This document shows, one piece after another, positions 1 to 37,213 of a DNA stretch of 37,213 bases. The translations under genes were made by a program, and so were the position numbers. The notes under the pieces are model-generated. The model searched no databases, was not told where the DNA came from, and worked only from the letters and a program-made list of their open reading frames with translations. This stretch comes from a virus, in the IMG/VR virus record IMGVR_UViG_3300037963_000269, positions 1 through 37,213 of that record; one strand, given 5' to 3'. How positions within the stretch are numbered: the stretch's first letter is position 1; each line of letters opens with the position of its first letter.

Positions 1-180
1 ACTAATTATTTTAACAAGCAGTATTATCCTGCGGATTTTACTGCATGTAACAACTATGGTGGTTGTAGATTTAAAGAAGTGTGTTCGGCATCACCGTCCC
101 GGAGAGATATATTCCTGGACAATGACTTTGATAAAGAACCACACCCAGATTTGAAGGAGGCATATGACAAAGCAGTATAG
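1..180 (+). CDS. PD-(D/E)XK (RecB/Cas4-like) nuclease, C-terminal end
   Basis: Frame 1 is open from the window edge to a TAG at 178-180, giving the last 59 residues of a protein whose start lies outside. The tail has three cysteines in the arrangement C-x6-C-x5-C (ACNNYGGCRFKEVC), which resembles the C-terminal cysteine cluster that holds an iron-sulfur centre in RecB/AddB/Cas4-type PD-(D/E)XK nucleases of phages. Such nucleases process DNA ends and often sit next to a single-strand annealing or Sak4 recombinase, as here (Sak4 at 447). The catalytic part is not in the window, so the assignment rests on the cysteine pattern and context. A strong Shine-Dalgarno for the next gene lies in its last codons. 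Confidence 0.6.
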   Translation, partial: TNYFNKQYYPADFTACNNYGGCRFKEVCSASPSRRDIFLDNDFDKEPHPDLKEAYDKAV

Positions 181-289
181 AGAAAAACAATACACCCCAC
201 CTAAGAAGTGGTATAACAATACAAGTTCATTATTAAATATAATAGCTGTGTTGTTAGTATTAAACTTATTCTTTTCAATAATATTATGA
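164..289 (+). CDS. 41-residue single-pass membrane protein
   Basis: A 41-codon frame starts at ATG 164, six bases after a strong Shine-Dalgarno (GAAGGAGG, 153-160), and overlaps the end of the nuclease gene by 17 bases. The first 20 residues are polar and basic (Lys, Gln, Pro, Tyr), and the rest is almost purely hydrophobic (LLNIIAVLLVLNLFFSIIL), so one membrane helix reaching the C-terminus is predicted with the N-terminus probably inside. The stop TGA overlaps the ATG of the next small gene (ATGA at 286-289), suggesting translational coupling. Function is not recognised; tiny phage membrane proteins can act in lysis or host membrane modification, but nothing here shows which. Confidence 0.6.
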   Translation: MTKQYREKQYTPPKKWYNNTSSLLNIIAVLLVLNLFFSIIL

Positions 290-399
290 TTACGGTAACC
301 AACATTTTGTTGATTTTAATACTGTTATCTAACGTGTTCATTGCATTTATGATATACGCATTGGGCAAAGTTTTGTTGGAGGAACAAAAAAAAGATTGA
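286..399 (+). CDS. 37-residue membrane protein coupled to the previous gene
   Basis: This 37-codon frame begins at ATG 286, sharing ATGA with the stop of the preceding small gene. Residues 1-30 are strongly hydrophobic (ILLILILLSNVFIAFMIYAL) and the tail is charged (EEQKKD), predicting a single membrane helix with a charged C-terminus. No separate Shine-Dalgarno is apparent, which fits coupled translation. Its TGA stop (397-399) lies inside the -35 box of the next promoter. No family is recognised. The pair of overlapping one-helix proteins could act together, but that is inference only. Confidence 0.5.
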   Translation: MITVTNILLILILLSNVFIAFMIYALGKVLLEEQKKD

Positions 400-424
400 C
401 ACGAATTTAAATTCATGCTACAAT
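396..424 (+). promoter_or_regulatory. Sigma70-type promoter for the replication/recombination operon
   Basis: TTGACA at 396-401 and TACAAT at 419-424 are separated by exactly 17 bases. Transcription would start near 431, followed by a GGAG Shine-Dalgarno (437-440) and the Sak4 ATG at 447. The -35 box is perfect and the -10 has one mismatch, so host sigma70 RNA polymerase could drive this early operon. Confidence 0.75.
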
Positions 425-446
425 ACATACTTTACAGGAGACAAAT

Positions 447-1241
447 ATGGCAAACATTAGCAAACATAAATCGACAGAGTATACAAAGTTATTGCTCGTA
501 GGTGACAGTGGGGCAGGTAAAACATCAGCACTTGCCTCACTTGCCAATGCAGGTTATAACTTACGCATACTAGATTTCGATGATGGACTATCCATCTTAC
601 CAGAGTTCTTAGATGAGAACGCAGTTAAGAACGTATCTTACGTTACACTGCGTGATGGTCTAGGTCAAGCGAATGCTTTTAGAAAAGGTGTTCAAATGAT
701 TACCAACTGGAAAGATGGCGACGAAGACTTTGGTTCAGTTAAGAACTGGACTAGCAAAGACGTACTCGTTATTGATAGCTTAACCCTGATGGGAGAAGCT
801 GCGTTACGTGGTGCCTTGGTTTTCAATAACAAGAAACCAACTGACCAACCAAGTCAGCCAGAGTGGGGAACTGCGGCACGTGATGTACAACATATTGTAC
901 AATACATAACGGGTTCAGAAGTACCATGTAATGTAGTGGTTACTACTCACATGCAATACATGGAGGGAGACTTAGGTGTATCTAAAGCATACCCTACAAG
1001 TGTAGGTTCAAAGCTATCTACTAAACTAGGTAGATACTTTAACTGTGTATGTAGGATCGACACACGGTCTTCCAGTAAGGGCACAGAGCGTACCCTCAGA
1101 ACAGTATCAGATCACAAGATGGATCTTAAGATTACAGCTCCATCCCTGGTTGAAACAAATGCTGAGCTAAATTTAGCTAAGTTATTTGAGGCTGTGCAGA
1201 AAAATGCTCAAAGTAAATTAACAAATAAAGGAGGCAAATAA
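447..1241 (+). CDS. Sak4-like RecA-fold recombinase ATPase
   Basis: A 264-residue single-domain P-loop ATPase. Walker A is GDSGAGKT (residues 19-26) and Walker B is VLVID ending at Asp110, followed by SLT; the size and layout match phage Sak4 proteins, short RecA/RadA-core relatives that anneal single strands and work with a single-strand binding partner. Residues 165-215 carry the region with TTHMQYM and a run leading to phage-type C-terminal strands. It is the first gene after a consensus promoter and its stop overlaps the start of the next gene (TAATG at 1239-1243), so the two are probably made together. The likely role is annealing or strand exchange during phage recombination and repair. 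An alternative label is generic phage AAA nucleotide-binding protein; the ATPase call is secure, Sak4 somewhat less. Confidence 0.8.
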   Translation: MANISKHKSTEYTKLLLVGDSGAGKTSALASLANAGYNLRILDFDDGLSILPEFLDENAVKNVSYVTLRDGLGQANAFRKGVQMITNWKDGDEDFGSVKNWTSKDVLVIDSLTLMGEAALRGALVFNNKKPTDQPSQPEWGTAARDVQHIVQYITGSEVPCNVVVTTHMQYMEGDLGVSKAYPTSVGSKLSTKLGRYFNCVCRIDTRSSSKGTERTLRTVSDHKMDLKITAPSLVETNAELNLAKLFEAVQKNAQSKLTNKGGK

Positions 1242-1678
1242 TGTCAGATGTTAATGACTTTTTATCGATGACCCCTAGTGAAGTACCAGAGTCGGTAACT
1301 TTACCAGAGGGTAGCTACGATTTTACTATCACTTCTTATCGTTCGGATAAGGTGGGAGAAAATCAAACACCATTAGTTCGTATCAACTGTAAGGCAGTTG
1401 GTGTGATTCAATCTGATTTGGGAGAATCGGATTTGGTAAATGCCGAGCCAACTCGTATTGAGTTCTGGGCTACGCCAAAGGCAATGCAACAAAACAATCC
1501 TGCGTTGTCATTAAAAGCATTCCTTACTAAAGGATTAGAGATGGATGATGGTTCATCTTTCGGTGAATTGCTAGAGCAATCTATCGGTCAATCCTTCAGT
1601 GGAATTGTCAAGCATGAAATGGTTGGCAGAAACAAGGACATACTTCAAGCGTCCATCAAACGTATAATTAAGAAGTAG
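1241..1678 (+). CDS. DUF669-like putative ssDNA-binding partner of Sak4
   Basis: A 145-residue protein whose start overlaps the Sak4 stop by one base. The central LPEGSYDFTITSYRSDK segment followed by strands and a pair of hydrophobic helices resembles small phage proteins of the DUF669/OB-fold type that are encoded directly beside Sak4 or similar ATPases. In other phages the partner of Sak4 binds single-stranded DNA, so that role is inferred here from position and general sequence character rather than from a diagnostic motif. The C-terminus ends basic (SIKRIIKK) rather than with the acidic tip of bacterial SSB, so it is not a canonical SSB. Confidence 0.5.
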   Translation: MSDVNDFLSMTPSEVPESVTLPEGSYDFTITSYRSDKVGENQTPLVRINCKAVGVIQSDLGESDLVNAEPTRIEFWATPKAMQQNNPALSLKAFLTKGLEMDDGSSFGELLEQSIGQSFSGIVKHEMVGRNKDILQASIKRIIKK

Positions 1679-1683
1679 TTCTA

Positions 1684-2787
1684 ATGGGTGAGTACGCAGT
1701 CAATAAGCGAGTGCCATCACGCACACCATCATCAGCCGATGGTTGCAAGATAGCATTTGTTTTTGAGTATCCTACCAACAAAGAAGCAATAGCGAATACG
1801 ATTCTGCAAGGGGGCACGGGAAAAGTATTCACTGAACTATGTGACATTGCAGGTATTACTCTCGACGATTGTTTACTCACCCATGCTATACAATTAAAGC
1901 CCCATCAAAATACAGCACAACATTTTTTCCACAAACGAAACGAATACAAACGCTTGTGTAAGACAACCGAGTGGCGATCACAATTCAGTCCTACTAAAGA
2001 GGGTTATCTTAAACAAGAGTACGAGCAAGACATACAACGGTTACACAAAGAAATAGAAGAAGCCAATCCAAATATCATTATCGCAATGGGTTCATTATCT
2101 TTGTGGGCAGTGACAGGTCTAGATAAAGTTGGTACTTATAGAGGGGCTACACTACAAACAAGTCTCCTTTCTTCTCCATATAAAGTACTTGCAACTTATA
2201 GTCCTGTTGCTGTCGTTAAAAATTTTAAGTGGCGACCTCACGTAGCTTCTGATTTAATCAAAGCTAAAAGCGAATCGCTCAGCAAAACATTAGAACATAC
2301 AGAAAGAGAGATATGGATTGAACCTACTCTCTCAGATTTAGATACGTTCTATACTAAATACATTAGTAAAGCAAATCACAACGACCCTCTCGCATTTGAT
2401 ATTGAAACAGCAGAAGGCTCTATCGTATGTATAGGCTTTGCGCCTAACCCTCGAACTGCAATCGTAGTTCCTTTTCGTGATAAGAATACTGACACCCAAA
2501 ACTATTGGAACGCTACCGAAGAAGTAGCGGCCTGGCAGTGGGTACGTAAGATCCTGGAAGACGAAGAGATTGTAAAGGTAGCACAGAATCAACTATATGA
2601 TATATCATGGCTCGCTCACAAACAAAAAATAAAAGTTAAAGGTATCACACATGATACCATGCATGCCCAACATTCACTGCAACCAGAACAAGAAAAAGGT
2701 TTAGGTTTCTTAGGCTCGATTTACACAAATGAGAGTGCTTGGAAAACACTAGCCAAGTTTTCAAAGAGTACCAAAGCAGATGAATAG
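1684..2787 (+). CDS. Uracil-DNA glycosylase-like domain fused to the N-terminal half of a 3'-5' exonuclease (polymerase part 1)
   Basis: A 367-residue protein with two parts. Residues about 20-200 look like a family 4/5 uracil-DNA glycosylase domain: GGTGKVFTELC, then LLTHAIQLKP, IIIAMGSLSLWAVTG, GTYRGA, and the final motif region ATYSPVAVV. The glycosylase motif that normally reads HPS/HPA has Ser in place of His (YSP), so activity is doubtful. Residues about 235-360 are the start of a DnaQ-type exonuclease: Exo I DIETAE, Exo II QNQLYDISWL, then HDTMHAQHSL and KGLGFLGSIYT. The protein then ends; the expected Exo III (YxxxD) is absent here but present at the start of the polymerase gene at 3335. 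Fusion of a UDG-like domain to a phage family A polymerase is known from SPO1-like polymerases. Together with the gene at 3335 this appears to be one polymerase cut in two. Confidence 0.75.
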   Translation: MGEYAVNKRVPSRTPSSADGCKIAFVFEYPTNKEAIANTILQGGTGKVFTELCDIAGITLDDCLLTHAIQLKPHQNTAQHFFHKRNEYKRLCKTTEWRSQFSPTKEGYLKQEYEQDIQRLHKEIEEANPNIIIAMGSLSLWAVTGLDKVGTYRGATLQTSLLSSPYKVLATYSPVAVVKNFKWRPHVASDLIKAKSESLSKTLEHTEREIWIEPTLSDLDTFYTKYISKANHNDPLAFDIETAEGSIVCIGFAPNPRTAIVVPFRDKNTDTQNYWNATEEVAAWQWVRKILEDEEIVKVAQNQLYDISWLAHKQKIKVKGITHDTMHAQHSLQPEQEKGLGFLGSIYTNESAWKTLAKFSKSTKADE

Positions 2788-2789
2788 AA

Positions 2790-3104
2790 ATGAAACGATC
2801 AGAATTATTCTCGGTAAAGCCAATGCCAGAGGATTCAAAGGACATAGAGAACCACTACAATTTATGGAGGGCTGTTCTCGATCAGGCAGTACAAGACTAT
2901 TCCTACACGGGAAAGTCAGAAGAGGGATTGAAATACAAAAAGGAAGTAGAGAAGTGGTTGAAGTATAAGTATGACGATTTTAAATTTGTGTGTGATCTAG
3001 CTGCGGTAGACCACATGCGTGCAAGAAAAGAATTTGAACGATACAAGGAGGGAGAATATGACAACAACAGGGAGGTCATCAGAGCTACTAAGAAAAGCAA
3101 GTGA
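2790..3104 (+). CDS. Small phage protein inserted between the polymerase parts
   Basis: A 104-residue, charged, helix-rich protein starting two bases after the stop of the UDG/exonuclease gene and overlapping the next gene by 47 bases. It has an LWRAVLDQAVQDY segment (residues about 25-37) and a DFKFVCDLAAVD segment (about 63-74). I recall this pair of motifs from small phage hypothetical proteins of similar length, possibly DNA-binding, but I cannot name a function. No Shine-Dalgarno is obvious, so it may depend on translation of the preceding gene. It is one of two genes that interrupt the polymerase coding sequence. Confidence 0.6.
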   Translation: MKRSELFSVKPMPEDSKDIENHYNLWRAVLDQAVQDYSYTGKSEEGLKYKKEVEKWLKYKYDDFKFVCDLAAVDHMRARKEFERYKEGEYDNNREVIRATKKSK

Positions 3105-3366
3105 CTTAGTAAATGGTGACCGTCAAAAAGATTATGGAGATAAGCTTCATAATCACATTAACATTGCAGACTTATGGACAGCGTATTTAGATACGACTGT
3201 CAGCCCTCATGATGTAGCAGTCATGATGTGCTTATTAAAGATAGCTAGACTGAAGCAAGGATCCAGAACAGAGGACACATACCTGGATGCATCAGCCTAC
3301 ATGGCAATAGCGAGAGAAATACAGGAGAGATTAGATGGCGAGGATAATAAAGAACACAGAGATTAA
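3058..3366 (+). CDS. DUF6378 (MazG-like) protein
   Basis: A 102-residue protein. The pattern RQKDYGDKLHNHINIADLW, then SPHDVAVMMCLLKIARL and a final DASAYMAIAREI helix, matches the DUF6378 family of phage proteins, which are usually regarded as all-alpha MazG-like nucleotide pyrophosphohydrolase relatives. The start at 3058 is chosen over an upstream in-frame ATG (3019) because it follows a strong AAGGAGGGAG Shine-Dalgarno (3045-3054) and the conserved region begins just after. It overlaps the previous gene by 47 bases and the polymerase gene by 32 bases. A role in dNTP pool handling would fit its place in the replication operon, but activity is not shown. Confidence 0.7.
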   Translation: MTTTGRSSELLRKASDLVNGDRQKDYGDKLHNHINIADLWTAYLDTTVSPHDVAVMMCLLKIARLKQGSRTEDTYLDASAYMAIAREIQERLDGEDNKEHRD

Positions 3367-4882
3367 GGATTTAAAACTTAATTCAGAACAAGTACTGTGG
3401 GTTTATTGTGGGTTAGATTGTAATTTAACCACAGAGATATGGGGTAAACTTTCTCCTCAACTAGATAACAATACAAAAAATACATACGAGTTTGAACGTA
3501 ACTCTTTAGGTCCAGCCATATCAATGGTATTGCGTGGGTTACGTGTAGATGAGAGGGCAGTTACTATGATACGTGCCCCCTTACAAAAGAAAAGATTAAA
3601 GCTAGAGAGAATGCTCAACCTTTTCGCGAACGCAGTTTGGGACAAGGACTTAAATCATAACAGTCCAGTACAATTAAAGGCTATGTTGTACGAGTATCTA
3701 AATCTTCCAGTACAAATTAAATATGAGAAAGGTAAACAAAAGATATCAACAGACAGAGAAGCACTTGAACATATGATAGAAGAGTATCCTCGTGCTCGTC
3801 CTTTCTGTAAAACTATTATTACCTTACGTGATATTGATAAACAATTATCTGTGTTGAAAGCAAAGAGAGATTCTGATGGACGTATACGTTGTTCATATAA
3901 TGTGGCAGGCACAGAAACAGGTAGATGGTCTTCATCTGAAAGTCCTTGGGGTACAGGTACAAACTTACAGAATATTACAAAGGACTTGCGGGCTATGTTC
4001 ATACCAGACAGAGGACGTGTCATGTTTTACGCAGACTTACAAGCTGCAGAATCTAGGGCAACTGCTTACCTGTCAGGTGACGAAGGTTATATAAACGCCG
4101 TTGAATCATCAGACCTGCACACTGAGGTAGCTAAAATGGTTTGGCCTAACATGGGTTGGACAGAAGACAATGCACAGAATCGAGCACTAGCAGAGCAACC
4201 TTATTATGGAAACTTTTCTTATCGTGATGTATGTAAACGAGCAGGTCATGGTACAAACTATGGAGCGTCTGCTAATACAGTAGCACGTCATACTAAAATT
4301 AAAGTAGCACATGCTACAAGATTCCAGTTATTATATTTTGGTGGTGTGGTTCCTCTTGCTTCTCTTGAACGTTGGCACAAACAAGATAAACGTGGTGGCT
4401 TTGAAGAACTTATAGAGATAGGAGAAGTCATAGGTAGTGGAAGCCAGCAGCTTGTGCGTGTGAAGGGGGCATTCCCTGGTATAAGAACTTGGCACACAGA
4501 AGTTATAAAAGAATTACAGACAACAGGTAATCTTATTACACCATTCGGTAGACGCAGACAATTCTGGGGTAGACTAGATGATGAACACTATGCAAGAAAA
4601 GCTATTGCTTATCTTCCACAATCTACAATCGGTGACTTATTGAACTTAGGATTATATAGAGTATGGAAAGAATTGTTTGATGAAGGTGTGGAAATACTGG
4701 GACAAGTACATGACGCAGTGTTAGGTCAATGTCCTATTAATAAAGTAGATTATTTAATACCAAAAGTAATTGGTTGTTTGGAAAATCCTGTTGAAGTTAA
4801 AGGTAGAACTATGGTGATACCTTCTGACGCAGAGGTAGGAGATTCCTGGAAAAACTTAAAGAAGTGGGGAGCGAATGCGTAA
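3335..4882 (+). CDS. Family A DNA polymerase, polymerase domain with exonuclease motif III (part 2)
   Basis: A 515-residue protein that carries the palm, fingers and thumb of a Pol I-type polymerase. It opens with YCGLDC (Tyr24, Asp28), the Exo III motif that completes the exonuclease begun in the gene at 1684. Motif A is DLQAAESR (Asp234, Glu239); motif B is RDVCKRAGHGTNYG (Arg297, Lys301, Tyr309), with His305 where E. coli Pol I has Phe762; motif C is VHDAV (His459, Asp460) with Ala461 in place of the usual Glu. Both metal-binding aspartates are kept. AGGAGA (3323-3328) precedes the ATG by 6 bases. The end overlaps the next gene by 8 bases. It should replicate the phage genome, with proofreading depending on association with the other half. 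Confidence 0.9.
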   Translation: MARIIKNTEIKDLKLNSEQVLWVYCGLDCNLTTEIWGKLSPQLDNNTKNTYEFERNSLGPAISMVLRGLRVDERAVTMIRAPLQKKRLKLERMLNLFANAVWDKDLNHNSPVQLKAMLYEYLNLPVQIKYEKGKQKISTDREALEHMIEEYPRARPFCKTIITLRDIDKQLSVLKAKRDSDGRIRCSYNVAGTETGRWSSSESPWGTGTNLQNITKDLRAMFIPDRGRVMFYADLQAAESRATAYLSGDEGYINAVESSDLHTEVAKMVWPNMGWTEDNAQNRALAEQPYYGNFSYRDVCKRAGHGTNYGASANTVARHTKIKVAHATRFQLLYFGGVVPLASLERWHKQDKRGGFEELIEIGEVIGSGSQQLVRVKGAFPGIRTWHTEVIKELQTTGNLITPFGRRRQFWGRLDDEHYARKAIAYLPQSTIGDLLNLGLYRVWKELFDEGVEILGQVHDAVLGQCPINKVDYLIPKVIGCLENPVEVKGRTMVIPSDAEVGDSWKNLKKWGANA

Positions 4883-6134
4883 GACAACAGACTTTATAAA
4901 TGGTTGTTTAGATATAACTAAAGGGACACCTATTCCAGATAAGTTTTCTCAATGGACTGCGATTTCGGCTGTTGCGGGAGCACTCGGTCGTAAGTGTTGG
5001 TTCTCTATGGTTAACTATGAGATACGTCCTAACATATTTGTAGTATTGATTGCACCACCAGGTAGAAACAAATCTGTATCGCTGATCTTGCCGTTCTCTA
5101 AAGTGTTTTCTAAACTGACTACACCTATTGGAACAGAAGAAGATCATGAAGAATTTAATAGCGGTCTAACTAAGTATGGTTTAAAAAATTATCCTTTACA
5201 TTTTATTCAAGATAGAATTACACCAGAAAAATTAGCAGTTGAAATGCAGAAAGTATCTAGGTTAGATTTACGTGTAGGTAATACTGAATTGTTTTACGAT
5301 TCATCTTTAACTTTAGTTACCTCAGAGTTTGGTACATTTATGAATAGAACTTCACAATACTTACAGATGTTCTTAACAGATATGTGGGATAGTAAAGATT
5401 CATACAGCCACCAGATTAAAACAGGTTCATCACAATTTATTAAAGGTCCATGTCTTAATTGGATTGCTTGTGCTACACCTCAACAATTTGTGGATAACTT
5501 ACCAGAGGATGCAGCTTCACAAGGACTATTATCCAGGATGTTACCCATCTACCATGAAGGTACTCAAATACCACAAAGTTTATATAATGATAAGATTGAT
5601 GAGGACAAAGTAGAAAATCTAAGACATGACTTAAGTCTCATAGCTAGAATGCATGGTGAATTTACAGTTGACCCAGAAGCTAAAGAGATAATGGAAAAAG
5701 ATTTTCAACAATACATAGAACCAGTGCCTACTGATCCCAACATGTTGGAGTATAATCAACGTAGGGTATCTCATTTCTTAAAGATTGCTATGTCTATTAG
5801 TGCTTCGCGTAGAGGGACTAAAGTAATTACTGGCAGTGATTGGGATAGAACTAAGAAGATTATGTTCGATATGGAGAAGGATATGCCTAAGGCACTGGAA
5901 GGTTTTGGTATGAGTAAAACTGGCAGAATTGCTCATAACATGAAGGACTGGTTGGAGACTACTGTGTTTAATAATAACCGCTCTCACGTGCGTTTAAAGC
6001 TGTTTAAACGGCAATTATTGACCAAGATAATGTCACCGGGGGAAATCCCACAGTATATCCAAGCAATGGAAGACTCTGGTTATATCCGTGTCGAATCTGA
6101 ATTGGTATTCCTATGCAGAAAAGACGGAATATAA
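4875..6134 (+). CDS. DUF3987-type ATPase, probable replicative helicase
   Basis: A 419-residue protein with FVVLIAPPGRNKS (Walker A-like, residues 60-67) and LVTSEFGTF (Walker B-like, about 147-158), then a CATPQQF segment and a C-terminal winged-helix-like region (about 350-410). This order and size match DUF3987/DnaB-like phage proteins that take the helicase place beside family A polymerases. The P-loop departs from GxGKS: Asn65 sits where the Gly before Lys is normally found. No primase zinc finger or TOPRIM is seen, so priming is unexplained in this window. It overlaps the polymerase gene by 8 bases and the following nuclease by 22. Helicase function is inferred from family and position. 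Confidence 0.65.
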   Translation: MRKTTDFINGCLDITKGTPIPDKFSQWTAISAVAGALGRKCWFSMVNYEIRPNIFVVLIAPPGRNKSVSLILPFSKVFSKLTTPIGTEEDHEEFNSGLTKYGLKNYPLHFIQDRITPEKLAVEMQKVSRLDLRVGNTELFYDSSLTLVTSEFGTFMNRTSQYLQMFLTDMWDSKDSYSHQIKTGSSQFIKGPCLNWIACATPQQFVDNLPEDAASQGLLSRMLPIYHEGTQIPQSLYNDKIDEDKVENLRHDLSLIARMHGEFTVDPEAKEIMEKDFQQYIEPVPTDPNMLEYNQRRVSHFLKIAMSISASRRGTKVITGSDWDRTKKIMFDMEKDMPKALEGFGMSKTGRIAHNMKDWLETTVFNNNRSHVRLKLFKRQLLTKIMSPGEIPQYIQAMEDSGYIRVESELVFLCRKDGI

Positions 6135-6604
6135 TTAGAGGTCTACGATGGGCCAAAGCCCTCGATGATCGCCCAGGATTCATATCCTCTCCACGAATCA
6201 GGGGCGTACAGAGGGCAGGTCTCATCTATGAAAACCGTATTGCCAATTATATGAAGGCTTTGTATGGAGACAAAGTTTTACATGGGCAATGGTATGAGTT
6301 CGAGGACAGACGGGGACTTGGTTGGTGTCAACCCGACATCATAGTCCTGCCAGATAAGGATCGTAAGTTTATCCTCGTCCTCGAATGTAAATTAAAAGCT
6401 ACCAAGAAAGCATGGGTTCAGTTGAATTATATGTACCGTCCTGTGCTTGAGAGGATTTATCCACAGACTGAGATACGCTTAGTCCAAGTGGTAAAGAATT
6501 TAAATAAGGAGTTGAAGTTAGATTTGATAGATACAGTTGATGATTTGTTTTGTCAAGAGAAAAAGTTTGAATACTCTACATTATTTTTACGTAACTTAGG
6601 TTAA
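6113..6604 (+). CDS. PD-(D/E)XK endonuclease, possible Holliday junction resolvase
   Basis: A 163-residue basic protein with the nuclease core Glu40 (IYENR), Asp75 (CQPDIIV) and Glu91-x-Lys93 (VLECKLK), the standard PD-(D/E)XK active site. The size and single-domain layout suit a phage resolvase or VRR-NUC-like structure-specific nuclease acting on replication or recombination intermediates. The start at ATG 6113 overlaps the previous gene by 22 bases; the conserved Glu40 region rules out much later starts. The 62 bases between its stop and nrdA hold only an 18-codon frame that is not supported. Confidence 0.7.
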   Translation: MQKRRNIIRGLRWAKALDDRPGFISSPRIRGVQRAGLIYENRIANYMKALYGDKVLHGQWYEFEDRRGLGWCQPDIIVLPDKDRKFILVLECKLKATKKAWVQLNYMYRPVLERIYPQTEIRLVQVVKNLNKELKLDLIDTVDDLFCQEKKFEYSTLFLRNLG

Positions 6605-6666
6605 TACATGTGGACAGCAGGCAAATTATATGATATACTACAGACTTTCACACAACACAGATAGGA

Positions 6667-8433
6667 ATGACGATGATAAATAAACCACAGATAGATGTCG
6701 AACGCGACAATCTTTTGACAGACTTCGGTAAAGAAGTTCTTCGAGACAGATACATGTTACCCACAGAGAAATCACCCCAGGAAGCATTTGCTAGAGCTGC
6801 CGCAGCTTTCGCAGACTCAGATGCCCATGCGAAAAGGTTGTATGATTACTCATCGAAGCTATGGTTTATGTTTGCTACTCCTATATTATCTAATGGTGGT
6901 ACAGACAGAGGGCTTCCTATCTCATGCTTCTTAAATTATGTACCTGATTCTCGTGAAGGATTGTCAGAACATTATGCAGAAAATATTTGGCTATCAAGTT
7001 CAGGTGGTGGTATCGGTGGATACTGGGGCGACATAAGGTCGCAGGATCAATCAACAAGTAAAGGTAATAAGACTACTGGAGTTATACCTTTCATGCATGT
7101 AGTTGATAGCCAAATGGTTGCGTTTAACCAGGGGGCAACAAGACGCGGGAGCTATGCCAGCTATATGGACATATCACATCCAGAAATTATAGAGTTCATA
7201 GAAATGAGAAAGCCTAGTGGTGGCGATGTTAATAGAAAGAATCTTAATCTACATCATGGGATAAATGTATCCGATAAATTTATGAGAGCATTAGAGAAAG
7301 ATGAAATGTGGAAACTAATTGACCCTCATAATAAAAAAGTTATAAGAGAAATAAAAGCTAGACAACTATGGATTAAAATATTAGAGACAAGAGTATCAAC
7401 TGGTGAACCTTACATTATGTTTAGTGATACAGTTAATAAAGGATTACCAAAAGAATTAAAAGCAAAAGGATTAAAGGTACATCATTCAAATCTGTGTAGT
7501 GAAATTACTTTACCTACTAATCCAGATCGTACTGCAGTGTGTTGTTTGTCTAGTGTAAATTTAGAATACTATGATGAATGGAAAGACGATACACATTTTA
7601 TTGATGATCTTATGCGTATGTTAGATAATGTATTAACTTACTTTATTAAACATGCCCCCGCTCATTTGTGGAGAGCAGTAGCTTCTGCAAAAGCAGAGCG
7701 GTCAGTAGGTCTAGGGGCTATGGGATTTCATTCTTATTTACAGCGTAAAGGTGTAGGATTTAACAGTCCTATGTCTTATGATATTAATAAGAATATATTT
7801 AAACACATATATGATAAAGCTTTAGAATCAAACTTTGCTCTTGGTAAAGTGAGAGGAGAACCAGAGGATATGAAAGGTAGTGGTAAAAGGTTTGCACATA
7901 TGCTAGCCATTGCACCAAACGCTAGTAGTTCTATCATATGCGGAGGCGTATCACCTAGTATAGAACCATTACGTGCTAACGCTTTCACTCAAAAAACTAT
8001 GAGCGGTTCGTTCTTAGTTAAGAATAAATACTTAGAAAAATTATTAGAAGAGAAAGGTAAGAACACTAAAGATGTTTGGAAGACTATTATTTCTAGTAGA
8101 GGATCTGTCGATGCGCTCGACTTCCTCAACGCACAAGAAAAAAATATATTTAAGACGGCCATTGAGATTGATCAAGCGTGGTTGGTTGACTTGGCTGGCG
8201 AACGTCAAAACTATATTTGCCAAGCGCAATCATTAAACTTATTTTTTCCACCTGATGTAAACGTAAGAAGATTAAACAACATACATAAACGTGCGTGGGA
8301 AAATGGATTAAAAACTTTATACTATTGTAGAAGTGAAGCTATTAAAAGAGCAGAGAACATAGCTAATAAAGTAGAGAGAAAAGTTAGACAAGATAGTCAA
8401 GAGGAGGAATCATGCGTGATGTGCCAAGCTTAA
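6667..8433 (+). CDS. nrdA: Class Ia ribonucleotide reductase, large (alpha) subunit
   Basis: A 588-residue R1 protein. The active-site set is complete: Cys87 (PISCFLNY), Asn275-Cys277-Glu279 (NLCSEI), Cys292/293 (AVCCLSSVNL), the paired tyrosines of radical transfer (TLYYCRS near the C-terminus), and a mobile redox tail Cys583-x-x-Cys586. It is much shorter than E. coli NrdA (761 residues): the N-terminal ATP-cone that gives overall dATP inhibition is missing, as in many phage enzymes, so dNTP synthesis would not be shut down by dATP. It reduces NDPs to dNDPs with NrdB (9499) and probably the phage glutaredoxin (11075). ATG at 6667 or 6673 are both possible starts. The last codons contain the Shine-Dalgarno of the methyltransferase gene. 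Confidence 0.93.
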   Translation: MTMINKPQIDVERDNLLTDFGKEVLRDRYMLPTEKSPQEAFARAAAAFADSDAHAKRLYDYSSKLWFMFATPILSNGGTDRGLPISCFLNYVPDSREGLSEHYAENIWLSSSGGGIGGYWGDIRSQDQSTSKGNKTTGVIPFMHVVDSQMVAFNQGATRRGSYASYMDISHPEIIEFIEMRKPSGGDVNRKNLNLHHGINVSDKFMRALEKDEMWKLIDPHNKKVIREIKARQLWIKILETRVSTGEPYIMFSDTVNKGLPKELKAKGLKVHHSNLCSEITLPTNPDRTAVCCLSSVNLEYYDEWKDDTHFIDDLMRMLDNVLTYFIKHAPAHLWRAVASAKAERSVGLGAMGFHSYLQRKGVGFNSPMSYDINKNIFKHIYDKALESNFALGKVRGEPEDMKGSGKRFAHMLAIAPNASSSIICGGVSPSIEPLRANAFTQKTMSGSFLVKNKYLEKLLEEKGKNTKDVWKTIISSRGSVDALDFLNAQEKNIFKTAIEIDQAWLVDLAGERQNYICQAQSLNLFFPPDVNVRRLNNIHKRAWENGLKTLYYCRSEAIKRAENIANKVERKVRQDSQEEESCVMCQA

Positions 8434-9422
8434 AACATTTAGATTTATTTAGTGGTCTTGGTGGTTTTAGTCTAGGTCTTGAAGCCACTGGTGGATTTGA
8501 AACAGTAGCTTTCTGTGACATAGAAAAATTTCCACGTAAAGTTTTGAAACAACATTGGCCTGATGTTAAACAATATAAAGATATAAAGGAGTTAACTTAT
8601 GAGAGATTACAAGAAGACGGGATCGGAGAAATCGACATCATTACGGGCGGCTATCCTTGCCAACCTTTCTCCGTCGCAGGTAGACAAAGAGGTGAGAAAG
8701 ATAAAAGACACCTCTGGCCAGAAATGTTTAGACTTATCCACGAATGTAGGCCCACTTGGGTCATTGGAGAAAACGTTAGTGGACACATTAAACTCGGTCT
8801 CGACACCGTACTTGAGGACTTGGAGAGTGAAGGTTACGCCGCGAGGGCGTTTAGTATTTCAGCTTCTAGCGTCGGTGCCACCCATAAAAGAGAAAGAGTC
8901 TGGATTGTGGGCAACTCCCAACACAATGGATCATCTACCACAGAGAAGTCCAGAAGCATTGAGGAAACAAGCAACGACAACAAGGAAAGGCCGAACCAAA
9001 CCAGCGAATCTACGGGAACAAGTAGATCCAATAGTAATGAAAATGTGGAGAACACCAGACAACCTGGCTGGGGGGAGCAATCTACCTGGAATACAGAAAG
9101 CTTTGGACGAGGGTCATCTAAAACGACCGAGTGGTCAACCAATACAGATACGTCTTCAGGATCAAGTGAGGGAGCCGAGACTATGTCCGACTCCAACAGC
9201 AAGAGATTGGAAGGACGCAGGTCCAAACAGCAACTACGAAAAGATGAGACAGAAAGGACGATTAGCTGGGACGGCTGGTGGGAGTTTGAACCCGACGTGG
9301 GTCGAGTGGCTAATGGGGTACCCAAAAGGGTGGACAGACTTAAAGGACTAGGTAATAGTTTAGTGCCCGCTATACCTTTTATAATAGGGCAATCAATTTT
9401 AAGAGAGGAGTATATATGGTAA
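8412..9422 (+). CDS. DNA (cytosine-5) methyltransferase
   Basis: A 336-residue C5 methyltransferase. Motif I is DLFSGLGG (from Asp11), motif IV GGYPCQPFS with catalytic Cys83, motif VI ENV (120-122), motif VIII KRERVWIV (about 157-164), and motif X GNSLVP (314-319). The segment that should hold the target recognition domain (about 165-285) is rich in Ser, Thr, Asn, Gln and Glu and looks almost unstructured; the reason appears to be a second gene in the +1 frame (8599-9351). GAGGAGGAA (8401-8409) precedes the ATG, which lies inside the 3' end of nrdA. The enzyme probably marks phage DNA against host restriction or alters its expression. The target sequence cannot be predicted from the sequence. 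Confidence 0.92.
   Translation: MRDVPSLKHLDLFSGLGGFSLGLEATGGFETVAFCDIEKFPRKVLKQHWPDVKQYKDIKELTYERLQEDGIGEIDIITGGYPCQPFSVAGRQRGEKDKRHLWPEMFRLIHECRPTWVIGENVSGHIKLGLDTVLEDLESEGYAARAFSISASSVGATHKRERVWIVGNSQHNGSSTTEKSRSIEETSNDNKERPNQTSESTGTSRSNSNENVENTRQPGWGEQSTWNTESFGRGSSKTTEWSTNTDTSSGSSEGAETMSDSNSKRLEGRRSKQQLRKDETERTISWDGWWEFEPDVGRVANGVPKRVDRLKGLGNSLVPAIPFIIGQSILREEYIW
8599..9351 (+). CDS. Overlapping gene nested in the methyltransferase, +1 frame
   Basis: A 250-codon frame lies wholly inside the methyltransferase gene, shifted by one base. It has its own strong Shine-Dalgarno, AAGGAG at 8586-8591, seven bases before ATG 8599. The product is not random-looking: YLRTWRVKVTPRGRLVFQLL (about 70-90), ESGLWATP (about 100), LCPTPTARDWKDAG (195-208) and a C-terminal LNPTWVEWLMGYPKGWTDL (230-248). 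I recall proteins with W-P-TPTARDxKD and LNPxWVEWLMGFPxGWT motifs from phages and mobile elements, often annotated near or as DNA methylases. The nested frame covers the methyltransferase's variable region and most of motif X's lead-in. Function is unknown. Dual coding is inferred; a frame-specific conservation test would decide it. Confidence 0.6.
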   Translation: MRDYKKTGSEKSTSLRAAILANLSPSQVDKEVRKIKDTSGQKCLDLSTNVGPLGSLEKTLVDTLNSVSTPYLRTWRVKVTPRGRLVFQLLASVPPIKEKESGLWATPNTMDHLPQRSPEALRKQATTTRKGRTKPANLREQVDPIVMKMWRTPDNLAGGSNLPGIQKALDEGHLKRPSGQPIQIRLQDQVREPRLCPTPTARDWKDAGPNSNYEKMRQKGRLAGTAGGSLNPTWVEWLMGYPKGWTDLKD

Positions 9423-9502
9423 TAGGATTAGAAATTGTAATCATGGCTTATGTAGTTACGGTTACAGGTGGATTATTATTACAAGCGGCGGGTATCCAAT
9501 GA
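9416..9502 (+). CDS. 28-residue hydrophobic peptide between dcm-type gene and nrdB
   Basis: ATG 9416 follows GAGAGGAG (9402-9409) and overlaps the methyltransferase stop by 7 bases; the TGA (9500-9502) overlaps the nrdB ATG as ATGA. The peptide is nearly all hydrophobic (IGLEIVIMAYVVTVTGGLLL), predicting one membrane helix. It may be a small membrane peptide, or may serve mainly to couple translation into nrdB, which lacks a good Shine-Dalgarno of its own. No family is recognised. Confidence 0.45.
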   Translation: MVIGLEIVIMAYVVTVTGGLLLQAAGIQ

Positions 9503-10458
9503 GTGTATTTAATTCAAGAGATTATTATAAACCATTTAAATATCCGTGGGCTTTTGAAGCTTACGATTTACAACAGAAGATGCACTGGCTACCAAGCGAA
9601 GTGCCCCTTCATGAAGATGTAAACGATTGGAACAACAGAATGAATGATGGTGAAAAGAATTTGGTAAAACAAATACTAACATTCTTTACACAAGGGGATG
9701 TGGATATAGCGCAAGCATACATGGATGTATACATGCCTATGTTTAAACAACCAGAGATTCGTATGATGTTATCAGCTATTGCAACTAGCGAAGCAAACCA
9801 TGCTCACTCGTATTCATTATTAAATGATACAATAGGTATGGATGATGGAGATTATAAAGCGTTCCAAGAAATCACAGCTATGAATGATAAGCATGAGTAC
9901 TTGTGGAAAAACAAAGGGGGCACAGAAGAGGAGAAGATTGTCAGAGACATGGCTGTGTTCTCAGCTTTTGGTGAAGGGCTTCAGTTGTTTGCTAGCTTTG
10001 TAATGCTGCTAAACTTTCAAAGGTTTGGCAAGATGAAAGGCATGGGACAAATTGTCGCATGGTCTATTCGTGATGAGTCGCATCATGTAGAGAATATGAT
10101 TAAGCTAGTGCATGCAGTACTAGATGAAATGCCTCACGTTTGGCATGACAATTTTAAGAAGACTTTATATGATATATGTAGAGACATGGTAGAACTAGAG
10201 GATAAGTTTATCGATCTAGCTTTTGCTATGGGTCCTGTAGAAGGGTTGACTCCAGAAGAAGTCAAGCAATACATAAGACATATAGCGGACAGAAGATTGT
10301 TACAGCTAGGATTAAAGCCCAACTATGGAGTCAAAGATAACCCACTTGAGTGGGTAGACTGGATTGTTGGAGGTGTGGAACACACCAATTTCTTTGAGAA
10401 TCGTAGCACGGAGTACGCAAAAGGCGCACTTACTGGTACCTGGGACGATGCATTTTAA
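9499..10458 (+). CDS. nrdB: Class Ia ribonucleotide reductase, small (beta) subunit
   Basis: A 319-residue R2 protein with the diiron ligands in order: Asp67, Glu98 and His101 (SEANHAH), Glu in GEGLQLF, and Glu/His in RDESHH. Tyr105, seven residues after Glu98, matches the tyrosyl radical position of class Ia enzymes, so a radical-bearing enzyme rather than a Tyr-less class Ic type is expected. The acidic and aromatic C-terminus (TGTWDDAF) would dock on NrdA. It starts at ATG 9499, coupled to the 28-residue peptide. The methyltransferase and its nested gene separate it from nrdA. Confidence 0.95.
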   Translation: MSVFNSRDYYKPFKYPWAFEAYDLQQKMHWLPSEVPLHEDVNDWNNRMNDGEKNLVKQILTFFTQGDVDIAQAYMDVYMPMFKQPEIRMMLSAIATSEANHAHSYSLLNDTIGMDDGDYKAFQEITAMNDKHEYLWKNKGGTEEEKIVRDMAVFSAFGEGLQLFASFVMLLNFQRFGKMKGMGQIVAWSIRDESHHVENMIKLVHAVLDEMPHVWHDNFKKTLYDICRDMVELEDKFIDLAFAMGPVEGLTPEEVKQYIRHIADRRLLQLGLKPNYGVKDNPLEWVDWIVGGVEHTNFFENRSTEYAKGALTGTWDDAF

Positions 10459-10471
10459 TTTAAAAAAAGTA

Positions 10472-10500
10472 TTGACACCAGCATCAAATCGTGCTATTAT
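10472..10500 (+). promoter_or_regulatory. Sigma70-type promoter downstream of nrdB
   Basis: TTGACA (10472-10477) and TATTAT (10495-10500) are 17 bases apart. The start point would be near 10507. The transcript begins with a leader of about 88 bases containing an AAGGGGGCACAT site and a strong hairpin before the first gene at 10595. Confidence 0.75.
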
Positions 10501-10525
10501 TATAATTGAAACTAGCAATAGTTTT

Positions 10526-10537
10526 AAGGGGGCACAT
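10526..10537 (+). promoter_or_regulatory. AAGGGGGCACAT motif, intergenic copy 1
   Basis: One of four intergenic copies of the 12-mer. It lies about 20 bases after the predicted start point of the promoter at 10472-10500 and directly before the leader hairpin. It could be a protein binding site on DNA or part of the leader RNA. See the finding on the GGGGGCA family. Confidence 0.6.
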
Positions 10538-10572
10538 AAGGCTGAGTGACTGATAAGCAGTTGTTCAGCCTT
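10538..10572 (+). promoter_or_regulatory. Leader hairpin, possible attenuator or small-RNA terminator
   Basis: AAGGCTGA (10538-10545) pairs perfectly with TCAGCCTT (10565-10572). Inside it ACTG pairs with CAGT (10549-10552 with 10558-10561) around a five-base loop, giving a two-tier stem. It is followed by TGGCTTTTAT, a short T-rich tract. With the promoter at 10472 it could yield an RNA of about 70 bases (10507 to about 10580), or control read-through into the gene at 10595. Confidence 0.55.
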
Positions 10573-10594
10573 TGGCTTTTATAGAGGGAGATAA

Positions 10595-10909
10595 ATGAAA
10601 CCTATCAACACGTTCTCAGAAGCAGAACTAAAAAAATATCTACAAGAATATAAGGTTAAACAAAACGCGGCGTGGCGTAGGTATAGGTCACGTGGGGAAA
10701 CAGATAAGCATGGTGCTCATCGAGAATACCTAGACGCGAAATCCATGATAACTAATATTAATTACAAAATTAAAAATGATACGTGGTTGTATAATGATTT
10801 ACCAGATGGTACTAGAATAGGCGGACGAAGAGTCACAGCATCAGGTAATCCAAATTTAATTGGTAAAATTATTGATGGCTTTGGGAGGGTAATAGATGAG
10901 ACTGCATAA
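10595..10909 (+). CDS. Hypothetical 104-residue basic protein
   Basis: Starts at ATG 10595 after GAGGGAG (10584-10590). It is charged, with a helical N-terminal half (SEAELKKYLQEYKVKQNAAWRRYRSRG, first 12 residues of this run are amphipathic) and a Gly-rich C-terminal part (GGRRVTASGNPN). It shows no catalytic motif that I recognise and no membrane segment. It is the first gene behind the promoter and hairpin leader, so it is the gene most directly exposed to any control there. It overlaps the next gene by 14 bases. Confidence 0.6.
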   Translation: MKPINTFSEAELKKYLQEYKVKQNAAWRRYRSRGETDKHGAHREYLDAKSMITNINYKIKNDTWLYNDLPDGTRIGGRRVTASGNPNLIGKIIDGFGRVIDETA

Positions 10910-11078
10910 ACATCCAGACTACCCAAATAAAACTAAGTATGATGGGCTAGCACATTATTTATACAGAACAAATAAACCTAGTACAGTAAGACTCCAACCA
11001 CTGTGGAAGAATCTTAAACTTAAAGATAAAGATTACTGGAGAGGTTTAGCACAGGTTTGGAAAGGACAGGACTTATGA
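10896..11078 (+). CDS. Hypothetical 60-residue basic protein
   Basis: A small basic protein rich in Lys, Tyr and Trp (WKNLKLKDKDYWRGLAQVWK near the C-terminus). GGGAGG (10882-10887) precedes ATG 10896 and the stop TGA overlaps the glutaredoxin ATG as ATGA (11075-11078). No family is recognised. Tight overlaps on both sides support it as a real gene in the operon. Confidence 0.55.
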   Translation: MRLHKHPDYPNKTKYDGLAHYLYRTNKPSTVRLQPLWKNLKLKDKDYWRGLAQVWKGQDL

Positions 11079-11350
11079 GATTAGAAGCAGAGATATATTC
11101 TAAACCTAACTGCCCTTACTGTGATATGGCTAAGTTGCGTCTAGTTTCATACAACCCAAAGATTTATATGTTAGATACTGATTATACGAGAGAGGACTTT
11201 TTTAAAAAGTTTCCAAATGCAAAAACATTCCCACAAATAATTTTAAATGGTGAGAAAATAGGTGGGTATCTTGAACTTGAAAAATGGTTTGACAAGTTTA
11301 TAATAAAACAGGAGAATAATAATGAAGGACATACTACAAGAAGCGGTTAA
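11075..11350 (+). CDS. Glutaredoxin
   Basis: A 91-residue thioredoxin-fold protein with CPYC at Cys13-Cys16, the cis-proline loop TFPQI (about residues 55-59) and IGGYLEL for glutathione binding. The start at 11075 (ATGA overlap with the previous stop) is preferred to an upstream ATG at 11057, because the first beta strand (LEAEIYSKP) follows at once. It would reduce the C-terminal cysteine pair of phage NrdA. Its C-terminal 9 residues overlap the next gene. Confidence 0.9.
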   Translation: MRLEAEIYSKPNCPYCDMAKLRLVSYNPKIYMLDTDYTREDFFKKFPNAKTFPQIILNGEKIGGYLELEKWFDKFIIKQENNNEGHTTRSG

Positions 11351-12506
11351 TGCTTTAGTACTAGCAAAGGGAAACATATCTGAAGCAGCTCGTGCTTTGA
11401 AGTTACCAAGACCCACACTTAATAGTCGATTAGAAAAAGCTAAACTAAATAATATTAAACCTACAGTTAAAGCTGCAGATACTGAAGCGGCTTTGACAGA
11501 ACAGAAACTTACGTATGAGTTACAGATAAAAGAACTCAAACAACAAGTAGAAGAACTAGCTAGAGAAAACATAACGGCAGATGCTATACGTAAGCATGTG
11601 TTTCAGCTAGGAGAATACAATGCCAAGCCACCGAAGTGGTTGCATAAATCTACACCTGCTAAAGGTGCACCAGGAATACCTACGTTATTCTTATCTGACT
11701 TTCATTGGGGAGAAGTAGTAAGTAAAACAAACGTAGATAATTTAAATCAATACAATAGAGATATAGGAAAGAAGAGAGTAGAGTTTACAATCAACTCTGC
11801 TATTGACTTATGTACCAATCACATGGTCAATGCTAAGTATCCTGGTATTATATTACCTCTTGGTGGGGATATGATTAGTGGTAGTATTCATGATGAGTTA
11901 ATAGAAACAAATGATGGAACAAGTATAGAACATGTACTTGAACTATTAGATATGTTAGCTTCTGGTATTACTAAACTAGCTGACACATTTGGTAATGTAT
12001 TTGTACCATGTGTAATAGGTAATCACAGTCGCATGTATAAACAATACAGACACAAGCAAGCTGTTGAAAGTAGCTTTGACTGGTTACTGTATAACATGTT
12101 AGAAAAATATTTCTCTAAAGATAAACGAGTATATGGTATTAGTTATCTGTTGACACATGGTGACAGACTAGGAGTTAAAGGTGGTACTGGTATAGTAGGA
12201 ATGCTTGGACCTATAGCACGAGGCGTGCAGAAAGTCAAGTCCGAATACGCTAACTTAAAGAAACCTGTGGACTATGTAATCATGGGTCACTTCCACCAAT
12301 ACATATCATTGAAAGATGCCATTGTTAATGGATCAATAAAAGGATATGATGAGTACGCTATGTCGGGTAGATTTGCATACGAAAGACCGCAACAAGCATT
12401 GTGGTTTACACACCCTGTATATGGTATTACATTTCAAGTACCTGTACAAAGTGTTGAAAAAGAAATTAAAAAACCAAAGGAATCGTGGGTATCATGGCGA
12501 AGTTAG
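11322..12506 (+). CDS. Fis-type HTH / calcineurin-like metallophosphoesterase fusion
   Basis: A 394-residue protein. Residues about 1-40 form a Fis-like helix-turn-helix (GNISEAARALKLPRPTLNSRL) followed by a coiled-coil linker (about 50-85). Residues about 115-380 are a metallophosphoesterase: SDFHW (Asp126, His128), GGD (Asp183), GNH (Asn234, His235), THGDR (His279) and GHFH (His323, His325) supply the usual two-metal site. Relatives include phage DNA exonuclease-like phosphoesterases; the HTH suggests the enzyme is brought to DNA. CAGGAG precedes ATG 11322. Whether it is a nuclease, a phosphatase or a cyclic-nucleotide-cleaving enzyme cannot be told from the sequence. Confidence 0.8.
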   Translation: MKDILQEAVNALVLAKGNISEAARALKLPRPTLNSRLEKAKLNNIKPTVKAADTEAALTEQKLTYELQIKELKQQVEELARENITADAIRKHVFQLGEYNAKPPKWLHKSTPAKGAPGIPTLFLSDFHWGEVVSKTNVDNLNQYNRDIGKKRVEFTINSAIDLCTNHMVNAKYPGIILPLGGDMISGSIHDELIETNDGTSIEHVLELLDMLASGITKLADTFGNVFVPCVIGNHSRMYKQYRHKQAVESSFDWLLYNMLEKYFSKDKRVYGISYLLTHGDRLGVKGGTGIVGMLGPIARGVQKVKSEYANLKKPVDYVIMGHFHQYISLKDAIVNGSIKGYDEYAMSGRFAYERPQQALWFTHPVYGITFQVPVQSVEKEIKKPKESWVSWRS

Positions 12507-12509
12507 GTC

Positions 12510-12538
12510 TTGCATGTGCCCCCTTTTTATGTTATACT
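12510..12538 (+). promoter_or_regulatory. Sigma70-type promoter with GGGGGCAC motif in the spacer
   Basis: TTGCAT (12510-12515) and TATACT (12533-12538) are 17 bases apart; the spacer begins with GTGCCCCC. Transcription would start near 12545, followed by AGGAG (12551-12555) and ATG 12561. The motif overlapping the spacer is where a repressor or activator would be expected to act. Confidence 0.6.
12514..12525 (-). promoter_or_regulatory. AAGGGGGCACAT motif, intergenic copy 2 (reverse)
   Basis: The 12-mer lies on the reverse strand between the -35 and -10 boxes of the promoter at 12510-12538. Its position inside a core promoter suggests transcription control. Confidence 0.6.
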
Positions 12539-12560
12539 AAAGGATTACTTAGGAGTACAT

Positions 12561-12689
12561 ATGGATAATGAAATTAAAAACCCTATGCCACAAGGTGTTG
12601 ACTTTGAATTAGGCATAGTAAAAATTGGCGGAGATGCTGTCAAAGTAGAAGAGCCGAAAGAAGATAACGATGGCAAAGAAAAAGCTTAA
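12561..12689 (+). CDS. 42-residue acidic hypothetical protein
   Basis: Starts at ATG 12561, five bases after AGGAG (12551-12555), directly behind the promoter at 12510. The product is small and acidic (KVEEPKEDNDGKEKA at the C-terminus), with no recognised motif. It overlaps the next gene by 20 bases. Confidence 0.55.
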   Translation: MDNEIKNPMPQGVDFELGIVKIGGDAVKVEEPKEDNDGKEKA

Positions 12690-12861
12690 CATAAAGAAAG
12701 CTATTAAAAAACCAGGATCACTTAGAAAAGCTCTTGGCATTAAAGAAGGTAAGACTATACCTAAAGCTAAGCTTGATGCGGCAGCAAAGAAACCTGGTAA
12801 GCTAGGACAGAAGGCTAGATTTGCACAAACTTTATCTAAACTTAGAAAAAAAAGAACATGA
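12670..12861 (+). CDS. 63-residue very basic protein
   Basis: A Lys/Arg-rich small protein with two PG-containing repeats (KKPGSLRKALGIKEG and KKPGKLGQKARFAQTL). I recall similar small proteins with the pattern PGxLRxxLGxKxGxxIPxxKL in marine phages and large DNA viruses, without known function. Its charge would suit nucleic acid binding or packaging. It overlaps the gene before by 20 bases and the gene after by 4 (ATGA). Confidence 0.65.
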   Translation: MAKKKLNIKKAIKKPGSLRKALGIKEGKTIPKAKLDAAAKKPGKLGQKARFAQTLSKLRKKRT

Positions 12862-13109
12862 TAAAAGTAGCATTTGCTATAATAATTACATCAATGCCAC
12901 ATTGGCCATCAGTAAAGTATCAAGGATATTTATATCCTGACATGGAAACGTGTTACCAATACACTGAAATGTATGTAGAACAATTTAGATCATACGCTGA
13001 TAGTCAAGGAGATTATGATGCACATTTTGATTCTTTTTGTTTTGAAACAGAATCATACCCAATAGAAGGATTTGAAGATATGAAAAGAGGAATAGGTTTT
13101 AATGCCTGA
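12858..13109 (+). CDS. 83-residue hypothetical protein
   Basis: Begins at an ATGA overlap with the preceding stop. The N-terminal 15 residues are hydrophobic (MIKVAFAIIITSMP), which could be a signal or membrane segment; the rest is acidic and aromatic with two cysteines (METCYQY and DSFCFE) that could form a disulphide if exported. No family is recognised. Confidence 0.55.
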   Translation: MIKVAFAIIITSMPHWPSVKYQGYLYPDMETCYQYTEMYVEQFRSYADSQGDYDAHFDSFCFETESYPIEGFEDMKRGIGFNA

Positions 13110-13203
13110 ATGTATAAAGTGTGGACATGAATGTCACTGTAGCAATAGCGGTGCTTGTTGTGGCGGTCAATGTGAATGTTGCAGCTGTGAACACAATGGC
13201 TAG
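13102..13203 (+). CDS. 33-residue cysteine-rich microprotein (metal-binding candidate)
   Basis: ATG 13102 overlaps the previous stop by 8 bases and its TAG (13201-13203) overlaps the next ATG by 8 bases; AGAGGAATAGG lies upstream. Ten of 33 residues are Cys (positions 4, 7, 11, 13, 19, 20, 24, 26, 27, 29), with CIKCGHECHC at the start and CECCSC at the end. The pattern fits a zinc-binding or metallothionein-like peptide. I recall small phage proteins with CGHxCHC, but no function. A longer frame from 13121 through this region (VAIAVLVVAVNVNV) looks like its shadow, produced by TGT and TGC codons read one base out. Confidence 0.6.
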   Translation: MPECIKCGHECHCSNSGACCGGQCECCSCEHNG

Positions 13204-13762
13204 AGGTATTACAGATTTATGGGGCAGTATTACTGAGGCAGTCAGTAACATGGCTGGTATATCTGGCAGTGCTGATATGAACTTTGCTAATCAGTGGGGT
13301 GATAACTATCACGGCAAAGCAGATGATGATAAAAGAAAAAGAGCTTTTGAAGTTTTACAATCTGACTTTACAGTACCAACAGAAGCTGTAGATTCTATAA
13401 ATAAATCAGCCTTTATATTTGATGGTGATATGGGCTTTGATTCAGAAACAATTAAAGAAAACATGACAAAGATAGGTGCTATTGAAAGCAACTATACAAC
13501 TAAAGTACAAGAGGACGAAGGTCCTGCAAGATCTTACTGGCAAGTCGAGCCTTCAACGGCGAAATCATTACTGAATAATTCATCAGCATTATTCGGACCA
13601 AAGTTTAATGAAGTATTTGCACAGTATGCTGAAGGAGACAAAACGGCGTCGGAAGTTTTAGCAGGTAAATCTATTACAGATTTACAAACGTTAATAGAGA
13701 ATGACTCTGATTTAGGGGCGGCTTTTGCAACAGCTAAAATGATTACAACGTTTGAAACATAA
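13196..13762 (+). CDS. Lytic transglycosylase-like protein
   Basis: A 188-residue protein. Residues about 90-130 carry IGAIESNY with Glu97 as candidate catalytic acid, then ARSYWQVEPSTA (114-121), which resembles the Glu...G-x-x-Q-x-x-P-x-TA signature of soluble lytic transglycosylase and phage lysozyme-like domains. There is no signal peptide from this start. It sits beside small membrane proteins, so it may be the endolysin or a virion muralytic protein. The start at 13196 (MARGITDLW) is preferred to 13121 because the extra 25 residues are a shadow of the Cys-rich gene. Confidence 0.55.
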   Translation: MARGITDLWGSITEAVSNMAGISGSADMNFANQWGDNYHGKADDDKRKRAFEVLQSDFTVPTEAVDSINKSAFIFDGDMGFDSETIKENMTKIGAIESNYTTKVQEDEGPARSYWQVEPSTAKSLLNNSSALFGPKFNEVFAQYAEGDKTASEVLAGKSITDLQTLIENDSDLGAAFATAKMITTFET

Positions 13763-13771
13763 GGAGTAAAT

Positions 13772-13915
13772 ATGAAACTTATAAAAGATTGTTGGTCATG
13801 GATTAAAGAATGGAATGACTGGGGAATGAAAGACTGGATTAAAGCTGGTATCATTTGTGCAGTTGTACTTATCGTAATCTATAATATGACAACAGGTGGA
13901 GCGCCTTCGGCGTAA
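13772..13915 (+). CDS. 47-residue single-pass membrane protein
   Basis: Starts at ATG 13772, after AAGGAG (13761-13766). The N-terminal half is amphipathic and Trp-rich (five Trp in the first 23 residues), followed by one membrane helix (AGIICAVVLIVIYNM). Placed just after the transglycosylase-like gene and before a terminator, it could be a holin or lysis accessory protein; this is position-based inference. Confidence 0.6.
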   Translation: MKLIKDCWSWIKEWNDWGMKDWIKAGIICAVVLIVIYNMTTGGAPSA

Positions 13916-13925
13916 CCAATTAATT

Positions 13926-13945
13926 AAGGCTCCTTCGGGAGCCTT
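13926..13945 (+). terminator. Perfect 8-bp hairpin with UUCG tetraloop
   Basis: AAGGCTCC (13926-13933), loop TTCG, GGAGCCTT (13938-13945), followed by TACATTT on this strand and by TTAATTAATT on the other. The very stable UUCG loop and position between two genes suggest an intrinsic terminator, possibly acting on both strands and so also on leftward late transcripts. Confidence 0.6.
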
Positions 13946-13962
13946 TACATTTAGGAGATAAC

Positions 13963-14400
13963 ATGTTAGGTGGATTACCAGTAGAAATGATTACGATGTT
14001 AGGCTCATCTTTATTAGGTGGGTTTATGTCAATCTGGTCACAAAGTATTAAAGCAAAACAAGACGAACAAAAAATGTTATTAGCTAGAGCTGATAATCAA
14101 ATGAAACATATTGATAAAGCTCGTGCGTTTACAGATAAAGGTTTTACTTTTACCAGAAGAATCATTGCCCTATCTGCTGTAGGTGCTATCATTGTATGGC
14201 CTAAGATTGTACCAGTATTTTTTGATACTAGTGTGTGGTTAACGTGGACTGAATTTAGCAGAGGATTTTTATTCTTAGTAGAGAAAAAAGAAATCGTTAT
14301 GGATAAAGAGTTCTTTGGTGTAGTAATTACACCACTAGATACACACTTAATGAGTGCAATTGTGGGACTTTACTTTGGTGGTAGCTTAGTTAAAAGATAA
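13963..14400 (+). CDS. 145-residue membrane protein
   Basis: AGGAG (13953-13957) precedes ATG 13963. The protein has a Gly-rich hydrophobic N-terminus (residues about 1-25), a charged helical stretch (KAKQDEQKMLLARADNQMKH), a membrane helix at about 65-88 and another hydrophobic segment at the C-terminus (about 127-143). I recall proteins of this layout from marine phages beside structural genes; function unknown, with a holin-like or virion role possible. Its stop TAA (14398-14400) touches the stop of the opposing giant gene with no gap. Confidence 0.6.
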   Translation: MLGGLPVEMITMLGSSLLGGFMSIWSQSIKAKQDEQKMLLARADNQMKHIDKARAFTDKGFTFTRRIIALSAVGAIIVWPKIVPVFFDTSVWLTWTEFSRGFLFLVEKKEIVMDKEFFGVVITPLDTHLMSAIVGLYFGGSLVKR

Positions 14401-17400
14401 TTATTCTAGACCTAAAGCTTTTCTTTGCTTAATGTTCTTACCAATGTTAAGTGGATCTTTAGTTAATCTTACATCACTATAGGTAGCTTCTAATGCTTGT
14501 TGCATTAGTGCGTTTAAGTCAGGGAATATCATATCAGATATGTCTTGCTTGTTATTCCATTTGAATAACTCTCTGGTTATATCATTTAATTCTTGTTGGC
14601 CTTTTAAAACCATTTTACTATTACCTATTTGATTACCTACGAATATATCTCTGTATGCATTTGTAATTTGCGCATTAACTTTTTGTCTTTTACTTTGATT
14701 TCTTGTAGCATTTTTTCTTTCTTGATATAATGCTTCTCTCGCTCTTTTATTTCTAGCAGAACCAAAACCTATACTCTGTAATATAGTTTCCATAGCACTA
14801 GCATCAGTGCTTAGTACACTACCATAATTAGTTTCAGTAAATCCTTTACCCAAACTTTGATCATATGCTTTGTACATGTTACGTATAAATAAAGGTGATG
14901 ATCTAAATGCTACATCTAATAATCCTTCGCCTTCTCTCATAGCTTGTGCACCTTCTCTTATTGATGTAATAAATACAGAACCAGGTGCCCCCGCAAAATC
15001 TGCCGCATTTCCGCCAGGCGTTAGTCCTAGCAGTGCCGCAATTGCTCTTATTTGTTGTGATCCTGGTACATTACCAAGTGACAATCTTCTTTGTACATCT
15101 ATATTTAATCCAGCTTCTATTACACCGTTCTCCATAGCATTAATTAATCCTGGCCCAAAGCCTGCTTCATACAACATTTCCCTCATAGCCGCTCTCATGT
15201 CTGTCTTAAGTCCCGTTCCTACGATAGGTGCCTTTTCAATCAGCCAGTTAGCTAACTCTTCTGCATCATCAGATCCTGGTAATCCAAAGAGACCGCCTGT
15301 TAGACCTAACATAACCATCATTCTAGCAAATACTTTTCTTCCTGCAGTTTTAGAACCAGGAGTTTTACCACCTGTTAATAATCTAAACATTAATGCAAAC
15401 ATCTGTCCAATATAAGTTTGGAATAATGCAGGCACAGCAAAAGCACCACGCATAATTTGTGGTCTATTTAGTTTACCATACACACCAAACGTATCATCAA
15501 TCATAGTTCGTGCAATTATTTGAGGGCTAATGATGCCACCATTGTCATTAATCATACCTTGTACTAGGTTATCGCCGTTATATATTTTATAAAATTCTTC
15601 TACAACTTTAGGATCTTGTCCCATTCTATAAGCTGCTATGTATGCAGTTAAACGAGAGATTGCTTCCATTGTATTGAATGGCCCGCCAATTACTTGTGTT
15701 TCAAAGTTACGGAATGCTGTGTCTCTATCAAATCCTGAACGTCCGGGTACTTGTCCTGTTTCTTGCAGTGCTTGACCTTGTCTAATATAATTAGGCATGT
15801 CTTCTTCTATTGCAGCTTTAACATCTTCAGGGACTTTAGTCCAATCTATAAATACATCGCCGTGTTGATTGTTAGTGTAAGAAAACATAGCTGTTGCTTC
15901 TTTAAATGCAATACCTAATTCTTTTGTAGCTCTTATACTTCCCCCCATCTGTGAAAGCATAGGTCCTGTAAATTGTACGTTAGACATTATCTGCAAGAAT
16001 GCAGATGATAAGTTGCCCCCAAGATACCACCAAAATCCTAGTCGTCTTAGTTGTGCAAACTCTTGATATGGGTCTTGGCTATAGTTCCACCACTTATCAA
16101 AACCAATTTTTAATTGTTTGTATTTAATTGGGTCAGTAGCAATAGCATCTTCTAATACTTTCTTTCTCTCATCTGCTTCATTCATAAACCTACTACGCGC
16201 CGCATATCTAGAACCTAAAAAACCAAACTGACTTGCAGCTCTACCAAAATCAGGATTGTATCCTGGTACACCACCTACTCTTTGACGTGGTTGCATGAAT
16301 TGATCAAAGCCAATTATATTTTTATTGTTTTTAATTAATTCTCTAAGTTCCCCTTCTAGTTCTGCAAACACTTCTTGTTTAGGATTACTTAAGTATTGAG
16401 CAACATCTAGCATATCAATAGAACCTTTTTCTAACTTCTCTTTAATATTAAGTTGACTTATTTCTTGTACGTTTCTAACTTCTACGCCAGTGTCTTCTCT
16501 CCAATCACTAATAAATTTAATTCTTGCAGCGTCTGCTTCTTTCTTAGTTTCAAAATGTTCACGTCTAATTAAGTAAGCAGGATTTAATTTAACAAACTTA
16601 CCTTTAACTTTCATAGCCCCTTGCTCTGTTGCCGTTGCGTCTAAGTATTGAGGTTCATTATTATTAACTATAGTTACTACATAATCACCAAATCTAGATA
16701 AAGGTGCATAGTCACTTTGTTTAAACTCTTCAAACTTTGTCATCTGACTATGTAGTTTAATTAACCCTAGGTCTGCTGTGGCTTTTGGTTGCTCAGCTAT
16801 AGGGTCAACACCTAATATACTTTGTATTTCTTTTATAGCACTAGGAGTTAAAGCAGATCTATCTACAAACTCTGCATCTCTATTCTCTAAGATTCTTCTA
16901 AGTGCACTAATAATGCCAGTCATTTGTTGATACGTTATATTTTCTAACTCTTCATCAGTATTTAAATTTGACAAGTCAGGCATGTATACACTAGATAAAG
17001 CTTTACCTTCATGAAACTTTAATGTTTCTACTGCACTTTTAAGTTGTTCCAAATAACCACCAGCTATCATTCCTTTTATTTGTTCTTTAGCTAAAAATGT
17101 TTCTGCTACTTGATACTCAACATATGCTTGTGCTAAATCTCCTTCTAATATAATTAACTCACCAGCTGTCATTGGCAAACCTGTAGGACTATTTCTTGAA
17201 TCAAAATCCATTGGCATTCTAAATATAATTCTACCATCTTGGTCAGGTCTAAATGTTCTGTTAGGGTAGTATTGTGATATAACTTGTGCTCTATATAATG
17301 CTTCACGCATAGCAGGATCTTCTATCATCTTACTATATCTAAATAAAATATTTTGATAAGTGTTCTGTATTTGTTTAGCTTTAGTATTCATATTCTCAAT

Positions 17401-20400
17401 ACTACGCCATACTCTTTCAAACAGCGGATTATCTTTAGCCCATGTTCTAACAAAGCCAGCGATACGATGCATCAAACTCATCTTAGGCATATCCATAGTG
17501 GTATTATCTTTACTATAAGTTTTTTTATTTTCCTCCATAGCTTTACCCATTTTAGCATTGAGTGCTCTCTTCTGCTGTCTGTTCATAGGAATATATTCAT
17601 CCATAGGTTTTTCACCTGGCACAGGTTGATATTGATTTGCCGCCATCATGTTAGGTTGACGTATACCATATGCACCGTCATTAAATACAGATTTAAATTG
17701 TTGTGGTTTAAATATAATGTATGAATCAGTAGGTGGTTCTTCAATCATTAACATGATTTCTTCCACAGTAGGTTCTTTAACTGTCGGATCAATAACACCT
17801 GTCGCTTGTGCTGCTGCGTAAGCTACAGCTTTTCTACGTATAGACTTGTGTTTGTATTCTCCTTCGTTTAAGTATACTACACCATCATAACCTTTCTTTT
17901 GTATAAGTTCTTTTATTTCTTGGAAGCTTTCATCAAGGCCAGTGTATAAACCCATCTGCCTTAACTGTTCTACTTGTGATTCATTTTCAGTTTCAAACTT
18001 TTCTATTCTATCCATAGCTTTATTAAATTCATTTTCTGTAATGATATTTTTTCTACGTAGATAACCTAATACTGTAGCAGGATCCCATGTACCAAAGTCA
18101 GGTAAACGTAAAGGATTTTTTATATTAGCAAAACCTCTGAATACATAGTAGTCAGATAGTTGTGCCCCCTTATTCTTAACTAGTGTATCTATTACTGATT
18201 GGTCTGGTGTAAAGTGAAAACCAAAATCATTTGTTCTTTCCATATCAAATACTTCGAACGGCGTTCTCTCTGTCATTTGTCTAGTATCTAATGTCGCATG
18301 CATTACAATCAAGGGGGCACCCTTGTCATCTACTACTTGACTTAGTCTGCCACCACTGTTGAACCATTTAAAGAACTGTGCTGTGTTTGTTATTGTAGGT
18401 TGTTGTGTAAATAATGCACGAGTACGCGGGGAGAACCCAGAAATTTCCTCACCACTCCATTTGTTTGTAACTATTATATCCTTTGCATTGTCACCTGTTA
18501 AATATATTTCTGATTCACGTTGCATACTGTCATAACGAGCGCCTACCAAACCAAGATCAATTGCGTTAAATATTGCAGCTGATGTATCAAATCTGTTTCC
18601 TGTCAATGCATTACCTAATGCAATTAAATATTGTTTTAATCTATTAAATGCTCTAGCTATAAAACTCCCAGTTTGGTATCTACCTGTCATGTAGTCAGCA
18701 AATGCGTCAGATATAGCTTCTTCTACTTGTTCATTATAACTTAATTCAGGATGTCTTTCTTTTATTTTATATTGTTTTATCCATCTATTTTCAGCTGCTC
18801 TTGTTAAATCATACCATTCATTTCTTGTAAAGAATCCTTCATTTCTAAGTAAGTGCATTACCTCATGATGTAATACATAGTTAAGTGAGTCAGTTCTGTT
18901 TAAGTTAGGTCTAAGTTCTGGTATTGCATTGTATGCTACTTCTACACCACGTGACCCTAGTATATATTTACCAGCAAGTGCAACACCATCTGATTCTAAG
19001 AATGGTTTTAAATCTACACGTATGTCTAGATTCATTTTATTTATGATGTCTTTTAAAACTTGATAAACTTTAGGGGCATTGTCAGCAAAGTCATTTGTTA
19101 TTCTAGGTTGGTTATAATTTTTTGCCCATAGTTCATACTTACGTTGATAACTATTTTCTTGTTCAAAAGAAAAGTTTCTAGCTTTCTTTGCTATTCTTCC
19201 TAGTCTTGGATCTCTTGTTGTAATACTATTCCACTCGGTAGATATAGTTGGCTCTTCATTAAACGTAGCAAGTGTTTCATTAAATTCTATTCTAGCTTTA
19301 TCGATGTTATTAATATGAGTTTCATACATAACAATTTGTTCAGTAACTGCTTCTGTCTGTGGGCCTTGTTTTAATTTAGCTATTTCTTTTTCTGACGCTG
19401 ATCTAGAAGCGGGGCTATATGCTCCAATAATTCTGCCTCTATCCATAATAATATGAGATCGTCTATCAATTCTGTCAATTTGTTTTTGTATAGCGTCGGC
19501 TTTTCTAAAATTATTATTAAATAACTCTGCACGCTTTTGTCTTTTTAATTGTGTCTTTAAAGTTTTTTCTTCAGCAGTAATCCACTTCCAACCTCTGTTA
19601 TCTAATAGATGTAATAACTCTCTTAATCTTCTTATTCTTTCTCCAACTGGTTTATCATAAATGCCTTCACCTAATTCAGATACTCTTTCAGCTGCAGTTA
19701 GTGGTTCAACTATGGTAGAACCAGTTTTTACTTTTTCAGTACGTTCTCTTGTACCTTTTGTTTCATCTTCAAATCTAATATTATCATTTAATATTTTGTC
19801 TAATCTTTTTCTACCTTCAGTCTTAGCACTTCTACCAACTATTTTTGTATTGTTTTTTAAATCTTCAATATATTGCTGACCAAACGGGCCTCTAAATCCT
19901 AATTCATTTAACTTATCATATTCACTATCAGATATATAGTTTGTATTATCTTGTGCTAATGATTGTATTTGTCTATATCTTTCTTGAGGCCAAGCTCTTT
20001 GTTCTACAGCAGATCTTAAATCTGCGTTATCAACGTCATTAAATTGTGAATACGCACCATCAACTTCACCTTCATTCTCTAATGCTTCTTCTACTGTAAG
20101 TTCTTTACCATCTTTGTAGTTATCATCTTCGTAGAACATTTGGAATCGTTCTTGTCTAGGATTTTTATTTTGTTGCCATAAACTATATTCTTGTCTAATT
20201 ATATTTTGCTGTTCTCTTTGAGCTGTTATATCATTTACAGTATCATTTATGTATTGTTCTTTTTGTTCAGAAAAGTTTTCATCAAAGTTTTTATCTGTAT
20301 CTTTATCTACCCATCCTCTTCGTTTTAATTCTTTTTTATTTAATGCGCTAGCTTCTTGTACTTCTTTTGAATCTAAGTCTACGTCATCTGCAGTATCTTG

Positions 20401-21972
20401 ATTGTAAATAAATCCTGCACTATTATTAAACTTGTTTTGATTTATAGTACCATCATTAATTTTTAATATTGATTTAGCTCTAGCTTTTGGAACAAATAAA
20501 TCACCTTGCCCACTTACACCTTCTAATAAAACAAACTGTTCTCCATTAACTGTAGTATCCCCTGCAATTACAAAGATAGGAAATGCGGAATTGTTTGGGT
20601 CATCCTGATTAAAACTTTCACCTGTAGGTTGTGCTTGTGGCCCGACAACAGTTTCATGTGGCGCCCCTGTTACAGTTACAGTATCACCAATTATGAACCC
20701 ATCATATAAATCTGGACTAGCTGTAATGTCTGTATTAATATTTGGTAATTCAATTCTTTGACCTCCAGCATCTACATATAAATCTACTTGAGGACCAACA
20801 CGTAATGCTTGCACTGTACCACCCACAGTACCAAATGACATACCACCAGCTGCACCAGCAGCCGCTGCTTCACCTATTTGTTTCCAAAAATCTGGGCTAG
20901 AATATAGTTCTGATAAAGATCTACCTGCTTGTAATTCTTGTCCAGTAGATGTTAATGTTTCTTGTATTGATTCTGCTGTTGCCTCACCAGCCATTGTACT
21001 GCTGAGACCTTTACCAAAAGCTTTTAACCTTTGTCCTTTATTTGCAGCTTTTATATTTTGTTTTATGTTTAATGGTTTACCTTTTAAGAAATCACCTAAG
21101 GTTTCAGTTACTTTTCTTTTACCAACTTTGTTAATCATTTGAGTTAGGAATACACTACCAGCACCAAATGCACTTTCCGCCGCCGCGTATGGTATACCTA
21201 AAGCTAATGCAATACCTGCATTAGGATCATCTGTTTCTTCTAATTGTTGATTGTATATGTCTCCTATAGCCATACCATAAGCTGCCGCAGTCAAACCTGC
21301 ACCACCAAATGAAGTCATGTTTGCTAAAGCTCTAGCACCTATGTTACCTTTTACATTACCTAACAAACCATAAGACATAGCTTGTCTAAATGCCCCCATA
21401 CCTGCTTGTCTTGCAACTAATCCACTAGCAATTGCACCTGCACCTACACCACCTGATACTAAACCTGCTAATACAATTGGTAAAGTTGTAACAGCACCCT
21501 CACCCATCTTACCGCCAAGCCATTCAAGGAATGCACTAAACTCTTGTTCACTTTCAAATACTTGTTCTAAAGAACTTATTCTAGGTTTGATTTTCCCATC
21601 AGCATCTTTACGCCATGCGTGTGCTTGTTGGTCTAATTGATATTGTCTTACTGCTTCAACTGCTTCTTTTTGTAATTCTTCTGCACCAAATACATCATAC
21701 ATCGCAGCCATACCTGCGCCCCAAAATTGTTTTAATGTATCAACGGAAGACTTTGCACCTGCTACAAATGCATTGTCATTAAGATTATCTTCTTCTATTA
21801 AGGATACTGGAGTTAAGCCGTACTTGTAAAGCCAGCCTTGTTCGGCCATTGACTTTTCAAATTGCTCGCTTTTTAAATGAGCACGTATTTCATCGTCAGT
21901 TGTATCAGCACTGAACTGTACTCGAGGCGCTCCTTCGGCCTCAAATTTTATATATCTTACGTCGTTCGCCAT
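14401..21972 (-). CDS. Giant polyvalent internal virion (ejection) protein with zincin and ADP-ribosyltransferase-like domains
   Basis: A 2523-residue protein. Residues about 155-400 are Gly/Ala-rich and hydrophobic (LPIVLAGLVSGGVGAGAIASG), typical of membrane-active parts of ejected phage proteins. HHEVMH (His1036, Glu1037, His1040) with Glu1084/1085 downstream is a zincin metallopeptidase signature. Residues about 1210-1430 match the ADP-ribosyltransferase-like module of phage polyvalent proteins: VMHATLD (His1225), FGFHFTPD, ANIKNPLRL, KGYDGVVYL and YIIFKPQQFKSVF. The rest has long charged helices and hydrophobic patches near 1960-2250. It probably enters the host with the DNA, as T7 gp16 and N4 vRNAP do, and could act on host targets. 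It is the last gene of the leftward structural operon. Domain calls are from motif recognition. Confidence 0.7.
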   Translation of the reverse strand: MANDVRYIKFEAEGAPRVQFSADTTDDEIRAHLKSEQFEKSMAEQGWLYKYGLTPVSLIEEDNLNDNAFVAGAKSSVDTLKQFWGAGMAAMYDVFGAEELQKEAVEAVRQYQLDQQAHAWRKDADGKIKPRISSLEQVFESEQEFSAFLEWLGGKMGEGAVTTLPIVLAGLVSGGVGAGAIASGLVARQAGMGAFRQAMSYGLLGNVKGNIGARALANMTSFGGAGLTAAAYGMAIGDIYNQQLEETDDPNAGIALALGIPYAAAESAFGAGSVFLTQMINKVGKRKVTETLGDFLKGKPLNIKQNIKAANKGQRLKAFGKGLSSTMAGEATAESIQETLTSTGQELQAGRSLSELYSSPDFWKQIGEAAAAGAAGGMSFGTVGGTVQALRVGPQVDLYVDAGGQRIELPNINTDITASPDLYDGFIIGDTVTVTGAPHETVVGPQAQPTGESFNQDDPNNSAFPIFVIAGDTTVNGEQFVLLEGVSGQGDLFVPKARAKSILKINDGTINQNKFNNSAGFIYNQDTADDVDLDSKEVQEASALNKKELKRRGWVDKDTDKNFDENFSEQKEQYINDTVNDITAQREQQNIIRQEYSLWQQNKNPRQERFQMFYEDDNYKDGKELTVEEALENEGEVDGAYSQFNDVDNADLRSAVEQRAWPQERYRQIQSLAQDNTNYISDSEYDKLNELGFRGPFGQQYIEDLKNNTKIVGRSAKTEGRKRLDKILNDNIRFEDETKGTRERTEKVKTGSTIVEPLTAAERVSELGEGIYDKPVGERIRRLRELLHLLDNRGWKWITAEEKTLKTQLKRQKRAELFNNNFRKADAIQKQIDRIDRRSHIIMDRGRIIGAYSPASRSASEKEIAKLKQGPQTEAVTEQIVMYETHINNIDKARIEFNETLATFNEEPTISTEWNSITTRDPRLGRIAKKARNFSFEQENSYQRKYELWAKNYNQPRITNDFADNAPKVYQVLKDIINKMNLDIRVDLKPFLESDGVALAGKYILGSRGVEVAYNAIPELRPNLNRTDSLNYVLHHEVMHLLRNEGFFTRNEWYDLTRAAENRWIKQYKIKERHPELSYNEQVEEAISDAFADYMTGRYQTGSFIARAFNRLKQYLIALGNALTGNRFDTSAAIFNAIDLGLVGARYDSMQRESEIYLTGDNAKDIIVTNKWSGEEISGFSPRTRALFTQQPTITNTAQFFKWFNSGGRLSQVVDDKGAPLIVMHATLDTRQMTERTPFEVFDMERTNDFGFHFTPDQSVIDTLVKNKGAQLSDYYVFRGFANIKNPLRLPDFGTWDPATVLGYLRRKNIITENEFNKAMDRIEKFETENESQVEQLRQMGLYTGLDESFQEIKELIQKKGYDGVVYLNEGEYKHKSIRRKAVAYAAAQATGVIDPTVKEPTVEEIMLMIEEPPTDSYIIFKPQQFKSVFNDGAYGIRQPNMMAANQYQPVPGEKPMDEYIPMNRQQKRALNAKMGKAMEENKKTYSKDNTTMDMPKMSLMHRIAGFVRTWAKDNPLFERVWRSIENMNTKAKQIQNTYQNILFRYSKMIEDPAMREALYRAQVISQYYPNRTFRPDQDGRIIFRMPMDFDSRNSPTGLPMTAGELIILEGDLAQAYVEYQVAETFLAKEQIKGMIAGGYLEQLKSAVETLKFHEGKALSSVYMPDLSNLNTDEELENITYQQMTGIISALRRILENRDAEFVDRSALTPSAIKEIQSILGVDPIAEQPKATADLGLIKLHSQMTKFEEFKQSDYAPLSRFGDYVVTIVNNNEPQYLDATATEQGAMKVKGKFVKLNPAYLIRREHFETKKEADAARIKFISDWREDTGVEVRNVQEISQLNIKEKLEKGSIDMLDVAQYLSNPKQEVFAELEGELRELIKNNKNIIGFDQFMQPRQRVGGVPGYNPDFGRAASQFGFLGSRYAARSRFMNEADERKKVLEDAIATDPIKYKQLKIGFDKWWNYSQDPYQEFAQLRRLGFWWYLGGNLSSAFLQIMSNVQFTGPMLSQMGGSIRATKELGIAFKEATAMFSYTNNQHGDVFIDWTKVPEDVKAAIEEDMPNYIRQGQALQETGQVPGRSGFDRDTAFRNFETQVIGGPFNTMEAISRLTAYIAAYRMGQDPKVVEEFYKIYNGDNLVQGMINDNGGIISPQIIARTMIDDTFGVYGKLNRPQIMRGAFAVPALFQTYIGQMFALMFRLLTGGKTPGSKTAGRKVFARMMVMLGLTGGLFGLPGSDDAEELANWLIEKAPIVGTGLKTDMRAAMREMLYEAGFGPGLINAMENGVIEAGLNIDVQRRLSLGNVPGSQQIRAIAALLGLTPGGNAADFAGAPGSVFITSIREGAQAMREGEGLLDVAFRSSPLFIRNMYKAYDQSLGKGFTETNYGSVLSTDASAMETILQSIGFGSARNKRAREALYQERKNATRNQSKRQKVNAQITNAYRDIFVGNQIGNSKMVLKGQQELNDITRELFKWNNKQDISDMIFPDLNALMQQALEATYSDVRLTKDPLNIGKNIKQRKALGLE

Positions 21973-22004
21973 ACCTTACCTTTCGTATTCAGAGCTGTAA
22001 GCCC

Positions 22005-23081
22005 TTAGGATTTTACTGTAAATTCTTTATCTACTACAATAGTATTTTCATCAGTTGACATTGTTCCACCTGAACCCCCATCAGTGGATAAATAAATTGC
22101 ATTTGCTTTAATTGCATCCATTAGTAATTTTGCTGTGTCAGGGTCAGTTGATTCTAATGCTCTAGCATATGTAAACAAATCTTTAATTGATCCAGCTTTA
22201 GCAGAAGTTAAATCTTTAACTGCAATTTGTTTTAAAATTTTTGCGTACTCTGCTGCATAATCATCCATTGTTATATCACCTGTTGCAATCTTAGCTCTTA
22301 CATAAGCATCAGCTTCTTTTTGCGCGTTAGTTAAATACTGAGCAGGGTTAGTTAACTTATCAGTTTCTGCTAAAGTTTTCATTGCGTCAAGCTGTGCTTG
22401 TTGTCTAGCAATATTAGTTGCTTCTGCTAGTTTTAAATTTTCTCTAACATTCTTTTGTGCTCTAGCAAATCTACTACCATAAGCATCTGCACCTACTCGT
22501 GTTTCTAACATAGCGTCTGCTATACCGCCTAGTATTGCATCACGTTTATCAGCATCATTAAACAGGTTAGCCATTCTTTGTTTAAGTGTAAGTTCTTCTA
22601 CAGTTTCTTCATCAGTTCTAGTATCCATAACTTCCATTACTGCCTTAGCATCTGCAGTACCACCTCTACCACTAGTGTCTTTAGTGTAAGGTTCTCTTGG
22701 ATTTGGAACTAAGTTAACACTGCCTTCTCTCATAAATTTTTTATAACCTTCAGGGTTATTTACTTTCATGTACTCTAATACTTCTGGTGATGTTTTAGAA
22801 TATTGATATGCCCCCATTGTTTTACCCATAGCGTTAGGATACATTGTCATCATTTCCTGCATGCTATAGCTAGGAAGATTCATACCAGCTCTGCCGCCAA
22901 CTTCTTTGTTAGCTTTATTTGCTTCTTTGAGAACAGTGTTAAAATTATCGTCTCTATAACCTTGTAAGTAAGGTCTAAGAGTTTTTACATTCATACCACC
23001 GATAGCTTCAGAAAAACTAAGATCGTCTAAATCTACTGGTTCATATCCTTCTACAAGTTTTCCGTTTTCGTATAGTGCCAT
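22005..23081 (-). CDS. Internal virion protein, 358 residues
   Basis: A charged protein rich in Ala, Lys, Asp and Glu with long predicted helices (residues about 160-330). No cysteine, no membrane segment and no enzyme motif is visible. It lies directly upstream of the giant ejection protein and 4 bases after the 293-residue protein, so the three probably form the internal core or ejectosome. It could instead be a scaffold-like protein. AAAGGTAAGG in the 32-base gap below it is the Shine-Dalgarno of the giant gene. Confidence 0.5.
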   Translation of the reverse strand: MALYENGKLVEGYEPVDLDDLSFSEAIGGMNVKTLRPYLQGYRDDNFNTVLKEANKANKEVGGRAGMNLPSYSMQEMMTMYPNAMGKTMGAYQYSKTSPEVLEYMKVNNPEGYKKFMREGSVNLVPNPREPYTKDTSGRGGTADAKAVMEVMDTRTDEETVEELTLKQRMANLFNDADKRDAILGGIADAMLETRVGADAYGSRFARAQKNVRENLKLAEATNIARQQAQLDAMKTLAETDKLTNPAQYLTNAQKEADAYVRAKIATGDITMDDYAAEYAKILKQIAVKDLTSAKAGSIKDLFTYARALESTDPDTAKLLMDAIKANAIYLSTDGGSGGTMSTDENTIVVDKEFTVKS

Positions 23082-23085
23082 GTTA

Positions 23086-23967
23086 TTACCCGAATGGTTT
23101 CCAACCTAAGCCACCAGCTATGTTAGCTGCTGTACCTGCATAACCTAATGCTTGTTCAAAGAAGCTAGGTCTAGAGATTGCTTGAGTTGTAGTTGCTGTT
23201 GCTGTGTTAGGGTCACCCGCTAGTATTCCTTGTAGGAAGTTAAGCTGTGACTTAGGATACTCACGTTGAGCAATAAAGTCTTGGTAAGCTATGTCAAGCG
23301 CTCTTTGTTGATCGTCTCTCATTAACTGTCCAATACCTAATTGATTTTGTACGTCAGCAAAACCTAAGTTCTGTTGTTGCGCCGCTAGTGTGCCTTGTCC
23401 AATTGCCCCCTTGAGCCCTTGCTCTTGTGCAAACTTAGCTGTATCTAGTCCTTGTGTATATGCGTCCGCTTGTGCTTTAGCATACAAGTTACCAATACCT
23501 TCTGTTAAATTCTTTTTTCTTTCTGCTTCTTGTATTGCAAATCTTGTTGAGTCTAACCCACCTGACTGAGCTGCTTGTGCTGCTAGTCCTTGTTGTTCTA
23601 TTGCAGATTGATCTCTCATTTTTTGTGCCGCAATGTCCGCAACTTGTGTCATGTACGGATTCATGTAGCCAGTTATCTGTGCTTGCGTTGGCCCGCCTGT
23701 CGCACCTACTGCATCTTTTTGAGCTTGAGCTGCTTGTAATGTACTAATACCTGCCATGCCTTGTGATTGTAACATAGCATTAAGTTGTGTCTGATTAAGT
23801 CCTGCAATACGAGGATCAGTATAAGGTATGTAATCTTCTTGTGCTACATCTAATGCAGCTCCAACCATGTTAGCGCCAGCTTTCTGTAAATAATCAGGAA
23901 GTTGTGTTGCTTCAGTAGGCAACATTTCTGGAGAACCTGGTTTAAATAAAAAATCGAATAGTGCCAT
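23086..23967 (-). CDS. Internal virion protein, 293 residues, Ala/Gln-rich helical
   Basis: Begins MALFDFLFKPGS and contains GYMNPYMTQV (about 105-114), then SGGLDSTRFAIQEAE and GIGNLYAKAQADAY, with a Gly/Ala-rich C-terminus (GYAGTAANIAGGLGW). I recall this combination (YMNPY, S-x-RFAI-x-E, IG-x-LY) in marine podovirus internal or tail proteins. Gln- and Ala-rich helices between suit a DNA-ejection protein. The specific role is unknown. It starts 3 bases after the stop of the upstream gene. Confidence 0.55.
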   Translation of the reverse strand: MALFDFLFKPGSPEMLPTEATQLPDYLQKAGANMVGAALDVAQEDYIPYTDPRIAGLNQTQLNAMLQSQGMAGISTLQAAQAQKDAVGATGGPTQAQITGYMNPYMTQVADIAAQKMRDQSAIEQQGLAAQAAQSGGLDSTRFAIQEAERKKNLTEGIGNLYAKAQADAYTQGLDTAKFAQEQGLKGAIGQGTLAAQQQNLGFADVQNQLGIGQLMRDDQQRALDIAYQDFIAQREYPKSQLNFLQGILAGDPNTATATTTQAISRPSFFEQALGYAGTAANIAGGLGWKPFG

Positions 23968-23970
23968 AAT

Positions 23971-25731
23971 TTAACCGTATAATTCTAAAGGGTCTAAGCC
24001 TAAAGCCTTTCTTCTTCTTCGTTGATATTCACTAAATGGTTCTAGTGTTATTCCTTCTCCAGTCGTACCTTGTGTCATATACTTATATATGTCTTCTTGT
24101 GTACGTGGAGTTGTTGTAAACTGCGCAACATCTTTAGTTGGATCAGTTTTAAATCTTCTTGATAGTGGTACATCTTTTTCTACATCTCCTGTACGTGGCC
24201 CTTTGTAAGGCATAGTCATATCATCTGCTTCTACTATTTGTTCTGTAACATCTTCTTCGTCTATAACAACAGGTCTACTAAATCCACTTGGTCGATTCTT
24301 ACTTCTATCATCTTGTGTCTTTTGTCTTGCATCAAATATTGCGTTGTTATATTTCTTAGCATCTTTATATTCTTGTGAGTTTCTATCCATGCCACTTGTG
24401 TCAATAGTTTTATTCATAGCAAAATCAGCTAATCCGCCTGATGTTTGTGCTTCACCAAATGCTTTAAAGTATTTATCTGGTGCATATTTTTTAAGAGTTT
24501 CTAATACTGAAGCACCATCACCTGTATCTAATGCACGCAGTGCTTTCGTTAAACCTTGTAATGTCATTGAACCATCTTCTCTTTCCAAACCTGCGCCTAT
24601 GCCTTTAATTGTTGTCATTAAAGGACTCATTGCTTCTTTAGGTGATACTTTCACTCTTTCAAATTCATTTAATAATTTAAACATGTCTTCTTGTGTTTTC
24701 TCAGGTAAATCTTCTATCGCTTTTATCTCAGGCCCTATTAGACCTAATTCTTTTAATTTCTTTATAACTGAATCTTTTGCTTTTGAACCTTCATCAAGCA
24801 AACCTTCAAATAAACTTGGTTGTTGATTTAATAATTTAGTTGTTTTATCAAGTCTTTTTTGTAAGTTCTTTAATCTTTCTTTGTCACCTTTACCTTCAGC
24901 AATTAATTTTTTTTCTTCTTCTATTTGTTTTTCTAACATGCTTTTGCTTTTCATGTTCTTTTCATTTTCTTCTCTTTCTTTCGCATCTAACTTAGATAAC
25001 AAATTACCTTCACTCTTATCGTCTTTATCTCTTACACCTGTACGCACATCGCTTACAATGTCTGCAACACTTTGACCTGTTTGTGCAAATGGATTAGTTT
25101 CTTGTTGTTCTTCCATTTCTAATTGTTTTTGAACAGCTTGACCAGCTTGAGTTCCAAAAAATTCTTTTACTTGTTGTTGCTGTTCTTGAGTGCCTCCGCC
25201 TTGAGATACTGTATCAAATACACTTTGTGATGTTCCTTGATCTCCTGAAGTTGAAGTCATTGGTTTATCTGCTGCTACATAATCTAATGAGTCGTATGAT
25301 GGTACATCTTCTGGCCCTTTATGTGGTGTACCTGGTTTTAATAAACCTAGTATAGCTTTCTCTTCATCGGTAATATATGCTAGTGATGTTTCAGGAACAC
25401 CAGGTGCCGTACGTAAATTACGTGGCAACATGAGTATGCCCCCTTCATCATCAGCAAAATTGTTTGGATACATATTACGTTGTGCTGATTCCTGTTGTGA
25501 TACTACTCTTTGAGCTTCTTTCATAAAATCTGGTAATGGTTCTTTTGGTGTAGGTAGTTCATATATACCCGCAACACCTTTGTTTGCTTCTTTTCTTAAT
25601 GCTTTAGACAGCATAGCCGCAGCACCCACGGGCGCTTCATTAGGTTTTACCACCATATTTCCGCCTTGTACTGGTCCTGCTAATTGCATGTCTTCGGACA
25701 TTTGCCCGAGCATTTCTACACCTGTTGCCAT
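23971..25731 (-). CDS. Large hydrophilic internal virion protein, 586 residues
   Basis: Residues about 85-120 (NNFADDEGGILMLPRNLR then TSLAYITDEE) resemble a conserved segment of marine phage internal proteins. Residues about 180-260 are Gln- and Glu-rich, and about 255-305 form a coiled coil (EKQIEEEKKLIAEGKGDKE). The remainder is charged. There is no enzyme motif. It follows the gap 25732-25779, which has a candidate promoter and a GGGGGCAC site, so it may head a separate transcript for the internal protein set (this gene, 23086, 22005, 14401). Confidence 0.55.
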   Translation of the reverse strand: MATGVEMLGQMSEDMQLAGPVQGGNMVVKPNEAPVGAAAMLSKALRKEANKGVAGIYELPTPKEPLPDFMKEAQRVVSQQESAQRNMYPNNFADDEGGILMLPRNLRTAPGVPETSLAYITDEEKAILGLLKPGTPHKGPEDVPSYDSLDYVAADKPMTSTSGDQGTSQSVFDTVSQGGGTQEQQQQVKEFFGTQAGQAVQKQLEMEEQQETNPFAQTGQSVADIVSDVRTGVRDKDDKSEGNLLSKLDAKEREENEKNMKSKSMLEKQIEEEKKLIAEGKGDKERLKNLQKRLDKTTKLLNQQPSLFEGLLDEGSKAKDSVIKKLKELGLIGPEIKAIEDLPEKTQEDMFKLLNEFERVKVSPKEAMSPLMTTIKGIGAGLEREDGSMTLQGLTKALRALDTGDGASVLETLKKYAPDKYFKAFGEAQTSGGLADFAMNKTIDTSGMDRNSQEYKDAKKYNNAIFDARQKTQDDRSKNRPSGFSRPVVIDEEDVTEQIVEADDMTMPYKGPRTGDVEKDVPLSRRFKTDPTKDVAQFTTTPRTQEDIYKYMTQGTTGEGITLEPFSEYQRRRRKALGLDPLELYG

Positions 25732-25739
25732 ATTTATCT

Positions 25740-25768
25740 ATTATATCCTATTATTTGGTGAAAGTAAA
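25740..25768 (-). promoter_or_regulatory. Candidate sigma70-type promoter before the internal protein genes
   Basis: On the reverse strand TTTACT (25763-25768) and TATAAT (25740-25745) are 17 bases apart. The start point would be only 2-3 bases before ATG 25731, giving an almost leaderless mRNA, which makes it less certain. The GGGGGCAC site abuts the -35 box. Confidence 0.35.
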
Positions 25769-25778
25769 GGGGGCACAT
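25767..25778 (+). promoter_or_regulatory. AAGGGGGCACAT motif, intergenic copy 3
   Basis: The 12-mer fills the 48-base gap between the structural genes at 25731 and 25780 and its first two bases are the end of the candidate -35 box of the leftward promoter. It is oriented against local transcription. Confidence 0.6.
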
Positions 25779-25779
25779 A

Positions 25780-26148
25780 TTATACTCCCCTCAATTCATC
25801 ACTGATTTCCATGATAGAAGCATAAGCCCTTATAGGCTGTACGTTTGCTTGTATCTTTAATGCGTCTGCTGATTCTAAAACAAGCGGCCCCATATCTGTA
25901 GCATTAACTGTTGTTGCTGCTGCAAAGTCACTTGTGCCAAATACTCTTATTGTATCAGTAGAACTAGCGCTTGAATCCAAAAATCTAATGTATAGAGTTC
26001 CTGCTCCGCCAGTAGTATTAAATATTGTTAATGTCTTAATAATAGCTTGATACTTTATTAAGCTTGTACTTGTAGGGCAAGTATAGATAGTTTCATCAGT
26101 TCCTGTGCTTGTAACTGATACTACTTTATTTTTATATTCTATAGCCAT
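25780..26148 (-). CDS. Small virion/tail protein, 122 residues
   Basis: A beta-rich protein rich in Thr, Ser and Ala, with GAGTLYIRFLDSSAS in the middle and LVLESADALKIQA near the C-terminus. Its layout resembles the product of 35122-35478 (GDVLKAKSDTANSLNVWVS), so they may share a fold found in small phage tail or decoration proteins. The start at 26148 is chosen over 26163 because its ATG shares a base with the upstream stop (TAATG), the common junction in this operon. Confidence 0.5.
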   Translation of the reverse strand: MAIEYKNKVVSVTSTGTDETIYTCPTSTSLIKYQAIIKTLTIFNTTGGAGTLYIRFLDSSASSTDTIRVFGTSDFAAATTVNATDMGPLVLESADALKIQANVQPIRAYASIMEISDELRGV

Positions 26149-26336
26149 TAACTTAAAAACCACTCCATTGATTGTTGTTCGTCTTTGTTTGCAATTCGTA
26201 CAGGTGTTTCAGTTGTACTTGCGTCACGTAAACGTAAGATGTTTATTAATGCATCATAAGTTCTTGCACTAATTGTATCGTTGTTTCTTTCAGTATATGA
26301 AAGTTCTGGATAAACTCCTTTAGTATATAGTCCCAT
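26148..26336 (-). CDS. 62-residue structural-operon protein
   Basis: A short protein (MGLYTKGVYPEL...SARTYDALINILRLRD...MEWFLS). The start at 26336 shares one base with the stop of the nozzle-like gene (TAATG); an in-frame ATG at 26387 would make a longer overlap and is less likely. The same kind of junction occurs at its end. No family is recognised; a small tail accessory protein is plausible. Confidence 0.5.
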   Translation of the reverse strand: MGLYTKGVYPELSYTERNNDTISARTYDALINILRLRDASTTETPVRIANKDEQQSMEWFLS

Positions 26337-28222
26337 TATCTCATTCCATCTTGTTGAGCTTGCATACGCCATGTACCTAATCGCCAACCTATATCTGCAG
26401 TATCGCTGTAGTATTTAGATTGGAATGATCTGCCTCTAGCTCTCATGTTTAATTTACCTTTTGTTTCTGCTAAAGTAAAAGGCCCTTTAGTTGTTTCTGT
26501 TGTGTTAGGGTATAGTTTTGATTTCATTTGAAACTTAATTTCTTTTGTACCTGTACCTGTAAAAGTTGTATCAGGAATAATTTTATTTACAAAGTAAATA
26601 CTGTTACCTGCTTGATCGCCTGTAAAGAAACCTGTTTCTATAAAAGCTGTCATTGCACTTGATTCGTCATTAAAACCATTCTCTTGATTAAATACAAAAC
26701 CACTACCATCTGTTGCCATTGGGTATGTAAATATACCAGCGTCAGCCCAAGCTGTTCTAGATAAAGAACCTATTGACCATGTGTTATCTATGTAGTTGTA
26801 TATAACATACTTATCTACTTCTGTTTGTCCTGCAGACGGGTAGAACCACCATATTTCATTAAACTCAATTATCTCTGCACTGAATACTTTTTCTCTTTGA
26901 GTTTGGTTAAAGCTATCAAATACATGATTTAGTACTGGACACTTTAATGTTTTAACTGCACCATCATATGCATAGAAGTTATCAACTCCCATCCAGAATG
27001 AACCGCCCTCAATCATAGCTGGTGAGTTTTTAGATATAGTACCTGACGCTTCACCTAACTGTTGGAAAGAGAAAGTAAATGGAGGACCAGTAAACTGCAT
27101 ACTGTACATATCTACGTCTGTCCATAACACCATTTGACCACGGGCTTTTGCCGCAGCTTCGATGTTAGTTCCTGTACCAAGTCTAGTTGCCCCTGCTGTA
27201 TTTGTTAGTTGTGTATTCCAATCAGATAAACTTTCTTGTGAACACCATCTAACTGTTAGTCTATCATATGTAGATGAACCTTCAGGTTCTGAACCAAATA
27301 CAACAACGTGTCTGTCTGGTGTAGATACTAATACAACTCCAACTTTATCTGGAATAGCTGAAGCATCTCCACCTACACTTGTGACATATTGTCCTAGAGT
27401 TGATCCTCTGTATGTAGAAGGTGCGGCGATAAATGCACTTATATCAAAGTAATATAATGTATCTTCTCCACCACCTATACTAGCGAGTATGTCTTCACCC
27501 CATGCGTCCATTGTCCATACACGTGGTGATAATACAACTCCTGATGCTGATCTGGCTGTGCCCCATGTGCTGCTCGACCAAAGCCCTGCGCCAAATCCGA
27601 AACCTGTTAAACCGTCAGACGGTCCGTTACTTACTAAATATCTAAGTACAACTGCTCCACCTCCTGTTTGTGACCCAGAAGAAGCAGTACCTGAAATACT
27701 AGCTCCTGTGCCTGACACAGCAGTTAAAGTGTATTGAGTTGCACTTACATATGTAGCAAGATATTCTCCTGCTGTAATAGTCACACCGTCAAATGTTCCC
27801 GATGCAATTGAAGATATAACAATACGAGAAGGAGGACTTGTTTGTGCTATTGTGTTACCTGCGTCGGTAACTGTAATTGTAGAAGAACCAGCTGATCCTG
27901 TTGTAAAAGGATTTGTTAAATTTACATTAGCTGTTTTATAAGGAGTGACATCTTGAATGACGCCACCTTGTTCACAGTAAACGTGAGTACTTGTACCGAA
28001 GAGTACCATCTTACGGCCATCTTTATCTCTATGAGGGAAAATGTTTCTAGGCACACCAGACATTGCGCTAGTGCTTGAATCTCTTTTCTTCCAGCCACCG
28101 ATCTTTTCTGCTTGATCGTACTTAAACCTTACCTTATCTGCGTTGGTAAATCTAAGCCCTGCCTGGTAATCTGTTATTTCAGTAACTACTCCTGCAGGGG
28201 CTGTTAAGTCTACTAATGGCAT
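26336..28222 (-). CDS. Tail nozzle / DNA stabilisation-like protein
   Basis: A 628-residue beta-rich protein. The opening (PAGVVTEITDYQAGLRF, then NADKVRFKYDQAEKIGGW) matches the N-terminal pattern of phage stabilisation or tail nozzle proteins of short-tailed phages (P22 gp10-like), in which residues near the start read PPG...T.Y...GRW...VRF...P.KIGGW. The middle has propeller-like repeats (RHVVVFGSEP, GQMVLWTDVDMY, GSFWMGVDNFYAYDG). It would form the lower tail tube that fibres attach to, which fits its place next to the fibre array. The start codon is joined to an AAGGGGGCACAT site, and the gap to the upstream gene is 15 bases. Confidence 0.55.
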   Translation of the reverse strand: MPLVDLTAPAGVVTEITDYQAGLRFTNADKVRFKYDQAEKIGGWKKRDSSTSAMSGVPRNIFPHRDKDGRKMVLFGTSTHVYCEQGGVIQDVTPYKTANVNLTNPFTTGSAGSSTITVTDAGNTIAQTSPPSRIVISSIASGTFDGVTITAGEYLATYVSATQYTLTAVSGTGASISGTASSGSQTGGGAVVLRYLVSNGPSDGLTGFGFGAGLWSSSTWGTARSASGVVLSPRVWTMDAWGEDILASIGGGEDTLYYFDISAFIAAPSTYRGSTLGQYVTSVGGDASAIPDKVGVVLVSTPDRHVVVFGSEPEGSSTYDRLTVRWCSQESLSDWNTQLTNTAGATRLGTGTNIEAAAKARGQMVLWTDVDMYSMQFTGPPFTFSFQQLGEASGTISKNSPAMIEGGSFWMGVDNFYAYDGAVKTLKCPVLNHVFDSFNQTQREKVFSAEIIEFNEIWWFYPSAGQTEVDKYVIYNYIDNTWSIGSLSRTAWADAGIFTYPMATDGSGFVFNQENGFNDESSAMTAFIETGFFTGDQAGNSIYFVNKIIPDTTFTGTGTKEIKFQMKSKLYPNTTETTKGPFTLAETKGKLNMRARGRSFQSKYYSDTADIGWRLGTWRMQAQQDGMR

Positions 28223-28232
28223 GTGCCCCCTT
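28221..28232 (-). promoter_or_regulatory. AAGGGGGCACAT motif, intergenic copy 4, at a start codon
   Basis: The final AT of the 12-mer is the first two bases of the ATG of the nozzle-like gene (28220-28222), so the motif occupies the Shine-Dalgarno position. The run of G could pair weakly with 16S rRNA. No other good Shine-Dalgarno is seen for this gene. Confidence 0.6.
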
Positions 28233-28237
28233 CACGT

Positions 28238-28465
28238 TTATATATTATTTGCGTCCCACGCGTCCTGTAATTCTTTTAATTTAGCATTTACTGTTGACTC
28301 AGTTGGTAATTCTGTAATAGGATTATCTACAATATTTCCATCAATACCTATCTTTTCAGCAAGTCTAAGATTAGAATAAATTTTATTTTTACTATCTGTC
28401 CAAGTAAACCATTGTCCACTATTCATTTCAATTAAAGCATCTTCTATATGATCTGGTCTATCCAT
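28238..28465 (-). CDS. 75-residue tail-assembly-like protein
   Basis: A small charged protein with WFTWTDSKNKIY in the first half and ending LKELQDAWDANNI. I recall the ending LQxAWDA from small proteins beside phage fibre genes, where they are thought to assist fibre assembly. It closes the fibre array. Function is inferred from position. Confidence 0.5.
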   Translation of the reverse strand: MDRPDHIEDALIEMNSGQWFTWTDSKNKIYSNLRLAEKIGIDGNIVDNPITELPTESTVNAKLKELQDAWDANNI

Positions 28466-28466
28466 T

Positions 28467-29048
28467 CTAAGTATCTCCTAAACGCATGAACGTTGCAAAA
28501 GTTCTATTTTTATTTGACTCTCCATTAGTATTTGAACCACTTTGAGAAGCGGTTATGGATAATGTAATAGTTTGTGCACTAGTATCAGTTACATCAACTG
28601 TTGTGCTTGTTGTTCCATTACTGTAATTAGCACCGCTTTCTCCATTGTTGGTTACAAAAGCGTATTGTTGAGCTACTTTAGTTCCTCCTATACTTATATA
28701 AAGTTCTTGGAATCTTGCATCACCATTAAAATTATAACTAGCTGTATAGGTTACTAACCAAATGCCAGTTGAAGGAAATGTAAATACTCCACTTGATTCA
28801 CTCATACCAGTTCCTAAATAACCTTGACCTGTTGTATCTACTCTTTCCCAGTTTGACGTAATTGGCTCTGCATCTCCTGAAAAACTTGTAGTTAATCTCC
28901 ATTGATCAATTTCTTTAATTGCTCCACCATTAACAAATCCACTTGTTAAAGCTGTACCACCGTTGGCTACGGGAAGTGTACCTGTAACGTTGCTTGCTAA
29001 ATTTATTGTAGAGCCATATGCGTTTGTATTTAGTCTTGTTAGTGCCAT
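28467..29048 (-). CDS. Fibre-like protein with C1q-type C-terminal domain, 193 residues
   Basis: The N-terminal part has TGTLPVANGGTALTSG, a motif common in phage tail fibre heads. The C-terminal part (about 45-190) has the jelly-roll pattern VFTFPSTGIWLVTYTASYNF and ends NRTFATFMRLGDT, similar to C1q/TNF-type domains. It is probably a receptor-binding or decoration protein of the tail. One-base overlap (TAATG) joins it to the gene upstream. Confidence 0.55.
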   Translation of the reverse strand: MALTRLNTNAYGSTINLASNVTGTLPVANGGTALTSGFVNGGAIKEIDQWRLTTSFSGDAEPITSNWERVDTTGQGYLGTGMSESSGVFTFPSTGIWLVTYTASYNFNGDARFQELYISIGGTKVAQQYAFVTNNGESGANYSNGTTSTTVDVTDTSAQTITLSITASQSGSNTNGESNKNRTFATFMRLGDT

Positions 29049-29365
29049 TACGGTTTACTCCATACGCTGTGTGTTAAGTTGCCTGAAGCGTCTCTTGCTA
29101 AAAGCAAATCATATGCTGCTTCATCCGTGTGGTTGGCAGGGATGTCGCGTAAACTTTGACGCCAAGTCTTCATCTCGTCACTCATGGTTACATCTCCTAG
29201 TGCATAGAAATCTGTTTCTTGTAATTTTGTTAATCTAATTTTTCTTATTTCTGCAAGTTTTCTATTAGGCGCATCATTAATATACTCTGCTTTTAAAGCA
29301 TCTATTTTAGCTTGCTCCTCTGGTGTTGCATCTCTTAATATTCCGTTGACGTTTATTTTACTCAT
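29048..29365 (-). CDS. Phage tail assembly chaperone-like protein
   Basis: A 105-residue protein with IRLTKLQETDFYALGDVTMSDE and TWRQSLRDIP, the signature of the phage tail assembly chaperone family (LxxTDW...D...Ms...YRqaLRDIP). Such proteins help fold or trimerise fibres. It starts with an INVNGILRDATPEEQAKIDALK helix. It lies between two fibre genes in the second fibre module. Confidence 0.75.
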   Translation of the reverse strand: MSKINVNGILRDATPEEQAKIDALKAEYINDAPNRKLAEIRKIRLTKLQETDFYALGDVTMSDEMKTWRQSLRDIPANHTDEAAYDLLLARDASGNLTHSVWSKP

Positions 29366-29366
29366 A

Positions 29367-30053
29367 TTAACTATTTACCACTCCATATGCTCTAATCGTT
29401 GCAGTTAGATTACCACCTGTATTTAAATATAATTTAATTCCTCTTACAGAATCATTATCATGATATAACCCTCCAAAATAACCAGAATTTACATATCCAG
29501 AATTATTTATAAAACCAAATGTTCCATGCCAACCTGTATAAACTGTGCTTGTATAAGGATCTTGAACATTCATTACCATTCTCATACCAAGTTTATTTGC
29601 GTCACCCGACAAACCAGAACCCTCAAATCTAGCTAAAGTGTGTCCATCATTGTCAGTATTATCTTCACCACCAGTATCTGCATTTAATGATCTAGCAGAA
29701 TATCCATAATTACTACCTCCTAAATCACCACTTTCATCTCTAAGCTGCATATATACACTAGCACCACCACTATCTGGAACTAATTTATCAACTATAATAA
29801 TATAGTTTTTATATGTGGCTGAAAAAATACTATCTAAATTTACTGCAGCGGCACTTCCTCCATTAACTTGTCCAACAGGAACTAAACCACCACTTATTCC
29901 TGTAACCGTAGCGCCAGTTGCATCAAATGTTGCACCAGATGCTATATCAAGCGTAACGCCTGATGGCACGGTATATGTATCACCTGAGTCGCCAATTGTA
30001 CCAGCGGTACCTGACGCTGGTGACCACTTATCTGCTTTTATTTCACTTGTCAT
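29367..30053 (-). CDS. Fibre-like protein with TYKNY-type C-terminal domain, 228 residues
   Basis: The N-terminus (SPASGTAGTIGDSGDTYTVPSG) is the shared cap of this array. The C-terminal domain begins SIFSATYKNYIIIVDKL and ends LTATIRAYGVVNS, matching the protein at 31904-32587 (VFSSTYQNYVAFIGL...INIRVYGIKDN). This is a second binding-domain type distinct from the C1q type. Likely a tail fibre or tip protein. It overlaps the upstream gene by 4 bases. Confidence 0.6.
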   Translation of the reverse strand: MTSEIKADKWSPASGTAGTIGDSGDTYTVPSGVTLDIASGATFDATGATVTGISGGLVPVGQVNGGSAAAVNLDSIFSATYKNYIIIVDKLVPDSGGASVYMQLRDESGDLGGSNYGYSARSLNADTGGEDNTDNDGHTLARFEGSGLSGDANKLGMRMVMNVQDPYTSTVYTGWHGTFGFINNSGYVNSGYFGGLYHDNDSVRGIKLYLNTGGNLTATIRAYGVVNS

Positions 30054-30580
30054 TCTATTATTTTATAACCTCCAAAAAAATTACCTTCTGCCTCTCCAGA
30101 TAGAGATTTTGTTCCATCGTTTTGATTTACTCTTGCATCAACATAATCTCCTGCACTAGATAAATTTATTACACCACTTACAAGAACTGTTGGATAAGAA
30201 GTACTATTACCAAATTCTGTTCTTAAAGTTTCCGTTCCGTTTTTATGTAAAGATAAATTGTTTCTAGAAATACTACTAGAAGCATATTTTACTGCTGCAA
30301 AGAACATATATTTTCCTGTTGTATTTGCATCTACTGTAAATCTACCTGTGCTTGTATCATAAAGACTGCTAGTATCATAATCTTCAGAAGTATATATAAC
30401 AACAGTAGTTGTACTTGCTGATATTGATTGTGAACTTGTTTTTGCAAAAAAGTTTGGAGTATTAGTTCCTGCCGCAGCATACGCTGACCCTGCAAGATTA
30501 ATCGTATCCCCTGACTCACCAATAGATATTGACGATCCAGATTGTTTTATAATTTCGTTTACTTTAAGTTGTGATACCAT
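30050..30580 (-). CDS. Fibre-like protein with C1q-type domain, 176 residues
   Basis: The cap (LKVNEIIKQSGSSISIGESG) is followed by NFFAKTSSQSI and a jelly-roll signature with YDTSTGRFTVDANTTGKYMF and a closing NFFGGYKIIE. The closing FGGYK is shared with the proteins at 30580 and 34108. Likely receptor-binding or decoration protein. It begins at a TAATG junction and ends in an ATGA one. Confidence 0.6.
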   Translation of the reverse strand: MVSQLKVNEIIKQSGSSISIGESGDTINLAGSAYAAAGTNTPNFFAKTSSQSISASTTTVVIYTSEDYDTSSLYDTSTGRFTVDANTTGKYMFFAAVKYASSSISRNNLSLHKNGTETLRTEFGNSTSYPTVLVSGVINLSSAGDYVDARVNQNDGTKSLSGEAEGNFFGGYKIIE

Positions 30581-31215
30581 TATGCTACCTTATACCCCCC
30601 GAACCAAGTTCTTCTTGAACTATCAGAATAAATATTTCTTGTTGTGCCATTACTATTTGAATTAATTCTGGCATAAATTTGAAAATAATCACTTGCACTT
30701 ACATCTAAAGTTATATCAATACTTACAGTTCCTATATCTGGTGCATGAGCAGTTTGATGTGTGTCAGAAAATGCTTGATAAATCATTGACCCATTTTTAT
30801 ATAACAGAACTGCCACGTTATCTATTGCAAAACTGCCATCTGTTGCCCCAGCTATGTTTGAATAAAATCTATATTTACCTGCACTTGGAGCAGTATATTT
30901 AAAAGTTGATGTGTTAGTATAATTTGAACCAACATCATAAGCTTCTGTGTCCATTTGTGCTAAAGTAGTAACGTTATCTGATACTGTTTGATTGCTAGAT
31001 AAGATAGCTAAAAAAGATTCTGTACCTGCAACGCCGAATCCAGTCGCTGTTCCGCTGTTTGCGATTGTAGCTCCTGATGGAATAGTTATTGTTTTAGAAC
31101 TTGCACCTAATGTAATGTTTTCTGGTATAGATACTGTAGTTGTATTTGTAGATCCAATCGTAAGAGTAGAACTTCCTGATACGTTATCTATTGTATTTGT
31201 TTCTAATGTACTCAT
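30580..31215 (-). CDS. Fibre-like protein with C1q-type domain, 211 residues
   Basis: The cap has an extra repeat (NTTTVSIPENITL then KTITIPSGATIANSG), so it is longer than in its neighbours. The C1q-type part includes TSTFKYTAPSAGKYRFYSN and ends SRRTWFGGYKVA. It overlaps the upstream gene by 4 bases. Likely tail fibre or tip protein. Confidence 0.6.
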   Translation of the reverse strand: MSTLETNTIDNVSGSSTLTIGSTNTTTVSIPENITLGASSKTITIPSGATIANSGTATGFGVAGTESFLAILSSNQTVSDNVTTLAQMDTEAYDVGSNYTNTSTFKYTAPSAGKYRFYSNIAGATDGSFAIDNVAVLLYKNGSMIYQAFSDTHQTAHAPDIGTVSIDITLDVSASDYFQIYARINSNSNGTTRNIYSDSSRRTWFGGYKVA

Positions 31216-31685
31216 ACGATTACAAACGTTGCTCCTGACGGTACGGTTAAAGTTTTGCCAGACTGTACCGTATAAGGCCCGGCAACAAGTGCATTATCAC
31301 TTGCAGCTAAAGTTAAGTTTTGTGTCAAAGTCTGTACGTTTCTATACACACCATTGATTGTAGTTAACTTATCATACGAGATACTCGCGTCAGCTGGAGT
31401 ACCAGCATCAAAAGAGTTCCCAAGTAAAATACCAAAGAATGTATCACTAGCTGCAGGTGGTGCTGTAAAAGCAATACTTGATCTAGTTGATCCAAAAGTA
31501 AATGCACTGTTTGGTTCCTGAATTACTCCTGATATAGAAATAATGCATTGATTCAATGAAGCCATCTCCACTGAACTGCCCCCTACCTGAAGGCTAAAAT
31601 CTGTGTTGGATCCGTTAAATCCTGATGAGATGTCATCGATTTTCTGGAACGCGCCAAATGCTAATCCTGGTCCTATATATCCCAT
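31212..31685 (-). CDS. MGYxGP-type fibre-connector-like protein, copy B, 157 residues
   Basis: Starts MGYIGPGLAFGAFQK and ends LAASDNALVAGPYTVQSG then LTVPSGATFVIV. The protein at 34668-35111 has the same start (MGYLGP) and the same kind of ending (TATQNAFVAGPVNYTG), so they are paralogues. The middle segment (SISGVIQEPNSAFTF then SDTFFGILLG) resembles a domain seen repeatedly in phage fibre proteins. It heads the second fibre module and may link fibres to the tail. Confidence 0.55.
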   Translation of the reverse strand: MGYIGPGLAFGAFQKIDDISSGFNGSNTDFSLQVGGSSVEMASLNQCIISISGVIQEPNSAFTFGSTRSSIAFTAPPAASDTFFGILLGNSFDAGTPADASISYDKLTTINGVYRNVQTLTQNLTLAASDNALVAGPYTVQSGKTLTVPSGATFVIV

Positions 31686-31903
31686 TATTGTTCTCCTATC
31701 AGCGCTTTAATTTCATCTTCAGATAAACCTAAATCTTTTAATTTAGTTTTTCCATTTTCTTTATCTATTTTTGCTTGTGCTTCGGCATCTTCTCTAGCTT
31801 TTGTTTCTGCTTTTAATTTTGCCATTTTAGTATCCCATTCTACTTTTTCTTCATCAGTAAAAGGTATTACTTTTCCATTAACTATATGTGTGTACGCTAC
31901 CAT
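31685..31903 (-). CDS. 72-residue charged tail-assembly-like protein
   Basis: Highly charged and helical (VEWDTKMAKLKAETKAREDA) and ending LKDLGLSEDEIKALIGEQ, an ending I recall from small phage proteins beside fibre genes. Starts MVAYTHIVNGKVIPFTDEE. Likely a fibre assembly helper; it ends the first fibre module. Confidence 0.5.
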   Translation of the reverse strand: MVAYTHIVNGKVIPFTDEEKVEWDTKMAKLKAETKAREDAEAQAKIDKENGKTKLKDLGLSEDEIKALIGEQ

Positions 31904-32587
31904 TTAATTATCCTTTATTCCGTAAACTCTAATGTTAATTTCATCTATTGTGCCACCAGAAGTATAAAAACTAAACCCAGTTTTTGCAGCAGTTGTATAT
32001 CCATAAAGAATACCACCTGCACCACCACTTACTACTGCGGAAGAATTTTGATAGAAATATGTGTAAGTTGATCTTGCAAAAAAACTTGTAGAATGTGGCG
32101 TATAAAAATACATTGTGCCTGTAAAAGCAGATAACCTATTATCGTTTGCATTTGAACCATGTGTAATTTGAACTTTATCTCCATTGTTACCATAGTTACT
32201 TGTTGAAGTTGCTTCATTTGATCTAGCAGTTATACCAGCATATTTATAAGAAGCATCTTCTGATAATGATGTGCTACCAGAGGTTCCTACTCTGTAATTA
32301 AAAAATACATCATTTTCAACTGACGTACTTAAACCAATAAAAGCTACATAGTTTTGATATGTTGAACTAAAAACATTATCCATTGTTGCATAAGTGCCAC
32401 CACTTGTAGAAATATTTTTATCAATGAAAACTAATTCGCCAGCATTATCTGCTGCACTGGCTAAAGTCGTTGCGCCAGTAAATTTTAAAAACTGATCTGT
32501 AGTTCCTGATGTTAAACCTGTGCCCCCTTGTGTTACGGGGATTGTTCCTGTTATTCCTTTTGTTACGTCTATCGTTGCAAATGCCAT
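31904..32587 (-). CDS. Fibre-like protein with TYQNY-type C-terminal domain, 227 residues
   Basis: The N-terminal TGTIPVTQGGTGLTSGTTDQ is a common phage fibre motif. The C-terminal domain opens NVFSSTYQNYVAFIGLS and closes INIRVYGIKDN, as in the protein at 29367-30053. Likely tail fibre or tip protein. A GTGCCCCC motif (32520-32527) lies in its TQGGTG codons. Confidence 0.6.
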   Translation of the reverse strand: MAFATIDVTKGITGTIPVTQGGTGLTSGTTDQFLKFTGATTLASAADNAGELVFIDKNISTSGGTYATMDNVFSSTYQNYVAFIGLSTSVENDVFFNYRVGTSGSTSLSEDASYKYAGITARSNEATSTSNYGNNGDKVQITHGSNANDNRLSAFTGTMYFYTPHSTSFFARSTYTYFYQNSSAVVSGGAGGILYGYTTAAKTGFSFYTSGGTIDEINIRVYGIKDN

Positions 32588-32588
32588 G

Positions 32589-33167
32589 TTATACTCCTAA
32601 TATCCTATATGCTCCAAACCAGCAACGTCCGTATGAAGCATTACCTAAAAACGAATACGTAGCTGTACCACCATCATACTCTCCATATAATTCTACATAA
32701 TCTGAAGAGCCATTCATATCTACAATAGTTGATACATCCGCTTGATTTACTCCAAAACTATTTCCATTTGAAAAACCACTTATAGCATAATTACTTCCAT
32801 TTTTATAAATTCTTGCAAATGGTGTTGAGCCATTTGTTTGATTGTTGTTAAGACCTACTTTACCAAAAACAAAATATTTACCTGCAGTAGTTGGTGTAAA
32901 ACGGTAGTTGGTTGAATTATCATAACAACCATCACTATCGTATAATTCACTATCGATTTGAACTTTGGTGGTAGCACCTTTTGTAATTGTTTGTGATGAA
33001 CTTAATGTTGCATAAAAAGAAGGACCCATATCTGCTGCAGTAATGGTAGATCCTGCAACTGTGAGCGTTGCGCCTGAAGGAATACTGATGGTATCCCCTG
33101 ACTGGCCAATTGTAATGGTACCTGTCCCGGTTCTCTTGAGTATTTCGTCTACTTTCAGTGTGCTCAT
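32589..33167 (-). CDS. Fibre-like protein with C1q-type domain, 192 residues
   Basis: The cap is KVDEILKRTG then ITIGQSGDTISIPSGATL; the C1q-type part has DSDGCYDNSTNYRFTPTTAG and ends RCWFGAYRILGV. The DSDGCYD...TNYRFTPTTAG stretch is nearly identical to that of the protein at 34108, showing recent duplication or exchange. Overlaps the upstream gene by 4 bases. Confidence 0.65.
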   Translation of the reverse strand: MSTLKVDEILKRTGTGTITIGQSGDTISIPSGATLTVAGSTITAADMGPSFYATLSSSQTITKGATTKVQIDSELYDSDGCYDNSTNYRFTPTTAGKYFVFGKVGLNNNQTNGSTPFARIYKNGSNYAISGFSNGNSFGVNQADVSTIVDMNGSSDYVELYGEYDGGTATYSFLGNASYGRCWFGAYRILGV

Positions 33168-33733
33168 GCTAATTTAAATCCTGTAAAAAATGTGTCAAAA
33201 TCAGAGCCACCAGTTATTGACCCTGTTCCACCACCATTATCTTGATAGTAAGCATAAACTTCTATGTAATCTGAAGCTGCTAAATCTAAAACACAATTAA
33301 CACCTTTACCTTCTGAACTATTAGCACCGTTTGCTATAAAGTGAATAGCCTCTTTTACATTACTTCCATTTTTAGTAAATCTCATTCCAGTTCCTAAAAG
33401 TGTAGCACCTCCGCCATTAGAATTTATTTTAGCAAAAGTAGTAAAGAAATATTTTCCTGCTTTTCCTGCAGGAACAGTAAATTTATCATTTACATTATCG
33501 TAAGCACTATCTGTATCAAATAGTTCTGTATCGAATTGTACTTTTGTCCAACCACCACTTGTTAAACCAGTTTGGTTTGCTGATGCTCTAGCATCAAAAG
33601 CTGGTGTGTTTGCAGGAAAATTGGTAAGCGTAGCTCCTGACTTCAGGGCAATAGTCGACGTGTTCGAGCTACCAATAGTCATGGTAGCTGTCCCAGATCT
33701 AGTATCTATAGTATCTACTTGTATCTTACTCAA
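33164..33733 (-). CDS. Fibre-like protein with C1q-type domain, 189 residues
   Basis: The cap is IQVDTIDTRSGTATMTIGSS; the C1q-type part has FDTDSAYDNVNDKFTVPAGKAG and ends FDTFFTGFKLA. It is more divergent from its neighbours in the strands near the C-terminus (YQDNGGGTGSITGG). Likely receptor-binding or decoration protein of the tail. Confidence 0.6.
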   Translation of the reverse strand: MSKIQVDTIDTRSGTATMTIGSSNTSTIALKSGATLTNFPANTPAFDARASANQTGLTSGGWTKVQFDTELFDTDSAYDNVNDKFTVPAGKAGKYFFTTFAKINSNGGGATLLGTGMRFTKNGSNVKEAIHFIANGANSSEGKGVNCVLDLAASDYIEVYAYYQDNGGGTGSITGGSDFDTFFTGFKLA

Positions 33734-33747
33734 TTTATATTACTCCT

Positions 33748-34083
33748 TTAAGACTTAGGGTTAGCATCTTTGATCCCTTGAATACGTGTTTTCCACGCGT
33801 CGATATCTTTAAATATCTCATCAAGCTGATCGCCGATATCACCATAAGCCGCTTTTCTTGTAGCTCTTACAAGATTGTTTGACTCTTCAGTATCACCAGC
33901 CGTATCATGTGCCGCTAAGTCGGAGTCAGATGGCTGTGCCAATCCTTCTACGCTCCAGCTTGCTATATACGGGCCTTTACCATCAGAGTCATCCTGTAAA
34001 GCTACATTACCTCCTGGACCGAAATCAGCAGTTTTGCTGTTCGCTTCACAGTAAAGCTTAACTTTAGTTGATAGACTTGCCAT
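33748..34083 (-). CDS. Small tail protein with YGDIGDQLDEIF motif, 111 residues
   Basis: The C-terminal segment RATRKAAYGDIGDQLDEIFK resembles the YPxIGDQLDxLxK motif found in phage tail proteins and XkdW-type products next to fibres. The N-terminal part is polar (KVKLYCEANSKTADFG). It separates two C1q-type genes. Likely an assembly helper or minor fibre part. Confidence 0.5.
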   Translation of the reverse strand: MASLSTKVKLYCEANSKTADFGPGGNVALQDDSDGKGPYIASWSVEGLAQPSDSDLAAHDTAGDTEESNNLVRATRKAAYGDIGDQLDEIFKDIDAWKTRIQGIKDANPKS

Positions 34084-34107
34084 ATAGACCTCCTTTTAAA
34101 ATTGTTA

Positions 34108-34668
34108 TCATGTTGTTACTAAATAACCTCCAAAATATGTGTTTTGCTCTCCGTTAGGTACATTTGCTGAACTACCTTTTGTTTGTTGTAAATACACTTC
34201 AACATAGTCGCTTGACCCATTTAAATGAACAATCGTAAATCCTTTTGACATATCATCAACATCTGATCCTGTATAATGTATTTCCAAAGCTAAATCAATT
34301 GAACCATTTTTTCTTATTCGTGAATAAATGTAATCTGTTTGATTGGCATTTTTTAGTTGATAATAAATATAATAATAACCAGCAGTTGTTGGAGTAAATC
34401 TATAATTTGTATCTTTGTCATAACAACCATCTGAATCAAATAATTCTGTTTGAAAACTAATTTTAGTTACTGTGTTGTTAGGAACAGATTGAGAGCTTCC
34501 ACTTTTATAAGCATGAAAAGCAGGTTTATTAGCTTGTCCAAACCCTGTCTGAGTCCCGTTGTTTGTAATCGTACATCCAGAAGGAATGGTTATTGTATCA
34601 CCTGAACTACCAAGCTCTAATGATGTTCCTGATTGCGGATCTAATTTATCTACGAATAAAGTTCCCAT
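34108..34668 (-). CDS. Fibre-like protein with C1q-type domain, 186 residues
   Basis: The cap is FVDKLDPQSGTSLELGSSGD then TITIPSGCTITNNGTQTGFG; the jelly-roll part has FDSDGCYDKDTNYRFTPTTAG and ends TYFGGYLVTT. It starts at a TAATG junction. Close relative of the protein at 32589 in the central strands, diverging in the surface loops, as expected for receptor-binding variants. Confidence 0.65.
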   Translation of the reverse strand: MGTLFVDKLDPQSGTSLELGSSGDTITIPSGCTITNNGTQTGFGQANKPAFHAYKSGSSQSVPNNTVTKISFQTELFDSDGCYDKDTNYRFTPTTAGYYYIYYQLKNANQTDYIYSRIRKNGSIDLALEIHYTGSDVDDMSKGFTIVHLNGSSDYVEVYLQQTKGSSANVPNGEQNTYFGGYLVTT

Positions 34669-35111
34669 TATATAACCGTTAATGTTCCTGCTACTGTCAC
34701 AGTGCCTGTATAGTTAACAGGGCCTGCAACAAAAGCATTTTGTGTTGCTGTAATTGTTACGTCAGATGTAATCGTTGCTAAGTTTAAATACATGCCATTA
34801 AAACTAGGATTGATTGCTGTGTGGTCTACACTACCTGTAGCAGGTGTTTGATAACCTACAGCTGCTCCAATGAATACAACGTAAGCTGCATCTGTTCCAG
34901 ATAATGTACTTGAACCAGTTCCTAAAGTTGTACCACTTGCAGTGTAATCTACATCTGGTTTTTGTACAACGTTATTAACTACAAATCTTATTGAAGATGA
35001 ATCAGAAACTGCTTGGTTTAAAGAAAAGCTAGTTGCAGAACCATCACCAGTAATGGTCTGAGTTGCCATTGATTTAAATTCACTTGAACTACTTGGTCCT
35101 AAATATCCCAA
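34668..35111 (-). CDS. MGYxGP-type fibre-connector-like protein, copy A, 147 residues
   Basis: Starts MGYLGPSSSSEFKSMATQTI and contains GDGSATSFSLNQAVSDSSSI, then FVVNNVVQKPDVDY, a segment common in phage fibre proteins. It ends with TATQNAFVAGPVNYTG, paralogous to the protein at 31212-31685. It heads the first fibre module. Confidence 0.55.
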   Translation of the reverse strand: MGYLGPSSSSEFKSMATQTITGDGSATSFSLNQAVSDSSSIRFVVNNVVQKPDVDYTASGTTLGTGSSTLSGTDAAYVVFIGAAVGYQTPATGSVDHTAINPSFNGMYLNLATITSDVTITATQNAFVAGPVNYTGTVTVAGTLTVI

Positions 35112-35121
35112 TTTATTCTCC

Positions 35122-35478
35122 TTATGTGCTTATGCTATCGATATACGATACCCAAACATTTAAACTATTTGCTGTGTCAGACTTTGCCTTCAAAACGTCA
35201 CCACTTTGAAGTACAACTTTTGCACCGCCATCAATCAATTCAATACTAGAACCTTGCGGAATGCTTACATTTTTTACAATGTAAGAATCTGCCGATCCAC
35301 CACTAGCTGAACTAGTAATATAGACATCTGCTTGAATTGTTTGTGTTACTATGTTTGCTAAGCGTATACCTATTACAGCGTCATCTGAGTTTGCAGTTAT
35401 TATAGTACGTGGAGTTGTACCAATAGCTACATCACCTGAACCATCTGCTGCGACAGCTCTTTCAAAATCTTGTGCCAT
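35122..35478 (-). CDS. Small virion protein, 118 residues
   Basis: Beta-rich, with GDVAIGTTPRTIITANSDDA at the start and IPQGSSIELIDGGAKVVLQS then LKAKSDTANSLNVWVSY at the end. This type of short protein recurs in tail or decoration gene sets of marine phages and is similar in layout to the product of 25780-26148. Exact role unknown. Confidence 0.5.
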   Translation of the reverse strand: MAQDFERAVAADGSGDVAIGTTPRTIITANSDDAVIGIRLANIVTQTIQADVYITSSASGGSADSYIVKNVSIPQGSSIELIDGGAKVVLQSGDVLKAKSDTANSLNVWVSYIDSIST

Positions 35479-35491
35479 AATCTATATCCTC

Positions 35492-35980
35492 CTATAAAGC
35501 AACGGACATTGCGATTACGAATCCTGCGCCAACAGGAGACTGACCGTTAATTGTGTTTACTTGCAAGTCATTAATTGCATTGTAAATAGCATTAGAACCA
35601 TTTACATATATGATCGCATCTTGACCTGCATTTACTGTATAAGTTGTACCTGAACCTGTAGTACAAATTATATTATTACTATCTCCAGTATTATTTAAAA
35701 CATAATACCACATTTTTTTATTTGGGAATGTAACTGTTGCTGTGCCCCCTGGACTTCCTGTAAAATCTAATATTTTACAACGACCATTCTCTTGTGTATA
35801 AGAGGTTGGATCATTTGTAAAATCTAAAGTTTTACTAGCACCTGATAAAGTTACACCTACAACTTGATTGACCATATCATCGATACGTTGTAAGTTGTAG
35901 TTAGTTTGATCTCCCCAGGTGTTATCGTTTTCACCTGTAGCCATCAACCTCAACTCGGCGTTAGACCATGTTGATGCCAT
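35492..35980 (-). CDS. Virion-associated fibre-like protein, 162 residues
   Basis: N-terminal ELRLMATGENDNTWGDQTN (about 9-27) is a motif found at the start of many phage tail fibre or neck proteins (L..l..G...gtWG...N.nl). It continues with beta strands (GTATVTFPNKKMWYYVLNNT) and a C-terminal VNTINGQSPVGAGF. Likely part of a fibre or tail needle complex. Confidence 0.55.
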   Translation of the reverse strand: MASTWSNAELRLMATGENDNTWGDQTNYNLQRIDDMVNQVVGVTLSGASKTLDFTNDPTSYTQENGRCKILDFTGSPGGTATVTFPNKKMWYYVLNNTGDSNNIICTTGSGTTYTVNAGQDAIIYVNGSNAIYNAINDLQVNTINGQSPVGAGFVIAMSVAL

Positions 35981-35991
35981 GTATTACTCCT

Positions 35992-36450
35992 TTATGCTAT
36001 TCTTATTATAGCGTTGCTTGAATCTGCTGTCGGCCATTGTATTTCAAATGTACCTCCAGAAACTGAATAATCTGCTCCAAAATTTATCATAGCTACAGCA
36101 GAGTTACCATCACTTGAATTGTAAATTATACAACCACGTGTAGTAAATGTTGCTGAAGTCCATTGTGCGTTAGCACTAAAATCTGTAAATGCTGTTGTTC
36201 CAGATGAAGTTGGATTAACATTTGTTAATGTATATCCACCAGCTGTGTAACCGCTACCTGTAGGTAGTTCATCAGAGTTACCTGTTACATCTGAGTAGTT
36301 AGTTGTTGCTGCACCGTAAGTACCTGTGATACTTGCGTTAGCTTTTAGAAGAGCGACTTTGAAGGTATCTGCTCCATTATTGAAATCATGATCGCCTTCA
36401 AGAAGTTCGACTTTGAAGCTTGTGCATAATGCTGAAGTTATTCCTGCCAT
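35992..36450 (-). CDS. Conserved phage virion protein, 152 residues
   Basis: Pattern SALCTSFKVELLEGDHDF, TFKVALLKANASITG, SGYTAGGYTLTNV, TTRGCIIYN and GGTFEIQWPTADSSNAIIRI. I recall this as a highly conserved small protein of marine and other phages next to head-tail genes, probably a decoration or tail-associated protein, without a proven role. Joined to the adaptor-like gene by a TAATG overlap. Confidence 0.6.
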   Translation of the reverse strand: MAGITSALCTSFKVELLEGDHDFNNGADTFKVALLKANASITGTYGAATTNYSDVTGNSDELPTGSGYTAGGYTLTNVNPTSSGTTAFTDFSANAQWTSATFTTRGCIIYNSSDGNSAVAMINFGADYSVSGGTFEIQWPTADSSNAIIRIA

Positions 36451-37154
36451 TATCTATCTCCTTCTAGTTTGCCTAGTGTTCTGAGTTCACCTTTGTATAG
36501 TTCTGTGTTTCTCATTCTTACTTGTTCTTCTACCCCAAGAGTTTGAACTGCACGTTCATACAATTGTTGGTAGTTGGTTAGTTGTTGTGGATCCTTCATA
36601 AATGTAGCTGCTTCAATGAGGCAGGCATATAACAAAGTGTCCTGACAATTATCACCAAGATACGTGTTTGCGTTACTTGCTGATAAACCTGGTACCCTAT
36701 AAGTATACCCTATTTCGCACGTAGTGTCAAGACTTGGCGTGGGTGCAAATAGAATATTTGTATTCCTATTACTAGATGTGTACGCTGTTCCCGGACGCTG
36801 ATAAGAATAGTACTGTACAGTGCCTTTACCTGCGGCTACACTAGGGTTTTTAGTAAATTCTCTAATAAATGTTTCATCTTTTAGATAAAGCATATCACCA
36901 TTTTGTATTCTTAAAAATCGCAATACGACTAAATCTTCAGGCATAGCCACTGTTGCAGTGTTTGCCGATAAATTAATTGTGGTTGTTTTTCTGAATGCAG
37001 TAAGGTCTACTTCCTTCATAATACGAAGTTCAGCATTAGCAATGCATACGTCTATAGGAGCAATGCCTGATCCTGTAGCTGCAGTAAATTCTGTGCTGTC
37101 ATTCTCAGTCCAGTCCTGTATAGCTTGTTTAAGTTGTACGTATGTTAATCCCAT
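36450..37154 (-). CDS. Head-tail adaptor-like protein
   Basis: A 234-residue protein with YVQLKQAIQDWTENDSTEF (4-22), CIANAELRIMKEVDLTAFRK, TATVAMPEDLVVLRFLRI, a PTPSLDTTCEIGYTYR strand pair and LLYACLIEAATFMKDPQQL (about 180-200). This layout (helical N-terminus with INxAExRIxRDxD, beta part, then TFLxDPxxLxxYxxxYxxAL) matches podovirus gatekeeper/adaptor proteins that join portal and nozzle. The nozzle-like gene at 26336 is its expected partner. TAATG junctions on both sides. Confidence 0.65.
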   Translation of the reverse strand: MGLTYVQLKQAIQDWTENDSTEFTAATGSGIAPIDVCIANAELRIMKEVDLTAFRKTTTINLSANTATVAMPEDLVVLRFLRIQNGDMLYLKDETFIREFTKNPSVAAGKGTVQYYSYQRPGTAYTSSNRNTNILFAPTPSLDTTCEIGYTYRVPGLSASNANTYLGDNCQDTLLYACLIEAATFMKDPQQLTNYQQLYERAVQTLGVEEQVRMRNTELYKGELRTLGKLEGDR

Positions 37155-37213
37155 TATTTACCCCATTCATCTGTACCCCACAGATATGTACCATATCCTG
37201 GAGTTACTGCTGC
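37154..37213 (-). CDS. Structural protein, C-terminal end only
   Basis: The reverse strand is open from the window edge to TAA at 37156-37154, giving 19 residues (PGYGTYLWGTDEWGK at the end). Its stop shares a base with the adaptor-like ATG (TAATG). The GxGTxLWGxxEWG ending is a repeat-like tail seen in some phage virion proteins. Too little remains for a name. Confidence 0.5.
   Translation of the reverse strand, partial: AAVTPGYGTYLWGTDEWGK

Follow-up and report, generated by a model that had tools for sequence, protein, structure and literature searches.

Does a single stretch of phage DNA encode both a C5-cytosine methyltransferase and, in another frame of the same bases, a second protein under its own selection, and if so, what is that second protein? 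The question is raised by a virus record of 37,213 bases (the window) that codes for DNA polymerase A, a UDG-exonuclease protein and both ribonucleotide reductase subunits, and in which a C5-cytosine methyltransferase gene (8412-9422) sits between nrdA (6667-8433) and nrdB (9499-10458). An earlier note had proposed that a 250-codon ORF is nested in the +1 frame of the methyltransferase, with AAGGAG seven bases ahead of its ATG, and both elements are present exactly as described (Table 1). The motifs quoted for the +1 product were likewise all found, and VGRVANGVPKRVDRLKGLGN indeed overlies WVEWLMGYPKGWTDL. Hereafter we call the product of the methyltransferase frame (frame 0) alpha and that of the nested frame beta.

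The beta ORF lies entirely within the methyltransferase ORF in frame +1, and an in-frame TAA is located two codons 5' of its ATG. At the other end, the first base of motif X of alpha is the last base preceding the beta stop codon (9349-9351).

Table 1. Features of the methyltransferase locus, numbered by position in the window.
Feature	Position	Strand	Description
alpha, C5-cytosine methyltransferase	8412..9422	+	336 aa; motifs I-VIII (8442-8912) and X; variable linker replaces the target recognition domain (TRD)
Shine-Dalgarno AAGGAG of the nested gene	8586..8591	+	within methyltransferase codons for K-E
beta, nested +1 gene	8599..9351	+	250 aa, ATG start; TRD and motif IX by homology
conserved N-terminal part of beta (TSGQKCLDL ... 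LRTWRVKVTPRGRLVFQLLASVPPIKEKESGLW)	8710..8910	+	overlies methyltransferase motifs IV-VIII
TRD region	8905..9276	+	beta has three W/C-x-TP repeats; frame 0 has a Ser/Thr/Glu/Asn-rich linker of 122 aa
TP repeats of beta	8905-8931; 9043-9063; 9184-9216	+	LWATPNTMD; MWRTPDN; CPTPTARDWKD
motif IX of beta (GGSLNPTWVEWLMGYPKGWTDL)	9277..9342	+	superposed on alpha EPDVGRVANGVPKRVDRLK (9288-9344)
motif X of alpha (LGNSLVPAI)	9348..9374	+	frame 0

An antisense ORF of 163 aa with a TTG start is also open at 8834-9325 on the minus strand, and is probably a by-product of the double coding. Elsewhere in the window, positions 1684-2787 encode one protein that carries both uracil-DNA-glycosylase-like and 3'-5' exonuclease domains (Pfam UDG, E 2.6e-6; DNA_pol_A_exo1, E 9e-11).

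The nested frame is a gene

The nested +1 gene is real. Synonymous shuffling of methyltransferase codons in 158 non-redundant loci predicts 1070 stop codons in the +1 frame, and none is observed (0 against 648, 268 and 155 expected by region). The +2 control frame behaves as expected, with 2590 stops observed and 2659 predicted by the same shuffle. Even for the nearest relative, whose sequence is near-identical (L001), shuffling gives 9.2 stops in +1 compared to zero observed. The earlier note had named two outcomes that would refute a nested gene, namely +1 stops beside an intact methyltransferase and a lack of reduced synonymous change in the overlap. Neither is seen: no such stops occur among the 158 loci, the +1 protein is carried by 80 of 80 loci fetched with the methyltransferase, and the methyltransferase-synonymous rate, 0.77 ahead of the overlap, drops within it to 0.25, then 0.069 and then 0.031.

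Most of beta is matched by the profile of PHROG 1008, a family named DNA methyltransferase (E 2.1e-23; beta residues 13-248 align with positions 39-281 of 329). The +1 protein was found by tblastn in 72 phage records, a scan of viral contigs returned at least 600 matches, and a profile scan located 334 loci in bacterial genomes from many phyla. Paenibacillus phage Diva and a Lacticaseibacillus phage are examples of cultured phages that have it. All 242 related loci encode it in the same relative frame of the methyltransferase; 80, 80 and 2 of these had been chosen via the +1 protein, and the remaining 80 via the methyltransferase alone. When 120 genomes from the family of one Paenibacillus genome were searched with the methyltransferase profile, nine gave hits at 1e-40, in 13 places altogether, and the +1 protein is encoded at every one of them. 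It is absent from L312 and L313, two distant C5 methyltransferases of other genomes. Across hundreds of phage and bacterial loci, this is a very well-supported same-strand nested gene whose translation is inferred. Annotators of single phages had already marked the nested ORF, for example as 'g49 internal gene', and no paper on its nature or spread was found in the literature searched, with most subscription papers lying outside that search.

The start signal is likewise conserved. In relatives, AAGGAG and the start codon are kept at the same place, mostly right after an in-frame stop, with the full AAGGAG present in 55 of 158 loci (about a third) and none of the motifs tried present in 19. 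Codon choice in the methyltransferase frame also reflects this signal: in the K-E-L context, Lys is encoded by AAG in 50 of 55 loci compared to 31% elsewhere in these genes (p 2e-20), and Glu by GAG in 37 of 55 compared to 33% (p 2e-7).

Selection is divided between the frames along the DNA

We counted differences between 57 disjoint pairs of related loci and classed each by its effect in both frames, which gives dN/dS-type ratios for each region. This is a simple count made without a full overlapping-codon model, and measured baselines guard against the main bias: the null ratio is 0.73 in the methyltransferase before the overlap, and neighbouring genes give 0.72 for a ghost +1 frame and 1.06 for a ghost +2 frame. 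Constraint on the methyltransferase frame is strong over motifs IV-VIII (0.19), where the +1 frame shows moderate constraint, at 0.41 [0.35-0.48], below the null. Within the TRD region it is the +1 frame that is under strong constraint (0.12 [0.10-0.15], versus a null of 0.72), whereas the methyltransferase frame is unconstrained (1.20 [1.08-1.36], versus a ghost null of 1.06). Over the last 20 or so codons of the overlap both frames are conserved, the +1 value being 0.14.

The alpha-frame ratio obtained from pairs in this last, short overlap is 0.95 [0.42-2.30], and our case for constraint on alpha here is based not on pair ratios but on 40 of 258 loci (including L096, L112 and L092) in which beta motif IX and the stretch leading up to alpha motif X are consecutive rather than superposed. 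Both are still conserved when they lie apart, and so, as far as conservation can tell, each string appears to be needed independently, with superposition being a tighter packing of the same parts.

The proposal that both frames are constrained therefore holds for motifs IV-VIII and for the last 20 or so codons, but not for the TRD region, where protein-level selection acts only on the +1 frame and the methyltransferase frame is a drifting linker. The low complexity noted earlier in frame 0, at the place where a TRD is expected, was borne out by the composition of this 122-residue stretch. Although it drifts, the linker is kept open: synonymous shuffling of the +1 frame in 157 loci predicts 677 stops in frame 0, and none is observed. 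This finding indicates that the methyltransferase must be read through to motif X, and that the sequence of the linker is immaterial.

Alpha and beta correspond to parts of a C5 methyltransferase

Alpha matches Pfam DNA_methylase (E 9.5e-45) and PHROG 363 (E 2.4e-80), and carries the motifs that define a C5-cytosine methyltransferase, which are I, IV (PCQ), VI (ENV), VIII (RxR) and X. The P-C-Q, E-N-V and R-x-R residues are invariant in 36 relatives. The frame-0 profile aligns to M.HhaI only over residues 12-174 (motifs I-VIII), and then weakly to motif X. Between motifs VIII and IX, alpha has no TRD of its own, as this stretch exhibits neither amino-acid constraint nor alignment to M.HhaI.

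Profile comparisons match beta to the second ORFs of split actinophage methyltransferases, in an alignment (Prob 98.9, E 3e-17) that takes in the LTWK stretch, the TP repeats and everything up to motif IX, and to the TRD repeat region of single-chain methyltransferases (Prob 95.5). The conserved N-terminal part of beta also aligns with the split actinophage second ORFs, and PHROG 1008 includes both groups. Given these profile matches and the shared PHROG, beta is, by homology, the half of a C5 methyltransferase that contains the TRD and motif IX. The motifs of the +1 product had been taken for those of phage and mobile-element proteins, and this reading did not survive: they are methyltransferase motifs, namely motif IX and TRD repeats. 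The beta profile yielded no match in PDB or Pfam, and hhalign gave none between beta and the frame-0 methyltransferase family, as expected.

One single-chain relative was modelled with an M.HhaI-like fold (Z 22.7; 3.5 A over 230 aligned residues, with the aligned ranges reaching the C terminus); its catalytic core and motifs IX-X are confident, and its TRD is unresolved (pLDDT about 25-45). AlphaFold modelled beta by itself only weakly (pTM 0.40), and neither Foldseek nor VIA-align gave a meaningful fold match for it. A subunit that folds on its partner would be expected to behave in this way, and we neither claim nor deny a fold on this basis.

The frame that holds each part differs among relatives, as does the number of TP repeats. 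In Pipcraft and its relatives, frame 0 ends directly after motif VIII, and the TP repeats, EWMMG and motif X are found in a second, +1 ORF. The repeats of CheeseTouch are in +1 and its motifs IX-X in frame 0, in Moonbeam all of these (repeats, IX and X) are in frame 0, and single-chain relatives carry the repeats, EWMMG and motif X within one frame.

Two further arrangements were encountered. The single-chain methyltransferases of Cheoctovirus-type actinophages (L250-L282) retain a shorter +1 ORF with the N-terminal part of beta and one or two LPTP repeats, with further repeats, motif IX and motif X in frame 0; here the TRD frames appear to have been exchanged, with both versions persisting. 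In Brevibacillus borstelensis (L099), the beta ORF extends through motif X and frame 0 is without it, as in the split actinophage genes.

Comparison with known split and overlapping methylase genes

The closest precedent is M.EcoHK31I (YGGCCR), whose small gene is nested in the large one in another frame, an arrangement also seen here. Its larger polypeptide holds motifs I-VIII and X, and its smaller one holds motif IX alone (PMC3404938). Both proteins are required in vitro, according to the title of Lee et al. 1995 (cited in PMC3404938), and the system has been used as a naturally split enzyme (PMC3439449). By motif placement and homology, the present locus has the same division, with I-VIII and X in the large subunit and motif IX only in the small one. 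It differs in that the literature places the TRD of M.EcoHK31I in the large subunit, by published prediction rather than experiment, whereas the conserved TRD-like repeats here are in nested beta, and it differs also in the breadth and depth of conservation. Our selection data argue for a TRD in the small subunit in this clade.

M.AquI is likewise a C5 methyltransferase divided between motifs I-VIII and the distal portion of the variable region with motif IX (PMC3404938). However, its smaller subunit has both IX and X, whereas here motif X is in frame 0 and the second gene is fully nested. The split and single-chain DNA methylases of actinophages (Pipcraft genes 75/74, Moonbeam gene 69) have the TP repeats, the EWMMG motif IX and PHROG 1008 in common with beta, but in them either the second ORF, which carries TRD, IX and X, overlaps only partly, or frame 0 holds these elements in whole or in part. 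Finally, out-of-frame HNH endonuclease insertions (the ShiLan domain, PMC11855218) also hide a gene inside a phage methylase gene; unlike beta, the insertion is a mobile, unrelated protein and no part of the methylase.

Proposed mechanism and alternatives

We consider it very probable that a single stretch of DNA here specifies both chains of a two-polypeptide C5-cytosine methyltransferase. Joint action of the two products on methylation, as had been suggested, has the best support of the readings considered, given the homology between the +1 protein and the half of other C5 methyltransferases that holds the TRD and motif IX. Frame 0 would yield alpha, with the AdoMet-binding and catalytic motifs I-VIII, a disordered-looking linker and motif X, and the Shine-Dalgarno within the alpha coding sequence would start beta in frame +1. 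Beta would comprise an N-terminal docking part, a TRD made of W-x-TP repeats, and motif IX, and would end at the start of motif X of alpha. The two are predicted to assemble as one enzyme, with beta determining which sequence is modified and alpha carrying out the methyl transfer. For a phage that encodes a ribonucleotide reductase of its own, this enzyme would probably protect phage DNA against host restriction. The analysis itself establishes both frames, the start signal, the action of selection on each product and the homology of beta; translation of beta, its binding to alpha, a requirement of both for methylation and the protective role are inferences, made without expression, binding or activity data.

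An alternative without an internal start would be a +1 ribosome shift near motif VIII, giving a fusion of alpha motifs I-VIII to the TRD and motif IX. Some actinophages do stop frame 0 just past motif VIII with the TRD next in +1, a layout known with programmed frameshifts. However, about 100 beta codons upstream of the shift point are open (no stops versus 648 expected) and constrained in +1 (0.41 versus a null of 0.73), and a shift at motif VIII would require neither. Codon choice, moreover, preserves the Shine-Dalgarno, and the fusion would be without motif X, making this route very unlikely in our judgment. We regard as very unlikely the possibility that beta is a real but functionally separate protein, such as a counter-defence or regulatory factor, overprinted on the methyltransferase by chance. 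No family member has been assayed and the model of beta alone is poor, which leaves room for such a function, but against it stand the homology of beta, the lack of a selected TRD in the methyltransferase frame, and the fact that beta was never seen without the methyltransferase in the loci examined.

The +1 frame could also be open and conserved merely because the methyltransferase protein forces it to be so, with no second protein at all, and the N- and C-terminal parts of beta do overlie strongly conserved methyltransferase motifs. Shuffles that preserve the methyltransferase protein nevertheless produce 1070 stops where there are none, the TRD region is unconserved in the methyltransferase sequence but conserved in +1, and the C-terminal motifs fall on different bases in 40 loci. 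The stop shuffle and the regional selection ratios refute this explanation, to which we assign practically no chance, and it was rejected.

Implications for annotation and evolution

Beyond the two-polypeptide enzyme proposed for this locus, we think it likely, though with less assurance, that there is an ancient, phylum-spanning clade of C5 methyltransferases in which the specificity domain resides in a nested +1 gene, frame 0 is a free-drifting linker at that place, and the frame of the TRD, IX and X has been exchanged repeatedly between lineages. If true, annotated single-gene cytosine methyltransferases of the clade are half-enzymes, and the published assignment of the M.EcoHK31I TRD to the large subunit would have to be revised. 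The clade would also be a natural set of split methyltransferases with separable specificity subunits. The locus offers a direct view of two proteins evolving on shared bases, with selection on both frames partitioned cleanly along the DNA in hundreds of phage and bacterial loci.

Most records examined annotate only the methyltransferase, or name both frames methyltransferase, and cloning a single annotated gene may therefore yield an inactive or non-specific enzyme.

Several individual records have unusual features. In that of a deep-sea phage (KT997847.1, L082), the methyltransferase annotation covers a fragment of 81 aa, and it is the nested ORF that bears the name 'putative cytosine-specific methyltransferase'; frame 0 was matched in two pieces, and the methyltransferase may be frameshifted in that record. 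In Klebsiella phage YX3973 (L249:1840-3198), the beta ORF continues without a stop into an HNH-endonuclease-like protein (an open frame of 453 aa), of which the record annotates the HNH part alone, as a separate gene. In an uncultured Roseovarius MAG (OX638333.1; L104-L106, L108, L109), the methyltransferase region occurs five times or more, without sequence differences, on one assembled chromosome, and the spacings of the copies suggest a repeated prophage or an assembly effect.

Follow-up and report, generated by a model that had tools for sequence, protein, structure and literature searches.

Genome context and gene content

The window, meaning the whole 37,213-nucleotide stretch analyzed here, is a 37-kb contig of an uncultured phage from IMG/VR with 37% GC. 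It encodes a DNA polymerase, a primase-like protein, a Sak4 protein, nrdA and nrdB, an SbcD-like exonuclease, and tail-fibre genes, together with a DNA-ejection-protein-like gene and a 2523-amino acid protein distantly related to proteins of Pseudomonas podoviruses. The DNA polymerase A sequence is divided into two parts (1684–2787 and 3335–4882), and a uracil-DNA-glycosylase-like (UDG) domain precedes its 3'-5' exonuclease part. Several adjacent genes between 30050 and 34668 match phrog_15750, forming an array of paralogous tail-fibre-like genes. No Rfam match was found within the window. The nearest cultured phages share merely 30%–42% (approximately) protein identity for the proteins tested, and the clade of relatives that we fetched for comparison shares 60%–97% identity for the same proteins.

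A short word enriched across the clade

The window has 21 copies of the heptamer GGGGGCA compared with 0.7 expected, 17 of them in genes and four in intergenic DNA, and AAGGGGGCAC occurs 10 times compared with 0.04 expected. All 14 contigs of this uncultured phage clade are strongly enriched, with 12–32 copies of GGGGGCA per contig distributed over both strands. In each of the 16 relative records, the heptamer recurs frequently on either strand, compared with 0–3 occurrences per strand for the reversed word, and the G4-5CA(C) family ranked first by de novo word count in 14 out of 14 contigs. Pooled copies gave an asymmetric 10-bp consensus, A[A/G]GGGGGCAC, as the conserved unit, with GGGGCA as its core and with flexibility at the first G and last C. 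Distant relatives and other phages did not show the motif, no similar dispersed word was obvious in the distant relatives, and the literature searched gave no report of GGGGGCA in connection with phages.

The base following GGGGGCA varied from phage to phage, giving CAG in G003 and CAC in G005, G007, and G008. Coding and intergenic copies agreed on this base in all four of these contigs, and the preference was mixed in G001 and G009. Since the following base tends to shift alike in coding and intergenic copies, a co-evolving trans factor is suggested.

Selection on copies inside genes

Gene-internal copies in the window are found in the UDG/3'-5' exonuclease gene (1810–1816, plus strand), the DNA polymerase gene (3574–3580, minus; 4465–4471, plus), nrdA (7131–7137, plus; 7653–7659, minus), and nrdB (9916–9922, plus), the last of these being kept in 39 out of 39 relatives. 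The gene for the 2523-amino acid protein contains five, at 14986–14992, 16014–16020, 18163–18169, and 21391–21397 on the minus strand and at 18313–18319 on the plus strand. The remaining six are all on the minus strand, in gene 22005–23081 (22809–22815), the DNA-ejection-protein-like gene (23404–23410), gene 23971–25731 (25437–25443), a tail-fibre-like gene (31577–31583), gene 31904–32587 (32521–32527), and gene 35492–35980 (35743–35749).

Compared with synonymous-codon shuffles, coding copies were in excess in both orientations, with 191 versus 16 in the sense direction (12-fold) and 74 versus 2 in the antisense direction (34-fold). Because the antisense excess over the shuffles is at least as strong, we interpret the raw sense bias as a codon effect. 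At positions where relatives encode identical amino acids, the motif was kept in 45% of cases versus 13% for GC-matched 7-mers at 60%–70% protein identity, and in 87% versus 28% at 80%–90% protein identity. Retention was thus around three times that of GC-matched words, with turnover persisting at larger distance. GGGGGCA is selected as DNA, inside genes too. A chance, codon, or composition artefact would account largely for the AT that follows some copies (see below), but for the core GGGGGCA it is refuted by the synonymous shuffles, the reversed-word counts, conservation, and synteny alike. A phage RNA-polymerase promoter or an mRNA signal was also rejected, given that copies are on both strands and lie mostly within genes, and that antisense enrichment after codon correction is at least equal to that in the sense direction.

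In the window, the spacing of copies was more even than expected at random (P=0.009), and mean gaps across contigs were 1.1–3.2 kb. Pooled contigs showed even spacing matched by fewer than 1 in 3000 simulations, and five divergent contigs gave P=0.002; we note that these pooled figures overstate independence, as related contigs share some sites. When each strand was considered separately, even spacing was found only in one subclade (G004–G008). Regular spacing on both strands, along with a primase-like protein in all 14 motif-bearing contigs, would fit a replication signal in which a phage primase uses the word as a template site spaced for lagging-strand priming. Known primase sites are 3–5 nt long, which counts against this reading, and neither the restriction of per-strand evenness to one subclade nor the fixed positions at promoters described below is explained by it, so we regard a primase site as very improbable.

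Intergenic copies at promoters and a start codon

Intergenic copies were denser than those in genes, comprising 60 of the approximately 324 classified copies in about 5% of the DNA. This siting may partly reflect freedom from codon constraint. The conserved intergenic copies occupy four syntenic places in relatives, represented in the window by one copy each.

The first, an instance of AAGGGGGCACAT at 10526–10537 on the plus strand, lies downstream of nrdB between a promoter and a terminator, and 40 out of 40 relatives keep GGGGGCA there. The promoter is of the sigma70 type with an extended -10 (TTGACA-N17-TATTAT, 10472–10500, plus) and is syntenic in relatives, and an intrinsic terminator-like hairpin with a T-rich tail (10538–10582, plus) directly follows the motif. 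The same order is usual at this locus in relatives, where a TTGACA- or TTGACT-type promoter precedes the motif and a terminator-like hairpin follows, with a variable distance between the motif and the -10 box. The hairpin sequence turns over, yet nearly all distinct leaders retain the stem. Folding of 10507–10585 gave z = -4.7, within the range of -3.9 to -7.2 for the four leaders folded. Transcription of the module as a whole (10472–10582) would give either a short RNA or an attenuated leader. Terminator-like structures were also counted near all copies, but the G-run itself biases this count too much for use.

The second copy (12514–12525, minus) is located after the exonuclease gene, within the spacer of a TTGCAT-N17-TATACT promoter (12510–12538, plus). 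Copies of this type were found in the 17-bp spacer in approximately 51 out of 59 aligned clade loci, and the exceptions have a shortened or altered form. In many relatives (L099, L100, L106, and others), the motif at this place is also the 3' arm of a GGGGGC..GCCCCC hairpin followed by a T-run. This structure overlaps the promoter, such that terminator and promoter are superimposed; the window lacks the 5' arm.

The third copy (25767–25778, plus) reads TGCCCCC on the minus strand, where it adjoins the -35 box of a TTTACT-N17-TATAAT promoter (25740–25768, minus) upstream of gene 23971–25731. TGCCCCC was placed against the -35 box at a fixed distance to TATAAT in 21 out of 21 relatives. The -10 box of this promoter stops 8 nt short of the ATG in gene 23971–25731, so its transcript would be leaderless or nearly so. 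The fourth copy (28221–28232, minus) occupies the Shine-Dalgarno position of virion gene 26336–28222, as it does in 19 out of 21 relatives.

The motif does not accompany promoters in general, as 109 out of 140 strong intergenic promoters were without it. Where it is linked to a promoter, it is conserved far better than most gene-internal copies, and a fixed position at promoters or a start codon in nearly every relative is the behaviour expected of operators. The difference in conservation also bears on whether the copies are sites for a DNA-organising protein acting in condensation, packaging, or partition, with bridging sites 1–3 kb apart. Such a role would suit the even gaps and the indifference to strand and gene content; we consider it quite improbable, as no such protein was recognised and it gives no reason for promoter-linked copies to be so much better kept.

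The 12-mer and its final two bases

An earlier note on this DNA had singled out the four intergenic copies as an identical 12-mer, AAGGGGGCACAT, and this observation was borne out. Exactly four copies were found, at 10526 (plus), 12514 (minus), 25767 (plus), and 28221 (minus), compared with 0.01 expected by shuffling. The six other copies of AAGGGGGCAC are all in genes and continue with GG, GT, AG, AA, CC, and AG, none with AT. The contexts were likewise as described, namely a promoter spacer (12514), a -35 box (25767), a position downstream of a promoter (10526), and a position before an ATG (28221).

The note's further proposal, a phage regulon operator distinct from the wider heptamer family, held only in part. 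The siting agrees with it, since nearly all relatives keep these copies at fixed places by promoters or a start codon, but the claimed distinctness does not stand, as intergenic and coding copies have the same core and similar flanks. At the corresponding intergenic places, GGGGGCA was near-universal in relatives, and the AT tail was present in 13 of 57 intergenic copies across 13 relatives; it followed 13 of 246 coding copies. The start codon supplies the AT at 28221 with its first two bases, and the -35 box TTGCAT supplies the AT at 12514 with its last two. No information was present at position 10 in the intergenic consensus, nor at the T of the 12-mer in the pooled consensus. Because the AT comes from the start codon and the -35 box at these two sites and is present in a minority of copies in relatives, we interpret the 12-mer as the clade motif extended by its surroundings. 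The final AT mostly belongs to the context and not to the motif, and the 12-mer is ruled out as a class of its own.

Host genomes and candidate binding proteins

AAGGGGGCAC was not enriched in 289 alphaproteobacterial and 143 gammaproteobacterial genomes (432 in total), so this sample, which may lack the host, gave no sign of a host-wide word. The result is relevant to the main rival explanation, in which GGGGGCA is a Chi-like signal for recombination or nuclease control, with a helicase-nuclease or exonuclease of host or phage changing its activity at the motif. Dense, even copies on both strands would protect or recombine phage DNA, and the promoter positions would be incidental free space. 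Chi in phages is a short, G-rich, asymmetric word that is over-represented both inside and outside genes, and phages can over-represent the Chi of their host (PMC3784561). GGGGGCA resembles it as a short, strict, G-rich, asymmetric word within coding DNA, and the spread over both strands, evenly spaced, mostly in genes, and in G004–G008 even per strand, would be expected of such a signal.

However, Chi is a host word, enriched about 2-fold in the host and 2- to 5-fold in phages at about 0.2 per kb (PMC3784561), whereas GGGGGCA is far denser and enriched 10- to 30-fold or more, and the bacteria sampled, which may not include the host, show no enrichment. This phage also has its own Sak4 annealing protein and exonucleases. 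Furthermore, a fixed promoter register at 21 out of 21 loci and a promoter-motif-terminator arrangement at 40 out of 40 are not predicted by a Chi-like role. Taken with these points, we consider a Chi-like signal rather unlikely.

The lack of enrichment in the sampled bacterial genomes, together with the co-shifting following base, favours but does not prove a phage-encoded factor. Two candidate binders were present in all 14 motif-bearing contigs. One is the SbcD-like exonuclease/phosphoesterase with an N-terminal Fis-type helix-turn-helix (HTH) (11322–12506, plus), which the earlier note had put forward. It is possible but weak as a candidate, because distant relatives that bear the HTH are without the dispersed motif and because the window and G001 share an identical recognition helix, yet their base-8 preferences differ. 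The window copy of this exonuclease is missing 14 residues that its relatives have, even a relative at 97% identity, which could be an in-frame deletion or an assembly fault. The other candidate is a 104-amino acid protein family (2790–3104, plus), detected in 13 contigs by ORF clustering and as an ORF in the window; protein-family and solved-structure searches gave no convincing match for it. A methylation target of the phage Dcm-type cytosine methyltransferase is disfavoured, as the gene (8412–9422, between nrdA and nrdB) is absent from the shared families of the clade.

Proposed role and relation to known systems

Overall, we favour the explanation that GGGGGCA copies are dispersed sites of a phage DNA-binding protein that serve as operators at promoters, to which we give a probability of roughly 0.45. 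We infer protein binding, phage encoding of the binder, and regulation of transcription. A[A/G]GGGGGCAC would be recognised, as an asymmetric site, by a sequence-specific DNA-binding protein that the clade most likely encodes. Occupancy in a promoter spacer, at a -35 box, or past a start point before a terminator could control transcription initiation or early elongation, and binding of the same protein to the evenly spread gene-internal copies may have a genome-wide effect, as stoperator-like roadblocks or in DNA organisation.

The promoter register argues for transcription control, and gene-internal copies, spread evenly and irrespective of strand, point to a genome-wide role. Several features count against a regulator. 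Most strong intergenic promoters are without the motif, about 80% of copies are in genes, where codons account for any preference in orientation, and the even spacing looks less like a set of operators than like sites that act genome-wide. A classic regulator also usually leaves a tail of weak sites, but one-mismatch variants of GGGGCA are not enriched, a strictness that would also be expected of a Chi-like word. An improbable further reading is a lineage-specific self tag, in which a sequence-specific nuclease or DNA-organising protein of the phage, such as the HTH-phosphoesterase, reads evenly spaced GGGGGCA words for discrimination of phage from host DNA or for recombination control, and the words also act as operators at key promoters.

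Known phage systems resemble parts of this pattern. The start-associated sequences of Cluster K mycobacteriophages are asymmetric repeats placed immediately ahead of start codons, the position that the 28221 copy occupies; unlike these, only one of the four intergenic window copies is at a start codon, and most GGGGGCA copies are in genes. The stoperators of Cluster A mycobacteriophages (L5, Bxb1, TipsytheTRex) are 20–30 short asymmetric sites per genome, some in promoters, that are bound by a monomeric phage repressor and whose sequence drifts among related phages (PMC6550527, PMC9283540). GGGGGCA is similar in its 12–32 short asymmetric sites per contig, some overlapping promoters (the 12514, 25767, and 10526 types). 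However, the orientation of stoperators matches that of transcription, and their location is mainly short intergenic gaps, whereas intergenic GGGGGCA copies are split 2:2 between strands in the window, antisense coding copies are at least as enriched as sense copies after codon correction, and most copies are gene-internal. Stoperator phages are temperate and have an immunity repressor; here, no repressor or integrase was found among the genes scanned, which are a subset of those in a complete genome. In the Bacillus prophage SPbeta, the phage-specific repeated element SPBRE is found at several promoters and bound by the master regulator MrpR (PMC10516654). SPBRE is a 15-bp element described at promoter regions and is not known to have dispersed coding copies, in contrast to the mostly coding GGGGGCA. 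GGGGGCA would work much as a stoperator or SPBRE array does, but we do not assign it to these systems, because orientation and intergenic location, two defining stoperator features, do not apply.

These patterns amount to a strong cis code, shared throughout a clade of phages that has no close relatives in culture. If its binder is found, the code would extend dispersed-operator control beyond the known examples or would represent a phage-specific word for Chi-like function or self-recognition.
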